From NCBI GenBank assembly GCA_905221615.1, contig CAJNDT010000136.1, positions 124,001 through 188,000 of the forward strand: a stretch of DNA of 64,000 nt, in the 5' to 3' direction. The translations under genes were made by a program, and so were the position numbers. Position 1 is the first letter of the stretch. Every line of letters begins with the position of its first letter. The notes under the pieces are model-generated. The model did not search any database, had not been told where the DNA came from, and saw nothing but the letters and a program-made list of their open reading frames with translations. The DNA comes from Symbiodinium sp. CCMP2592. Its lineage: Eukaryota; Sar; Dinophyceae; Suessiales; Symbiodiniaceae. Shown in pieces: positions 1 through 64,000 of the stretch.

Positions 1-268
1 CACAACGTACACCAGGAACCAGTCTCCACTGCTTAAGCTCCACGTAGGCTCCTCGTCTTCTCCTTGGGCTCTTGCAACTCGCAGGCATCCAGCAACCAAT
101 GCCGCTGGTAAACCCCTTCGGTGTAGCGGCATCATCTTTAGGAGCTCCTTTTCCACTTTGAGGTCCCCTCTGGCGACTAGGTCTTGAACCCAGCGGTCTC
201 GTAAGTCTAAGTGCTTGACACGCCCCACTCCCTTCCTGCTGGCTATGCCTTTGGCTGCTGGTGGGGCT
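1..268 (-). pseudogene. Copia-type pol fragment: C-terminal RNase H tail
   Basis: Read on the minus strand this stretch encodes a peptide with SRKGVGRVKHLDLRDRWVQ followed by DLVARGDLKVEKE. It resembles the end of Ty1/copia polyproteins, where RNase H ends in a conserved R-H-L-D-V-x-x-x-W-x-Q segment. It continues directly from a reverse transcriptase fragment although the rest of reverse transcriptase and most of RNase H are absent, so an internal deletion joined the two. Open towards the left window edge. Family assignment is from motif memory. Confidence 0.6.
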
Positions 269-628
269 TTAGCCCAGGAAGTCCTCCCTTGGACTGAGAT
301 AGTAAAGTACTCTATCTATCTCCTCGCTTTGGAAATAGGCGTTCGTCACACCTCCTGACTGAATCCTACACTTCCTAGAAGCCGCAAAAGACAACACTAA
401 GCTCTGAGCTTCTATGCTAGCGGTAGGACTATCACTCCTGAAGTCACCCTTCTCAAGGTCTCCCCTAACAACCAACCTACTCTTGTAGTAGCGTTCTACC
501 GTTGGATCAAGAAGTCTCTTGTTGTGGTTCTTGTCCAACTCTACCCACTGGGTGGGTATGACTTGATGTCCTTCACGAATCAACTCGTCATACTGAGCGT
601 CATGTATAATGATCGCTGCACTGAAGTC
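269..628 (-). pseudogene. Copia-type reverse transcriptase, N-terminal part only
   Basis: The minus-strand frame carries the usual start of copia reverse transcriptase: a P-T-Q-W-V-E-L-D segment, KSRLVVRGDLEKGDF (normally K-A-R-L-V-A-R-G), an S-P-T-A-S/E-A-Q run and then a decayed D-V-x-x-A-F-L equivalent reading VTNAYFQSEE. A stop at about 629-631 interrupts the frame just upstream, and no YVDD box follows before the RNase H tail. Non-functional remnant of an enzyme that would copy element RNA to DNA. Confidence 0.75.
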
Positions 629-1010
629 CTACCATTTCGCCTTGCTCTTGTCCAACTCCTTCTGGACATCCTCTGGGCACGTGTGGTAAATTAGGATCTT
701 ACCGTACTTCTCCTTTTTCTTCTTCGACGTAAAGTTCTTGCGCCGCTTGCGCCACTGCACCACTTTCTTGTCGTCCTCCACGCGGTCTGCAAAGAAAACC
801 CTTATGGCCTCGTACTCCTTTTTTCGGGGAGTGCGTTCCAAACGACCTTTTGGTCCTTTGCCCAAAAGTGGCTTGCATAAGCTCTTAGGAAAAGTGCTGA
901 GTCCTCTGTGACTTCAGCTTCCACGTCTGCTTCTGCTGCCGTGTCCTCAGCCATCGGCTCTTGGATCCCTCCTGTTGGGTCCATCTGTTCGTTCTCCGGT
1001 TCCTCCACGG
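629..1010 (-). pseudogene. Decayed copia pol linker
   Basis: Lysine- and arginine-rich peptide (ending EDVQKELDKSKAKW) in the same frame as the downstream reverse transcriptase fragment and separated from it by one stop. It lies between the integrase tail and reverse transcriptase, where copia polyproteins have a poorly conserved linker. No catalytic motif is visible. Confidence 0.45.
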
Positions 1011-1588
1011 TCACGCCCGTGACTCTTCACGTGTTGAACCAACTCTCCTTCTGACAGCTCTCTCCGTCGCAGCTGTCTCTCGATCCGGAGGATCAGCGTC
1101 CATTCGGACCGGAGAACTTATTCCGATACCATCGTCTGTTGGCTCGTCTGGGTCGTCTAGTAATAGATCATCCCCGGTGGCATCTATGTGCCTCTGCTGT
1201 TCTCTCTCAACCTCGGTGTGCTCGTACTGTAGATTGCACCGGTTAAACACCTGAAACCTCAGAACCTCAGCCGAAGTACACGGTCTGAGTCGAGCCAGGC
1301 TCCTAGCCACAGGAACTCCTTGGTGAACGACCCAAACGGTCTTGTTGTCGAACCCAATGATCTTGCTCACCGTGCTGCAAGTGGAGACACCTCGTCCAAG
1401 ACGTGTCCGACTCCGCGGGGAAGTCGTCCAAGCACCCACTGTGTGGGGCTGACACCTCCGACACGCATGAACTCGTTCTTCGCCACCTGCGCATCCAGCA
1501 CGGCGTCCTTGACATCATCTTTGCCTGTTACGCTGTGGCCCTTGACCAAACGCTTAAAGGCTCGTTTTATGCTGTATGATGCCCCCAT
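1011..1588 (-). pseudogene. Copia-type integrase, C-terminal part, frameshifted
   Basis: Two overlapping minus-strand frames hold consecutive parts of one domain. The first (1367-1588) contains SPTQWVLGRLPRG, the usual integrase tail with the W-V-L-G-R signature. The second (1011-1439) contains IIGFDNKTVWVVHQGVPVA and the phrase LRPCTSAEVLRFQ, typical of the region after integrase in dinoflagellate copia elements. The frame change means the product is broken. Confidence 0.7.
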
Positions 1589-1668
1589 GCCGTTCGCACT
1601 TTCCTATGCGTGGCTGCTCAACCCGTGTGCGAAAACACCGCGGTTGTGCGGTCCCCGATCATGGGATA

Positions 1669-1965
1669 CTACCTTGGGCAACCCGAAGGGTGAGACCCAG
1701 TGTGTCCGCCTCCAACGCGGACCAGGGTCACGACTTGGTAGCTCGTGACGACATCTACTATGTTCAGCCAGCTAAACTTCGCGCCCGTGTAGTCTGCAGC
1801 CTCCAACGCGTCTACCGAAACGGTGTGGTTGAACTCGTAAGGTGGTGGAGCTGAGACAGGGTGTGTGCGAACCTTCTCTTCGCTCACTCTGCAAGACTCA
1901 CACTTAGAGATCTTAGCTGGATTCACCAGTTCCTCTGAAGCACCTGCGCTCCGAAGTACCTGCAC
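1669..1965 (-). pseudogene. Copia-type integrase core (rve) and zinc-binding remnant
   Basis: The frame contains a C-x2-C pair (SKCESCRVSE), the end of the HHCC zinc-binding region, then PPPYEFNHTVSVDALEAAD and SWLNIVDVVTSYQVVTLVR. The first Asp of the D,D35E core is visible in VSVDALE and the strand LNIVDV follows. The rest of the core is lost by frameshift towards 1590-1668. Integrase inserts element cDNA into the host genome; this copy cannot. Confidence 0.8.
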
Positions 1966-2148
1966 CAGTAGTTCATCCCTGCTAGAGGCAACGTGTCTAA
2001 GAAGTCTGCTTCCTCGGCGAGTTCTGCCTCGTCCATAAACGCGGGCCTGTTATCTCTAGGATCCACTAAAGCATCTAAGTCTAGAGTACCAGATTGCTCG
2101 ACCTCATCCTGCCTTGCCTCAACAGGAAACGCTTCAGCAGGAAACGCT

Positions 2149-3381
2149 TCAGCAACGTGGTCCTCTACACAGCCTTCCTGCAACACAAGCATAGAGGTTT
2201 CGGCAAAACCAACATGTGTGCCTGTCCGCTAAGACCGACTTGGTCTTCCAAGCTGTACAAAGAAAGCAGAGCAGGAAGTCGTGACGGGTCTTGGCAATCT
2301 CTTTAGCGATTTGCTTCTGATTCTGCCATCCGACGTCCTCCAAGAGGATCATCCTGCACCCAGGGTGTCGCACGATCACCCGGGCGCCGGTCCTCTCAAG
2401 GGATCCGGGCTGGAACTCCGCGTTCGCCAGGACAAAGATCGTCACTGACGGAAGCCCCAGGGCCTGCATCAGCAGGTCGTCGTGAGTGTTGAAGTTCCTA
2501 GAGGAATCCTCAAACATCAACCAGGTCTCTTGCTTCATCAGCTTCAGGTCGCTTGCGTGGAGATCCGGAAGCTGTCCTCCCACGTTGTACGCACCGCCTC
2601 CTCGCGGAGGGATCAAGAAGATCAACATGTGGCGAGGACGGTGATCATGCATAGCGATAAGTATAGGTCCACTGGTGAGCAGATTCTTCGGTCTCACGCC
2701 ACTCCCAAGCTTGATCGCTTGTCCACTGCACCGCCGTATATTTACGTCATGTTGTTTCAGCTCAGTTTTGGAGCTTTGTCCCAGCTGTTTGCTGCGTACG
2801 CTCTCGGAACGAGACACGTATACGGTTGGGCCTGTACCCTCGTGCCTTCCGCCCGGGTGCAACCACGACTTAAAAGCTATGTCTCCGTGCCGCATATATC
2901 CAGAGATAATCTGGGACAGGTAGGCCTCGGTGAGCGTGCTCGGGAAGTTGGGGTTCTGTCTCATCGACATCAAGTCGTGGCGAGCCTCTGTGTGGGCCGT
3001 GTCCGCCCTTCTTGCCACGGCCCTTTGACCTGTCGGGCTGTGCCGATCTGGTCCTGTCGCGCTCCGCCGCTGGAGCGGTCGGGCCCCCAGCTGTCGCGCC
3101 TTGTGGTGCTGTTGCCTTGTGTCCTCGTCCAGGTCGGTGTCCCACTCCTTTTCTGTCCGCTTTCCGGATCGGAAATCTGCCACCAGTGACACCACCCTCG
3201 CTGCCTCGTACTCTAAGTACTTCGCGGCAACGTTGCAGATGAGTGACATGTGGTCCCCTTCTCCATGGCCTTTGCATCTGGTCGTTTCAGCTCCGGGCGC
3301 AAGTGGTCCGGAACACTCACTCTGGCGTGTCGGCGGAGAAGGTGTCTGCGTGGCCCGTTGGCTGGTCGTCGTCGTCACCAT
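2149..3381 (-). pseudogene. Unassigned ORF upstream of the copia integrase
   Basis: A 410-codon minus-strand frame between the gag-like region and integrase. The best-conserved-looking part (about 2290-2640) contains VGGQLPDLHASDLKLMK, SVTIFVLANAEFQPGSLE and VIVRHPGCRMILLEDVGW. I do not recognise a catalytic domain; similar peptides may accompany copia-like elements in dinoflagellates, but this is recollection and not a match. The first half is low-complexity and may not be real coding sequence. Confidence 0.4.
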
Positions 3382-4058
3382 GCAGCCGTCTGAGTAGGAT
3401 CGGCAGAACCTTGCGCTGAGGGATCGGCTTTGGCGTGGTCGCTGGCCGGTGGTGCGGCCTTGCTTTTGCGGCTGGTCCCGTCGCCGCCTGAGCTGCCCCT
3501 GCAGGGGTCGGCTCCTCCACCACGCCGTCGTCTACCAGTCGGCGCTGGCCATCCTTCCGCACCCAAATCTTGAACCTGCTCAAACCCCTCTGCTTCTTAC
3601 AGAGTTTCTGAGGGATTTCTTCCACTGAGGTGCAACAGTCCAAACAGAAGGTGACCGGTGCACCGATCTCGTGCTATTGCAGTTGTCCGTGCGCTCGCGC
3701 GGGCACGTGCGCGGGTCATCTTCGGTACAGCCTTTGGCCTTGGAGCAGAGGTGCGGTTGCCGCACAGCATGCACGTCGTCTTGACCGCGCGGTTACGCGC
3801 GTGCTCCGGGCACCCTCCTTCGCACAGTTTTTTGGGATCCGGCCTAAGAAGGCCAAGCTTGCTCTTCGGTGCCTTCTCAAGGGTCACCGCTCACCTCGCC
3901 TTCTCGAGAGTCTGCCTCCGCGAAGTGCAACCGCCCTAAGTGACGGTGCTCCTTTTGTCGGACTCCTCAAAGTCGGTCTTGTCGAAGAAACCATGTACGC
4001 CGCAGGCTCTGTTTCAGAGTCCTGCCCAAGGCTGACGTAGTTGGCCGTCGCCTCTGGC
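3382..4058 (-). pseudogene. Decayed gag-pol junction with a CxxC motif
   Basis: Several overlapping short minus-strand frames contain LCEGGCPEHARNRAVKTTCM and a C-x2-C pair in TTCMLCGNRT, followed by basic sequence. This is where a copia element would carry protease, but no D-T/S-G active site could be read. Frames change every 100-200 nt. Confidence 0.4.
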
Positions 4059-5250
4059 TCAAAACTCTGGCTCTCCGTGAGGCTGGGAGTGCCAAGGTCG
4101 CAGGTCTGTGTATTTATCCATCACACGACGAGTTGCTTGCACCAGGTGGGCAACTGCAAGCTTCGCTGCGCCTTTTCCTGGGCACTCCTCATCTCCGGCC
4201 CAATGGCCTTTTTCTGCCACACGCTTTGCACGTGCTCCTGAGTTTGATCTCACGGAGCTTCCGTCTGCGGTCTTCTACCGTCAGACCAGCGCCGCGTGGG
4301 CGACAGCGTGTGCCCCTCCTGACATCACGGGCTTGCCTTTCCTTTCGCCTTGGCCCGTGCCATAAAGGCAACGGTCTCGCACTGAACTGCGGCCGCGAGA
4401 AAGACCACAGCGTCACGATCGGTCTCATCGAAGCCCTCGGAGCTGCGAATGGAGGTGAAGACGTCTAGCTTGACGTCCCTTAGGGATGCGTCGGCTGTCT
4501 GGGCCACCAGCTCGGTGTCTCGCCCACGCGAACTTCGTATATGAGGCGTCTGGCTCCTCCTGCTGTCCGGCCAGGTATGCCGTTCCATCCTCGTCTTCTC
4601 CGTCCGGGTAGGTGTCGAAGAGATCCTCAACCGCAGAGAGGTTCGTGTACGCGGTCCCCTTCTGGGATCCTTTACCGTATCCTCTACCTTTGCCTTTGCC
4701 ATGACCTCCCTTGTAGGGATGGCCTCTGCCCTTGCCCTTGTCATCTTTGGTGGCGGGCTGGCATCGCTCCAATGTGCGGATGCGATTATGCATCTTGATC
4801 AGCGAGGCTGCAGCATCTTTGGTTGCTGTGCTGCCTCCCATCGCCGTCATCACCATCAACCTTTCCTGGCGGTTGAGACCACTGTTGTCCAGCAGCAAGT
4901 CTGTCAAAACGGCTTCGTTTATGTGCCTCGCTTTATCCAGCTGCTGGAGTTTGCGAAGGCGTGGCCAGCGGTTTCTCCTATCTATGTAGGATATCATTGG
5001 CTCTCCAGGCTGTCGCGACAGCACACCGCCGACTTGCGTGCCGAGGCGGTGCAGCTCTTTCGACTCCTGTTCGGGGAGAGGAAAGAGTCTTTCCCTTACC
5101 GCCTCTATGACCTTGGGGATGTTGTCGTTCGAGAAGAGGATGTTTCTTTTCAGGTTTGCGGCTACGATGTATCCCTCGCTCCTTAAGGAGTCGAGAAACT
5201 TGGATGCGAGGTCCGATCACTCGTCGACCTTCGTCTGCTTCCATCTAGTC
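4059..5250 (-). pseudogene. Gag-like polyprotein A with frameshifted zinc knuckle
   Basis: The main minus-strand frame (4425-5024) has RQPGEPMISYIDRRNRW, LLDNSGLNRQERLMVMTAMG and a Gly/Lys-rich tract (GKGKGRGYGKGSQKG), typical of nucleocapsid proteins of copia-like elements. Downstream, a C-x2-C-x4-H-x5-C zinc knuckle is split between two frames near 4190-4255: CKACGRK ends one frame and GHWAGDEECP opens the other. An extra A in an A-run (about 4214-4222) explains the shift. The protein would have packaged element RNA. Confidence 0.7.
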
Positions 5251-5372
5251 ATAGCACGGAACTCCATTTGTGGAAAATCACGAAATGTCCCAGCATAGAC
5301 CAGGAAGCCAAACTGTCGGGCTCGAGCTCTGGTTCTCTTAACCGAGAGCTCCGCTACCGGTGCGAAGACAAG

Positions 5373-6480
5373 TCACTTTTCCGCTAAGCCGTAGTATCTG
5401 CCGCCTCCCTGCTTTGCTTTCGCCTTGGCCTTCTGGGAGCTGGCTTGTCTCTCCTTGCCGGCCTTCTCGTCGGCTATGCGCTTTCTGCGCTCAGCCTTCG
5501 TGTGTCCCGGCTTGTCACAGTAGAAGCAGAGCTGTTGGTTGGACGACCCTGGGTTGCCTTTTCGCCTGCCTTTTCCTTTGTCCTTTCTTTTTCCCCGTCC
5601 TTCCATTTCCCTCCGCCTTTGTTAGGCAAAGCACCGATATCCATCGGCTGGGGCAGCTGCTGTGTCACCCGGTTGGTTCCACCAATCTATAGCAGCTCCG
5701 CCTTCACCTGGGAGTAGGTAGTGAGGCGGGAAGCGTTGCGTCCGTGAGCCCGTTGATGATAACACCCAGCAGAAACTCTTCGTCAATCTGCTTCCAGACT
5801 CGGACTCCAACTGTCGCAATGACCGCTCAAAAGCGGCCAGTTCGGCTTCGACGTCCTGGCCAAGCTTGGTTCCCAAAAGAACCGAGAGGCTTCCAACGAA
5901 ACGGCTTGCAACCTTTGGGCCGTACTCTTGCCACAAAAGTTATATCCATCACAACGCCCTCGCCAATGCCAGCATTGTACAGCACGTCCAGTGGACGGCC
6001 GCGCGTGAGCATTACCAGAATGCAGTACAACTTGGCGCTCAACTGCTGATCACTGGCCCTCAAGGCTCTGTTGGGCATCGGGCTGCGATTCTGTTCCGCC
6101 CTCGCCAACAAGCCCACATACTGAGGGTTGATGCAGGCCAGAAAGGTCTTGAGGATAAATGCCCAATCCGAGAACTCATTGGCCTCTCCCTTAAAGGTAT
6201 CCGATGCTGCCGGAGGTCAACCAAGTTTAGGTTATTGTCTGAGGGCGGGGCAACCCGCACCTGAGGGACAGGTGTGTTTATCGACACCTTCCGCAAGGGA
6301 TCATTCCCAACACTCCGGAGCTGTTGAAGCTCGGACTCCTGTGCTAGGATCCTTTGGTTGAACTCCTGCTGCTGCTTAGCAGCTTGCGGCCTCACTGCCT
6401 TCCTTGCTTTGCTCTCTAAAAGGCGTGATCGAAGGCCCGCTGCAGAGGAGCGGTTGAGCACTCGCTTCCTGAGCAAAGGC
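5373..6480 (-). pseudogene. Gag-like polyprotein B with defective zinc knuckle
   Basis: A second gag-like unit upstream of gag A. Minus-strand frames contain LVMLTRGRPLDVLYNAGIG (5827-6117), LAAFERSLRQLESESGS (5622-5936), MDIGALPNKGGGKWK (5474-5668) and the knuckle CFYCDKPGHTKAERRKRIAD (5373-5606). The final knuckle Cys is replaced by Arg, and the frame changes at least three times. It duplicates the role of gag A, so two different elements lie next to or inside each other. Confidence 0.65.
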
Positions 6481-7200
6481 GATTGGCCTTGGTCCGCTCG
6501 TCACAGGAGCTGGAGGCTTCGTCCAAGCCAAAGTCCCGGAGCGTAGGATGAACTGGCGAGCCCTTTGGCAACCTGGGCCAGGGCAGCTGCTGGATCCATC
6601 TCCTCGGCTGCTGCCTCGAGCAGCTCCTGGCGATGCTTGGCCTTGGGCAACCGCTCGGAACCGTCTGGTCCTGGTCGCCCGGCCCCCGGCACAAGCCTCA
6701 ACGGGCGGAGAGGTGGCTTCCCGGTGCTGCTTTTCCCGTGCAGCCTGGAGCCCTGCAGCCTTTGCCGCGTCCTTCGCGCGGGCTTTACGAGGGCTCTTCG
6801 ACTTTGCCCTGGCCGCGCTAACAGCTTGCGCAGGATCGTAGGTCAGCACTTCCGCGACGGCCCGTTGCCCAAACCTCTGCCTCGAGCCTGGGCAAGGGAG
6901 GCTTGCTCTTCTGGGTTCCTGCTAGGCGCCTGGCCTCGGTTCTGTCACCGATCTTGGGACTCCTTGCTCCGGACGCCTCGTTCTTCGGCGTGGCTTCGAC
7001 CGCCAGCCGGCTTGGCCTGCGGGGATTCCCGCAAAGCCTCTCTGCTCACGCGGGGGCTGCCCGCAGTGAGCTCGCTCGCGGGGCCCCTGCAGGAGCGACT
7101 CCGCGGGGCAACCCGATTTGGTCCGGGCTCCGCTACCATGCAAGGGTCCGTAGTGAACCCTGCTATCTCCAGCTCTTTTGACCACCGAAGAGGTTGCGGT
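6481..7200 (-). pseudogene. Probable 5' region of gag B element, Ala/Arg-rich
   Basis: GC-rich stretch with open minus-strand frames rich in Ala, Arg, Lys and Gln (for example RAKDAAKAAGLQAAREKQ). It precedes the recognisable gag B motifs and probably belongs to the same element. No long terminal repeat could be identified. Plus-strand frames here are shadows. Confidence 0.35.
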
Positions 7201-7239
7201 GTGCACGAGTAACATGCATGGCATCAGAATAAGCTCTAC

Positions 7240-8145
7240 TTCCTGACATTGGGGGAATGTTGCTGACAAGGATAATTCCACCTGGCTCATGATGGCTACA
7301 AGCCCTATTTCCGCTAACCACCTGCCTGTGTCTGATGCCTTCAAAACATCAAAACCCTCAATGCCGCCCAGATCGTGGGCCCAACAAGTTTCAGAGCTGA
7401 GCAACATCTCCTGGCATTGCTAAAGACTACTGCACTTGGCTTTTCCTCACCTCACCTCAGCGATGATGATGGAGATTTGGAGCCACCTTTCCTTGAGAAC
7501 CCTTGCACGGCCCCGTCTTCAGATGTCTAAGATTCAGAACTCTCAACTAGCGTGTTGAAGAGCCGGAACAGCAGACACTGGAACCCAAATACACTCGATT
7601 TACAAGGGCCTCACCTACCCTCTCCTCTGCTGCTTTCCTCTGTACACTTCTTCCCTACAAGTATCTGGGAAGAAAATTGCTTCCGGGTCGTGAACCGTAA
7701 CATCTGCGCCTGCATCCAGGAGAACCTGGGCAGTCTTCTCGTGGCCCTGCCAAGCAGCCCTGTGAAGCGGTGTCCTGCCATCGTGGTCCTGCCCGTGCGG
7801 GGCTCTGCTTCTAGGCCCTTCCCTTGCCCTTGGACTTCGGTGCCGGGGGCTCGTGATGTCGTAGGACCAAGCACGCAGCAAGAGCTCAAGTTCTGAGCTT
7901 CGGGTGTTAGGTTTGATGGCTTCAGATGGTCTGAAGGGCCTATCGGGCTGAAACCCATGTTAAAGCTCAGAACCAGAACACAATGCCCTAAACCCCAAAG
8001 TAGGGTTGAATACAACACCTGGGAAAAGTGCTTTCAATACTAGGGCTTCAGCTTTAGGGCTCAGGGCTCGCATCTGAAGGCGTGTTTGGGGCTTCTCGGC
8101 AGTCCACAGACAGCTCATCATCTGCATCGTTCTAGGGCTTCCAAC
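7240..8145. repeat. Segmental duplication, copy 1
   Basis: The segment from the AACCACCTGCC..GATGCC motif near 7316 to about 8145 matches 9056-9880 closely (for example 7325-7420 against 9065-9165, 7550-7660 against 9345-9460, 7950-8030 against 9750-9835). Each copy contains one ankyrin exon on the minus strand. Small indels are spread through the pair. A short piece of 7258-7300 also recurs at 8688-8735. Confidence 0.8.
7690..7788 (-). CDS. Ankyrin-repeat exon (last recognised exon of the 7.7-15.3 kb gene)
   Basis: Exactly 99 nt, 33 codons, one ankyrin repeat: starts DHDGRTPLHRAAWQGHEK and ends GADVTVH. Acceptor CAG|GAC at 7789-7790; the likely donor is GA (CAC|GACCCG). Phase 0 at both ends. 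The T-P-L-H and the G-A-D-V consensus positions are intact. Duplicate of the exon at 9482-9580, and joining the two restores the normal spacing between repeats. Ankyrin repeats bind protein partners; the partner is unknown. Confidence 0.7.
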
Positions 8146-8419
8146 CTCAGCAAATATGCGGCCAAGATGCTGGAACTAGAAACTTTGGCTCTGCACAGCC
8201 TCTTATCCAAAACCTCGTTACAGAACTGACAGGAAAACAGGCCGGTCCAGAAAGACATGCAGCATCAACCTAACCTCCCTCAAAGAAATCAAGACATTTC
8301 AGGCTTTAGCATGCCCAACATGACATATCAGCAGGAAGGGACGTGCACTGGGAATGGTAAGCTCGGATTGCGAAAGTCCGCTTTCCTACGCACAGGACCG
8401 GAGACACCATAAACCCTGA

Positions 8420-8512
8420 ACCCAGTGTAAAGATGTCAACCGCCACTTCATGAGCTGCAGCGGAGGTCCTTCGCATTCGCATCCGCACCTGCATTCACCA
8501 AGATCTGCAACC
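8420..8512 (-). pseudogene. Truncated ankyrin exon remnant
   Basis: The minus strand reads LQILVNAGADANAKD, the second half of an ankyrin repeat, then a frameshifted echo of the sequence that follows the exon at 14117-14227 (an A-A-H-E-V segment, about two bases out of frame). The first half with T-P-L-H is missing. It is the decayed partner of exon 14117-14227 in a duplicated exon pair. Confidence 0.6.
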
Positions 8513-9055
8513 TACTCTGACTATATACCTTACCTCAACACGTGGCCCAACAGCTTGTGACAGGTCTTGCAAGGACGGAGGGGTACAACAACAAAGGAAT
8601 GGCCGCAACACGTCTCCCTTATAACTAGCAGGTGACTGGCCTCGTGCCAACCATTTCCAGAACCACGAACACGTTTTTGTTATGGGGTGTTGTGTTGCTG
8701 ACAAGGATCGGTCCACCTGGCTCATGATGGCTGCCAGTCTTTGGTTGGAAGTGGACCCGGCACAGACCACGAATCTTGAGATTCCCACCCATTTGCCAGA
8801 ATTAAGTTGCCCTTCGAGGCGATTCCTGCAGACCTTTCCCGAGTCTCCGCTCCAAACCCTGAGCTGGAGCCCACATGTACAAGCATGGCCGATCCAAAAC
8901 TCCACTCGTGCTCGTGGGATCTCGTGGGGGGGGGGGGGCATCCGCTTTGGACCTCTGGCTGGCGCTTGCGGAGAAGCTCGCTGGGACGCTCGCGATTCGT
9001 TTCATGAAGTTCGCTCCGTGTAAACGTGCTTACACCTGTCGATGACCTCCCCCGT

Positions 9056-9880
9056 TGCTGCTAACCACCTGCCCGTGTCTGATGCCTCCAAAACATCAAA
9101 ACCTTCAATGCCGCCCAGATTGTGGGCCCAACAAATTTCAGAGCTCAACAGCATCTCCTGACGGCATTGTGCGAATCCCAAACAAACATCCTGCTTTGGG
9201 TATCTGACATCCCTAAAGCCTACAGCACTTGGCTTTTCACGCCTCAGCAATGAAGATGGAAATTTGGATTAAGTTACCCTTCTTTGAGAACCCCTGCATG
9301 GCCCCATCATCAGATGTCCAAGATTCAGAACTCTCAACTGGCGTGTTGGAGAGCCGGAACAGCAGATACGGGAACCCAAATACACTCGATTTACAAGGGC
9401 CTCACCTACCCTCTCCTCTGCTGCTTTCCTCTGTACACTTCTTCCCATACAAGTATCTGTGAAGAAAATGACTCCCGGGTCGTGAACAGTAACATCTGCG
9501 CCTGCATCTAAGAGAACCTGGATAGTCTTCTCGTGGCCGTTCCAGGCAGCATTGTCAAGCGGTGTATAGCCGTTGTTGTCCTACCCGTGCAGGCTAGGCT
9601 TCTGGTGCCCTTGGCCTTCGGTGCCGGGGGCTCGTTATGTTGCAAGACTAAGCACGCAGAAACAGTTTAAGCTCTGAGTTTCGGGCTTTAAGATTTATGG
9701 TTTCAGGCGGTTTGGGGCTTACAAGGCTTATAAGGCCTATGGGCCTGAAGCTGATGTTAAAGCTCAGAACCAGAACACAATGCCCCAAACCCCAATTCAG
9801 GGTTGAATACAAAACTTGGGAAAGGCACTTTCAGGACTACAGACATCTCATCATCTGCATCGTTCCAGGGCTCAGAATTC
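9056..9880. repeat. Segmental duplication, copy 2
   Basis: Second copy of 7316-8145, carrying the ankyrin exon 9482-9580. Homology stops near 9880, where the plus-strand LINE begins (9905), so the LINE lies at or near the edge of the duplicated block. The copy is interrupted near 8740-9050 relative to the homologous region of copy 1. Confidence 0.8.
9482..9580 (-). CDS. Ankyrin-repeat exon (third exon of the 7.7-15.3 kb gene)
   Basis: 99 nt, 33 codons: DNNGYTPLDNAAWNGHEK through VLLDAGADVTVH. Acceptor TAG|GAC, donor probably GA (CAC|GACCCG), phase 0 at both ends. When joined to exon 14117-14227 it gives A-D-V-N-A-K-D-N-N-G-Y-T-P-L, the textbook spacing between ankyrin repeats, which supports both splice sites. 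T-P-L-D in place of T-P-L-H is a mild departure. Confidence 0.7.
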
Positions 9881-9950
9881 AGGGTTTAGGATTTAGGGCG
9901 TAGGGGAGTGCAGAGCAAGGGCTCCAGCCAGGAGGCGCATACGACGGATA

Positions 9951-10451
9951 TTGTGCAGCTTGAATATCTGCAGCAGCTTGTCTCTGCCTTGCAAGCCATA
10001 TCCACACGGCCAACGGCGGTTCACTGCCACCGTGGATCAGACGACCCAACAGGCCGCCCATTCGAAGGCGAACAGCCTGGACAAGATCAGCAAGCGCCTT
10101 GGTGGCAATGTCCGTGCGAAGCTGAGTCTGAGGGAAGCGGCTACAGCATGGATAAGGAAGTTGGAGCAGCACGTTGCCGCTCTGACGCTCCGTCTGCTCA
10201 GTGTTGCCGACCGCCTGGATGGGGATCAGACAGAGGCCATCCAGGCCTTCCAAAATGCAACTTCGGATATGAGAGAGGGTCCACAAACGCTTGGGCAAGT
10301 GGAGAATGCCCTCAACGATATGGGGCAGTCTGGACCCAAGCACAGGAAGACGAGCTTCTACGGCTGGCTGCCTGCCTACGAGCTTTCAGTGCGGTTGCGG
10401 CTCCGGGAACGGCGGGTGTTCCGGTGCAGGCTCCGCCTGGTCCTTCTGTAG
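9951..10451 (+). pseudogene. LINE ORF1-like or N-terminal region
   Basis: Open for 166 codons, with a helical stretch (KLEQHVAALTLRLLSVADRL, then TEAIQAFQNATSDMREGPQ) that could form a coiled coil, as LINE ORF1 proteins often do. An overlapping frame from 9908 to 10648 is Pro/Thr-rich. I do not recognise a specific domain. It lies directly upstream of the region leading to reverse transcriptase. Confidence 0.4.
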
Positions 10452-10739
10452 CTGCAACCGTGGAGCTGGCTCCGCCGACTACCTCGCTGCCTTTACCATC
10501 GACAGCACCGACCTTCACGCCACCTCGAAAAAGGCCATCGACGACCAGCACCCCGGATGGCATGTGGAACAGTGGCAACCAAACGCAGGTGGGCCAGACC
10601 CAACACAGTGGACGACGACCTTCCAAAATCTTCCAAAAGCCTTCGTGAGCTGCTTTCTGGCTACACCGCCTCCGTGGAACCCCCTGGCTACTGGCGCAAC
10701 TCCCGACCGAGTTCATGGTGTCATTTTTTCCGAGCTGCC

Positions 10740-12070
10740 GGAGGAGTTGGAATTTAGTCCGGCCCCGGAGACAGCTGTGATGACGTGGAACCTGGCTGGA
10801 TGGTGGTCCTCCGAGAATGCATCAACAATTGCTCTTCCGTGATTGGGCCCTGCAGTCTTTCCCCCACCTGGAACAGCCCTCGACTCGGTGATAGTACAGT
10901 TCAACATCTCGGATTTTGCGTGGTCCACCTGGGCGAAATGTGTGTTTCCGGCGAAGGTCCTGGAACACATTCCCACGCAATGGGAATCGGCAGCTTGCCG
11001 TGGCCGTTCACTGCCCGAGGGGGTGGCCATCACTCTGGCCCGGAGTCAGGGTGGTGGTCGGCACTTCCTTGGTTTCTTCTCTCGCTGATGAGACACGGTC
11101 TTCTGTACATCGCCTTTTGGCGCGTGTGTACACTTTCAAATAGGCTGCTTTCTGGAGGCACGGCGGGCCTTCTTGGTGGAATTCTTGGCGTGGCTATGTG
11201 GACTTCCGTCTCCTCTGCGCTATGGATCTCCGCGGTGTTGGGCCCCCCGCCCCTGCTTAAATATGTTGCTTGCAGCTGGCTGCGACCGTCTTTGCTTTTT
11301 TTCGGGCTTACTCAGGTGTTTCTGATGGGGATCGATGCCAATGCTGACTTCACGTGCGGGGATGCCGAGGAGCTGCTTGTTGGCAGTGAGGTTGCTACCC
11401 AACCGCCCCACCTGGGTGACGATATGTCGTTGGCGTGTGCTCAGGCGTCGCTCTATGCCCTATGCGCCTGGGAGCTGGTCACATGTGCACTCCGGGCCCG
11501 GATGCAAGGTTCAGCGTCTCGACGAACTGCTGGTCTCGCTCGGTTATTACGGCTACTTTCAGCTTCGGTGGGAAAAGCATGGACGCACTGGCCAGCGATG
11601 CCCTTAAAAACTTATATGGGCCCGAGTGCGGAGATCAGGTCACGCAGCATGTCTGGGCGGCCATCAGCCCCGCCCTTTCTGGCAGCTGTGCAAGTGTGAG
11701 CCACCTGCCGGGCATGACAGGGCAGTCAAAGCCTTGAGGTGGCCTTGCTTGGTCCGCCGGCAACCCTGCCTCCCCGACAGGGCGGAGCAACTCCTTGTTA
11801 CCTTGAGGGATACGTCTGCTGAGCTGTGCCGACTCAAGCAGCTTCGCGACCGACAGTTAACCTCGCCCGTGAACAGCCCCGCTACCCGGGCTGAGCGCCA
11901 TCAGGTGTGTATGCTCCCTGCTCACCGCGAGCATGTCGCCTGCGCACTCCGTGCTCAGGCTCATGCCCAGGCGCTTGAAGACAACGGCGCCTACTTTGCT
12001 TCGCCTTTGACGTCTGCGGTTGAACACTGGCATAGCACCGGCCGTCCTCTCGAGGCCGTCCAAAAACTCT
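10740..12070 (+). pseudogene. LINE middle region, possible endonuclease remnant
   Basis: GC-rich coding-like sequence in several frames: WSTWAKCVFPAKVLEHIPTQ (10843-11088), GIDANADFTCGDAEELL (10785-11699) and AGHMCTPGPDARFSVSTNCW (11435-11737). The position between ORF1 and reverse transcriptase fits an apurinic-type endonuclease, but I could not identify its catalytic residues with confidence. Frames change at least three times. Confidence 0.35.
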
Positions 12071-12071
12071 C

Positions 12072-13430
12072 GTGGGCGTTATTTGCGCCAAGCTGAAGCG
12101 GGACGTTCGAGCCGCGAGTGGTTTTGACATTGATGAAGAACTACGGCTCCAATTCCAAGAGCAGGAGAAAGGACGTCCGGCTACCCCACAGCAGCTTGTA
12201 AGTGCATTTGCGTCTTGGGGGCGCCGTCCCCACCAGGCTTGCCCCCCTGCACTGCCGTCGCTTCTGGATGTCGAGCGGCTTTTTCGTGCCCCAGAAGCAC
12301 GGTAGGTAAGGCTCCTGGGCCGGATCACATCCGCAACGAAATCTGGAAATGTTGCCTTGATCGAGCTGGCATGTGCCTATGGCGCCTTTGGGTGCAGATT
12401 GCTGGCGGTGAGGCGGAGCCGCTTCACTTGAAGGCCTCCAATGTTACATGTTCGTGCACTCCAAGAGAAAAGCCCGGCGCATCTGCCCGTAAATTCCGTC
12501 CCGATTGCCACGCTGAAGGGCGTGGCTAAGTTGTGGCACTCCCAGGTCCGGGCAACCCGCAGCCAGGAGATTATTGTGCCCCACTTCCTGACTCAGCTTG
12601 GGACCGCAAAGGCATCGATACTGGCGTTGCTCTTTCGGTTTTTCGTTCGGCTGGTGACCTTGCCTGCTGCCGACTGGGCTGCTGTGTTTGTTGACATTCA
12701 AGCGGCCTACTATGAGGCAGACCGCACCCTGCTTTTCGACGGCAGGGGCGGCAGGGACCTCTCGGAAGCCTTGCATGGGTTGCACTTGCCTGCGCAGGTG
12801 CACAGCCTTACTGGAAACGGTGTCCTTGCCGGCATGGGCGTTCTCGAGGAGCAGATAGCCCTTTTTCGTGACTGCGTGTGGAGTGTTCCTACTGGACGCT
12901 TGTCGGTCGCTCACAGGCCATTATGGCATCCCTACAGTCGCGCCCGGGGGATGGACTTGGTGACGTGTTGTTCGGGGCGCTGTTTGCGGCTATCTCGCAG
13001 GTCCTTTATCCAGTCTTCGCCCTTCCGGATGCCTCCCTTCAGATCGCCTGGGCAGACGATGTCTGTGTACTTGTCGAATTTGTTCGAGCTGGTCACGCGG
13101 TGGGTAAGCTCCGGCGGCTCTGTGTAATCCTACTGCGGGTTCTCGAGGCTTTCCGGTTCCGTGTCAACCTGGGAGCCTGCAAAACTGAGGCTGTGGTCCA
13201 CCTTTGTGGCATGGGGGCCAATGCCGTGCGCCGCTCTCTGCTCCGCCCGGTGCCGGGCATTCCCCTAAACGATGGCCGTGCTATCCATGTCGTCCTGGAG
13301 TAAAGTACTTGGGAGTTCTTCAGCGTTGTGGTGACACTGGTAGCCGCGACGTTGAAGCCGCTGCTGGCCGAGGGAATGCCACCTGGACCACTCCGACAAG
13401 CTCCCGTGGTCGCTTAAGTTGATGTGGCTC
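12072..13430 (+). pseudogene. LINE reverse transcriptase, frameshifted
   Basis: Motifs appear in order but in different frames. GKAPGPDHIRNEIW (from about 12309) is the finger motif; VFVDIQAAYYEADR (12680-12725) is motif A with its catalytic Asp; RPGDGLGDVLFG (12940-12975) is motif B; AWADDVCVLVE (13045-13080) is motif C with the A-D-D pair; KYLGVLQ lies just after a stop near 13302. At least two frameshifts and stops make it inactive. It would have primed reverse transcription at a nicked target. Confidence 0.8.
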
Positions 13431-14116
13431 CAAGGCAGGACGCTTCCCACCGCCTACTCTTCTCTGGCCACCACGTTGGCGTGCTCGGAGCATGCTCTCG
13501 CGCCTGTGCATGGACTTTATGATACATACCTAGCTTCGGCAACTTGTGGGACCCATGTCAACGCTCTCCAGGTCAAGGCCTGCACTGGCGTCTTGGATTC
13601 TTGGATGTTGAAAGTGCCACTGCGATAATCCGGCTGCTTTGCCGCATCCTCTGGACGATCTGCTGAGGCCTTCCACCTGTTCCAAGCGGGTTGGGATAGC
13701 CTCGATGCTTGGAGCCGTCCGCCGCCTTTGGCCTGCCTCTGCCATCTCCCTCCCCCCCTCCAGGTTTGAAGGTGTCCACCGGTCCTCCAAGCAGTTGCTT
13801 GCCGCATTAGCGGCTCCAGTGCTATGCTCCAGGCCCTGTCTTCCACCTGGAAGAATTGTTGGGTCTGCTCCCCCCGAACCATTGGCCCAGCGTGTGCTCA
13901 GATTTGTCCTGACGGTGGGGCCCCTCTAACATGTTGAGCTAACATGGGATAACCGCACGAAGGGTCATGCGCTCACTGGATCCTACACAAACCGGTCTCC
14001 ACACACATCCGACCAACGAGAGGTACACCAGCAACCACAAGACTGAAAACCATATACATGCTCCTTTACAGCTTAAAGGTAATAACCTCCACTTCATGAG
14101 CCGCGGTGAAAAAGTC

Positions 14117-14227
14117 CTTGGCATTGACATCTGCGCCCGCATTCGCGAGGATCTGCGCGCACTTCTCGTGTCCGTTATGTGCAGCCCAATGTAGCGGAGT
14201 AAATTTTTGAGCCCAGCCCGATTTGAC
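14117..14227 (-). CDS. Ankyrin-repeat exon (second exon of the 7.7-15.3 kb gene)
   Basis: 111 nt, 37 codons: VKSGWAQKFTPLHWAAHNGH then EKCAQILANAGADVNAK. Acceptor CAG|GTC; donor AAG|GAC (GA type), phase 0. It completes the repeat started in exon 15156-15302. The sequence AGGAC is present at both ends of the following intron, a direct repeat like those reported for inserted introns in dinoflagellates and relatives. Confidence 0.75.
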
Positions 14228-14740
14228 CTGCGAGGGCGGCGTTGCGAGCGTGGGCTTTGGATGAAACTGAAGGTAGGTAAGTGGCGCAGGGGAGGAGTGG
14301 GTTCAGTACCTCGGCTATCCTTTCAGGTCTCCCTTTGTTGAGATTCGTTTCCCTCAAGGCTCTGAGGCGCTGATGAAATCTTGGTGGCTACAAAAGCTGA
14401 GCTACTGCCTCGATCCTTTCCGCAAGCTTCAAAATGCTGCCTAGAAAGATCTGCTGTAGTGCTGCTGAAGGTGATCGATTGAAGCTTTGCAGCCGTGAAA
14501 CCACAGCTGGCTGCAATGGCATGTGCCGCGCAAACGAACACGTCACCTCTTCTTATGACCCCGAACTTCGAAGCTCGACCACAAATAGCATGACCACACC
14601 ACCAATATACCCGGGGACCTCCGCCTTGAACGTGCCGAGCGCCACAGTTGAAGAGGACCCTACTACCCGAAAGAGGCACTGCAGCAACGCTGCTTCTGGT
14701 ACGCAGTGGGGCCATCGAGCTCTGTAGTTTGGGATTACTA

Positions 14741-14915
14741 TACAAGGAAAATATTACAGATGTATAGATAGATGTGTGTATATACATCTGTATATATATA
14801 TATATATATCGATATCGTCTACTATACTATATAGTACCCTATACGATCTAGTAGACTATAACGCTATATGGAAAACTATACGCATCGTGTACTATATCTA
14901 TTTATATTTGGTGTG
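14741..14915. repeat. AT-rich microsatellite and short inverted repeats
   Basis: A (TA)n run near 14790-14810 within an AT-rich stretch, with CAGATGTATA and TATACATCTG as inverted arms around it. It lies in the first intron of the ankyrin gene. Probably a cruciform-prone simple repeat; no gene seen. Confidence 0.7.
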
Positions 14916-15155
14916 ATAGCCTAGGTCATTTCGCTAGTCGGTGCAGGTTTGATCAGCTGGGGCACCTCCCAAACCCAGATCTCAGCAGCCGCAGCAAGCA
15001 CTTAAGAGTTTTAAGAGCAGTTCATACGTTGCTGCCGTGGAAGGCAAGACAGGAACCGTGATCATAACGACATGCTACTGGCCGTATTCATCATCCAATC
15101 CTGACTACGGGCTATCATCGTGAACATGACCAGCAGCATGTGATCGCGATCCCAC

Positions 15156-15302
15156 CTCGTCCCTGATGTTTACGTCTGCGCCCTCGTTGATCAGCTGCTG
15201 CATTTTCGACTCATCGCCGTCTGCCGCAGCTTGGAGCAGATCGCCCCAGGCGGCGCTGTATGAGAGAGCGATGAGAAGCAGTCGCACGAGGTTCAGACCC
15301 AT
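15156..15302 (-). CDS. Ankyrin gene first exon: signal peptide and start of first repeat
   Basis: ATG at 15302 opens 49 codons: MGLNLVRLLLIALSYSAAWG, a basic start followed by a hydrophobic core and small residues typical of a secretory signal, then DLLQAAADGDESKMQQLINE and GADVNIRDE, the second half of an ankyrin unit. Donor GAG|GT at 15155-15154, phase 0; joins exon 14117-14227 in frame. The gene should encode a small secreted or membrane-targeted ankyrin protein. No in-frame start further upstream looks better. Confidence 0.7.
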
Positions 15303-15455
15303 GGCTATACGTATTGACCACCTGCACACTTCGCAGACTCTGCGACTCACTGCGCGAGTTTTCTTCTGGTGTCCTTGAGCAGTACATTGCCGGCATGCAG
15401 CCATGTGCAACACTCTGATCACATCAAGAGGCGCTTCATCACTTGTTGAACTAAA

Positions 15456-15700
15456 GACGACGACGACGACGACTACTACTACTACTACTGCTACTGCTAC
15501 TGCTACTGCTACTCCTACTCCTACTCCTACTCCTACTCCTACTCCTACTCCTACTCCTACTCCCTCCTACTCCCTCCTACTCCTACTCCTACTCCTACTC
15601 CTACTCCTACTCCTACTCCTACTCCAACTCCTACTCCTACTCCTACTCCTACTCCTGCTGCTACTACTACCACTTCTACTACTCCTACTTATTTGAAGTT
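15456..15700. repeat. (ACT/CTC)n trinucleotide and hexanucleotide microsatellite
   Basis: Long run of GAC/TAC, then TACTGC, then TACTCC units, about 245 bp. Several frames stay open across it and give poly-Thr/Pro or poly-Leu, which are artefacts. It lies just upstream of the ankyrin gene's first exon on that gene's 5' side. Confidence 0.9.
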
Positions 15701-16669
15701 TTCCCTTCTTGCATTACATCTACAAGCCTATAGCCAACATCTTGCACAGAAAGCTATAAACTCACTGTTGGCTTCTTCCAGCCAAAGCTTGCAAAGCAAC
15801 CCTCGGCACACTGGCAAGTGAGCTGTTTCGGATGCTTTGCCTCACCCCTGCAAAGCCCGTCTTTCGAATTTGCAAACATGTAGGGTTGACACCACATCGG
15901 CGGTGCTTGGGGCTTGGCTTTAACCGCATCAGGTTGATATGAGCAGGGTTTGGCGCATTACCATGTGCTCAGCACATGGAGCAAGAATCCGTGCTCGCTC
16001 AGTCGAGCCATCACCTGCTCCAAGAATGAGGGTTTGACAACGTTGGTGGCCGGTGGGTTTGCAGCTTGCCGCTCTCTGCAACAACGGTTTCTGCTGAAAC
16101 TTAGGGGTTTTGACTTTCACGCTCGCACAAGGGCAAAAGTTCTGCAGCCCTCAGTGCCCTCGAACCTTCACTTGCTGCCAATGGTGCTCTGACGCGGAAA
16201 ACATTCACCCTCTCCCTTTCTGCCTTTCCTTGCCTTACCTTTCAATTGTATTGTTCCTTGTCCTTTCTCTCTTTCTCGCTTATATCTTACTCTATGCCTA
16301 CCTTTTTTATATCTCTCTGCTTTTCTACCTGTTTCGGCTGTGTTTGGCGCTCGTGCTCTCCCAGAAATCTCAGAGCTGTAAACTACCATGAGGAGAGCGG
16401 TGGCCTCTTCCGCTTTCGGCAAGGAGTAGCCTGCCAAAACCAAACATGTATACTGTGAGGCAAGGAATCACTCTTGAGCGACGACAAGAGGGCCAGCAGC
16501 AGAAACGGTATGATTCTGACTGTCATCAAGTTGAGTTGAATATGCGCTGGAATGCTTCGAAAAGATTCTTCTCGATTCGACGTTGGTTTCACGAGTCTGG
16601 CTGGACCTTCGGACATCCTGAAACTGCCGGAATCAATGCTTCAAGGTTCAACACTGAGGCTCAAAGAAC
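15701..16669. other. Intergenic, nothing recognised
   Basis: Mixed-composition sequence with a pyrimidine-rich stretch at 16200-16330. Short ORFs on both strands show no domain. It marks the transition to telomere-like filler from 16670. Confidence 0.5.
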
Positions 16670-18400
16670 CTAAGCCTTTTTTAGAGACCCTAACTCAAAA
16701 CCAGAAACCCTAAACCCGAACGGCCCGAAACCGTAAACTCGAAACCCGAAAGCCTGAACCCCAAACCCGGGACCTGGAAGTTGCCCTGCGACTTGGGGGC
16801 ATGTCGTCCGCAGTATCCGCTGCCCTGAGACCGAGGCCAGGAAGTAGAAAGCTTTGGGGTCAGGGTTTCGGTGCTCACACTCGAACAAGCCAGGCGAGGT
16901 TGTTGGTATGTGGGTTTTGGGTTTAAGGGCTTTTGGCTCCTGTAGGGTTTAGGCTTTTTGTTGAGGGGCTTAGGCTTCCTTTTGGTAGATTAGCACCGGT
17001 TAAGGTCTAGGGTTTCCTTTAAGGGCTCAGGGTTCAGGGCTTAAACTTAGGGGTGTCGGAAGCACTCCATAAACATCCCCCAAACCCCACTAAGCCCTAA
17101 ACCCTCAGCCAGAAACATCTCTAAGCCCAAATCCCATACACCAAACCTTGATACTTGAACCCGAAACCCTAAACTCCAATCCCCAAACACGAAACACAAC
17201 AAGCCCTAAGTCATCACTCCGATTCCTCGACCCTAGACCTTAGACCCCTATGCATCCCTTTAAAGGAGCCCCTTTATAAACCCCTAAGACCCTCCTGGAT
17301 CCCTTTAAAGGAAGCCCCCGAAACCACTAAACCCTCATGTATCCCTTTAAAGAAACCCATAAAACCCCTAAGACCCTTACGGATCCCTTTGAAGGAGGTC
17401 CCAAAACGCCACTAAACTCGCATCCATAAACATCTCTAAACCCAAATCCCAAACCCCAAACCTTGACCTGAACCCTTATGGATCCCTTCAAATTAAAACC
17501 CTAAACCCTAAACCCTTCTGGATCCCCGTACAGGAGCCCTAAAACCCTAAACCCCTATGCATCCCTTTAAAGCAGCCCCCAAAAGCCCAAGACCCTCATG
17601 GATCCCTTCAAAATAAACCCTAGACCTTAGACCCCTATGCATCCCTTTAAAGGAAGCCCTTTACAAACCCCGAAGACCCTTCTGGATCCCTTAAAAGAAA
17701 GCCCCCAAAACCCCGGTAAGACCCAGCCCAAAAAAACCCTAAGACCCTAACGGATCCCTTTAAAGGAAGCACCCCACAAAGCCCCTAGGAACCCTCAGCC
17801 TCGGCGTGGCAGGGCCGATGGCAAGGGCGGCCCGTCGCCTCGAGAGCTGAGCCTCGGGTCTTAGGGGGGGGGGGGGGGGGGAAGGTCCCAACTTGGGCTC
17901 TTAGGGTCTTGGGATCTAAGGTTTAGGGTCTTAGGGTCGTAAGGTTTAAAGTTTAGGGTTTAGGGGTTAGGATTTAGGGTTCGGGGTTAGCGTTTAAGGG
18001 TGTGGGCTTGGGGTCTTGGGCTTTAAAGGGGTGCTATTAAAGGCTACGACGCCTTAGGGTTCCTTTCAAGGGTTACCTATAGGTCTTAACTCTGGGTCTT
18101 AGGCTTCGAGCTGAGGGCCTGGGGTTTCGGTGTAAGGGCTCTTAAGGTTTAGGGTTTCGGGTTTCGTGTTTAGGGCTTTGGGGTTTGGGGTGCAGTGCTC
18201 GTTTCAATTTAACGGCTTGCTTTAAGGGTTCTATAAGTATCAGGGTGCAGGGCGAAGAGCTTCTTTGAAGTAGTACTATAAGAGTTATTATAAGTGCAGG
18301 GGTTTAGGGGTGTATGGGTTCACGGGCTAAGCTTCTTTGCATCGTTTAGGTTTTCAGGTTTAAGGGTTGAGGGGTTAGGTTCAGGGAATGCCAAAGAAGG
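16670..18400. repeat. Dense degenerate telomere-like repeat, alternating strands
   Basis: Variants of CCCTAAA dominate 16690-16790 and 17080-17800; variants of TTTAGGG dominate 16910-17060 and 17890-18400. A G17 run sits at about 17865-17881, at the switch of orientation. Perfect heptamers are a minority; CCCGAAA, CCCCAAA, CCCTGAA and similar forms are common. TTTAGGG is the telomere repeat of plants and dinoflagellates. Confidence 0.85.
17251..17775. repeat. 42-45 bp higher-order repeat within telomere-like DNA
   Basis: The motif (G/C)ATCCCTTTAAAGGA recurs near 17254, 17299, 17341, 17383, 17470, 17519, 17561, 17598, 17639, 17685 and 17753, separated by CCCTAAGACCC-like sequence. Spacing clusters at 37-46 bp, around six heptamers. 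CCCTTTAAAGG is itself palindromic. A minisatellite that probably grew inside the heptamer array. Confidence 0.75.
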
Positions 18401-21400
18401 GACCCTGTCGGGCCCGGGCAGGTGCGGAAGGATGGACAGGTACCGAGGAGGATGACCTCTCTCAGGCTTTGGATTTCCCAGGGGGTTTCATAATCAGAAT
18501 AAGCTTTTGGGGGTAGAGTCTGGATACTGCCCCCTGATGATCAGAATAAGCGTTGGGGGGGTGAGATTCTATGCATTATACTTTTACCTTTTACTAAAAC
18601 TTGTACCGGGGAACCCTAAGCAATACTTGCACTACTTCAAATTATGCTTGCCCCGACAGTACTGGCATTAGAGTCGGGGACTTGCTTGAAGCCACGGCTT
18701 CAAGCCGAGAGGGCTAGCGTTAAATGCTTCCTTCAGCTGCAGGTAGATTTAGGGTTTGGGGTTTGGGGGTTTTGTGTTCCGGGTTTAGGGTATCCTTCGA
18801 GATGCAAGGAGATACCCAGGTGTGCAGTTTATAGGGTTTGGCGATTCTGGACGCAAGGGTTGCCACTCGGACACTCCAGGCGAGGCTTCAGGTCTGACTG
18901 ATTTCGGGCTTAGGGCTTCGGGTTTACATTGGAAGATAAGGTACCATAGAGCTTATGTCACTAACCCCTGCAATAATGTCGCCAAAAATCCGACACCCAT
19001 GAACTCCCCAATCTAAAACCGAATCCTAAACGCCCTGAAGCTATGAAGGCTTTTTCCCTCTTCAGGGTTTAAGGCTCCGGACAGGGTTTATGGTGTGGCT
19101 TGGGGCTTGGTTCAGAGCTCACCAAAATGCAGGGAGGCTCCGTCATTTCCGGAAACTCAGACTCAGAGTCATCACCCTTCTACAACTGGACTCTCACGAA
19201 TGCCAGCAGCACAGCAAAGGCACAGAACGCAAACCGAGAAGGACTCCCCTACACCGAAGCACTAAACCCTGCACCCTAAACCCTAAGCGCTGAACCCGAA
19301 ACCCTAGTCACAGTCGCCTGGGTCTCGAAGGTCACCATCAAGGCCTCGGGTCGGCTGGATACTGAAGCTGAGAGACACGGAAAAACACTCCAGATCGTCC
19401 GTCGACCCGAAACCCTACACACCCGAAGCCCTAAACCCCAAAGCTTCAACCCTGAACCGTAAACCCAGAAGCCTAAGCTGATCTTCACTGTGAGGACAAG
19501 AAAAGGACGTGGCGCATGAGAACCTCGACATCGAGAGACCCTGGAAAAACGTGTGAACCAAGTGGCCGAGAGAAGTTGAAGTATACCGTAAGTCTTACTA
19601 TGCCGGTTTCGATAGGGGTGGCTACAATACATGCGTGACTGTAAGGACACCATAAGAGCTGTGAAAGGGTTCCAGAGAGCTGCAACCTCATGGTGTCCGC
19701 ATGGTGCGGGGTGGGGGAGGGGGGTGCTCATACGAGAAGAAGATTGATGCAACTCCACAGTGTGGTGTCACCACCTTCGCATGCCCGTTGGCCAAAGTCT
19801 GCTCGCAAAATGGGGCTTAGAGGCAACTCCATCTAGCGCTGCCCCTGAAATCCGAAAGCACCACACCTGCTTGACCGAAGGGCCTTCCGAGACTGGTAGG
19901 CTTTAGGTGTATTTAGTCCCTAAACCCCGAACCCTAAACCGCTCCTGGTGTAGGGCCGAAGATCAAGGCTAACAGGATCTAGAGGCATTGTCGTCTCCAA
20001 CCTTGACCCGGCAAAACAGAGTTTTACGATAAGGGTTTCGATAGGCTTCACTGCCTGCCATCTGCATAAGTATATGGGTTGCTCTAATGGTTTCGATAAG
20101 GCTTATTGTATGGGTTTCTATGAGGGTTACTAGTTTATGGTCTGGGGTTGAGGGTAAGGGTTACTTTAAGGGTACCACCAGCAAAGGCTCCATTTTCCTC
20201 GTCGTGAGTTTCGCGTGAAGGGGCTTCCATTCGGAAGGGCCCCGTTCAAGGAATGTCGGAGGGCGTGACATTGGGATGGCCACCGGCCTGAATGAGGGCC
20301 AGGTACCTTTTGCAACCCTGAGTCAACAGAGGTTTATCTAAACCCAAAAGGCCCTAAACCCTAAGCCCTAAAACATCCCTAAACCAAGATATAGTGGGTT
20401 TGGGGTTTAGGATGTCGGGCTAGAGAGGCGGAACCTGCTCTCGCAGTCCGAGACCACCCACTAAAAGATGACGCAACGAGCCCTGTCTCTTCGCAGGCTC
20501 CACACACAACGTGAGCTCTAGGTCAAAACATTATGTTCACACTCTTCCGCCAAAGTTCGACCTCTGGGTTGCCAAATGCAGCGTAAGTAGAGCTTACGGC
20601 TTCAGGTTTAGGGTTGTTAGGCTGGGGGTGGAGTGGATGGGGGTGCGGTGATTGCTACGGGGTTGAGCTGAAAACATGAAAGTTCTGCATAATTCAGGCT
20701 TGGGGCCAAGGTTTGGGCAATATTCTTCACTGTGTTGCAGATTTAGGGCTCAAGAATTGAAGGGTCTCGGGTTCAGGGTCTAAGGAGATTGCAGGAACTG
20801 GGTTGTTTGAGTTTTGAGGGTTCAGGGTTGATGGAGCGCAGACTTGGCTGGGAAAGCCGCGTCATCCCGTGCACTGCGAAGTTGCGCATGAGGCCTAAAG
20901 TCACCAGGCTTTCGACACTGGATCTGCACACACACACATAGGCCTAGCCACCTGCATATCTACCTTCCTATCTAGTTATCTATCTATCCGACCATCGACC
21001 ATACTGCAAAGCTCACCGGCAAAGACTCTAAACTCTGAGCAAAAACACGTCTCACGCGCAACCAGTCCAGCATTCGGTGCTCAGATCTCCCCTAGGAAGG
21101 TCATAAGCTCGCGGCCTGTATGAATAACTCTCGGAAGTTGCGGACGCTACCTCAATCCTCAAGACAACATCCCTTGAAACAACCACGACTCGAAGAATTG
21201 GAGCTTCCGTTTCAGAGAGATCTGAGCTGGGTGAAAGGGCGGCTGCAGAGACTGGCAGGTGCCAGACTTCGTTTCAGAAAGCCGCGCCCGGGTGGCTCGC
21301 CAGCTTGGACCCGATCGCGGAAACCCAGGAATTATCGATTGGCGTTGCCGTATATTGCCTTGTTTAAGGGAGTTCTGGAACGGTGGAACTCGTGTTTAGA

Positions 21401-21589
21401 ATAAGACCACGACCCTCAAGTGTGTGTCACCTTGTATAACCTGATACAACCTCATGTAAGCTAGTATGACCCGATGCAACCTCACATAGCTTAGACAGTT
21501 TATCGTAGCTACGGCTCGGCCCCGGCTTCGGCCGAGATCGCTCGGATGGCAGTTCTTTACACCGGCCAGTGCTTCCGAAACTCAGTCTC
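18401..21589. other. Intergenic filler with scattered telomere-like motifs
   Basis: Single or few heptamers of either orientation in otherwise unremarkable sequence, with a C-rich block at 19255-19470. A short direct repeat (ATCAGAATAAGC at about 18491 and 18540) is followed each time by a G-rich run. No exon was recognised on either strand, but micro-exons like those at 28-48 kb could be missed by eye. Confidence 0.4.
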
Positions 21590-21720
21590 GTAGGGTTTAG
21601 GGTTGAGGGGTGGAGGACTTCGGTCGTAGGGGATGTAGGGTTGCGGGCCTAAGTTCTAAGTTTAGGGTTTAGGGTTAGGTTTTGGGGCTTAGGGCTTAGG
21701 GTTTAGGTATGAAATGCAGG
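21590..21720. repeat. TTTAGGG-like block
   Basis: Run of GTTTAGGGTTTAGGGTTAGG-type sequence on the plus strand, preceded by a short GC-rich hairpin (GGCTCGG..CCGGCTTCGGCCGAG) near 21510-21535. Confidence 0.8.
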
Positions 21721-21999
21721 GTTGAGGGCTCTCAGAAGCGATGTCTCGCACTGCGAAGTCTCGCAAAGTGAAAATGACGCACGGAGAAACGAAGCAAAGC
21801 CTTCATCTATTTGAGGGAGCTGCTCTCTTTCTGCCTCGATATACCAATGAAAAATTGCAAAGCTCAGGTTCCCAAGTTAGAATGACTTGAAAACCTGGCT
21901 ATACAGAGAGATAAGGATTTAGGGTTGGCTCGAAAGGACGAGTAAGGGCTCATGGGCCCAGGCCTGTTCGAGCTTGTACAGGCACGCAGGCAAAAATCA

Positions 22000-22265
22000 T
22001 ACATGCGCAGAAACACAAGTGCATGCAGGTATACATGCATATATCATTCATGCATCCATCATCCGTCCATCTGTCTGCCCGTCCGTCCGTCAGACAGATC
22101 CAATCATCCATCTATACAAACACACCGTATCCATACATACACCATCATCCAGCCAGACAGCCAGCCAGCCACCCGTCCATACATGCATACAGGCATACAG
22201 ACGCACATACTTCACATACATATAGACAAACTGACTGGCTGACAAACTGACAGACGGGCATCGAT
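22000..22265. repeat. Degenerate tetranucleotide microsatellite
   Basis: Units of CATA/CATC, CCGT and CAGA dominate, giving open frames rich in His, Ile, Ser and Thr in all three plus-strand frames. These frames are artefacts of the repeat. Confidence 0.8.
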
Positions 22266-24750
22266 TGATCGCCTAGGTAGATTGCCCATGTCGGTTTGCG
22301 GTCATAGTTCTCTAACTGAAGGTCTTTTCAGGAACCCAAAAGGAAGGGACCCTCAAAACGACGCTACTGTAGGCAACTACCCAAGTACAGATTCGAGCAT
22401 CGGAGCATGGCCTCCCTCGGAGTTCCTTTCATGGCGAATGCACAAAAAGGCACCAACCCACAGCAGGTCACTTTCCTACGTGTTTGGGCTTTCGGGATTC
22501 TGGTGGGTTCCTTCGAGCTACAAACAAACCCACAACCAAACCCAAGGAGCAGATTGCGAACGAGAGAAGTTTCCAAGCGAAAAGGGCCCTTATTCTAGGA
22601 TTAAAGCACCATCACTTTAAGGATTGCCCCGTGAAGCTCCCCCGGAAGACCTTCGGGAGCCGAAAGGACGATTGGACCCGGGTGCTTACGCGCTCGACTT
22701 AATCGAAGTGCCCCTACACCCAAAGACTGAAGCTCAAGCTAAGTGTCCCCAAAACGTAAACCTTCAACCCATCGATAGGCCCTAAGCCTTAAGCCCTAAG
22801 CTCCGTTGAAGGGCTTTCATCTGAGGACGTCAGCCGCCCTATTGTGACCTTCTCTGCAGTAGCGGGGATATTCTGGTTCTGCTCACATTCCGAGTCCTGG
22901 CCGCAGAATCTCAGGGCTTCAGGTGTCGCTTAACCGCTTCAGGGAACTTAAGAGGTTAGTAGTATAGGGGTCATATAGGGGGATTAATTTAGCGGGGTTT
23001 AGGGAATCAGGCCTTCGGGCATAGGGTTTAGGGCATAGGGCTTAGAAGTAATCCCTTCAACCGGCGATTCCTGGAATGAAAAGCGAGCCGTCAAGAGCAC
23101 TCCCTGAAAGAAGAGTAGAAGGCCACAGAGGGGAGTCCTGAAAGATTTGTTGCTCTGTTTCCCTGCTCGAGGGAAAGCGAGTCAGTGCTTGTTTGGAGCC
23201 GAGGGCCTGTGATGAAGATTTCATCTGTGTGGATAGTTCGCTAAATGCTTTTAGGGTCCATTTTGTAAGGGTGCCGTACTGTTTTGGGAACTTAAAGTGG
23301 GATCCCAATTTAGCGAACTACCATAGAGACCCAAGAACGCCAGAAGAGTCCCGGGCTCGGCTTGTTGTTGCCGCTAGCGGTTCTGAAAAGACTTCGAGAC
23401 ACTACAACGCCTGTAACAAACCGCCTGAATTTGGGAACAACCTCTACCCCATGACAGCCCCAATGCAACAATGGCGAACACCCAACACGCTCTATTGGGT
23501 AAGGCCCGTGACCCCCTGTGAAAACCATGAACAAGCCTAGCTCATTGTTGGGATCGGATAAAAAATTATATTTTTATTCCTTATTGGGTTTAAGTACCCA
23601 TAAAAATGTAAAATGTTACCCAACTACGACAAAGAAGCGGGGGTCCTGTTTATTCTGCAGAGCGCTGTCGACCCCGAGCCGTGCTCTGGATGTGCTTAAA
23701 CCTCACTTGGAGGTTCATGGGTAGTTTTAAGATCCCCTCAGGGTGTAAGGGGGGGGGGCTTGGGCGGCCATTTTAGACCCCTCATGGTGCTATTTCCTTA
23801 GGAACTGCAGCAATCCGGAAAAAACATTTTAGACCCTATGCTGGCTATGGACTTGCTCTGTGTTGGCTATGGATCTGCCCTCTAAACCTGGGCACTGGAC
23901 CAAGCTGCCAAAAATTCGCATAATCCCCTTGCTACTGCCAGCCGAAGTTAAAACCCTATTTAAGTGGTTTGATCTAGCCTAAAATGGGTGGGTGCAAGCT
24001 TCCGCAAAACTAAAATGTAGATGTAACTAACATGGGTTGATATATGGGCTGTACGAAACGGCATGCGTGCTTGCGACTGTGCGAGTGTGCAAGCACGCAG
24101 CGACTGGGGAGGGGGACTTCAGACCCGGCTCTGCAGACCAATTCGGCCGAAGGTCTGAGGTGCTCCGCGGAGCAATCCAGACCCCCGGCAGGGTCAATCC
24201 AGACCCCCCCAAACATAGTAACTTCGCATACAAAACATGCAGACGAAACGACACATCGTGAGTGCACTCCTTGCTGTGACCTGTTCCCTGGGACTGGGGT
24301 GAAGAATGTGCGGGGATCCTTGTTTCATTATTCAGGGGGCCCACCGAGTTCTGGAACAATATCCCTGGGAATACTTACCTGATTTTACCTACTGCTTGGG
24401 GGGCCGGGCTTGAACATGGAAGCTTCCCGGTGATGCAGGGGGGAGGAAAGGCATGCGGTAGCGAGCCATGTTAACGTGCGCGCGGGTCTCGTCGCATCTC
24501 ATCGCCATCGGTCGCAGAGCACGGGAAGCCATGGAAGTAGCACGGTGCGTGCGGCTGTACAGTCTTCGTTTACATCATAGCTGTCGCGCAGCATATGGTG
24601 TGGTCCGCGCTTTGGGTGTCGCCTTTATTCTTTGTGCTTCCCATACAATGCGGGGCACGCATTGAGAGCAGAGGAGGGGGCTGCACCCCTGTTTCTTACT
24701 CAGGCAAAAAGGTGATATAAAGAGAGAGAAAGAGCGAGAGACAGGCACAG
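22266..24750. other. Intergenic, one small inverted-repeat element, no gene recognised
   Basis: Moderately GC-rich unique sequence. Contains the inverted-repeat element at 23234-23320, a solo terminus of another element at 23704-23730, and recurrent TTTTAGACCC motifs near 23770 and 23825. Short ORFs on both strands show no known domain. Confidence 0.4.
23234..23320. repeat. Short terminal-inverted-repeat element
   Basis: TAGTTCGCTAAAT at 23234-23246 is inverted exactly at 23308-23320 (ATTTAGCGAACTA), 87 bp end to end. Size and structure resemble a miniature inverted-repeat element. Only one copy was noticed in this window. Confidence 0.6.
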
Positions 24751-24754
24751 AACC

Positions 24755-26125
24755 CCTCAACCCATAAACCCTAAACCCCAAACCCTGAACGCAGAAACCC
24801 TGAACCCAGAAAGCTTGAGCCCAGAAATCCAAAAACCCAAACCCCTGAACCCAGAAACATCCAGAAACCGTGGACCCAGAATCCCAGAGACCCTATACCC
24901 CGAAATGACGGCTCCGGGCCAGTAGGCAATAAGACTATGCTACAGTTTGCCCCGGCACCCATAAATCCTGAACCCCAGCAGCCCTAAACCCAGAAACCTC
25001 GAATGCAAAAACACTGAACTCAGAAACCCCGAAGCCCGAAAACGCAGAAACCCCAAACCCCAGAACCCGGCAATCCCAAACCCTGAACCCTGGAAACCAG
25101 AAGCCTCAAACCCAGAAACCTTGAATCCAGAAACCCTAAACCCCTGAAGCGAACTTCACTCGTGACCACTCCGGGCCAGTAGGCACTTCCTAGTAGCGAC
25201 CCTGCACGGAAGCACAAAAGCTGGGCCGCGACCCGTTCCCCCCCACCTCGCTTCCCTGAACGGAGCCCGGGCCGCGGTGGTAAAAGAGCGGTCTGTCGGG
25301 CCCGGGCTCGGGCTCTGGAACGAGGGGGGGGGAACGGGTCGCGGCCCAACCTTTGTGCTGCTTAGAGCAAAGAGTCTCATCATCTGCTGGCCCGGAGCAG
25401 TCATTTCGGGGTATAGGGTCTCTGGGTTCAGGGATTCTGGGTCCAAGGCTTCCGGGTTTAAAGTTTCAGAGGGTTTTGAACTGCGGGTAAAGGGGCTTGG
25501 GCCGCGTGTGAGTGCGTGTGTGCATGCGACTCTGTATGTGCGTGTGTGCGCGGCAGCGTTGAAGATTCTAGGGCTTGCAGGGTTGAGGGTTTGGGCTCAC
25601 TCCCTCGTTCACTCACTTCCCTCGCTTACTCACTCACTCACTTCTGGAATCGTGAGAGCGCCCTTTTGGGGCTTGGAGTTTTTGGGTTCTGGAGTTCTGG
25701 GCTCAGAGGCTTTGGGTGTAGGGTTTCTGGGTTCAGGGTTCTGGATGTTTGTCTGTTTCAGATTTCTGGTTTCTTGGTTCAAGGTTTCCTGGTTTAGGGT
25801 TTTTGAGCTTAGGGTTTCTCGGCTTAGCGTTGATGTGTTTAGGGGTCCAGGTTTTCTAGGTTGTTTAGGGTTTCTCGTTTAGGCTTTCGCGATTTAGGGT
25901 TCCGAGGTTCGGGGTCTGTGGGTTTAGGGCTTCAGGGTGCAGGATTTCTGGATGCAGAGTTTCTGGGTTTCAAGGGTTTGGGCGGGGTTTACAGTTTCAG
26001 GGTTTGTTGGTCCGGGGTTCCCCGTTCCTGGTGTAGGAGTTTAAGGCCTTGCTGTTCCGGGTTTCTGGGTTTAGATGTCTTGGGCTTCTGGGTTCAAGGC
26101 GTCTGGGTTTAAAGTTTTGGGTTCT
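24755..26125. repeat. Large imperfect palindrome of telomere-like DNA
   Basis: The left side (24755-25150) is CCCTGAACCCAGAAA-like; the right side (25410-26125) is its complement in orientation (TTTCTGGGTTCAGGG). The inner arms are unique and well matched: 25214-25256 pairs with 25317-25360 (AGCACAAA..GGGCCGCGACCCGTTC), and 24881-24925 pairs with 25390-25432 (CCCTATACCCCGAAATGAC). The centre is GC-rich, near 25285. Confidence 0.8.
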
Positions 26126-28129
26126 CACAACATGGCACAACCAATTACAGCCAGGGTATCATACAGAATCCGAACGTTCTTATTCGTCCAAACAGTTTGG
26201 GACAGTGCCGCGCTGCTTTGGTTTGGGGCCAGAACCGAAACTCATCAGTGCCATTGACTGCCGGCATCGAGCCGAAAACCACACATGTATCTTGTTGTTG
26301 GGATCTCTTGGGGTCTGAATTGTGTTTTGGGTGCGGGTCTGGATTGCTTCGGCGTTTTGAACCACGGCACCCGAGAATATGCTATCCAAACCCAGCGAAA
26401 AGGTCTGGATTGAACGTTCCCGAGGCAAACCCCCAGAAAGTTGACCCTAAATGGCTCTTCGGGCGAAGCATGGCGAAGCTGGTTGCTTGTGTGCGTGATA
26501 CAGTTTATGGCGCGCATATACGGACAACTGGGTGTAAGCCCGAACGAAACTAAACTAAAATGGGTTCCGGCGGTGTAACCCCCCCATTTCAGTCTCCAAA
26601 AAGGAAGGGGGGAACACGATCTAATCTGCTGATGCAGGCTGATGTTATGCTTCTTCTGAGCTCCTGCGGTCTGATCCTTCGCAGCTTGCAGCCGACATTA
26701 ACACCGACATCCAAGAATCTTTGCTAAGGGGTCTGAAATGGGAAGCCGGGAAGGGTCTAAAATGCCTAAAGACCCATTTCAGACCCCTGATGCCCTGACC
26801 CTGGAGGGTCACCATTCCAGACCCCCAGCAAACTGAGAGGATGTTATAAGTGCGGTGATAAGTAGGGTAACGATAGTTGTAACCCCTATTACGGGATTTA
26901 TAACCCCACTTATAACTACCCATGAACCTGCAAGCACAGCTTCTCAGGTCACTGGAAGAGCTTGCGTCGTTTCGGGTGTTCGTTGGCTGAATATAGGGGC
27001 CTTCATAATCAAAACAGTGTTTTGGGGGGTCGCTTATACTGTAATTCGATAAGGAATCTTATACTATAGCTCGAAAGAAGAACCCCCAAAATAGTATTGG
27101 CTACGGCTACATTAATTGATATGGGAAGGTGCGGCGCGCTTGAAGAGATTCTCGGCTGCTGAGCGGGATTAGGAAGATGTGAAGTCGGAGTTTTCGGGTT
27201 TTAGAGGGTTGTAAGGGGTTGTAGAATGCTTGGGGTTTGAAGTTTGGGTCATATATGAAGTAGGGTTTGGGGGGACGGTTCAAGGACTTGTGGTGGTGGT
27301 GGTGGTGGCGGTTTCGGAAGAACTGGCCGTTAAAGCTCATGGTTTAAGAGTTTGGGGTCTGGGATTTACGGCTGCTATCCAAGAGTCGCAGCTGCCGCAT
27401 CCCTGAACTCCAAAAGGCTACTGACCCCCGGACCCATCTGCCCGAAGAAGCCTCTCAACTTCTCATGCTGAGGTCGAGTGGCAGGGAGTTGTTGAAGACG
27501 TCCTGCCACGGATACAAAACATCTTGGTGAAAATAAACTTCCCCAAGATGTTAGTGATACCAGGATGATAAATTATAAGTCATAAACATAATAAATGGCG
27601 TTGCACGTTCCGGCAGCCCTACCCTGCATGTCCGATGCTCCGACAGGCATGGGGTCCGGTTGTGAGGGAGCGCTCTCGAGGCTGGGGATGCGGGACTTCT
27701 TTCGTCTCCTGCGACTGTCCGAGGATACGAAACTTGAAACTTGTGCAGAGGCAGCCGGAACTGAGGAGGGATGGTCTAGGGTTCGAGTTTACTGATTGCA
27801 AGCCCCCGAATCGATTTGATCAGAGCTTGAAATGAAATCTTCGACTAGGGTTTCGGAGCAAATGTTCTGCTATTGCTATCTTTGCTGCTAACTTCTCGGC
27901 CAGGCCTGCACCACCGATATGGAGGGGTCGTTCGGAATCATTGCACCTGCAGACGTTCTCGCTCCATTCGCAAGCCGGAGGACTTCATCGACATTCATCA
28001 CTAACTAACTCAAGACAAAGATGACCCGGAAACCCACAATACGGTCCACGAAACTCAGCTCTCCGCGGGGCTTACGATGCAGGCAAGGCTTATGAAAGCA
28101 ATAGCTTCCCTATGCGACTCCCGACCACT
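26126..28129. other. Region 3' of the channel gene: hairpins, no gene recognised
   Basis: Contains a perfect 15-bp stem (26728-26742 with 26773-26787), a solo terminus of inverted-repeat family 3 (26899-26934), a degenerate inverted pair of G-runs and C-runs at 27020-27095, and a (GGT)n run at 27290-27309. No exon assigned; the channel's terminal exon could lie here. Confidence 0.4.
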
Positions 28130-28281
28130 CAGGGCAATATGCAAACTCCGTGAAGCAGCGACTCCGCAATGCCCACATCGTCAAGAACCTCAAGCACCCA
28201 GGCCCCCGATGCTCTTCTTTGTCTATCCACGGAACCTCCTTTGATGAAGTTCAAGATCGTGAGCACCTCCTCGAAGAGGAC
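28130..28281 (-). CDS. Channel exon: post-EF-hand helix, possibly terminal
   Basis: After acceptor CAG|GTC the frame reads VLFEEVLTILNFIK and stays open to TGA at 28130-28132. In this channel family V-E-V-L-F-E-E-V-L follows L-D-I-W-R-M-E-T-K, and the preceding exon ends exactly there. The true 3' boundary is uncertain: a GA or GT donor around 28238-28245 could end it earlier. Confidence 0.65.
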
Positions 28282-28547
28282 CTGACAGAACCCTTCTCAT
28301 CCGAAACCCCAACTAGGAGTGGACCCTTTCGTTGGAGGGATTTTTGCAAAGTAGATGAGCCGTAACCGGGCCGTAACCGCTGTGGGTTCAGGTCAAGGCA
28401 TGCCCAAGCTGTCGGACGAAGTTAGATACTAGTTCTGCAGGTTACCATGTAGAAAACCTGAAGGCCCTAAACCCCGCAACTCCCAAACCGCAAAACTCTG
28501 CACCCTGAACCCCTCATGTCGGCAACCCGAAACCCACTGCCACGAAC

Positions 28548-28583
28548 CTCCAGCTTTGTCTCCATTCGCCAGATGTCCAGGGC
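28548..28583 (-). CDS. Channel exon, 36 nt: C-terminal helix
   Basis: Encodes ALDIWRMETKLE between acceptor AAG|GCC and donor GAG|GT, phase 0 on both sides. AAGGC occurs at both ends of the preceding intron and AGGT at both ends of the following one. Confidence 0.8.
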
Positions 28584-28899
28584 CTTGAGAAGACGTCAAG
28601 CCACGGATACTCTGACTCTGACTCTGACGTCCATGTTTGGGGCCAGGGGTTTAGGAATTAGGGTTGCAGAAGCCTTGGAAGGAATAACGCCGAATAACAT
28701 TCAAGGCTGTGCGTGACGCAAAGACGCACCTATCGCAGGTTTTTCCCTTAGAGGCTGAGTATCGTAAGGTAAAATGGTTGACCTTTGCAATTGTGGTAGG
28801 ATTAGATACCGAACTCCCACAAAGTTAAAGCTTACCTACTCAGCTTTTAAGTTTCCTCTCCACCAGCCCCCAGGATGGCCAACGACGGGTGCTGCGCGC

Positions 28900-28928
28900 C
28901 TTCGCGCCACCCCGGAGGCGAGCGGCAC
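28900..28928 (-). CDS. Channel exon, 29 nt: end of second EF-hand
   Basis: Encodes the end of the EF-hand exit helix: the split Gly codon, then AARLRGGAK. Acceptor CAG|GT, donor AAG|GC. Phase 1 entry matches the preceding exon and phase 0 exit matches the next. Confidence 0.8.
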
Positions 28929-28969
28929 CTGAGTTCGGGGGCTCGGGATACTTCTGTCAATCTGCCTGT

Positions 28970-29152
28970 GTGTGTGTGTGTGCGCTTATGTGTGTATGTG
29001 CGTGTCTGCATACGTGCACACATCATGCATGCATGCATGCAAGCACGGATGTACGTAGGTAGGTGTGTATATGCGCACACACGTGTATATACATATATAT
29101 ATATATATATATATGCGTGTGTGTATGTATGTATGTATGTATGTGCTTGTAT

Positions 29153-29199
<47 letters not shown>

Positions 29200-29345
29200 T
29201 ATGATTATGTACATATACATATGGCATGTATGTATGTATATATATATCTATAGATACATATATATATATATATAGATACACACATACATATTTGTATGTA
29301 TAAGGATGGATGGATAGATAGATAGACTATCAGATAGACAGATGA
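28970..29345. repeat. (GT)n, (AT)n and tetranucleotide microsatellite
   Basis: TGTG, TATG, ATGC and ATAT units alternate, with pure (AT)n at about 29092-29114 and 29156-29195, then GATA/GGAT units to 29345. It lies in the channel intron between the exons at 28900-28928 and 29551-29593. Open frames here are repeat artefacts. Confidence 0.9.
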
Positions 29346-29550
29346 AACCTGTGTAACGCAATTGGGCCGCGCATTGCATGTCAAGGTTCGCGCTCCAACA
29401 GATGATCAAAAAAAGCGTTCATGTCTGAAGACTTAAGGGCTGCAGGTAGGGGACAGTCTGCACTGATCCTTTGGTGCGACAGCTGTTACGATTCGGGTCA
29501 AGGGTTTTAAGCAGCTCGAGAAAGGAGTCCCAGATTGCCGAGACCGCCGC

Positions 29551-29593
29551 CCTCGATGAATTCGGTCAGCGTAATTTCGCCGTCCCCATTGTC
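29551..29593 (-). CDS. Channel exon, 43 nt: second EF-hand loop
   Basis: Encodes DNGDGEITLTEFIE plus one base of Gly. With the Leu from the previous exon the loop reads L1-D-N3-G-D5-G6-E-I8-T-L-T-E12: calcium ligands at 3, 5 and 12 are present but position 1 is Leu, so binding may be weak. Acceptor GAG|GAC, donor probably GC (GAGG|GC); a GT donor six bases further is the alternative and would add two Gly. Confidence 0.85.
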
Positions 29594-29991
29594 CTCGGAG
29601 CTGGAGAACCAACTTGCAGCTTTTGCCAAACCTTCGCCCCTGCATGGGTAGTTCGCAAAATTGGTGTCCTCTGTAGGTTACGTACACAAACAGCACGGCA
29701 ACCTTCTAACACCGACCTTCAAACGCACCCTGATTTAGAGGAACCGTAATGGAGACCCAAGGTTTCTGAATCAGGATCCTGTAGGACCACGACGACAAAG
29801 GAGGACGACGAGGAAGAGGGCTACCTTTACGCCACCGCCACGACGAAGGCATACACCAGATCTCGAAATCCTCCTGCCCTTTTTAGACCCCGATAGGCAG
29901 CAAAAAGAAACCCTGAATCCGGAACCCACAAAAAAGAGCCCTACCCAACCCGCTAAACCCTGTCAGCAAAAGAGAAACCGAGCCAGGGGAC

Positions 29992-30052
29992 CAAGAACTC
30001 AAAGAGGCTCAGCAGATCGTGATACTCCAGCTCCAGCTGGCTCATCCAGAAC
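29992..30052 (-). CDS. Channel exon, 61 nt: inter-EF-hand helix
   Basis: Encodes FWMSQLELEYHDLLSLFEFL after a split Lys codon. This phrase between the EF-hands is, from memory, one of the most conserved parts of dinoflagellate EF-hand channels. Acceptor AAG|G, donor TTG|GT, phases 2 in and 0 out, agreeing with both neighbours. One of the two clear GT donors in the gene. Confidence 0.9.
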
Positions 30053-30829
30053 CTTAGGGCTCAGTTTGGGGTTCAGGGTTTGGGGCTTAAGGGTGTTGTT
30101 GCTAGGGCCATGCGCGCACTGTGAACGAAAACGCTCTCTAAGGCGCCAACTGAAGGCTTTTTGGGGTCTTTGCACGCAGGCCCGAAGAGTACATTGTAGG
30201 TTGGGTTGGTGAGGCTTGGAGGTTCAGGTTGGCGGCTTTGGGGTTTACGGCTTTGTGCTTAGGGTTTGGGGCTACTGGCTTTCAGGGTTCAGGCTCAGGA
30301 AGTTTAGGCTTTAGGACATCTTCAGTGTGTTCGGAGATTGGGTTTCTGTTGTTGCGTCGCATGCTATCAAGGGGCTCCCGGATTCTTTACCCCTCAGGGC
30401 TATGAGGGGTATCAGGGCTTAAGACTTGTCGGGGTTGGGCCGGGGGCCTTTCAGATTTAGGATGTTTGATCTCTTAGTTTATGCTTGCCGAGAGGATGTC
30501 GCTTGAGGCTTTCAAGGTTAAGGCTCGACTGTTCAAGCCGAGGCCCCTTGGGCTGAGGAGTGGGGTTTTAGGGTATAAGGAATGGCGGAACTCTTCTTTC
30601 GATCCTGTGTGCACAAGTTTAGAGGACTGCAGCGGCCGCGCTGCTTGAATATACACCTCTGCGCGCTTGTGCTTGAAGGCTTAAGTGCACGACAGCATGT
30701 GCGCATGTGCGTATGTCCACGCAGTCTTTGTCGGTCCCCAGAGCCCGAAACCCGTAAGCCCTAATGCATCCAGGCCTGCTGAGGGTGTTCCCGAATATAC
30801 TGCTTGGTATCACATATTGGCACCGAACA

Positions 30830-30960
30830 CGTAAACCCTAAACCCTCAACCCCCTACATAAAGCCCCATAAACCCTGAAAACCTAAACCCTATAAACGCT
30901 ATTCACCCTAAACCCCTAAGCCCTAAACCCCTAAACCCCTAAACCCTAAACCGCCATGAC
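30830..30960. repeat. CCCTAAA-like block
   Basis: Dense CCCTAAACCCCTAAA sequence directly 3' (in gene sense) of the channel exon at 30975-31009. Confidence 0.85.
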
Positions 30961-30974
30961 TCCTTCCAAGGAGC

Positions 30975-31009
30975 TTCAGCTTCGGGGACTTGACCAGCTT
31001 GGAGAACTC
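30975..31009 (-). CDS. Channel exon, 35 nt: exit helix of first EF-hand
   Basis: Encodes EFSKLVKSPKL and two bases of Lys. The leading Glu supplies position 12 of the first EF-hand loop, which would otherwise be incomplete. Acceptor CAG|GAG, donor AA|GC, phase 0 in and 2 out. Telomere-like repeat abuts its 3' side. Confidence 0.9.
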
Positions 31010-31035
31010 CTGGTGCGGTTTGGGGCTCCGAAGAA

Positions 31036-31164
31036 CTTACCTTTGGCTAGTAGGGAATATTACCCTATAGGTCCCTTTAAAGGGGCCCTTAAAGGAACCC
31101 TTATGGGGTAGAATTATCACTACTATTACGACCATTCTTCCATTCCCTACTAACCAAAGGTAAG
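31036..31164. mobile_element. Inverted-repeat element family 1, copy a
   Basis: 129 bp between CTTACCTTTGGCTAGTAGGG (31036) and its inverse CCCTACTAACCAAAGGTAAG (ending 31164). The interior is unrelated to a transposase. The same termini bound 53200-53291. Fits a miniature inverted-repeat transposable element within a channel intron. Confidence 0.75.
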
Positions 31165-31565
31165 ACAACACGGAGGATATCATGCGAAGCTGAGTTATAC
31201 AGAGACCCCTGGACAGCCGCAGAGCAGTACTCCTGTTGGTATTTGTTGTTATTGGTATTAGTATACCCTCACGGTGATGATCATGGATTTTACCGTCGCC
31301 CCAGGAAGGACCCCCGCTTCCAGTATTTGCAGCTTTATTTAAGTAAGGTTTCGGGTTTAGGGGTGTAGGGTTTGGACAATGCAGGGGTTTAGGGTTTAAT
31401 GCTGCCTGGGTTTATGGAGGCACGGGTTTTAGGGCCAGGGTTGAGGCCTCAGAGGGACGGGAGACTACGTCGGCTTCACAACCAATAAACCCTATTGGAA
31501 TCCTCCATCGAAACCCTTTCAAAGCACCCTTTTGCGGCTGGGTCTCCCTGATCTCAAAGCACCCT

Positions 31566-31665
31566 ACTTGGAGGTTCATGGGTATAGTTGCAAGTGGGGT
31601 CATGAGTTTCCGAATATGGACCCCACTTATAACCTCCACTGTTAGCTACCCATGAACCCCCAAGT
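31566..31665. mobile_element. Inverted-repeat element family 3, full copy
   Basis: Begins ACTTGGAGGTTCATGGGTA and ends with its near inverse TACCCATGAACCCCCAAGT; inner arms AAGTGGGG and CCCCACTT also pair. About 100 bp. Related termini occur at 23704, 26899-26934, 31974-32006 and 35252. Confidence 0.75.
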
Positions 31666-31793
31666 AGACCCTAAGATCTGAACCCTAAACCCTAAACCCC
31701 AAAACCTTAAACCCGAAACCCCTAAACCCTCAACCCCTAAATTCTAAGAAGCGCTACAACAGCAAGGGCCTTGAAGAACCCTTTGCCAAGCGC

Positions 31794-31850
31794 CTCCAGG
31801 TTGATCGCGCCGTCGCCCGAGAAGTCCATGGTCTGGAACAGCTTCTTCAC
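31794..31850 (-). CDS. Channel exon, 57 nt: first EF-hand loop
   Basis: Encodes VKKLFQTMDFSGDGAINLE. Loop D1-F-S3-G-D5-G6-A-I8-N-L-E11, with position 12 Glu supplied by the next exon, gives a canonical calcium-binding EF-hand. Acceptor CAG|GTG; donor GAG|GC, phase 0. Reading through the donor gives a run without the required position-12 Glu, which supports splicing here. Confidence 0.9.
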
Positions 31851-32828
31851 CTGGCACAGAAAGGGCCCCACTTAAAGAGGGATCTATAGGGACTCTATAA
31901 GGGTAGAGGGTGAGGGCCAACTCCCTGCTATTAGGGATCTACAGGGATGCCATAAGGGTAGAGGGTAGGGCCTACTTGAAGGTCCATGGGCAGTTGTAAG
32001 TAGGGGTTTCAAACAGGGCCTGAGGCTTAAGGCTCAGGGTTTAGGGTGTAAGGGTGCTGACGCTTGTTTCTTCTTTCAACATATCTGGCACAAACAACTG
32101 CTGCATCTAAAGCTTCCAGGTGTGCGGCTTGTTTAAGGTTCTCTCTCTCTTTCTCTCTCTCTGCCAGTGGTCTAGCAGCGCCAGGCAACGCATGGGGTTT
32201 AAGAGTGGCACTTTAACGGAGCCTTTAGCCCTACACCCCAATACTTATTGCAACCCCTATAGCAACCCTTAACTCCGAAGCCATAAACCCGAGACCCGAA
32301 ACTTCTCTTTCCTATGTGTTTCAACCTTAGACCCTTGTTCGGTACAAGATTTTACTTTACAGGCTTAAGGAAACACATTGTTCGCACCAAGGCGCAAGTA
32401 ACAGGTGAGTCAAGTTATAAAGCTAAAAGAAACGTAGGCCCTGTCAGGTGCCCGCCACGGTTGTTTTCCGTCTCCCAGACCCTTGGACCCTTGCCTCCCA
32501 GACTTCGTTTGGGCTTACGGTTTAGAGTCTATCTGGGTTTAGGGTGGAGATCTTCTGGCTTCAGGGCGACGCTGTCTGAAACCTTCGGGCTCAACCCCAA
32601 ACTAACTTCAAGCAACTCTTCCTTTGGTGGTTTGTGGGCTAGGATACAACCCTAAACTTCAACCCAAACACATGTGAGGTTTTGGGGCTTGCGGCTGCGG
32701 GCTACTGGTCCCTAAACCTCAACAAGCTAAACCCTAAATCCTGTTAAGCCCTAAAGCTTTTTAACACAAGCCCTAAGCCCTAAACCCGACCCTTTCGAAT
32801 AACCGCTTCAGATCTATCCGCACACGGC

Positions 32829-32852
32829 CTTGTTCGCATAGAGGGCAATGTC
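32829..32852 (-). CDS. Channel micro-exon, 24 nt
   Basis: Eight codons, DIALYANK, between acceptor GAG|GAC and donor AAG|GC, phase 0. It fills exactly the gap between the E-K-E-K and V-K-K-L-F segments of neighbouring exons; the expected family sequence there is D-I-A-x-Y-x-x-K. Confidence 0.8.
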
Positions 32853-33123
32853 CTCACATTTCAGAGCAGGGTATAGGAGAGCTCTGAACTCCGTCCCGAG
32901 TTCGGGGCTAAGGGCGACATGCTGTTAACTAAGTTTACGCTCTCGCAACTCGACATATTCTGCGGTCAGGCAGACCTCAAGCTAATGACCTCAACTAGCC
33001 CGAAACCCCAAGCCCTACCCTATCAAGGCAGAAGCATACACTGCAAACAAGGAAAGCCTTGCACACCCCAAAAGCCTATGTACATCCCCGCTTACTAAAC
33101 CCTAAACGCATCATTTGCCCGTC

Positions 33124-33168
33124 CTTCTCCTTGTTCTTGAAAGCCAGCTCCTCGTCGGAGCTGGCTGT
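33124..33168 (-). CDS. Channel exon, 45 nt: linker after S6
   Basis: Encodes TASSDEELAFKNKEK between acceptor CAG|ACA and donor AAG|GA, phase 0. T-A-S-S-D-E-E-L-A-F-K is a family hallmark between S6 and the first EF-hand (from memory). One of two exons whose acceptor is not followed by G. Confidence 0.85.
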
Positions 33169-33439
33169 CTGGCCACAAGGCGAGGAGAGCGCTGAGGCTT
33201 TGGAGGCTTCGGAAATTTGGGTCTCGAACCCTATAGGACCCGAATTGTAGGATTTGTTCAAGGATATTGAAGCTTGAGGCGTAGTTAAGACTAGGGCTTT
33301 TGTGGCTTTCTTTGTAATGCAAGTCTGGAGAGGGGCGGCGCAGGGCTTCGTCTCGACGCGGTCAATCCTTGCCTTCCTCGTTTCTGGTTTGGGGCCTGCC
33401 CTGTATGTGCATGGCCCGGGTTTCACGTGTTCAGTTGCC

Positions 33440-33560
33440 GGGTTACGGTTTAGGGTTTAAAATAACCCTAAACCCTACACCCTAAACCCTAAACCCCTGA
33501 ACCCTGAAGCCCTAAACCCTAGTTTAGGGTTTTAGGGTTTTAGGGTGTAGGGTTTCTGGT
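33440..33560. repeat. Telomere-like fold-back
   Basis: CCCTAAACCCTACACCCTAA-type sequence runs to about 33518, then switches at AACCCTAGTTTAGGGTT to TTTTAGGGTTTTAGGGTGTAGGG, the inverse. A short TTTAGGGTTT precedes the C-rich arm. The arms would form a hairpin of about 40 bp. Confidence 0.85.
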
Positions 33561-34100
33561 TTAGGGGTTCACAGGCGGCCTAACGGTGCACGCGTTCTTC
33601 TCACAGCTCTCCTTGGGGAAACGGTGCCTCTTACCAGGATCTAAACTTTCTAAACAAAAGAGCGCTACCAGACGGGGTATCCCTAAACCCCAAAGCCTGG
33701 ACCTTAACTAAATCCTTACAGGCCTTTAACCCTCAAACAAGAACCCCGAAAAGCGCTAACCCTGAGCCAAAAACCCTAAAGCCGCAAAACCTTGAAGGGT
33801 TTGTCTGGGGCCTGCAGTCGGGTTCATGTGAGGCGTAGGTCCGAGGATTCGAAGCTTAGTGCTTTAGCTGACGGGTGATACTCGCACACACGATCTCAGC
33901 GAGGCACAGCTTGTTTCAGGGCTTCGGGTTGGGGGGGTTTAAGAAGGAACCTACCTTTCTAAGGTTCCCTGATATGACTTCTTTATATACGTCCTTGAAA
34001 AGGCAGGTTACCTGGGCTTAAAAGGCCTAGGGGTTCTACACGGTAGTTACGGTTTAGGGCAGTGGAGGGCTAAGGTCTATGGGCTGCAGGGCTGCGAGGC

Positions 34101-34133
34101 CTTCAGGGTCTGTTGCACGAAAATGGCGTTGAC
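34101..34133 (-). CDS. Channel micro-exon, 33 nt: end of S6
   Basis: Eleven codons, VNAIFVQQTLK, acceptor CAG|GTC and donor AAG|GC, phase 0. It is the cytoplasmic end of S6, where the activation gate lies; V-N-A-V-F-I-Q-Q-T is the usual family form. Confidence 0.9.
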
Positions 34134-34238
34134 CTGGCTGCTTCATGCAAAAAGGAATCAGGGAATCCTTGAGCATTTTTAAGGGTTACTATAAGGTATC
34201 TACAAGGGGACCACGGGTAGTAATATGGGTTTTTTTTT

Positions 34239-34335
34239 ACGAAAATTCGTGGTACCGTATTTTGCAGGGTCCTTACAATAGGGATGCTACCCTTTTAGGG
34301 TACTATATTAGGGTCCTCTATACTCGGAAACTCCC
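34239..34335. mobile_element. Inverted-repeat element family 2, copy c
   Basis: Resembles 53701-53802: ACGAAAATTCG start, GGTCCTTA, TAGGGTACTATATTAGGGTC and an end CTCGGAAACTCCC. More diverged than the other two copies. Sits in the channel intron between exons 34101-34133 and 34777-34813. Confidence 0.6.
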
Positions 34336-34776
34336 AAAACGGAACCCTTGAACATTGCATGTGCTTTCAGCCTCTCGCCCAAACTCGACCCTTCCCAGTA
34401 GTCATGGTAACATGTAAATACAAAGCTGAGAACTGAAACGGTAGAAACCGCTAGGGCTCTAGAGCTTTCAGGGCTCTCGGGCTTCAGGGACTTTTTTCTA
34501 GGGTTTATCGCTTCAGGGCCTTGCTGTAGAGTTTAGGGTGTGCAGACCGTTTCGGGGCATCTTATAGAAAGTGATAGTTAATAACCCTCTGGGATAATAT
34601 TAGGCTTCTAGTTTGTGAGGCTCCAGGTTTTTTTGACACAAAAAAAGCCTTCGTCGGGTGTTCGGATATAGTACGGGTGCAATTTTGGGTCACGGTTCTA
34701 GGCTGTGGTATAGGGGACGCGAGGTACAAACCCCAGCATCCCAAAATTTGTTGGTAGCAAATTACGACCAGGTGGC

Positions 34777-34813
34777 CACATTGATGACGGCGAAGCCCAA
34801 AACGCAGCGGTAC
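34777..34813 (-). CDS. Channel exon, 37 nt: S6 core
   Basis: After one base the frame reads YRCVLGFAVINV, the S6 helix lining the inner pore. Acceptor AAG|G (an alternative CAG lies five bases upstream), donor GTG|GC, phase 0 exit matching the next exon. Confidence 0.85.
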
Positions 34814-35919
34814 CTTTGCTGTCGACTCTGAGACAAAGCAGACGATCCCTGAACCCCACGCCCGAGGCTCGTCCGCTTGCTTGGCCTTTCATGCTTTGGG
34901 ACCTTACGATTTCTACGTGTTAAGAGGGTGTTCAATTTCAGGCAGTATGCTGGCCAGCGGCTTCTTGGCATGTTAAGATAGAAAGAAGGGGGGTTCGAGG
35001 CTACATGGCCGGGCAAAGGGTTTTTAGCTTCGGAGGGCTTGAGAGTGTTACGACGAGAAGCCAACATGTCGTGCATTGCTCTTCGCCGCAAGTCGCCAAC
35101 TGATGAAATGCACATCCGAAGTTGAAGCAAGTGGAACGGAGCTAGATATGATATACTCTCTACAGCTATGCAGAGTTTTAGCTTGTTGTCGAGTTAAGGA
35201 GCGCAAAACAGTGTATGCTCTCAGCCATCTCGGGAAGTTCTACAAACCCTTACTTGGAGGTTCACGGGTAGTTATAAGTGGGGATATAAGCCGCCTCATA
35301 TGATTTACAACTGTGGTTTCCCAATTTTTAACTCCACTTAAACCCTTTTGCAGCATGGGCTTGGATTGTATGCCAGCGAAAACCCCTCCACCTAAACCCT
35401 AAACCCAAACCAAAACGCAAAACGCATCTGGGCTTCGGGACTAGCCAGATCCTTGCATCACGGCCTTTCGTGTTCACCAAACCTAAAACCCTAAACCCAA
35501 AACCTGCAAGTAAAGGAGTCTCGAGGCTGCCGAGCGCCCCCTACAAAACGTAAAACATCAGTGGCTCCGCCAGAGCGGGCTTCAGGTTTGAGTTTTGAGT
35601 CTCATATCACTCTAGTTTAGGGCTTCTTTTGCCACCCTGGGCTAGTTTGAGGTTTAGGTTGCAGGGTTTAGGGCATAAGGTCGAAATGGCAGAACTTTCA
35701 ATTCTGGGCCTAGGGACAAGTACCTGCCTGAAGGATTTAGTGCCTCGCGAGGCTGCACGAGGCTGCGCTAGCCGGTATGGGCCTTTCCGGATACGGGAAC
35801 AGTCCGTTTGGTCTAGGGCATGTTCAACTGCTACACGACTTACATACCTCAAGAGCATGAGCTCGACGCCAATTAACAGCTGAAAACCCTCGCGTTCGGA
35901 GAGTTTTGTTGAAGGGCTC

Positions 35920-35946
35920 CTTGCCCGAAACATAAACAAGAACTCG
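35920..35946 (-). CDS. Tentative channel exon before S6
   Basis: Acceptor CAG|C then GAG TTC TTG TTT ATG TTT CGG GCA AG with a GA donor. It would link the pore exon and S6 in the correct phases with the usual number of residues, but E-F-L-F-M-F-R-A-R is a poor match to the expected E-W-W-x-x-F-F-L-L. May be chance. Confidence 0.35.
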
Positions 35947-36082
35947 CTGGAATTACTACCAGTAGCTAGTACTCGGGCTCTTGGAAGCCATCTGAGCTGT
36001 TCACATCCTCGCCCAGACTTCCTCAATCCGCATCAACCCGGTACCTTGCAGGTTTACCCCATAAACCCTAAGCATGTTTCCA

Positions 36083-38989
36083 TCAAGCACCGTCAAGCGC
36101 CTCGGCACTTTCAGCAGAACTTCCGCGTGGCCTCTTCGATGTGCTGACATCGAGGGGCTGACGACGCTTTTTGGGTAAGATCCTCTCGGCGACATCCAGT
36201 AGTCCAGCAATCTGCTCATGGCCACAATGACCAGCCAGCATCATAGCAGTGAAGCCGTCATCGGCAGCTGAGTTCAGGTGGGCGCAAGCATCCACAAGTA
36301 TTCTTACCGCCTCAAGCTGCCCATGTTCAGAAGCTAGCATCAGTTCAGTGGTGCCATCATTGCTGGCCAAGTTCATGTCGGCCCCGGCATCCAGAAGCAA
36401 ACGAGCAATGTCAGCATGGCCGTGTTCACAAGCTAACGCCAGGGCAGTGACACCCTCGTTGTCGCGACCGTTCTTGTTGGCACCAGCTCCCAGCAACAAA
36501 GTAACAGTTTCAGCATGCCCTCCTTCAGAAGCTAGCATCAGGGCGGTGGTGCCATCATTGCTGGCTAAGTTCATGTCAGCCCCGGCATGAAGAAGCACAC
36601 GAGCAATGTCAGCATGGCCGCGTTCACAAGCTAACGCCAGGGCAGTGGCGCCCTCGTTGTCACGTAAGTTCTTGTCGGCACCGGCATCCAGCAGCAAACG
36701 GACAACTTCCGCCTTGCCTTCAAAAGAACCTATAATCATGGCTGTGGTGCCGTCATCGGAGGCAGCAAGGTCCTTGTCGGCACCGGCTTCCAGCAACAAG
36801 CGAGCAATCTCTGTGAAGCCCCCCTGCGAAGCTAATAACAGGGCAGTCGTGCCATCATTGCTGGCTAAGTTCATGTCGGCACGCGCACCCAGTAAAACTC
36901 GTACATTTTCAGTTTCCCCATACTCAGAAGCTAACATGAGGCCGGTGAAGCCGTCGCTGTAACGTCCGTCCGCGTCGACACCGGCATCCAGCAGCGATCG
37001 CAAAATGTCCCTGTGCCCTTCAAAAGAAGCCAACAGCATAGCAGTGAAGCCGCCCTTGTCACGCAAGTCTTTGTCGGCACCGGCTGCCAGCAACGCAACA
37101 ACAATTTCAGTATGCCCTCCTCTAGAAGCTAGCATCAGGGCGGTGGTGCCATCATGACTGGCCAGGTTCATGTCAGCACCGGCATCCAGTAGCAAACGAG
37201 CAATGTCGGCATGACCATTTTCAGAAGCCACCGCCAAGGCAGTGGAACCCTCGAAGTTGCGGCTGTTCTTGTCGGCACCGGCTTCCAGCAAGGAACTAAC
37301 AATTTCGGGATACCCCTCTGTGGAAGCTAACATCAGCGCAGAGGTGCCACTATTGCTGACTAGGTTCATGTCGGCACCGGCATCAAGCAAGAATTTCACA
37401 CTTCCAACTTGGCCGTGCTGAGAAGCTAACATGAGGCCGGTGAAGCCGTCGCTGTAACGTCCGTCCGCGTCGGCACCGGCATCCAGCAGCGATCGCAAAA
37501 TGTCCCTGTGCCCTTCAAAAGAAGCCAACAGCATAGCAGTGAAGCCGCCCTTGTCACGCAAGTCTTTGTCGGCACCGGCTTCCAGCAACGCAAAAACAAT
37601 TTCAGTATGCCCTCCTCTAGAAGCTAGCATCAGGGCGGTGGTGCCATCATGACTGGCCAGGTTCATGTCAGCACCGGCATCCAGTAGCAAACGAGCAATG
37701 TCGGCATGACCATTTTCAGAAGCCACGGCCAAGGCAGTGGAACCCTCGAAGTTGCGGCTGTTCTTGTCGGCACCGGCTTCCAGCAAGGAACTAACAATTT
37801 CGGGATACCCCTCTGTGGAAGCTAACATCAGCGCAGAGGTGCCACTATTGCTGACTAGGTTCATGTCGGCACCGGCATCAAGCAAGAATTTCACACTTCC
37901 AACTTGGCCGTGCTGAGAAGCTAACATGAGGCCGGTGAAGCCGTCGCTGTAACGTCCGTCCGTGTCGGCACCGGCACCCAGCAGCGATCGCAAAATGTCC
38001 CTGTGCCCTTCAAAAGAAGCCAACAGCATAGCAGTGAAGCCGCCCTTGTCACGCAAGTCTTTGTCGGCACCGGCTGCCAGCAACGCAACAACAATTTCAG
38101 CATGCCCTCCTGTAGTAGCTAGCATCAGGGCGGTGGTGCCGTCATTGCTGGCCAAGTTCATGTCGGCACCCGCATCCAGTAGCAAACGAGCAATGTCGGC
38201 ATGACCATTTTCAGAAGCTGCCGCCAGGGCGGTGAAACCATCGTTGCTGCGGCGGTTCTTGTCGGCACCGGCTTCCAGCAACAAGCTAACAATTTCAGTA
38301 TGCCCTCCTGTGGAAGCTAGCAGCAGCGCAGTTGTGCCATCATTGCTTGCTAAGTTCACGTTGGCACCGGCTTCAACAAGCAAACAGGCAATGTCAAAAT
38401 GGCCCTGTTCACAAGCTACCGTCAGGGCAGTGACGCCCTCGTTGTCGCGACTGTTCTTGTCAGCACCGGCTTCTAGCAAGCAACTAACAGTTTCAGCATG
38501 CCCTCCTCCAGAAGCCAAAATCATGGAAGTGGTGCCGTCATCCGAGGCAGCAAAGTCCTTGTCAGCACCGGCTTCCAGCAGCAAACGAACACTCTCAGCA
38601 TTGCCTTGTTGAGACGCCAACATCAGGGCAGTGGTGCCGACATTGGCGGCCGCAAAATCCTTGTCGGCACCGACATCCAGCAGCAACCGCAGAATTGCAG
38701 TATGACCTTCTTCAGAAGCTGCCATCAGGGCAGTGTTGCCGTCGTTGTCACATAAGTTCTTGTCGGCACCGGCGTCCAGCAGCAAATGTACACTTTCCAG
38801 TTGGCCCGCTGCACAAGCTAGTATCAAGGCGGTATCGCCGTCAGTGGTGCGCATGTTCTTGTCCGCACCGGCTTCCAGCAGCAGATGCAGAACTTCCACA
38901 CGGCCTGCGCAAGAAGCCTCCGCCAGCGCACTTCTCCCCTGCGAATCGACCATGTTCGGGTTCTGGGGGTGCTGAAGCATGGTCTCCAC
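36083..38989 (-). CDS. Ankyrin-repeat protein, exon 2 (about 27 repeats)
   Basis: 968 codons after acceptor CAG|GTG at 38990-38991, ending with TAG/TGA-bounded stop near 36083. Starts VETMLQHPQNPNMVD and continues as uninterrupted 33-residue ankyrin repeats of the L-L-L-D-A-G-A-D-M-N-L-A-S-N-D-G-T-T-A-L-M-L-A-S form. The tail, LPKKRRQPLDVSTSKRPRGS, looks like a bipartite nuclear localisation signal. Ankyrin repeats form a solenoid that binds protein partners; no enzymatic domain is present. A block of five repeats (495 bp) is tandemly duplicated. The gene lies within a channel intron on the same strand. Confidence 0.9.
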   Translation of the reverse strand: METMLQHPQNPNMVDSQGRSALAEASCAGRVEVLHLLLEAGADKNMRTTDGDTALILACAAGQLESVHLLLDAGADKNLCDNDGNTALMAASEEGHTAILRLLLDVGADKDFAAANVGTTALMLASQQGNAESVRLLLEAGADKDFAASDDGTTSMILASGGGHAETVSCLLEAGADKNSRDNEGVTALTVACEQGHFDIACLLVEAGANVNLASNDGTTALLLASTGGHTEIVSLLLEAGADKNRRSNDGFTALAAASENGHADIARLLLDAGADMNLASNDGTTALMLATTGGHAEIVVALLAAGADKDLRDKGGFTAMLLASFEGHRDILRSLLGAGADTDGRYSDGFTGLMLASQHGQVGSVKFLLDAGADMNLVSNSGTSALMLASTEGYPEIVSSLLEAGADKNSRNFEGSTALAVASENGHADIARLLLDAGADMNLASHDGTTALMLASRGGHTEIVFALLEAGADKDLRDKGGFTAMLLASFEGHRDILRSLLDAGADADGRYSDGFTGLMLASQHGQVGSVKFLLDAGADMNLVSNSGTSALMLASTEGYPEIVSSLLEAGADKNSRNFEGSTALAVASENGHADIARLLLDAGADMNLASHDGTTALMLASRGGHTEIVVALLAAGADKDLRDKGGFTAMLLASFEGHRDILRSLLDAGVDADGRYSDGFTGLMLASEYGETENVRVLLGARADMNLASNDGTTALLLASQGGFTEIARLLLEAGADKDLAASDDGTTAMIIGSFEGKAEVVRLLLDAGADKNLRDNEGATALALACERGHADIARVLLHAGADMNLASNDGTTALMLASEGGHAETVTLLLGAGANKNGRDNEGVTALALACEHGHADIARLLLDAGADMNLASNDGTTELMLASEHGQLEAVRILVDACAHLNSAADDGFTAMMLAGHCGHEQIAGLLDVAERILPKKRRQPLDVSTSKRPRGSSAESAEALDGA
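36931..38215. repeat. 495-bp tandem repeat inside the ankyrin exon
   Basis: The sequence beginning CTAACATGAGGCCGGTGAAG occurs at 36931, 37426 and 37921, exactly 495 bp apart (165 residues, five ankyrin units). The first two copies are nearly identical; the third follows them to about 38215 and then diverges. Frame is preserved. Recent unequal exchange or slippage is the likely cause. Confidence 0.9.
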
Positions 38990-39082
38990 CTGCAAGCTTT
39001 GGCATATTTCAATCGTGAGACTTCCCCCAAAAGCGCACCAAAACTCACTGTGTCAGGTTTCAGGACCTAGACGCCAAGAGGC

Positions 39083-39358
39083 CTCCGTTGTGGCACCGTT
39101 CGCGGCAGCAGTCACCAGCTCGTCGACTTGTGTCTGCGTGGCATCGGCATGCGTAAGCAGGACCAGCTCCAAGTCTAACGGCGAGCTCAATGTGGTAGCA
39201 TCATCTAGAGGACTGCCACAGCAAAACAGTCTTTGACTGAATCGATTTGGCAGGCCGTGCAGACGATTCAGCCGCTGCTTCAATGCCAAAACATTAACCA
39301 CTTCCTCCAAAGGTATGCTCACAACTTCCTCCCCTGACAGCATCCTGATGCGCAGCAT
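39083..39358 (-). CDS. Ankyrin-repeat protein, exon 1: ubiquitin-like domain
   Basis: ATG at 39358 in a good context (GCCACCGCCATGC) opens 92 codons. MLRIRMLSGEEVVSIPLEEV, ALKQRLNRLHGLP, RFSQRLFCCGSPLDD and LDLELVLLTH follow the beta-grasp pattern of ubiquitin-like domains, ending before any di-Gly. Donor GAG|GC at 39082, 93-nt intron, acceptor CAG|GTG; phase 0. Together with exon 2 the protein has about 1060 residues. Ubiquitin-like plus ankyrin fusions of this kind are a large family in Symbiodiniaceae (from memory). Confidence 0.85.
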
Positions 39359-39659
39359 GGCGGTGGCAAAATGAACGATGAACTTGGGCGCCAGGTTGAT
39401 TCTTAGATCCTGCCAACCGAATCTTTACCCATCAGAGGCAACTATGGACGGACACCCTATACGCATGCATCGGTTCATGCTTGTCTGCTTTTAACTGGGG
39501 TCCAGCTGATCGCAACACAGGGGAGATGTCATGGGACTGTCAAGCAACAGATCCTGCCCTCGGAGCAGCCTGGCAGATTTGATTGCAGTAGAGCTCAGAT
39601 CCAGGGGAAGCGCTAATAATGCTATCACTGCTGATAACCACGCAGCAAAGGCATCAGAG

Positions 39660-39850
39660 TAGCAGTCGTAGTAGGAGCACTAATGGCAGTAGGAGTTGTT
39701 GGTTGTAGTACTAGTAGTAGTCGTCGTAGTAGTAGTAGTAGTGGTAGTGGTAGCGGTAGTAGTAGCAAGCGAAGCAGCAGCAGGAGCAGCAGTAGCAGCA
39801 GTAGTAGTCGCAGTAGTTGTTGTTGCCGCACTTGCTTCTGCTGCTGCATC
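39660..39850. repeat. (AGT/AGC)n trinucleotide microsatellite
   Basis: AGTAGT, CGTAGT and AGCAGC units, about 180 bp, upstream of the ankyrin gene. Poly-Ser and poly-Leu frames are artefacts. Confidence 0.9.
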
Positions 39851-40860
39851 ATCAGGAAGATCGCAACTGTCATCGCGTCACGCACGCAGAATATGTCCAA
39901 TTTAACCCTTAATCGCAGCCATGCCGGCATTTTCGTGGCGTCTGTAAATGCATGCGGCTGTTCGGCCCCTGTTTGATGTGAAATGCAGGGAAAGCCCTAG
40001 ACTCCAAACCAAACCCAAGGAAAAAATCCCAGCCAATGATCCCCCAAACCCTAAACCCTAAACCCGGCCCAAGACTCAGGTCATGCAGACAAGGCACAGC
40101 AGGAAGAAGATCGAGTAATACTCGCCAACCTTCGGGGTTTAGGCCGGTTCTGTAGGGGGCTTTGGGCTTTGGTGCTTTCGGGTTTCATGGTTTAGGGATC
40201 AAGGCTAAGTTTTTGGATTGGAGGTTTTTGAGTTTCGGGTCTACAAACCGCCGCGAAAATAGGGAATACACAGTAAAACTTTAAGCGCCTTGACAATCCT
40301 GAACGATGAGTAGCCGTTCAGCAAGTGACCCACAGGCAACGTGCGATGAGAAAATGCACGTCGCAAGACCCTCACTCCCGCGTTGTGACCACAACGGATC
40401 TAGCACACTATTTTTGTCACTCGTGCTCGACAAGTCAGACTCTAGCACACTATACTTTAGTATACTATACTATAGTATAGTCTACTATACTATACTGCCC
40501 ATGTTAAGGTCTTGCTGTATTGCCAATGTGCCACTGCTACGGGCTACCGGCGCGACTTTCGAAGTGGTGCCCCTCTTCGAGGTTTTCTTGATGCCGGGCC
40601 CTAGAAGTGCGACTATCAGAACACAGCGCACCCTCATGCCGAAGCTACACTGTATCCTACTGTACTATAGCATATGATGATATGATATAGCATATCAGAA
40701 TGCATGATTATGATATCATCTGCTATGTTATGTTTTGCTTTATTAAACTATAGTACATAATCTTCGATTTTTTCTATTGCGCATCCAGCCTGCTACCGCC
40801 TCTGCTCGGGACCTGGTGTAGAACGCTACCTAGCAGGATACCGAGTTATCCCGAGCTTCT
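39851..40860. other. Channel intron sequence, AT-rich palindromic tract
   Basis: Telomere-like fragments at 40040-40070 and 40130-40250. 40440-40495 is built of TATACTATAGTATAGT-type self-complementary units and 40640-40760 of ATATGATATGATATAGCATA. No exon recognised. Confidence 0.5.
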
Positions 40861-40945
40861 AAGACCCCTAAGCCCCAAAACCCCCCTAAACTCTAAACCC
40901 CCTAAACCCCCAAAACCCCTAAACCCCCTAAACCCTGAATGAGAA
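40860..40945. repeat. CCCTAAA-like block
   Basis: CCCCCTAAACTCTAAACCCC-type run, directly 3' (gene sense) of the channel pore exon. Confidence 0.85.
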
Positions 40946-40980
40946 ATCCCGAGCTTCTAAAAACCCCCAGCCAGGTCTGC

Positions 40981-41092
40981 CGGGAGACGTACTCCACGAG
41001 AACGCGACATGGAGGCCCCCAGTTCGCAAACAGGATTTCCTTGGCAATCGTCGATATCGATGCATCCATCAACGCGCGGAAAGTTGTTGAGG
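40981..41092 (-). CDS. Channel exon: pore helix and selectivity filter
   Basis: The core (40981-41039) reads EILFANWGPPCRVLVEYVS, the P-loop. The filter motif F-A-N-W lacks the Glu or Asp usual in Na and Ca channels. With acceptor CAG|CC at 41092 the phase agrees with the preceding exon and adds ASTTFRALMDASISTIAK, somewhat longer than expected; starting at AAG|GAA (41039) gives the better family match but wrong phase. Donor probably GC at 40980-40979. Confidence 0.75.
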
Positions 41093-41557
41093 CTGCACCC
41101 TGTCGCGTAGTAGTCGTCGCAGGCAAAATGATGAGTTTTGGGGGTTAGGGTTTGAGGTTTACAGTTTGGGGCTTCGGCTTAGGGTCCAGAGGTTTAGGGT
41201 CAAGGTTTAGGGTTTAGGGCTCGGGGTCTGGGGAATAATGAACGAAAAACGAGCATATAGGCAAACATGATACACTGCGACTCTCAAGCCTGCGAGACTG
41301 AAAATTTGTCGAAAGGTGCTGCCAAGCCTCAAACATGCTGAGGAAGGTCCGGGTGAAGGTACCTTGCATAAGCATAGGTTTACAACAGCATCGGGCTCTA
41401 CATAGCCCACGTCCGTAGGTGCTGCAGCCTCAGACCAGATAGAAGCTCCGCCAGAAACAGATCGCAAGGCACCGACCACATCTTCCCTGAATCCCGTCGG
41501 CCAGCAGAATGGCCGAAGCCATGCACTAAACCTCTGAAGCCCCAAAAGGCATGTGGC

Positions 41558-41606
41558 CGTAGTAGCGGAAGACCTCCTCACGCTCGTTGTTGGGTTGGTT
41601 TTCGTC
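41558..41606 (-). CDS. Channel exon, 49 nt: S5-pore turret
   Basis: Encodes DENQPNNEREEVFRYY and one base. R-E-E-V-F-x-Y-Y-G is the usual turret before the pore helix in these channels. Acceptor CAG|GAC, donor G|GC, phase 0 in and 1 out. Confidence 0.85.
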
Positions 41607-41689
41607 CTGCGATATCTAGGGGCTGCCATCACCCATGCTGTTCGGCGGCACTCTGACCCCAGACCCTAAACCTGACCCTCGAATCAGTC

Positions 41690-41738
41690 CGTAACGAAAT
41701 CACGGACCAGCGTAGAGACGACCATGCCGGCAACGCAC
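41690..41738 (-). CDS. Channel exon, 49 nt: second half of S5
   Basis: After completing a Gln codon it reads CVAGMVVSTLVRDFVT. Acceptor CAG|G, donor ACG|GA (an alternative GT donor six bases earlier). The intron to the next exon is only 83 nt, and GGAC is shared at both ends. Confidence 0.9.
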
Positions 41739-42050
41739 CTGAGGAAAATTGCGCCGCTAATACTAATATCATATACTATAGTAACGTAATCGTAATTTCT
41801 ATAGTAGGATTTTCTTATAAAAGCCCTCTATACTATAATAACGTAATCGCAATATCTACAGTGATCGGATACTGCTCTACATGCGAAGCGCTCTCCATCA
41901 CATTCTCTCCCTTCCGCGAAGCCAAAGCTTCAAAAGCACCAAAGCTCCAAGCACTCAGCCTAAACCCGCGAAGCTTTCAATGTGGGAGCTTCGGGTCTGG
42001 GGACTAGGGTTCCACCATCCCCCACCCGGAATCAATTTTCAGCAAGTCGC

Positions 42051-42092
42051 TGCAGGAAGGTCAGAAGGCAGAAGCTCCAGAAGAGCATACCC
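42051..42092 (-). CDS. Channel exon, 42 nt: first half of S5
   Basis: Completes an Arg codon, then GMLFWSFCLLTFL and two bases of Gln. Acceptor CAG|G, donor CA|GC. The phase on both sides agrees with neighbours, giving an uninterrupted S5 helix across two exons. Confidence 0.9.
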
Positions 42093-42639
42093 CTGCCGTG
42101 CCGTGGGCTTTTTGTGCTCTTGCTGAAAGACTTAACTTAAGCTACCATTATGACAGGGATCTATAGTACATAATATGGTTTCTTGCGTATGTTAACTTAA
42201 ACTCAACCCTTCAACCCTTTAACAAGAACCCAGTGTTGGGGTCAAGGGCTGAGGGTTCAGGATTTAGGGTTTGTTGGCTTTTCGGCTTTGGGATGTAGGG
42301 CTCAGGGGCTCGGCGGCCTTGGGGCGTGGGCTTTTGCACGTTGGGGTCTCACACTTTGGGGTTTAGGGCTTCGGGCTTGGAGTGTAGAGTTGAATGCGCG
42401 GCTGTTGGGGCTCAAGATGTATTAAGTGCTGCTGCGGCTGGGTCCTCTATGAAGATTCAGGCTAACTTCTAGCTGGGCCGAAGCTTCCTGGCTTCACGCT
42501 GAAAGTAGTGTTCCGTTGGGAAGGTCGGTGGTCTTCAAGGGACTTCAACATGTCGCAAGGTTCGGATCCCCGGGTCGTGCTACTTAGCCACATCAACAGG
42601 GACACAGAAGGCACTGCCACTAGGATCCCCCTAAACCCT

Positions 42640-42740
42640 AAGCTAAACCCCTACACACTAAACCCAAAACCGTAAACCCTAAACCCTGAACTAAACTCTA
42701 AACCCTAAACCCTAAGCTAAACCTAACCTAAACCCAAAAC
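42640..42740. repeat. CCCTAAA/CCTAAGCTAAA-like block
   Basis: Run of CCCTAAACCCTGAACTAAAC-type sequence with CTAAGCTAAACC variants, inside the channel intron between exons 42051-42092 and 43011-43055. Confidence 0.85.
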
Positions 42741-43010
42741 CCGAAACCCTACACTGCACCCTACGCTCTAAACCTTACACCCAAACTTAGGCAACTTACG
42801 GTCCTCAGGGCCTCGGTGGGTCTCTCGCAGAGAGCCTTCTTCCAAAGTACACACTGCCCTCTTCCACACAGCCTCAAACAAAACCTTGAAACATCCCTAC
42901 AACACCCACTGTACAATCCGAAAAACCTCTCGAATAAAGCCGGCTATGAAAATCTTATAAACGCTAAACCCTAAAACCTCACGGAACCCAGGGCCCTTAG
43001 TTCCCAGGGC

Positions 43011-43055
43011 CTGCTAGCAGTGAGTCCCTTCACGAGGAGCTGCAGTGACGCCAGC
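43011..43055 (-). CDS. Channel exon, 45 nt: S4-S5 linker
   Basis: Completes a Val codon, then LASLQLLVKGLTAS and two bases of Arg. L-x-S-L-Q-L-L-V-K-C-L is the family form. Acceptor GAG|G, donor AG|GC; its exit phase fits the S5 exon exactly. Confidence 0.85.
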
Positions 43056-43236
43056 CTCATTCCACACTTTCTCGGGGATCTCTTTTTTGCAGCTCTAAGG
43101 ATGGTTCAATGTTGAATTTCTAAGCTTATTGTCTGTAGAGTTTGGGTTTTTTGGGGTTTAGGCCTCCCGCACCTGCCTCCTATCAGCTGAGAACTTGCCC
43201 CCATCCTACGAGTCGCGGCCACGGGGCGCGTTGGTC

Positions 43237-43304
43237 ACCGGCAGCATGCGCAGCGCCCGCGCGAGCTTGCCGATGCGCAGCAGCCGGAAGAGCGCCGGGT
43301 TGAT
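43237..43304 (-). CDS. Channel exon: S4 voltage sensor
   Basis: Encodes INPALFRLLRIGKLARALRM then L-P. Positive residues recur every third position (R-x-x-R-x-x-K-x-x-R-x-x-R), the voltage-sensor signature. Acceptor CAG|ATC. The donor is either GT at 43238 (phase 0) or GA at 43236 (phase 2); only GA keeps frame with the next exon. Strikingly GC-rich compared with surrounding filler. Confidence 0.9.
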
Positions 43305-44254
43305 CTGGGACGGGGCGGCTCGGAAGGAGCCCTGGCTGGGAGATCTTTCGGCTGAGTAGAACAACACTAAAAAAACAGAAATACTCTTCAAGGAATGCTA
43401 TAGTAATACCATAACTGTATTATGACCATAACGACACTACGAGACAGTTTAGGGTCCGGGAAAAGGTTCCAGGAGTCCTTCTGAAGTGGTGTCCGCTTTG
43501 CATGTAAGAAGGGGCAGGAGCAATGTTTCGGGGAGGGCTTGGTCTTGACACCATACCCGCCTAGCCCGCTGCCCCATCCATTATTTGGAATGGATGGGCT
43601 CGGTCTTTACAAAGGGATGTGCGCCTCCTTGTTAAAGGCGAGTGCCCTGTGTTAGGGCTTCGAGGCACTCCGACTTTGTGGTGTAACAGCAAAGACGGTC
43701 AGGAATGTACCAAGCAAGAGCAAGCATCGGTCAAGTATAGGCCCAAACACAAGGCTCTCGTCGGGTGCCTCTCTGTTGCTGCCCTGCCTTTGCTCTCTCC
43801 CTCTCTCTCTCCCTCTGTGTCTCCCTCTACGACTCCGCGCTTTGCTGGCAGCCCTGAAGCTTCAACCTCACAGGCCCTGAATCACGGAGGTTTTGCCTTT
43901 TTCTAGGCTTCGGAACCAACTTGGGGTTCCCACGGCTCCGGAAAAAGGGACACGTCAAAACCCTGGGTTTAGAACCACCACCCAGCTCAAAGATTTGGCA
44001 AAGGCACCGGAAAGGGCACGGCGTAGTACGTCAGAACCTCGGCCAAGAAAGGGCACGGCAGGACTTCCCTAAACCCTAGACCTTTAGCAGCTGAAGGCCT
44101 GGCCTTAACTTCCATGCTCTCACGGCACTCTTGGGATCGTATACTCGGCCCAGGGGTTTAGGGCTTAGGGTTTATGCATGCGGTCTCTCGGACAGTCTCG
44201 AAGCAACCACTTGGAGACTAGACTACAGAATGATAAATTACGAATTGGAGTCAA

Positions 44255-47200
44255 TCAGCGATTCTGCCTGTGGAATCGCCTTGACCTTGCAAAGACCTGC
44301 TGTGGGTCCGGATACTCGAGCTGGCTAACCAGGGGAGTCCTGGGAGCCACATAACAAGTCTTGAGGAACAATCTGTACTCCCTGCCGCACATATCTCGAT
44401 GGATCTTCTGTACAATAGTCGCCGCATGAGGCAGCTTCGGCCGGAACAGAACTGCTGGAACTTTACAAGGAACACCTACAAATCTCAGGGCTGGCATGTT
44501 CTGGATATTCCAATCACATTTACAACGCTGCAACACGGAACGCACCGTGTGTGCGAAAGTTACAAGTTGGCAGGTGAGGGCTTGCCGATGCAAGGTAAGC
44601 TGTGGGTACTGTGTTTCATGCACCCAAAGTGACTTGACCTTAACACCCTTACACCCAACGGGCCTAACACTATCCACCCAACTAGCCAAATTCAAGGGAA
44701 CTACCCACCCCGTCTGGCCGGTGAACGCGTAGTACATCTCCAGCAAGGAGAAGCCCCCGGGATCCCAAACCCACTCAACAGAACTAAACCACCTAAACAG
44801 GAGTTGCCCAAAAGGCGCGCACAGTAGGAAATACCTCCAGTCGGGCTCGCAATCTTTGCCAGGGAATGGAACCCCTACATCACAGAGCATCATGCCAAGA
44901 GCTTGCAACTTTAGTTGCAGTGCATCCTCGCTGACCCTCTCAACACATGAGGTTCTTTTAGCCTGGCGAAAACAACTCGAAACCCCAAGCTGCAGCTGAT
45001 AAACTGCATCTTGACGAATACAAGAAACCTGCCATGCCATCTGTGCTTTCGCATGTGCTTCAAGCACCCCAGAACCGAAACCCTGCATGGCGCTCTTGGC
45101 GCACGCATCAGCCTGATGGTTGTGATACCAGAGCCATGCGTGGTGAGCATCTGGTGCAGTCCGCCACTCACGGTGACTTTCTACTTTGATGATGCGCCAC
45201 GGCCGCGGGGACCTCTGCAAGGCAGCATTACTCGAACTCCACACATCAAGATTCGCATGCTTGCGCCACAACAGTGGTGACCATCCCTCCTGCTGGAGTT
45301 TACGAAAACCGGAGACGGCAACTTCTGAATCAGAGTAGATTGCACCGCCTGTGCCTGAGAGAACCGCCGCCAGAACGGCTAGCAACTCCGCGCGATTATT
45401 CGTTTGCTGCTCCCCAGGAACAACCCCTTTAACAACCCTAGCCCCATCTAGCTTCTCAGGTTCCGCTATTACCACCCCCCATGCAGACAGAGACAAACAC
45501 GGATTTTCTGGACAGATAGTCGATCCATCCGTGAAAAGGTGCACATCTTCATCGAACAGTTCAGGCACATCTGCCCACTGCAGTTGCTGAAGCGCAGCAT
45601 GAAAATCTTTGACTTCTTGAGGAACTTTAAACAAACCCCACTGCACCTCAAAAGAATCACAAAGCCGAAGGGTATCCAAGATGCTTTCTCTGCACGGCAC
45701 AGTGGCAAGGCAATGCAACAGCATGTGCTCAGTTGTTAAAACATCATCACAAAATGGGCAATTCAGATCCGCATCACCCGTGAAATGTTTGCGGCGCTCA
45801 GCCGGGACAATGGCCCCACACGCATAGTTGGCAACATGCGCATTATACCCCTGCTTAGTCTCCAAACGGGACCGCACTCGGACTACTGAAAACTCCTCTA
45901 AACCACAAAGACCCTTGCAAGACTGAACTTGGGCACAGACATGCGTCTCCCAGGCAGCTAACAGCTTGCCCCACACGAACGTCCACTTGGAAAAATACAC
46001 ATGCAAAGCAACTCCTTGAGGCAAAACAACATGTCCATTGGCTTGAGGCTCCCACCCCAGAAACTGCAGGTCAAGGAAAAACAGCGACAAAGGCCCCACA
46101 CCCTTAGAAACGCTCACTCCTACAAAAAAATTCCACTTTGCGGCAAAATCCGGCTCAGTAGCCCAAATTCTACGCAGTGTCTGCCAGCGCTTCTTGAAAA
46201 CTAGCAGCCAAGGTTCATAAATGTGGCTTCCAGCAACCAGCGGGGCAAGATAGTGATTGCGCTGCGAATGCTCACCCCAAATCGCTTTGTTGGATTTACC
46301 TCTTAAACATCTAAAAGACGAGTCTGAGATGCTGGCCATCTCACAACCATACAATGTAGCCGGCAAGATAACCTTTGTCAAGGCTTTTACTTTCCTGTCG
46401 GCACCCCATTTTACAAGTTGCAACTTTTGAAACTTCCCAGCATTTTTCTCCAACCTATTTTGGAAACCTTTAGCACATCCCCTAGCTCTAGCACTACACA
46501 CCACCCCCAAGTCGGTGAAATCGTGAACAACAGGAATTGACACCCCTTCCAGCACCGTGCGGCGCAAAAAGCTACGACCTTCTTTCGTGGTTGCGTACGC
46601 AAACGACTTACTCAAGGACACTGTCATCGCCAATTGCGACGTAGTCGATGTGATACATGCAACAGCTTCAGTGGCACTTGCCCCTGAGCTAGCCTGAACC
46701 GTCCAGTTATCTACATACGACTTCATGGGCACACTGTGCTTGATTTCAACTTCGGTCGAAACCAACCATGTGATCGCAATCATTGAAACAACCGCCAATG
46801 GACATCCTTCAGGGACACCGGTATGACTGAACACCGGTGCCGAGAAATGTTCACCTACCCTAAAATGCCTCCTAACCCCTTTCAAAAAAGCAGCATACGC
46901 ATTCCTAAGGGTGGCAGGCCACCCTAAACGCTCGGCTGCCAAGTCCAAAACGGGCCTAGAAATAGTATTATATGCCTTACTAAGATCTAGGGCGAATCCT
47001 ACGAGTGGTTGACCGGAGCACAAAGAAAATTCGATTTCATTTTGCAAGATCCAGGCTAGGTCCATAGCCGACTTGCCAGGCACAGAACCACACAATGTTG
47101 ATGGAAGATGCGGCAAAATAGCGGCATACACCTTTGCAGCCTGACACCTCGCCCAAACTCTATAGATAGACGCAAGCACCGTGATTGGCCGGGCATCTGC

Positions 47201-47430
47201 TGGCGACTCTGGCTGCGCACACTTCCCTAGTAATGTAACGGCAGCATCAAGAAGAGGCTGCGGCCACTTCCCAGTGCTGGTGATACTGTTCAACATGTGA
47301 AGGAGCATTTTTACGAGTTCAGGAGGCAGCGCTTTCAACTCTGGGAAAGAAAACCCATCCAAGCCCCTAGCCTTACCATTTTTTGACGTTTTAAGGGCCC
47401 ACTCCAACTCGCTTACAGTGATGGTCGAGG
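44255..47430 (-). CDS. Reverse transcriptase with RNase H domain, intact long ORF
   Basis: About 1050 codons without a stop. Near the N-terminus KARGLDGFSFPELKALP; motif A is FALDLSKAYNT (Asp about 141), motif B GVPEGCPLAV (about 197-206), and motif C YVDNW (231-235), with Asn for the second Asp. Further on, FTDGSTICPE, NNRAELLAVLAAV, IYSDSEVAVSGF and a later HQADACA give the D-E-D-D set of RNase H. A C-x2-C..H-x4-C-like zinc segment (CPFCDDVLTTEHMLLHC) precedes RNase H. The ORF has no ATG at its N-terminus and no endonuclease; conserved sequence begins right after telomere-like DNA at about 47430-47450. It sits in the channel intron between the S3 and S4 exons, same strand. Confidence 0.85.
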
Positions 47431-47475
47431 GCTTAGGGTTTAAAGTTTAAGGGTGTAGGCAGTTTAGGGCTTGGG
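47431..47475. repeat. Telomere-like junction of the reverse transcriptase insert
   Basis: GCTTAGGGTTTAAAGTTTAA then GTTTAGGGC directly abuts the first conserved codons of the reverse transcriptase ORF. Another GTTTAGGGCTTAGGGTTTA lies at about 44155-44175, some 80 bp past its stop. Confidence 0.75.
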
Positions 47476-47514
47476 GTCCTCGCAATCTCCTGGCTGTGGA
47501 GGCAACCAGGGGAC

Positions 47515-47565
47515 CTCCATCAAGGAGACAATCGTCACAAGCACATCGACGTAGTTCAACCAAAC
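47515..47565 (-). CDS. Channel exon, 51 nt: S3 segment
   Basis: Encodes VWLNYVDVLVTIVSLME between acceptor CAG|GTT and donor GAG|GT, phase 0. The W-x-x-x-D pattern in a hydrophobic helix is the S3 signature of voltage sensors. It lies between the S2 and S4 exons in gene order. Confidence 0.75.
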
Positions 47566-47992
47566 CTGTGCCGGCGCAGGGAGCTCTGAAGCCCAAGTCA
47601 TGGGTCTAGGCTTTTTTGAACGCCTTTTTCCTCCCGCCCGTTGGGTTGCTCAGAATCCACAATTGTGAAAGGCTTCCGCAGGGTTTAGGGTTTAGGGAGC
47701 TCCGATGGATCCCTCCATCTTGAAACAGGACAGCCACACGCCTAACCTCTAAAAGGACCCTAAACATCTCGATAGCTGGGCTGGACCCCCCAGGCCTCTG
47801 GACATACTAGCTGATAAAGTCCACGACTTGCCAAACAACCCCGAAGGCCGGAGCAATGCAGCACGAAAGGGTAGCAAAGGCAGGCACGACCTTCTGTTGC
47901 CACGAATGCTCGGGAATAACCCAAACCCTTGCAAGTGCAGCGGCAAGAAAAGGGGGGTCCAGGGGTTCGCGAGTGGGTTTCCACACTCCTGC

Positions 47993-48051
47993 CTTCCAGA
48001 ACGCCAGTCCCAGCACAGCGATGCGGATGCCCACATCCAGAAAGAAGAGGC
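47993..48051 (-). CDS. Channel exon, 59 nt: S2 segment
   Basis: After two bases reads LFFLDVGIRIAVLGLAFWK. The D-x-x-x-R pair in a hydrophobic helix is the S2 counter-charge signature. Acceptor CAG|GC, donor AAG|GC, phase 0 out. Reading through gives an open but unrelated frame to 47807. Confidence 0.65.
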
Positions 48052-48146
48052 CTGTAGCTGAGGGAGCAGCGTTCGGCGATGAGCTAGGCGCAATATTACG
48101 GAAATTCCCGTGAAACTGTCTGTTCGAAGGCACCACACCAGCGCTC

Positions 48147-48182
48147 TGTACAAGCAGTCCAGGATCCAGTGCAGCCAAAACC
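48147..48182 (-). CDS. Tentative channel exon: start of S2
   Basis: Reads FWLHWILDCLY and one base, with acceptor TAG|GG and a GA donor. Its exit phase fits the S2 exon and would extend the S2 helix. The short length and weak acceptor leave it uncertain. Confidence 0.4.
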
Positions 48183-48487
48183 CTAAGCCGAAAATCTGCA
48201 TTCTGCAGTCAGTACGATATCACCAAGCTCTAGAACCCTATAAAGTTGGCAGGCCCAAAACCAAAGCAAAGGTTAAAAGGTCCCCAAGACGGCGTCCTGT
48301 GAAGATGACATCGCCGATCTGAGTAAAGGTCAGCCACCTTGTATGGTCTATGCATGTATGCACGTAAGAAATATGCATGTACACTGTATGCCTGCATGTG
48401 TGAAGGTCTGCATGTATGGATGTATGGATGTGCACGTGCGCGTGTTCTGCATGTCGAAATCCGTTCCCGGGCTCAGGTTTCGAATCT

Positions 48488-48889
48488 TCAAGAAGATAGG
48501 GAGTCAACGGAGGCTGCAGACGGTGAATATTTAGGGCTGAGGGGCCTACACGGCAAGGTTCCATGTACTAGTGCCGGCATTCTGGCGTTTCTTGCACCAG
48601 CCAGGACACCACTCACCCCCTTGCTGTGGGTCAAGCAGTGGCTGTCTGAAGATGCCGATCCTTGGGCGACCAAGGCCGGCTCAGTGTGCAGGTGTTTCTT
48701 GAAACCTGCTGTGCTCAGGCTTATCCGAGAACGCGAAACGGAGTACGACAAGAAGGAGGCAGGGCTGATTCCAGCTGCCGGGTTTTGTGTTTCTGCTAGT
48801 TGAACTGAAGAAGATGGGGTCTCTACAATCCGAAAGTTCGGCAGATATGACGCCTTACACTGCTCGAATGTGAAGGGGGATCCTAGCAT
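48488..48889 (-). other. Unassigned open frame
   Basis: A minus-strand frame of 133 codons overlaps a plus-strand frame of similar length; neither has a recognised domain. Possible exon material includes HGTLPCRPLSPKYSPS (minus) and LLWVKQWLSEDADPWATKAG (plus, about 48620-48680). Strand undecided. Confidence 0.25.
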
Positions 48890-48924
48890 GCTCTACGATC
48901 TGCTTCAATCAAGGCCAGAACTCA

Positions 48925-51900
48925 TACAGCCTAAACCCTATAACCCTAAAGCAGCCCCTAAACCCTAAACCCTAAGACTCCGGCCCGAGACATGTAGCGA
49001 AGCAGCAATAGCTGGACTGGGACCCTGAAATGGGGTTGAGGTTTAGGGTATTAAGCTTCAGGGTTTGGGGTATTAGGCTTTAGGGTTTAGGGTATATACA
49101 AGGAATCCCCAGCACGAACTGTGATTTATCCGGCGTCCAACTTTTTGGGGTCTACTACAAGGAACTGAGGGTTTGAGGATTAGGATGCTTTGCGGTTCGG
49201 ATTCAAGTCTTGGGCAAGCTCGCAGTGTGCAGGAAATCGCCGTATTTCAAGCGGCCTCCACCCCAAACCCACAATCGACAATGAACTCGGCAGGTTCAAT
49301 CACAACACCATCCTTGAGAAGTTCGGCCACAAGCCAGTCCCAACTGTGCAAAGGGGTGAGGCAGCCAAGCCGCTGCCAGCCAGAGATTGAACCGTCCACC
49401 TCTTCACACGAGGCTCCAGGTCCATATCTCGAGTGACCACGACTGTGCATCTGGGGTTGCAGCTAGGGTGGCTCCAATTAGGTCACACATTTCACAAATT
49501 TTCACAAGGATATGACCCAGAGCTCTAGGTTGCAACAGGACACCCCAACTTGCCGCCTACTTCGGTCTGGGACCCACAAGCACAATAAAACTGTATTCAA
49601 AGTCATAGAAAGCCTTGACACATACCTTCTAAAAGTACACGTGTAATGTCACAGGAGAGGGTGGGTGGCCTGGAGCTTCAGTGCCATCCAGAGAACATTC
49701 ACCTCGGCTGCTTGGGATTCGGCATGAATGTCACGCCGGCTCGCAATCCCAACATCTCCAGACAGCTTCAGGCCCTGGTGGCCCAAACCTCAAAACAAAG
49801 AGGGGTAAGGGACTCACATGCCTGCGCCCAGAGCCTGTTCCAGTTTCGGTTAGTCAGGGGTTTGAGGCACTGGGTTCTACAAGACGGTGCTCCTACTCAG
49901 AGCTCAAAGCTGACACCCAGTACTCTATGAGAGAGGCCTTTACGGCAAGGAACGATAAAGTCCTTGACGCCCAGTTTGTGTCTATGCCAGACTGCTAGAA
50001 TGTGATATGTCCAGAAGCCCTGGTCTAGTCAATGATAGACAATCTATGGCCAAGGTGCGAAGACCACGGTCGCGATCCTTGGACGAGACTAATGCAGGAG
50101 CAGAAATTCGGTGAATGAGGTTTCCGGTTTAGGGTTTGGGGTTTCGGGTTTAGGGTTTAGGGTTGCCTGTCTGTGGGGGGAGTTTGAAACTAGTCTTTCG
50201 TGGGTTCAAGACTGAAGACTTAGATTTTTCGGATCTGGGTGTTGCATGATGGGTCTTTCGACTGGCCTCCTGCTAAGAAGCTCGAATATACCTCCTAGGT
50301 CCTACGTAGTATCACTGCATGTGAGCCCCATAATATGGACGGAGCCGAGAAACCCGCCATGTAACTTATGCTCGAGGTTGGCATCATTGTTCGGGCCGCA
50401 GGACTCAATGCGAGAACACGGAAAAAGCCAACCTGGGTTTAGGGTCTCAGGTAAAACACGAACAGACCTCACGTCCCAGCGACACCATGTCGAACTTGCT
50501 GGATTGCAGAAACACCTGACGACTTCAGCGACAGCAGCTTGAGTGTTTGAAATTTCTTCAATTGGTGCATTGAGCTTCGCGCGCCCACCCCGCTGCCCTC
50601 ATCTCGCAATGATGGTATACTCAAAATCGGATGAATGTCATTCTGTGGCGTGGGGCCAACACGGCCCAACCTGAAACTCCAGTTCGTACAAAGCCTACCA
50701 GCATCCAGCAAAAGGGCCCCCAACCCGACTCCCGCCTGAAACCTCTCCAGGCGCGTGCGGTCCTTTAGCCTGGGGGCAACAGATGCTGGAGACATCAGCG
50801 ATCGGCTTTTGGAAGTTCCGGCTCAAAATTTTCCTAGGGGGATCCTTTCCTCCAGAAACATCTTGTGTGACATCGTGTCTCGCAATGGCTTCCATGTGGG
50901 GAGCTGCGGTTCGGTTTCTCCGGCCTTTGCCACTAGGGCACGCTGGCCTTGCTTTGCGGAGCAAGTCGAAGCTTCTGACATTTAGGGTAGCTTTAGCATT
51001 ATTAGTCTTAGTATTATATTCCAATTCGTAGAATTATGAATATAAGGATCAGCAATGAACATTTGTACTACTATGAGTACATCATGGCGGTGGCATCTGC
51101 TCTTCAAGCGGGACTCCTAAGCGAGCGGAGGATGCTTGGCCTGTCGGCTGTCTCCGTCTCTTTGACGATCATGAAGTTGTCGTGGATGACCTCGGGCTCT
51201 TGCCTGGGCGAACCATGCATGGGCTAGGATAGTGCTCCAATAGTTTATCTTCGGGGGAGTCAGAGAAGACTTAGGAAACAGGGGAAGCAGGCCTTGGCGT
51301 GGCTTGGCGGTAGCAACCCTGGAGACCCCACAAGACGAAAAAAACGCTGTATGATGCCATGCACAAAAGCAGGCTCCGGGACTGCGGTTAAAACATAGAC
51401 GCTCGCCGAGGGTGTGGGGTGCAGGTGGCATTGTACCATCTCTAGCGCCCCGCACAGTCCGCACGATGATCCCCAGCCCCACTGGAAGCAGAGGAGCTGA
51501 GAGAAGAAGGGAGACCAGCATGCTTCGGTCTAGGGCCGCAGAACTTCTCAAACTGTTCTTCCATGCAAGGCGGGGCACAGGGGATCCACCTTAAAGAGCT
51601 CCTCCACCTTCGCCTCCTCGGTACCAGAGGCATGGGCGGCTGACTCGGGTCTAGGGCGCAGGGGAAGCCGACCTGATGAGTGCTTATGGATTCTTCGAAT
51701 TTGGCGGATCTCTGCTGGGAAACAAAGCAAAAGGCAGAATGTAAACCTCAAAAGGGCCTGAACTTCAATACCCTAGATGTCCTGAGAAGAGACTGCCAAG
51801 CCAAAACAACCCCAGTTCATTGACCATTCGCGAATGTCCAAGACCCTGGTGTTGCCAGGCGCGGTGTATCCGGATCTTGCAGCAAAATGCAAACCCCTCC

Positions 51901-52300
51901 CCGGATGCCCCACCCAATCTGAGATGCGCCTGATTCTCCCATGCATCCAGGACCTGGCTGCATTCGTGAAATTCTTGGGTTTAGGGTTTAGGGTTTAGGG
52001 TGTTGGGGTTTAAGGTTTAGGGTTTAGAGCTTCAGCGGTTCTGTGCTCTGCTTTTGGGCCGAGTCCAAGGGCTGAAACCCGATGGCTCCACGGCCGTAGT
52101 TGTTCGTGTTGTTATTGCGATGCAATGGTTCTACAATGAAGTACCACCCCAAAAAAGCTTCTTAACTGATATATTACCATTACCCTTAGCCGGCTGGAAT
52201 CCCTAAACCCTAAACCCCTAAACCCTAAACCCTAAACCCCAAACCCCTAAACCCCTAAACTCCAAACCCTAAACTCTCAACCCCAAAACCAAAAAAAACA
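48925..52300. other. Intergenic filler with telomere-like blocks and unassigned frames
   Basis: CCCTAAA-like at 48925-48985 and 52195-52290; TTTAGGG-like at 49040-49095, 50125-50165 and 51975-52030. Possible exon-like stretches on the minus strand near 49250-49450 (WLVAELLKDGVVIEPAEF) and 51440-51560 (MLVSLLLSAPLLPVGLGIIV) were not assignable. S1 and N-terminal channel exons would be expected somewhere upstream of 48182. Confidence 0.4.
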
Positions 52301-52399
52301 AAAAACACTTGTTCTACGCACTGCCGCATCGACCCCGGTCGACCTCACTGGCCTGCAGCTGCTGCCGGGGCTTCTTCCTGGGCGCGCGAGCCCCGGATT

Positions 52400-52625
52400 T
52401 CAGGGGTTCAGGGAGGTTTGGGGGTTTTGGGGGAGTTTCGGGAGTTTAAGGAGTTTAGGGTTTGAGGGAGTTTAGGGTATGGATTAGGGTATAGACAGGG
52501 TTTGGGGCTATGAGGTTTGAGGAAGTTTAGGGCTTAGGGTTTAAGGTTCGGCCGTTTGGGCTCGAGGACTTTAGGTTCAGGGTTCATGGTTTAAGGTTCA
52601 AGGTTTATGGTGTAGGGGTTCAGCG
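52400..52625. repeat. TTTAGGG-like block
   Basis: GTTTAGGG, GTTTGGGG, GTTTGAGG and GTTCAAGG variants run on the plus strand for about 220 bp, facing a CCCTAAA block at 52195-52290 across a GC-rich spacer. Confidence 0.8.
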
Positions 52626-53199
52626 TTTGAGGTTCAAGGGTTCGGGCATGTTTTTTAACCTACAGGGCTTAGACACCCCAAAGGCCCGAAAGGGACCGCG
52701 AAGTCACTGGGACCCCAAGGCATTCCGTCGAAGGGTGACTTCGGTTCCTCCCGTCACAGGACGTCTTCTGTCGATCTGACTCCAAAGAGGGTAAGGCAAG
52801 AAACACACCAACATCATTAGCGTAGTATTCCTTGGGACCCCTCCTAAACTTATAGTGCCATATACCCTAGAGAAACCTATTCTGAGGATTCTAACTGAGG
52901 TGCATTGCGAAGAAAGCGGTGGTCGATGAACGGCCCAGCTTGCTTTTCCTGCTGCTTTCGCCTCAGAAGAACTCCAGACGTTTTCCAGGGCTTCAGGTTT
53001 GGGGTTTGACTAACCAGTGGTTTTGGGGTTCCCTTGGCTCTCTGGCTCCTTAAGCCTTATTTGGTAGGGGTCATCATCATCCCTAGCTCCTCAGCTCCCC
53101 CAATATCACTGGTCAGTTGAAATGGTTTGAGAGTTTCGGCGCTCACACATCGGACAATCCAGGCAGGGCTTTGGTTTTTCGGCTTCAAGGTAGACTTCG

Positions 53200-53291
53200 C
53201 TTACCTTTGGTTAGCAGGGAATGGAAGAATGGTAGTAATCGTGGTTATACTTATACCTCATTCCGCCATTCCCTACTAACCAAGAGGTAAG
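53200..53291. mobile_element. Inverted-repeat element family 1, copy b
   Basis: Termini CTTACCTTTGGTTAGCAGGG and CCCTACTAACCAAGAGGTAA, inverted, 92 bp end to end. Same ends as 31036-31164 but a different, shorter interior. Confidence 0.75.
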
Positions 53292-53412
53292 AGAGTTCGA
53301 GGGCTTGGAGTCCAAGGTTTTCGGGGATTTTTGGGGTTTGGGAATCAGGGTGGAGAGGCTGGGGGCTGAGAGACTCGTTGTACCCTGGCGTAGCTCTGTC
53401 CTACTCCATAAT

Positions 53413-53508
53413 GAAAATAGGGGACCCTAATATAGTACCCTAAATAGTAGGACTTAGTAGGATCCCTATTATAAGGGTATAAGGTACCCCTAATTGTCGG
53501 AAACTCCC
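53413..53508. mobile_element. Inverted-repeat element family 2, copy a
   Basis: GAAAATAGGGGACCCTAAT start, CCCTAATTGTCGGAAACTCC end, with internal TAGTAGGA and GGTATAAGGTACC. It is the reverse complement of 53701-53802 along its whole length with modest divergence. Confidence 0.75.
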
Positions 53509-53700
53509 ATGTGCAGTCCGTATGTCACTCGATGCAACGGGGAGCACGGCACAAAAAGCGCTTCACCACAAGCCCTAAACATCAACTCTTGGCCAATTGA
53601 ACAACCCCCTAAACCCTTAAACCCTAAACCCCGAAACCCTGAACAGCTCCATGTCCAAAACCGGCTACCCCGAGACCATGACGGAGCCGCAGCCTAAATA

Positions 53701-53802
53701 GGAGTTTCCGAAAATTAGGGATACCTTATTCTGGGGTCCTTATAATACTGGATCCTACTATTAAGGGTACTCGATTAGGGTCCCCTATTTTCGGAAACCC
53801 CC
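53701..53802. mobile_element. Inverted-repeat element family 2, copy b
   Basis: GGAGTTTCCGAAAATTAGGG start and CCCTATTTTCGGAAACCCCC end. Inverted relative to 53413-53508, 192 bp away, so the pair could fold into a long hairpin. Confidence 0.75.
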
Positions 53803-53910
53803 GGAAACACCAAAAAAAAACACCCGAAAGGGTCCCAAGTGAAGTCCCTCGCTTCGAGTCAGGCGGCGGGTGGGCAGATCGTCAACCTGGGCTGGGTTCT
53901 TGTTGCTGAG

Positions 53911-53998
53911 CTTAAGTTAAGCTGCCGTAGTAGGAACCCATCATAAGGGATGATCGGGTTTCTACAGGAACTTAAGTTAAGGTACTATAGTAGGGATC
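53911..53998. repeat. Short direct repeat with CTTAAGTTAAG
   Basis: CTTAAGTTAAGCTGCCGTAG at 53911 and CTTAAGTTAAGGTACTATAG at 53971, both followed by TAGG. A related inverse, CTTAACTTAAGCTACCATTA, occurs near 42131. A possible fourth small element family. Confidence 0.5.
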
Positions 53999-54164
53999 TG
54001 TAAGCATGGATCATAGGCTTTTCCAACCCAATATGGACTTGAGATTTTGGGCTTGGGGCTTCGAAGGGGGCCTTCTGTTCTTGGGCGCCTTTTCCAAGCA
54101 GCACGGCCCCAAAAACATGAGCAGCCGAAAGCAGTTTTAAGGGCTTGGCATGTTCGAAGCACAA

Positions 54165-54261
54165 CCCCCTCAAGTCTTCGTGGTCTGCTGCCAAAGAGCC
54201 ATCATCCCTGTGGACATCCTCCGCGGCCGCGCCGCCGCGGACGGGGTACTCAGTCCCTGCC
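54165..54261 (-). other. Exon candidate, product unknown
   Basis: ATG at about 54261 then MAGTEYPVRGGAAAEDVHRD and DGSLAADHEDLR. GC-rich against its surroundings, acidic, with a possible donor after AGG. No domain recognised. It could be the 5' exon of a minus-strand gene, conceivably the channel, but nothing links them. Confidence 0.3.
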
Positions 54262-54518
54262 ATGATTGCTTCCGTTGTATGGCGTTCAGGGCTTGGGGGC
54301 CCCAGCTGATAAAGCGGTGTCCCCTGCCGGACTTCGTCAGAGCTCTCCCTCTGCCTACTGGCTACGATGGTATTTCTGTCTTCTACATGTAAAGGGATGC
54401 GCAGCTATGGTATGGCAGTCGCGCTTTGAGAGCTTCTGCTCCTTATTGAGGACTTCGAGGTCCCAGAAGCCACACACCAAGACTTCAAGTTTTTGGTAAA
54501 ACCTCACCTTAAGCCTCA

Positions 54519-54542
54519 CACACACACACACACACACACACG
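54519..54542. repeat. (CA)n microsatellite
   Basis: About twelve CA units, followed by an AT-rich stretch of TTATGCTA/TTATTCTA units to 54640. Confidence 0.9.
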
Positions 54543-54829
54543 CAAAATCCGACACTTTGAAGCCTGGTTTCCAGCATATTATATTGTATTATGCTACATT
54601 ATTCTGCATTATTCTAGGTTATGCTAGATAATCCTATATGATATTATACTTTATAAACACCCCAAAACCGGAAAAGCCCACCCACGGCCTCCGGGCTCTT
54701 GAGCCCCTGGCCCTCATCATCGTTGGAGTCCGAGGAGAGAGACCTCTCCGAGGGGGCGCCCGAAACCCCAAATTTCTGCAGATCCTTACTTGGATACAGC
54801 CCCCACTCAGTAATAGTTGAATAATATTT

Positions 54830-57460
54830 ATAATATAGATATTTTCGGACCTTAAAAGTAGCCCTACTATAGACTCTTACTGTGTGGGAGCAGTACTTAA
54901 ATCCTTACTGTCACAGATCCCGAAAAAAGGAAACCAAGGTTCGCATTTATGCCGCAACCCTAAACCCTCAAACCCTGAACCCGAAACCCCTCGTCTGAGG
55001 CTTCAGGGGCTGCATCTGAGGATGTCGGCGGGTGACAACTGCTGAACCCCACAAAAAAAAACAAACAACAACAACCAGAGACCGTCTGTGAGGGTTTAGG
55101 GCTCGTAGGGCTTAGGGTAGGGTTTAGGATACCCTAAACCCTCAAAAACCCTGGGCCAGAGCCTTCCCTCCAAACCCTACACTGCACACGTTAAGGCCCC
55201 AAGGCCAGGAAACTCGAGGCGACAAATTCGGCCCTAAACTCGGCAAAATCCCTCTACTCCAAAGCTCCGACAAAGGCCCGGGAACTTCGTTCCCTGGGCT
55301 CGGCGAGGTTCTTGGTGCTTTTGCCGGTTGTGGTTTAGGGCTTGGGGCTTATACGGTGTTGTTGACCACCTGGGTAGGAAGCCTCACTTGAGGTTCAGGG
55401 CTTAGGGTAACCTGTTGGGTTCTTTATGAGGGACCTGTAAAGGGTTCTACATGGGCTCTCAGGCTTCAAGATGCCCCTTAACGCTAAACCCTTAGACCCT
55501 GAACCCTTGGACCCTAAACCCTTAGACCCTAATATCTTAGACCCTTAGACCCTAAACTCTTGGACCCTAAACCCTTAGACCCCCGCCAACCCCCCTCTTG
55601 GACCCTTCGACCCCAGACCCTGGCCTGTGATGCTCCACTTCCACGGCCAACCGCACCCTGTTCTCGAGATCCGCCTCGGCTAAAAGAATTACAACGTGGT
55701 TGAGGGTTGTTCATAAGCTTTAGAGCTGAAGGTTTAGGGCTGAGCGTTGGGATTCAAGCTTTAAGGCTTTGGCCTCGGATTTCAGGATTGTGGCTGCCTC
55801 CTGCTTTGTTTAAGGTTTGGGTTTCGGCTGGTTTAGGGATCGTTGCTGGGACTTGCAGCCGTTCCAGCCATTGCAGGAAGTGGATTTTAGGCTTGGAGTA
55901 TTTGCGGTTTCGGAGGGTTGGGGCTGATGTGGTGTTAGGGATTGAAGGTGCTGTGCCCAGTTCGGCCCAGCTTCCATGTCTTGCAGATGCTGCTGGACCA
56001 CCTGAAGGCAAAGGGTCGTCTAGGGGCTCAGTTCTGGGTCTTGGCAAGCCGAAGTCGGAGAACACGTGGCGGGTGAAGGCAGCTTCGTATCTTCAATGAG
56101 CTGTTGCAGGTGCATCAGCTTACTTGAGCCTGCACTTTGGGGTCGCGTTGTCGACCAGAAGCATCAAGCAGCAAACCTCCTGTTCAAGCCTACATCAGCG
56201 CGCAGACAGTTCAATTCGCCTCTGGTTTTTGCTTTTCGACGTTTAGGTTTCAGGCGCAGCAATTGGAGGAGTCTGAGGACAGATTAGAAACGAAGTTTGA
56301 CACTCCTACTCAACATGCAACACCTACAAGGCAACGAAGCTTTCTCTTGCCCGTCTTTAACTGCAAAGAAAATGCAGCCCTAGTTATAGCTGGGCAAAAA
56401 ACTTGTACCTCGTACTCATAACTCGGCTTATCACTAAACCCTGAAACCCTCGACCCTAAACCCTGAAAAGTCCATCGGAAGCCGCCTTTTCCAGCAGATT
56501 CCGGAAATCTCCGGAGACGGAGGGCCCCACATCGCCTGGGGTGTAGACAAAAGGAGGTAATACAAAAGGGTACCATAAGCGCTACCGGCGGGGTACTGTA
56601 AGGTACTTGAAGGTTATAGAGGACCCAACTTCGTGGGTTCTTGAATTTCGCAAAGAATCCGACGCTTTGGGTCGAAACGCAACTGCATTCAGCGCCCGTG
56701 ATCCTCTGAGACGTCCTGCTATGCCAGTAGAGACCCGAAACCGTGGAGGGGCATCTTGCAAGTTTCCCCCCAGCTACAAGGCACGAGCGCGATCCAGGTT
56801 GGGAAGTCGACACTGACCGACGGACCAGGTGTCCGAACAGGACGGGGGCCTGGCGCCCTCGCGCCCCAAGCGACGGATTCACAACGGGTTTAGGGGTTTA
56901 GGGTTTAAGGGTTTGTTTAGGGTTTAGGGTTTTCAGAGCACTCTGAAGCCCGACCTCCGAACCTTGCTGCCCCACTGGGCCCTCAGCCTCCAAACCCCAA
57001 ATTGCGTACCAAAGCCTAAACATCGGTAAGCCCTGAAGACCTAAACCCGAAACCCCGAAAAACCAACAAACAGAACCCTAGCAGAATCAACTTAACACCC
57101 CAAACCTCCAAGCCCAAAACCTTGTAATCGCCAAAGAGCTAGTAAGTGGCGGTGACCCTTCGTTCATAGTTAGCCCTGTAATCCTTGTAGGAACCCTCAT
57201 GATCCTCTCTTTGCAACCACTACAGGAATCCTATTTCGGAACCCTTCTACGCAGTTACCCCTGTCATACCCCCTAAAAACTGTGACTGACTCTTAAGGTA
57301 GCTTTTTGCAGAAACCCTCAGACACAGGGCCCCTTTTCCTGTCTCCGAGCGGCTGGTAGGCGCCGGGCCGAGGGTTTGCGGACCCAGGGAAGACGGAGGC
57401 CGAGGCTCGGCCGTCGGGGGCTTCCTCGGCTCTTCTCTACGAAAGCGGCTTGCATTGATA
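54830..57460. other. Intergenic filler, telomere-like blocks, no gene assigned
   Basis: CCTTAGACCCTAAACCC array at 55480-55600 (period about 14-21), TTTAGGG fragments at 55090-55120, 55720-55760 and 56885-56935. Two minus-strand exon-like stretches are visible, VVQQHLQDMEAGPNWAQHLQ near 55935-55999 and GDVGPSVSGDFRNLLEKAAS near 56465-56540 (acceptor CAG|G), neither assigned. Confidence 0.35.
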
Positions 57461-57465
57461 ACCAT

Positions 57466-57472
57466 GATTTTG

Positions 57473-57503
<31 letters not shown>

Positions 57504-57565
57504 TAATAATAATAATAGTAATAGTAATAATAATAATAATAGTAATAGTAATAATAATAATAATA

Positions 57566-57602
<37 letters not shown>

Positions 57603-57672
57603 TAATAATAACAATAATAATAATAATAAATAATAGTAATAATAATAATAATAACAATAATAATAATAACAA

Positions 57673-57707
<35 letters not shown>

Positions 57708-57765
57708 CTAATAATAATACAAATAATAATAATACAAATAATAATAATAACAATAGTAATCATAA
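57466..57765. repeat. (AAT)n microsatellite, about 300 bp
   Basis: AATAATAAT with occasional AGT, AAC and ACT units. All six frames stay open and give poly-Asn, poly-Ile or poly-Leu; these are not genes. A small AATCAT satellite follows at 58033-58070. Confidence 0.95.
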
Positions 57766-58149
57766 TCAAAAGAATGATAGTACTACTAGTAATAATTATA
57801 AGGGTCTGGGGTGTAGGGTTTAGGGACGTAAATTACAGACAGAGCCATAGCAAGCCGACTCTGCGCGTGCGCATGCACGTGCATAATCTATCAGAGGCTG
57901 TCCCGATTGCGATCGATTACACTCGGTTCTTCAACCCAACCACGCCCAGCGTCAGGCATCCGGTAAGCGCCCCACTGTGCGTCCCAGTGGGCGGCCTTGG
58001 CTTCGGAAAGTCCAGGGTTGAAGCATCCAGACAATAATAATAATCATAATCATAATCATAATCATAATAATGGCACTACTAGAGGCTCTTCGAAAGCATT
58101 CGAGGTGAGAAGCAAATTTACACTAAGTGGCAGCTTCGACGACCGTCTC

Positions 58150-61100
58150 TAAACCACCAAAGCCTCAAGCCCCCACACCCTAAACCCCAAACCCTAAACT
58201 TTAAACCCCGAAACCCTAAATCCCAAAACCCTCAACCCTAAACCCCTAGACCCTGGAGAAGCGCTTTGGGGCTCTTGCGTTTTGAAGGTTTAGGGTTTAG
58301 GGGGTTTTTGTTATCTTTTATTTCAGCTACATAGGATTCAAGATTAGAGCTGAGGGTTTCTTAGTTTTTTGAATTATTTAGGGTTCAAGTTTAGAGCTGA
58401 AGGCTTTTATCATTTAGGTGGTGGGATTCAAAGTGCTTTTTCCCACCCGCCCAGCTGACTAAGTCGCACCGCAGGGAATTCGTCCGAACCTAGCCACTGA
58501 AAGACACGCAAGTCGTTTAGAGCTTGAGGTTTTTGAGGTTTTTGTTATTTATGTAGGATTCAGGGTTTAGAGCCTAGGGCTCTAGTTATTCATGTAGGAG
58601 TCCAAGTTTAAAGCTTGGGATTTAGATATGGCCCTTCTGCCTTCTGCAACGCCGAAGGAGTCGCTGGGCAGGATAGCATTGCAGGAACATGGGTAACTAT
58701 GAGGGGGTGTTCAGCCTTTGGTGTTGGTGCTCTTCCAGGAAGCCCTGAACCCGAAACCCCTAAGCAAGGAACCCCTAACTCTAAACCCCTAAGCAAAAAC
58801 CCCTAAACCCCGGACCCATAAGCCCCAACCACTGCGCCCGGAACTGCCTAAGCAATGACCCCTAAACCCTCAATTCCTAAGTCCTAACCCCGACAACCCT
58901 CTAAGCAATAAACCCCTAAACCCCTGAGCAATGAACCCCTAAACCATAAATCCCTAAACCGCAATAGATCCTCTGTAGAAGCCTTATAGCTCCCTTTACC
59001 GCTAAACCCCTAAGTAAACTCCGCTAAAATGGGCTACCTGGCTTCGTCCCGAGGGGCAACAAGCTCGGTGCGTTGGACCCGGGGAGTCCCGGCTCCTCCG
59101 GCGCTTTCAGGGTGTTAGGGTTTAGGGTTTAGGGTTTAGGGTGTTAGGATGTAGGGTTTCGGAGTTTGCGGCTCTTCTTAACGGATCTGCAGGGGTGTAG
59201 GGCTTAGGGCGTTCGGGCATCGGGGGCTCTCTTGAAGGGATCTGTAAGGTTTGAGGGTGCAGTGTGCTCTTTGGAGGGATCTGCTAGAACTTTGAAACTG
59301 TTTTTACAGGGACACAAGGCTTCGATTTTCGGAGTTTGGGGCTCTTCTTGAAGATTCCACAAACAGTTCTACTTCAGGTGCTAGGGTTTAGGGCGAGTCT
59401 CTATTGCGACACTAGTACTGAGAGCTTAGGGTTTTGGAGTTTGGTGCTCATGACAGACGGTTCTTGGCTTGGCATTAGGGTTCAGAATAGGTTGCTTGAG
59501 GCTTGAGGGCCCAGGGCTTCGGATCAGGAGTGGATATAGAATAGAGGTTTTGTGTTTAAATTTCCTGGCAGTCCCTCCCGGTTCCGAAGGCGTAGTGTCA
59601 GTACGAGTAGTGTTCCGAGCAACTTTGCGCAGCAACTCGGCCGGTGCTCTTCACGCTTTTACTCCCTCGAGGAGAAAATAGACAGACAATGAGAAGACTG
59701 AAGCCTTTGGCACTGGCAACGTGTGACGCTGCCGCCGCTGCTGCTGCTGCTTCTTATTATTGTTATTCTCCGTCGCGTTCTTACTGTTTTCAGCTTCTTA
59801 TGAAGCCTAATTCCTAAACCCAAAATCAAAATTTGCATATAACATCCCGAAACCAGCGAAAGAATGACAAAAGCATCAAGCGGTCCTCGGAGTCTGGCAC
59901 GTTCGGCAAGTCCTGGAAGCCTGCGGGCCACGGGAAAGTACTTGAGGTCTGGGCCTTAGGGTCTGGACCATTAGGGCGTAGTGCTTAGGGGTCGAAGAAA
60001 GCGAACATCCAAGAACCCCAGCCCCAAGGAGCACTTCTCATTTGAGAATAAGTTATATAAGTTGCCTGGTAGGTTACGGATGGAATAAGTCGTTGCTTCT
60101 CAAGTATAGTTTTTGGCTCCCACTTGGTGTGACAACTGCCCCGCGTTGCAGGGTACACGTCATCTGAGGCATGGAGAAGCAAGTATAGCAAGTTTGTTAG
60201 TTTTGTAAATATGACCCCCCATTCTGCTACTTACCACCCTTCATCCTCGGAGCGGTAGAGTCTGGGGTCCCTAAACCTTCCACATTGAACCCCAAAGTAC
60301 CTGGGGTGAAGCCCAGAAAGCTGGAACATGGATTCAGGATGATCAGCGCTGGGATTCCTTCCTTAAGCGCGTGAGGCAAACCCTAAACCCCTAAACCCCT
60401 AAACCCCCAAACCCTAAACCCTAATCAACCCGGGCACCTATGAGTCGCTTGGAGGCCATGGAATCGTCCATGGACGGCCGGTCGCCCCGGGCCCCCCTAG
60501 AGGATGGCCCGGCTCTGAGAAACAGCTGCCGGTTGAAGCAAAGTCTCCGCGATGAACCCTAAACCCTAAACACCATCTTGTTGTAAAAATGAATTACATG
60601 AGTGTAAACCATCTTTTGGGTGCAAAACGGAGTTAAACGAGTGTGAGAAGTTTGGGCGGGGCAGTTGAAGGGGAAAGTGAGAAACCGTCGGGCTGAGACC
60701 GAAGCCCTGCATGGGTAAACCCCGGGAGCAGAAGGCCGTTGCTAGGGGCCTTGCACGCGCCTAACTGCACCCCGCACACCAAGTAAAACGCACAGCGCAG
60801 CTATCGGGGCTGCTGGTGGGTCGGCGTTCGATGAAGATGCGGCTCTGTCTGCGCCAAGGTCATTCTTGGATCAGTTTCGGGATGGAAACTTTCGCCGCAC
60901 TAGCTCGCAGTGATCACCACTCCTCAGCTACAGCTATGGATGGTGAGGCTTGGGAAGCTCTATGGGATGAGGCTGGGGCAAGCAGTGGGCAATCTAAAAC
61001 CTGACTAGTGAAGAGAGCTGCCACTGGAAATGCACAGAACCTGTATGAGAGCCCCAAGTTGACCCTCAGACCCCAATCCACAACTCTCTTTGTCCTCCCT

Positions 61101-61803
61101 GGTCCATGGGCCCCTACTCAATCCTGCCTCAAACCGATACCCTCAAACCAGAAGCCTCCCTCAACCCTGTAAACAAAACCTAAACCCTGAAGCCCTTCAC
61201 GACTCCAAGCCCCACGCCCCAGCTCGGCAGGAGAGCCGAGGGTTCAGCACCGCGAGAATCTGCCCCGGCCGTGCCTGGCCGCCAGGATTCTGCCACGACT
61301 GAGCCCTGACATTCCCGAAACCCCAATGTTGCCCTAAAGGCCCTAAACTGACGCTTCCCGAAACCCTGAAGGGCCCTAAAAGCTTTACAGAGGCCTCAGG
61401 GTTTTGGGAAAGGGCCTGAAACCATAACAAGAAAGAAGATAAACATGCAAAAAACTAAGAAAAATGAAAGAAAAACGATAAACCTAAATGTCCCTAAACC
61501 CAAAACCCAAAACCGTGTCATCCCTTAGCGGCCCGTAGGATCCCATTGGGACCTTGTCGTCCTCAAGCCAGTGCTGCATCGCGCGGCCCAGGAAGATCAG
61601 CCCAACCTTCCAACTCCCTTCTCTTCCGATTGTTGTTATCATTGGTATCGTTATGATACGACTGTTGTTCTTATCAGTATTCCTATTTTCATTATTCTAA
61701 TGACCATGATTTTCTATTTGCTGCTATCAAATGGCTGTTACCATTACGAACACTAATATATCAATACGCGTATCATTACTACCACTACCACTACCACTAC
61801 AAG

Positions 61804-61834
<31 letters not shown>

Positions 61835-61855
61835 ACGACTACGACTACGACTACG

Positions 61856-61887
<32 letters not shown>

Positions 61888-62690
61888 GACTACTACTGCT
61901 ACTACTACTCCTGATCCTGCTGCTGCTGCTGCTGCTGCTGCTACTACTGTGATGACCAACCTTGCGACTCTCTTTCGGTTTGGCTTTGCGCGGCTTGAGA
62001 GCGTAGATGCTTCAACACTAACATGGACTGAGCGGAAACATACCCTACTGTTTCAAGGTGCTCAGCTAGGGATTTGAGGCTTTAAGGGGGTTGAGTTTCT
62101 AGGCTTTAGGATTCAGGGATTCGGGGATCGTTTCTTGGGTTATCGCTGTGACATCTGTGGGGCGTTGAAGGTTTACCGTGCGCATGCCTGATGTTTAAAC
62201 TTCGGCCGACGGTAGTCGGTAGCCTTGGGGTGAAAGACCCGTCTTCGCAGGGTTGTCTTGCAAGGTTCAGCAGCTCACCAGAGCATCTTGCACTCGGACA
62301 CGTCAGGCAGAAGGTTTTAATGTTCAGAGTTTGGGGATTTGGAGATCGGGGTTTACTGGGCGACTCAAAAACAAAAAACCTAGTAAGTTAGGTTGACTTG
62401 TTCACGTCCGTCCATTCTCAAAGTACCCGCACAAACGGCGGACAGCAGGGCGTGTTGAATGGATCCTCGAGGGTTCTCTTTTCCTCTGAAACTACCAGGC
62501 AGAGCGGCTTTGATAGTGGAGTGCCACGTGGAAAGCCAGTGAGGTTCAGATTACTTTATGCTTGAAAGGGCAAGAGAGCGCGTCAAGAGCAGACCCAGGT
62601 CTCCATCAGCTAGCTAGATTAGGCCTGGGGTTGCAGGGTGTGGACAGCCCAAGTCTGAAAACTCTGAATTAGTTCGAAATCTTACACCCG
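58150..62690. other. Intergenic filler with telomere-like blocks and one microsatellite
   Basis: CCCTAAA-like at 58170-58260, 58740-58990 (CCCCTAAGCAA variants) and 60375-60430; TTTAGGG-like at 58285-58305 and 59110-59160. No exon recognised. Confidence 0.45.
61776..61946. repeat. (ACT/ACG/TGC)n trinucleotide microsatellite
   Basis: TACCAC, TACGAC, TACTAC and TGCTGC units in sequence, about 170 bp. Open frames are artefacts. Confidence 0.95.
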
Positions 62691-63166
62691 TCACCTCCAA
62701 AGATTGCGACCGAAGCCTACCATCGGGCCCTGAACATCAAGCCGAAGGTCATGGTGCCTCCGTCGTTGCATCCTTGTCCAAGTCGGTGAGTGTCCAATCC
62801 TTCGGGTGTGGAAACTCAAGGATGTGTCACCAATCCAGTGTCTTCGAAAGAGTGTTCTAACTGTTGCTTCGGTCGGACACGAGCGTGCCCACAGTCGCAG
62901 ACTGACTTTGCTAGCATCGCACTGCGGTCTTGAGGGCACCCATTCCCCGTCCCATTCCGACAGCAAACACCGTCTCGTGGCGTGTACGAAACAAGGGAGA
63001 TGTGTCGGCGTGCAAGGCTAGCATACATACAGTCTTTCAAGGCTTTGCAGCATCGCTTTTATCCGCACCTGTTTCCGGCGACTTGCGCAGCGGGCCTCTA
63101 CTCCCTTATAGGGACATGAAGACTCCATCATGGAAGAAATCAGACAATTTTAAATTGCTCATCCTA

Positions 63167-64000
63167 TCAAGCAAGAGGCGCAACCCTTCCTCGCCAGGAA
63201 TATACTGGCTCCTCGATGTCGCTATCGTCCATTTCCTCGCCGATCATGGCTCCGCAAGCGCCAGGTATGGTGCCCGGCCGAGTCTGAACTCCAGAACCCG
63301 GCACCGGAATCGCGAATGGAGGCAGTTGGGGCACCTCTTCCGTGTGGAACTCCGAGAACCAGAAATCCTCATTATCATCCTCCTTGCTGTCACCTGGCAC
63401 AGTCGATGGAGCACCGCCTCGGGATTCATCCTGGTATTCGGTCTGACACCATGGTCGGTGGCCGTCGCCGTCCGAAAGAAACGTGCCAAGGCCGTCCCCC
63501 AGAAGCGTCAGGTAAGCATCATTGCTACGGCTGCTGCTACTTGTCGTCATATGTGAAGGGCCTGTTCCCTGCTGGTTGGTGGTGGGCCAGCCTACAGAAC
63601 CAGAGCCACCCTGCCTGGGCTCGAAGAGGACTGCAGCCGAGTATGCGCGCTGCGGCAACACTTCGCCCCAGGGCCACTGCACGTGCCCGAGTGATCGCAG
63701 CTCATCATCTGGCATCGCCATGAACAGTTCAAGGCTTCCTCGCCTGTACGTCATGCCCCACCTGGCACCGTTCAGAAGTGTGGCACTCTTCTTGTCTCCA
63801 GCTGAGCGCGGGTGCGTTCCCTTCAAAGAAGGCAGGGTGAACTCGGCCTTCTGCCCGCCCAACATGCCGCAAACGGTGCCTGACTTCGGGCTGAACCAGA
63901 AGCCAACCTCACCGGCGACGAAGTCCTGCGCACGAGCGAAATCGATGGTGCCAGTTGGCACGATCCCAAGCGAAAAAGAGTCAGCCTTGCCCCAAGCCCC
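63167..64000 (-). CDS. Unrecognised protein, C-terminal part, runs off the window
   Basis: At least 277 codons open on the minus strand from the right edge to a stop at 63167. Near the edge it reads GAWGKADSFSLGIVPTGTID, then FVAGEVGFWFSPKSGTVCGM, MPDDELRSLGHVQWPWGEVL, and an acidic C-terminus with GEEMDDSDIEEPVYSW. Composition is even, Gly/Pro/Ser-rich and GC-rich, unlike the filler, so it is probably real coding sequence. I recognise no domain; a retroelement gag-like or a host structural protein are both possible. The plus-strand frames over it are shadows. Confidence 0.5.
   Translation of the reverse strand, partial: GAWGKADSFSLGIVPTGTIDFARAQDFVAGEVGFWFSPKSGTVCGMLGGQKAEFTLPSLKGTHPRSAGDKKSATLLNGARWGMTYRRGSLELFMAMPDDELRSLGHVQWPWGEVLPQRAYSAAVLFEPRQGGSGSVGWPTTNQQGTGPSHMTTSSSSRSNDAYLTLLGDGLGTFLSDGDGHRPWCQTEYQDESRGGAPSTVPGDSKEDDNEDFWFSEFHTEEVPQLPPFAIPVPGSGVQTRPGTIPGACGAMIGEEMDDSDIEEPVYSWRGRVAPLA

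Follow-up and report, generated by a model that had tools for sequence, protein, structure and literature searches.

A channel gene was located on the minus strand of the window (the whole 64,000-nucleotide stretch that was analysed) by splice-aware alignment to homologs. The model, a spliced alignment with the predicted protein P0122 as query, comprises 48 exons of 19-77 nt encoding 668 amino acids (Table 1). Its coding span of about 36.8 kb runs from an ATG at position 60471 to the end of the last exon at 23653, followed by TAA, and is interrupted by 47 introns of up to 5.3 kb; when spliced, it gives a coding sequence of 2004 nt with no stop codons and no frameshifts. The exons average 42 nt, the longest being 77 nt, and therefore no single exon yields a useful ORF. 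Exons 1-5 are supported by predicted proteins of other genomes, namely P0122 and, from exon 5 on, P0124; the weakest is exon 1, for which P0122 is the sole support. Judging from the sequence, we are confident that this is one complete gene of Symbiodinium sp. CCMP2592 or a near-identical strain (CCMP2592 is named S. tridacnidorum in PMC8045281, which also mentions full-length transcript data), and that it would encode a single-domain 6TM voltage-gated cation channel in which a pair of EF-hands follows S6.

Alignment of a 534-aa query to the minus strand of positions 14000-64000 gave a score of 2117. The same query scored 214 on the plus strand and 243 when reversed, while 20 dinucleotide-shuffled DNAs gave 221 +/- 10 (maximum 236) and 10 shuffled queries gave at most 259; these controls used the 534-aa query alone, and the 48-exon model came from the longer P0122. 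The initial annotation had proposed about 20 exons of 24-68 nt between 28130 and 48182. That interval does hold real exons, 22 in number (exons 24-45, of 24-77 nt), but 23 upstream exons (60471-48297, encoding the N-terminal region, S1 and the first part of S2) and three downstream exons (27946-23653, through the stop codon) had been missed. The junctions it quoted (43011/42092, 42051/41738 and 30975/30052) are all exact intron boundaries in the spliced alignment, with identical split codons, and the proposed order of S2, S3, S4, linker, S5, pore, S6 and two EF-hands was borne out in the spliced protein. Its expectation that an ORF-based annotation would miss the gene entirely holds for ORF lists, but the last 23 exons are represented in a public protein, P0001.

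Table 1. Features of the channel locus, with residues matching the homologs named or other support.
Feature	Position	Strand	Support
Exon 1, start codon and N-terminus	60438..60471	-	P0122 only, 8/11
Exon 2	59886..59920	-	P0122 12/12
Exon 3	59058..59095	-	P0122 11/12
Exon 4	57954..57995	-	P0122 12/13
Exon 5	57354..57424	-	P0122 22/23
Exon 6	56486..56535	-	P0122 16/17; first exon of P0123
Exon 7	55975..56001	-	P0122, P0123 9/9
Exon 8	55625..55674	-	P0121 16/16
Exon 9	54689..54743	-	P0121 15/18
Exon 10	54200..54256	-	P0122 18/19
Exon 11	53868..53886	-	6/6, three homologs
Exon 12	52904..52961	-	P0122 16/19
Exon 13	52344..52377	-	P0122, P0121 11/11
Exon 14	51930..51953	-	P0121, P0123 8/8
Exon 15	51579..51616	-	12/12, three homologs
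Exon 16	51141..51203	-	20/20, three homologs
Exon 17	50736..50769	-	P0121 11/11
Exon 18, S1 start	50484..50515	-	10/10, three homologs
Exon 19, S1	50059..50077	-	6/6, three homologs
Exon 20, S1	49670..49702	-	11/11, three homologs
Exon 21, S1 end and S1-S2 loop	49374..49399	-	8/8, three homologs
Exon 22, S1-S2 loop	48610..48660	-	P0121 15/16
Exon 23, S2 start	48297..48337	-	P0121 13/13
Exon 24, S2	47993..48051	-	P0121 20/20
Exon 25, S3	47515..47565	-	17/17, three homologs; absent from P0001
Reverse transcriptase-RNase H ORF, 1050 aa, in intron 25, non-coding for the channel	44255..47407	-	RVT_1 42 bits, RNase_H 39.6 bits
Apparent false first exon of P0001 (MEVK), ATGGAAGTTAAG, in intron 25	44104..44115	-	
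Exon 26, S3 end and S3-S4 loop	44008..44037	-	P0001 10/10
Exon 27, S4 voltage sensor RLLRIGKLARALR	43228..43304	-	25/25, four homologs
Exon 28, S4-S5 linker	43011..43055	-	P0001 14/14
Exon 29, S5	42051..42092	-	13/13, four homologs
Exon 30, S5	41690..41738	-	P0001 16/16
Exon 31, turret and start of pore helix region	41558..41606	-	P0001 16/16
Exon 32, P1 helix (...SMF)	41331..41362	-	11/11, four homologs
Exon 33, filter EILFANWGPP and P2	40989..41039	-	17/17, four homologs
Exon 34, S6 start	40098..40129	-	10/10, four homologs
Nested ankyrin gene exon 1, N-terminal part, in intron 34	39083..39358	-	by eye; no Pfam match
Nested ankyrin gene exon 2, ankyrin repeats, in intron 34	36083..38989	-	Pfam
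Exon 35, S6	34777..34813	-	12/12, four homologs
Exon 36, S6 end	34101..34133	-	11/11, four homologs
Exon 37	33124..33168	-	P0001 15/15
Exon 38	32829..32852	-	8/8, four homologs
Exon 39, EF-hand 1	31794..31850	-	19/19, four homologs
Exon 40, EF-hand 1 end	30975..31009	-	11/11, four homologs
Exon 41, EF-hand 2 start	29992..30052	-	20/20, four homologs
Exon 42, EF-hand 2 loop DNGDGEITLTE	29551..29593	-	14/14, four homologs
Exon 43	28900..28928	-	10/10, four homologs
Exon 44	28548..28583	-	12/12, four homologs
Exon 45	28236..28281	-	15/15, four homologs
Exon 46	27906..27946	-	P0001 14/14
Exon 47	27483..27502	-	6/6, four homologs
Exon 48, C-terminus ...GRQRSAE (23701-23653) and TAA (23652-23650)	23650..23701	-	16/16, four homologs

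The donors of the 47 introns are GC (28), GT (12) and GA (7), and the acceptors are AG followed by G in 45 cases and by A in two, in an aligner that permitted only GC, GT and GA donors with AG acceptors and in which other sites could not show. Intron 25, 3.5 kb long, hosts a reverse transcriptase ORF, for which PADLOC returned a weak generic RT match and nothing more. Intron 34 contains a nested ankyrin gene on the same strand as the channel gene, open over 1060 aa in total, whose putative exon limits, with a GC donor and a 93-nt intron, were drawn by eye. Ordinary dinoflagellate cis-splicing would cut the pre-mRNA at all 47 introns, and would also discard the retrotransposon ORF and the entire nested gene. 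A search for DinoSL relics gave nine weak matches in the window, none of them close to 39358, where the nested ankyrin gene starts; the best two, both partial (1 mismatch in 12), lie at 46026 in the reverse transcriptase ORF and at 33772 in an intron. An introner origin of the introns was not supported by tests of own-end inverted repeats or of intron-to-intron similarity: complementarity over the outer 60 nt was 12.9 between an intron's own ends and 12.7 with other introns, a comparison that old or degenerate introners could escape, only 1 of the 47 lay above the 95th percentile, and similarity between introns was confined to short matches, many of them telomere-like. Rfam and tRNA scans of the whole window gave no match, nor did Pfam (E 0.001) on five other ORFs of the window. 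Nothing related to microexons in Symbiodinium was found in the open-access literature searched.

The encoded protein has S1-S6, an S4 with five charges, a pore loop and a pair of EF-hands. When the spliced translation was searched, channel homology was found as a single Pfam Ion_trans stretch in the 668 aa (70.9 bits, cut-off 25; residues 250-501, profile positions 3-230 of 241), and EF-hand_1 and EF-hand_7 matched with 33.5 bits (cut-off 25.4) and 34.1 bits (cut-off 30), respectively. In S4, read from exon 27 as RLLRIGKLARALR, the basic residues R, R, K, R and R fall at every third position. The loop of EF-hand 1, DFSGDGAINLEE, is canonical; in EF-hand 2 the loop, LDNGDGEITLTE, is atypical against the EF-hand consensus, its first position being Leu. 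These domain matches, together with closest full-length relatives that are 94.6-97.2% identical, support the proposed identity of the product as a dinoflagellate voltage-gated EF-hand channel. Four subunits would be expected to assemble into the channel, in which depolarisation would move S4 and open the S6 gate, and Ca2+ bound at EF-hand 1, perhaps also at EF-hand 2, may tune gating. The predicted structure was poor at the end of S4 and in the S4-S5 linker (pLDDT 44-77, residues 261-300), and its superpositions covering both sensor and pore had an rmsd of at least 11 A.

P0001, named 'Catsper1' at NCBI (Symbiodinium sp. CCMP2592, 325 aa), is identical at all 321 of its true-exon residues, which span exon 26 through the last codon, and its remaining four residues map within intron 25. 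By this comparison the window almost surely comes from CCMP2592, and P0001 is almost surely the same gene without exons 1-25, which encode the N-terminus, S1, S2 and most of S3. P0122 ('ycf45', Symbiodinium sp. CCMP2456, 669 aa) is identical at 632 of 668 aligned residues (94.6%), P0121, which begins at exon 8, at 550 of 566, and P0123, which begins at exon 6, at 561 of 588. All three are probably orthologous to the channel gene. The substitutions that separate them from it are at strain level and in many cases N-terminal; the contigs that carry P0121 and P0123 are 2.1-2.2 kb long and could not accommodate the introns of this gene. Both 'ycf45' and 'Catsper1' appear to have been assigned automatically and to fit poorly. 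The channel family is large and already known, its named sources are all dinoflagellates, and it probably includes intronless copies, a candidate being P0224 (569 aa, from a record spanning 1.7 kb). The locus illustrates how small exons can defeat annotation, with 668 codons distributed over 48 of them and the public model, almost surely of this locus, dropping the first helices of the voltage sensor at the retrotransposon-bearing intron.

It is very improbable that the locus instead holds two genes, with exons 1-25 separate or decayed and a functional gene beginning near 44 kb as in P0001. Although P0001 runs from an ATG at 44115 through the stop codon and the reverse transcriptase ORF occupies intron 25, both halves are joined in one protein in P0121, P0122 and P0123, exon 25 is fully conserved in all three, P0001 would be left without its first helices, and the close homologs P0036, P0121, P0122 and P0123 read MEV[LM]TYY rather than the MEVK start. 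A pseudogene, with the exons all present and expression or splicing lost, is scarcely to be expected either; the long introns, two with inserted coding elements, and the probable intronless relatives would fit it, but the spliced coding sequence is free of stops and frameshifts and the identity to P0122 is 94.6% over 668 aligned residues. The usable splice sites were imposed by the aligner and are no independent evidence on this point. That the gene is a set of chance peptide phrases picked by eye, as the fragments of the initial annotation were chosen without tools, is refuted by controls that reach about a tenth of the observed score and by the 321 residues identical to a public protein.

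The selectivity filter, MFEILFANWGPP, has Ala at the site of the ring-forming Glu of NaVAb. Among 269 homologs with a gap-free filter, 264 have Ala at this site and 268 are acid-free in the stretch after MFE. In HMMER alignments, FANW faces FESW, LESW or LETW in entries for bacterial channels, and the Glu of NaVEh TGESW faces a gap. Because Ala replaces Glu there, the usual ring of four glutamates is probably not used for selectivity. A FANWGPP-type filter was not found described in the available text of open-access papers on dinoflagellate channels and EukCats (PMC10120453, PMC5824947, PMC6259924, PMC7576140, PMC8002053, PMC7935092). The filter is TLDAWAD in EukCatA and TGESWSE in EukCatB (PMC8002053), EukCatC has a glutamate at the high-field-strength site, and CatSper1 has an aspartate beacon within the filter (PMC10120453). 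The present channel shares the single 6TM domain of the EukCats but has Ala in place of their acidic residue, lacks the CatSper1 aspartate, and has one Ion_trans repeat rather than the four of CaV and NaV channels. By the filter test it would be neither a EukCat nor CatSper1, because its filter lacks an acidic residue, with EukCatC set apart by its published description.

Assignment to a named class, as a Na+-selective EukCat (the EukCatC of dinoflagellates), concerns the class and fits the gene model, and it draws on the single domain, the dinoflagellate host and C-terminal EF-hands like those of EukCatB (PMC8002053). NaVEh (EukCatB of Emiliania huxleyi; PDB 7x5v, 8j7m) also bears on it, 7x5v being the top PDB match of the pore to EF-hand part, weakly in a single-sequence search (best E 0.0026) and at E 2.8e-11 with a profile. 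We nevertheless consider it unlikely, since the EukCatC Glu site is Ala, and the filter acid-free, in nearly all of the homologs counted above. If functional, the channel could, at a little under even likelihood, be a voltage-gated cation pore of eukaryotes that selects ions in a new way, is regulated by its C-terminal EF-hands and falls outside EukCat A, B and C. To our knowledge, ion channels of coral symbionts are largely uncharacterised, and the conserved acid-free filter makes the ion conducted by an abundant dinoflagellate channel class testable by electrophysiology. Among known structures, NaVEh is 14-17% identical to the present channel in structural alignments, and its TGESWSE differs from FANWGPP with a one-residue gap on Glu. 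NaVAb and CaVAb share the common 6TM template and an alignable pore loop, but their TLESW filter carries an acid and the match leaves out the EF-hand part. The best whole-profile PDB sequence match was domain IV of the CaV3 T-type calcium channel (7wli; E 1.3e-23), a chain of four domains as against one here.

The structure of the channel gene was determined using a purpose-written splice-aware dynamic-programming aligner, in which donors were limited to GT, GC and GA and acceptors to AG; its scoring slightly favoured AG|G and slightly disfavoured a GA donor. For a 534-residue query composed of the homologs P0036 and P0001, the minus strand of 14000-64000 yielded 39 exons and a score of 2117. 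The same query scored 214 on the plus strand, 243 when reversed and 221 +/- 10 (maximum 236) on 20 dinucleotide-shuffled DNAs, and 10 shuffled queries gave a mean of 229 (maximum 259). Alignment of P0122, a full-length relative from strain CCMP2456, resulted in 48 exons and a score of 2654; the shuffle and strand controls apply to the 534-residue query only. The gene runs from an ATG at 60471 to an exon end at 23653, followed by TAA, and splicing gives 2004 nt of coding sequence for a protein of 668 aa. Exon lengths range from 19 to 77 nt (mean 41.8, median 41) and intron lengths from 83 to 5284 nt (median 427); GC content is 0.589 in exons and 0.507 in introns. Exons this short are common in Symbiodiniaceae genomes. 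Among donors, the aligner permitting these three types only, 28 are GC, 12 GT and 7 GA; acceptors, for which AG was imposed, are AG|G in 45 cases and AG|A in two, and 25, 7 and 15 introns are in phases 0, 1 and 2. One account of Symbiodiniaceae describes GC and GA donors as usual, at 25-74% (PMC11453091).

The initial annotation had proposed a minus-strand voltage-gated EF-hand channel, and the proposal was confirmed. A 281-aa draft, joined by eye from fragments of 28130-48182, matched Pfam Ion_trans (53.9 bits) and EF-hand_7 (38.3 bits) as well as 154 database proteins, 120 of them listed, with P0001 (NCBI 'Catsper1', 325 aa, from CCMP2592) the best. Its figure of about 20 micro-exons agrees with exons 24-45, which occupy that interval, but the whole gene extends beyond it. 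The three junctions it quoted (43011/42092, 42051/41738 and 30975/30052) are base-exact in the splice-aware alignment, and its order of S2, S3, S4, linker, S5, pore, S6 and two EF-hands was recovered in exons 23-42.

Features of the channel gene and of the surrounding window (segment limits on exons, those of the EF-hands included, were placed by eye)
Feature	Location	Strand	Remarks
Exons 1-23	upstream of 28130-48182	minus	N-terminus, S1, start of S2
S1	exons 18-21	minus	limits by eye
S2	exons 23-24	minus	limits by eye
S3	exons 25-26	minus	limits by eye
S4	exon 27	minus	limits by eye
S4-S5 linker	exons 27-29	minus	limits by eye
S5	exons 29-30	minus	limits by eye
Pore	exons 31-33	minus	limits by eye
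S6	exons 34-36	minus	limits by eye
EF-hand 1	exons 39-40	minus	
EF-hand 2	exons 41-42	minus	
Exons 46-48	downstream of 28130-48182	minus	C-terminus
Reverse transcriptase-RNase H ORF, 1050 aa	44255-47407	minus, channel's strand	intron 25; RVT_1 and RNase_H
Ankyrin-repeat gene, open, two exons, 1060 aa	36083-39358	minus, channel's strand	intron 34
Second reverse-transcriptase-like stretch	10785-13303	plus	by eye; motif AWADD
Long simple repeats	~28850-29330 and 57247-57823		TA/CA-rich and ATT/AAT-rich runs; yield spurious long ORFs

P0001 matches the channel model at 321 of 325 residues. The remaining four, MEVK, derive from ATGGAAGTTAAG within intron 25 (44115-44104), where a GC donor comes next. 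Since an accidental intronic start would hardly be shared with another strain's protein, the window very probably comes from CCMP2592, and P0001 would be a truncated model of this very gene, starting just past the reverse-transcriptase ORF. CCMP2592 is described as S. tridacnidorum, with an assembly GC content of 51.01% (PMC8045281). Among the 120 listed of 273 family matches there was no near-identical CCMP2592 protein for the N-terminal half; the other CCMP2592 proteins listed there, P0131 and P0152, are paralogs (58 and 62% identity). Two further homologs bear on a single mRNA: P0121 (567 aa, largest contig 2138 bp) covers exons 8-48 and P0123 (590 aa, largest contig 2174 bp) exons 6-48. 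As contigs this small leave no space for introns, we infer that both come from spliced RNA or from processed copies of near-identical genes. Exons 1-5 are supported by predicted proteins only (P0122, and P0124 from exon 5 on).

The pore sequence is YYGTFTRTFLSMFEILFANWGPP. A 151-aa segment was aligned with phmmer, giving weak matches (E 0.0026 to 0.01). In these, FANW pairs with FESW, LESW or LETW in three bacterial entries named 'Ion transport protein', one filter residue being absent ahead of FANW; in NaVEh, the EukCatB of Emiliania huxleyi, the Glu of TGESW is aligned with a gap in the channel. The selectivity filter was surveyed in 297 homologs, drawn from three overlapping searches (120 listed each of 154, 273 and 192 matches). 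It is spanned by 271 of these listed homologs, 269 without extra residues; two more proteins carry insertions and one row is entirely gaps. Of the 269, 264 have Ala in the high-field-strength column and 266 retain the upstream Glu, and acids in the nine columns past that Glu occur in one homolog, P0047 (MFEILFLEEAEP), possibly a bad gene model. Named EukCats are described as having Asp or Glu at the high-field-strength site (PMC8002053, PMC10120453), where this family has Ala. The sources cited for protist four-domain channels report a frequent EEEE filter (PMC5824947, PMC6259924). Judged from sequence, the protein would resemble a single-domain voltage-gated channel in its predicted working, and by its filter would stand outside EukCat and CatSper1.

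The family is large, at least 273 proteins passing among 7991 scored candidates, and is likely confined to dinoflagellates; named sources among the listed matches are Symbiodinium, Cladocopium, Durusdinium, Effrenium and Polarella. It is itself already known, and this gene is an added member, now complete. P0224 ('Skav202946', scaffold422:437215:438924) is a 569-aa member with a record of only ~1.7 kb, and is thus probably intronless, in contrast to the 48 exons found here. Several members carry unrelated NCBI gene names, namely 'ycf45' (P0122, P0124 and P0036), 'zupT' (P0059), 'Zinc transporter ZupT' (P0218) and 'Kif21a' (P0297); these appear to be wrong labels of transferred or fusion origin.

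The reverse-transcriptase ORF of intron 25 has telomere-like CCCTAAA stretches on either side, and the start of P0001 is immediately adjacent. The plus-strand stretch is possibly degenerate, and a Pfam search of two of its ORFs (10785-11696 and 12441-13124) found no domain. The ankyrin gene contains, in its repeat region, ~3.3 copies of a 495-nt unit (91% match) and a 93-nt GC-AG intron with boundaries set by eye; spliced-leader trans-splicing onto this putative nested gene is one possible route of expression.

On both strands of the window TTTAGGG occurs 188 times against 12.0 +/- 3.6 expected, a ~16-fold excess. The heptamers (TTTAGGG/CCCTAAA) are spread over introns and spacer from 16700 to 61500. 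Of the 188, introns (34.8 kb) hold 145, the sequence outside the channel gene (27.2 kb) holds 43 and the 2004-nt coding sequence none. TTTAGGG favours the 5' ends of channel introns and CCCTAAA the 3' ends. Over the outermost 100 nt, 14 + 6 ends fit this preference and 4 + 1 go against it (p 0.004); p is 0.005 for 150 nt and 0.009 for 200 nt. This test was picked post hoc, after the pattern was noticed in this single gene, and the orientation bias is a lead only. In the outer 100 nt of the channel introns (23702-60437), the 5' side is enriched in G+T and the 3' side in C+A, and GC skew 30-60 nt from the intron ends is +0.23 (5') versus -0.18 (3').
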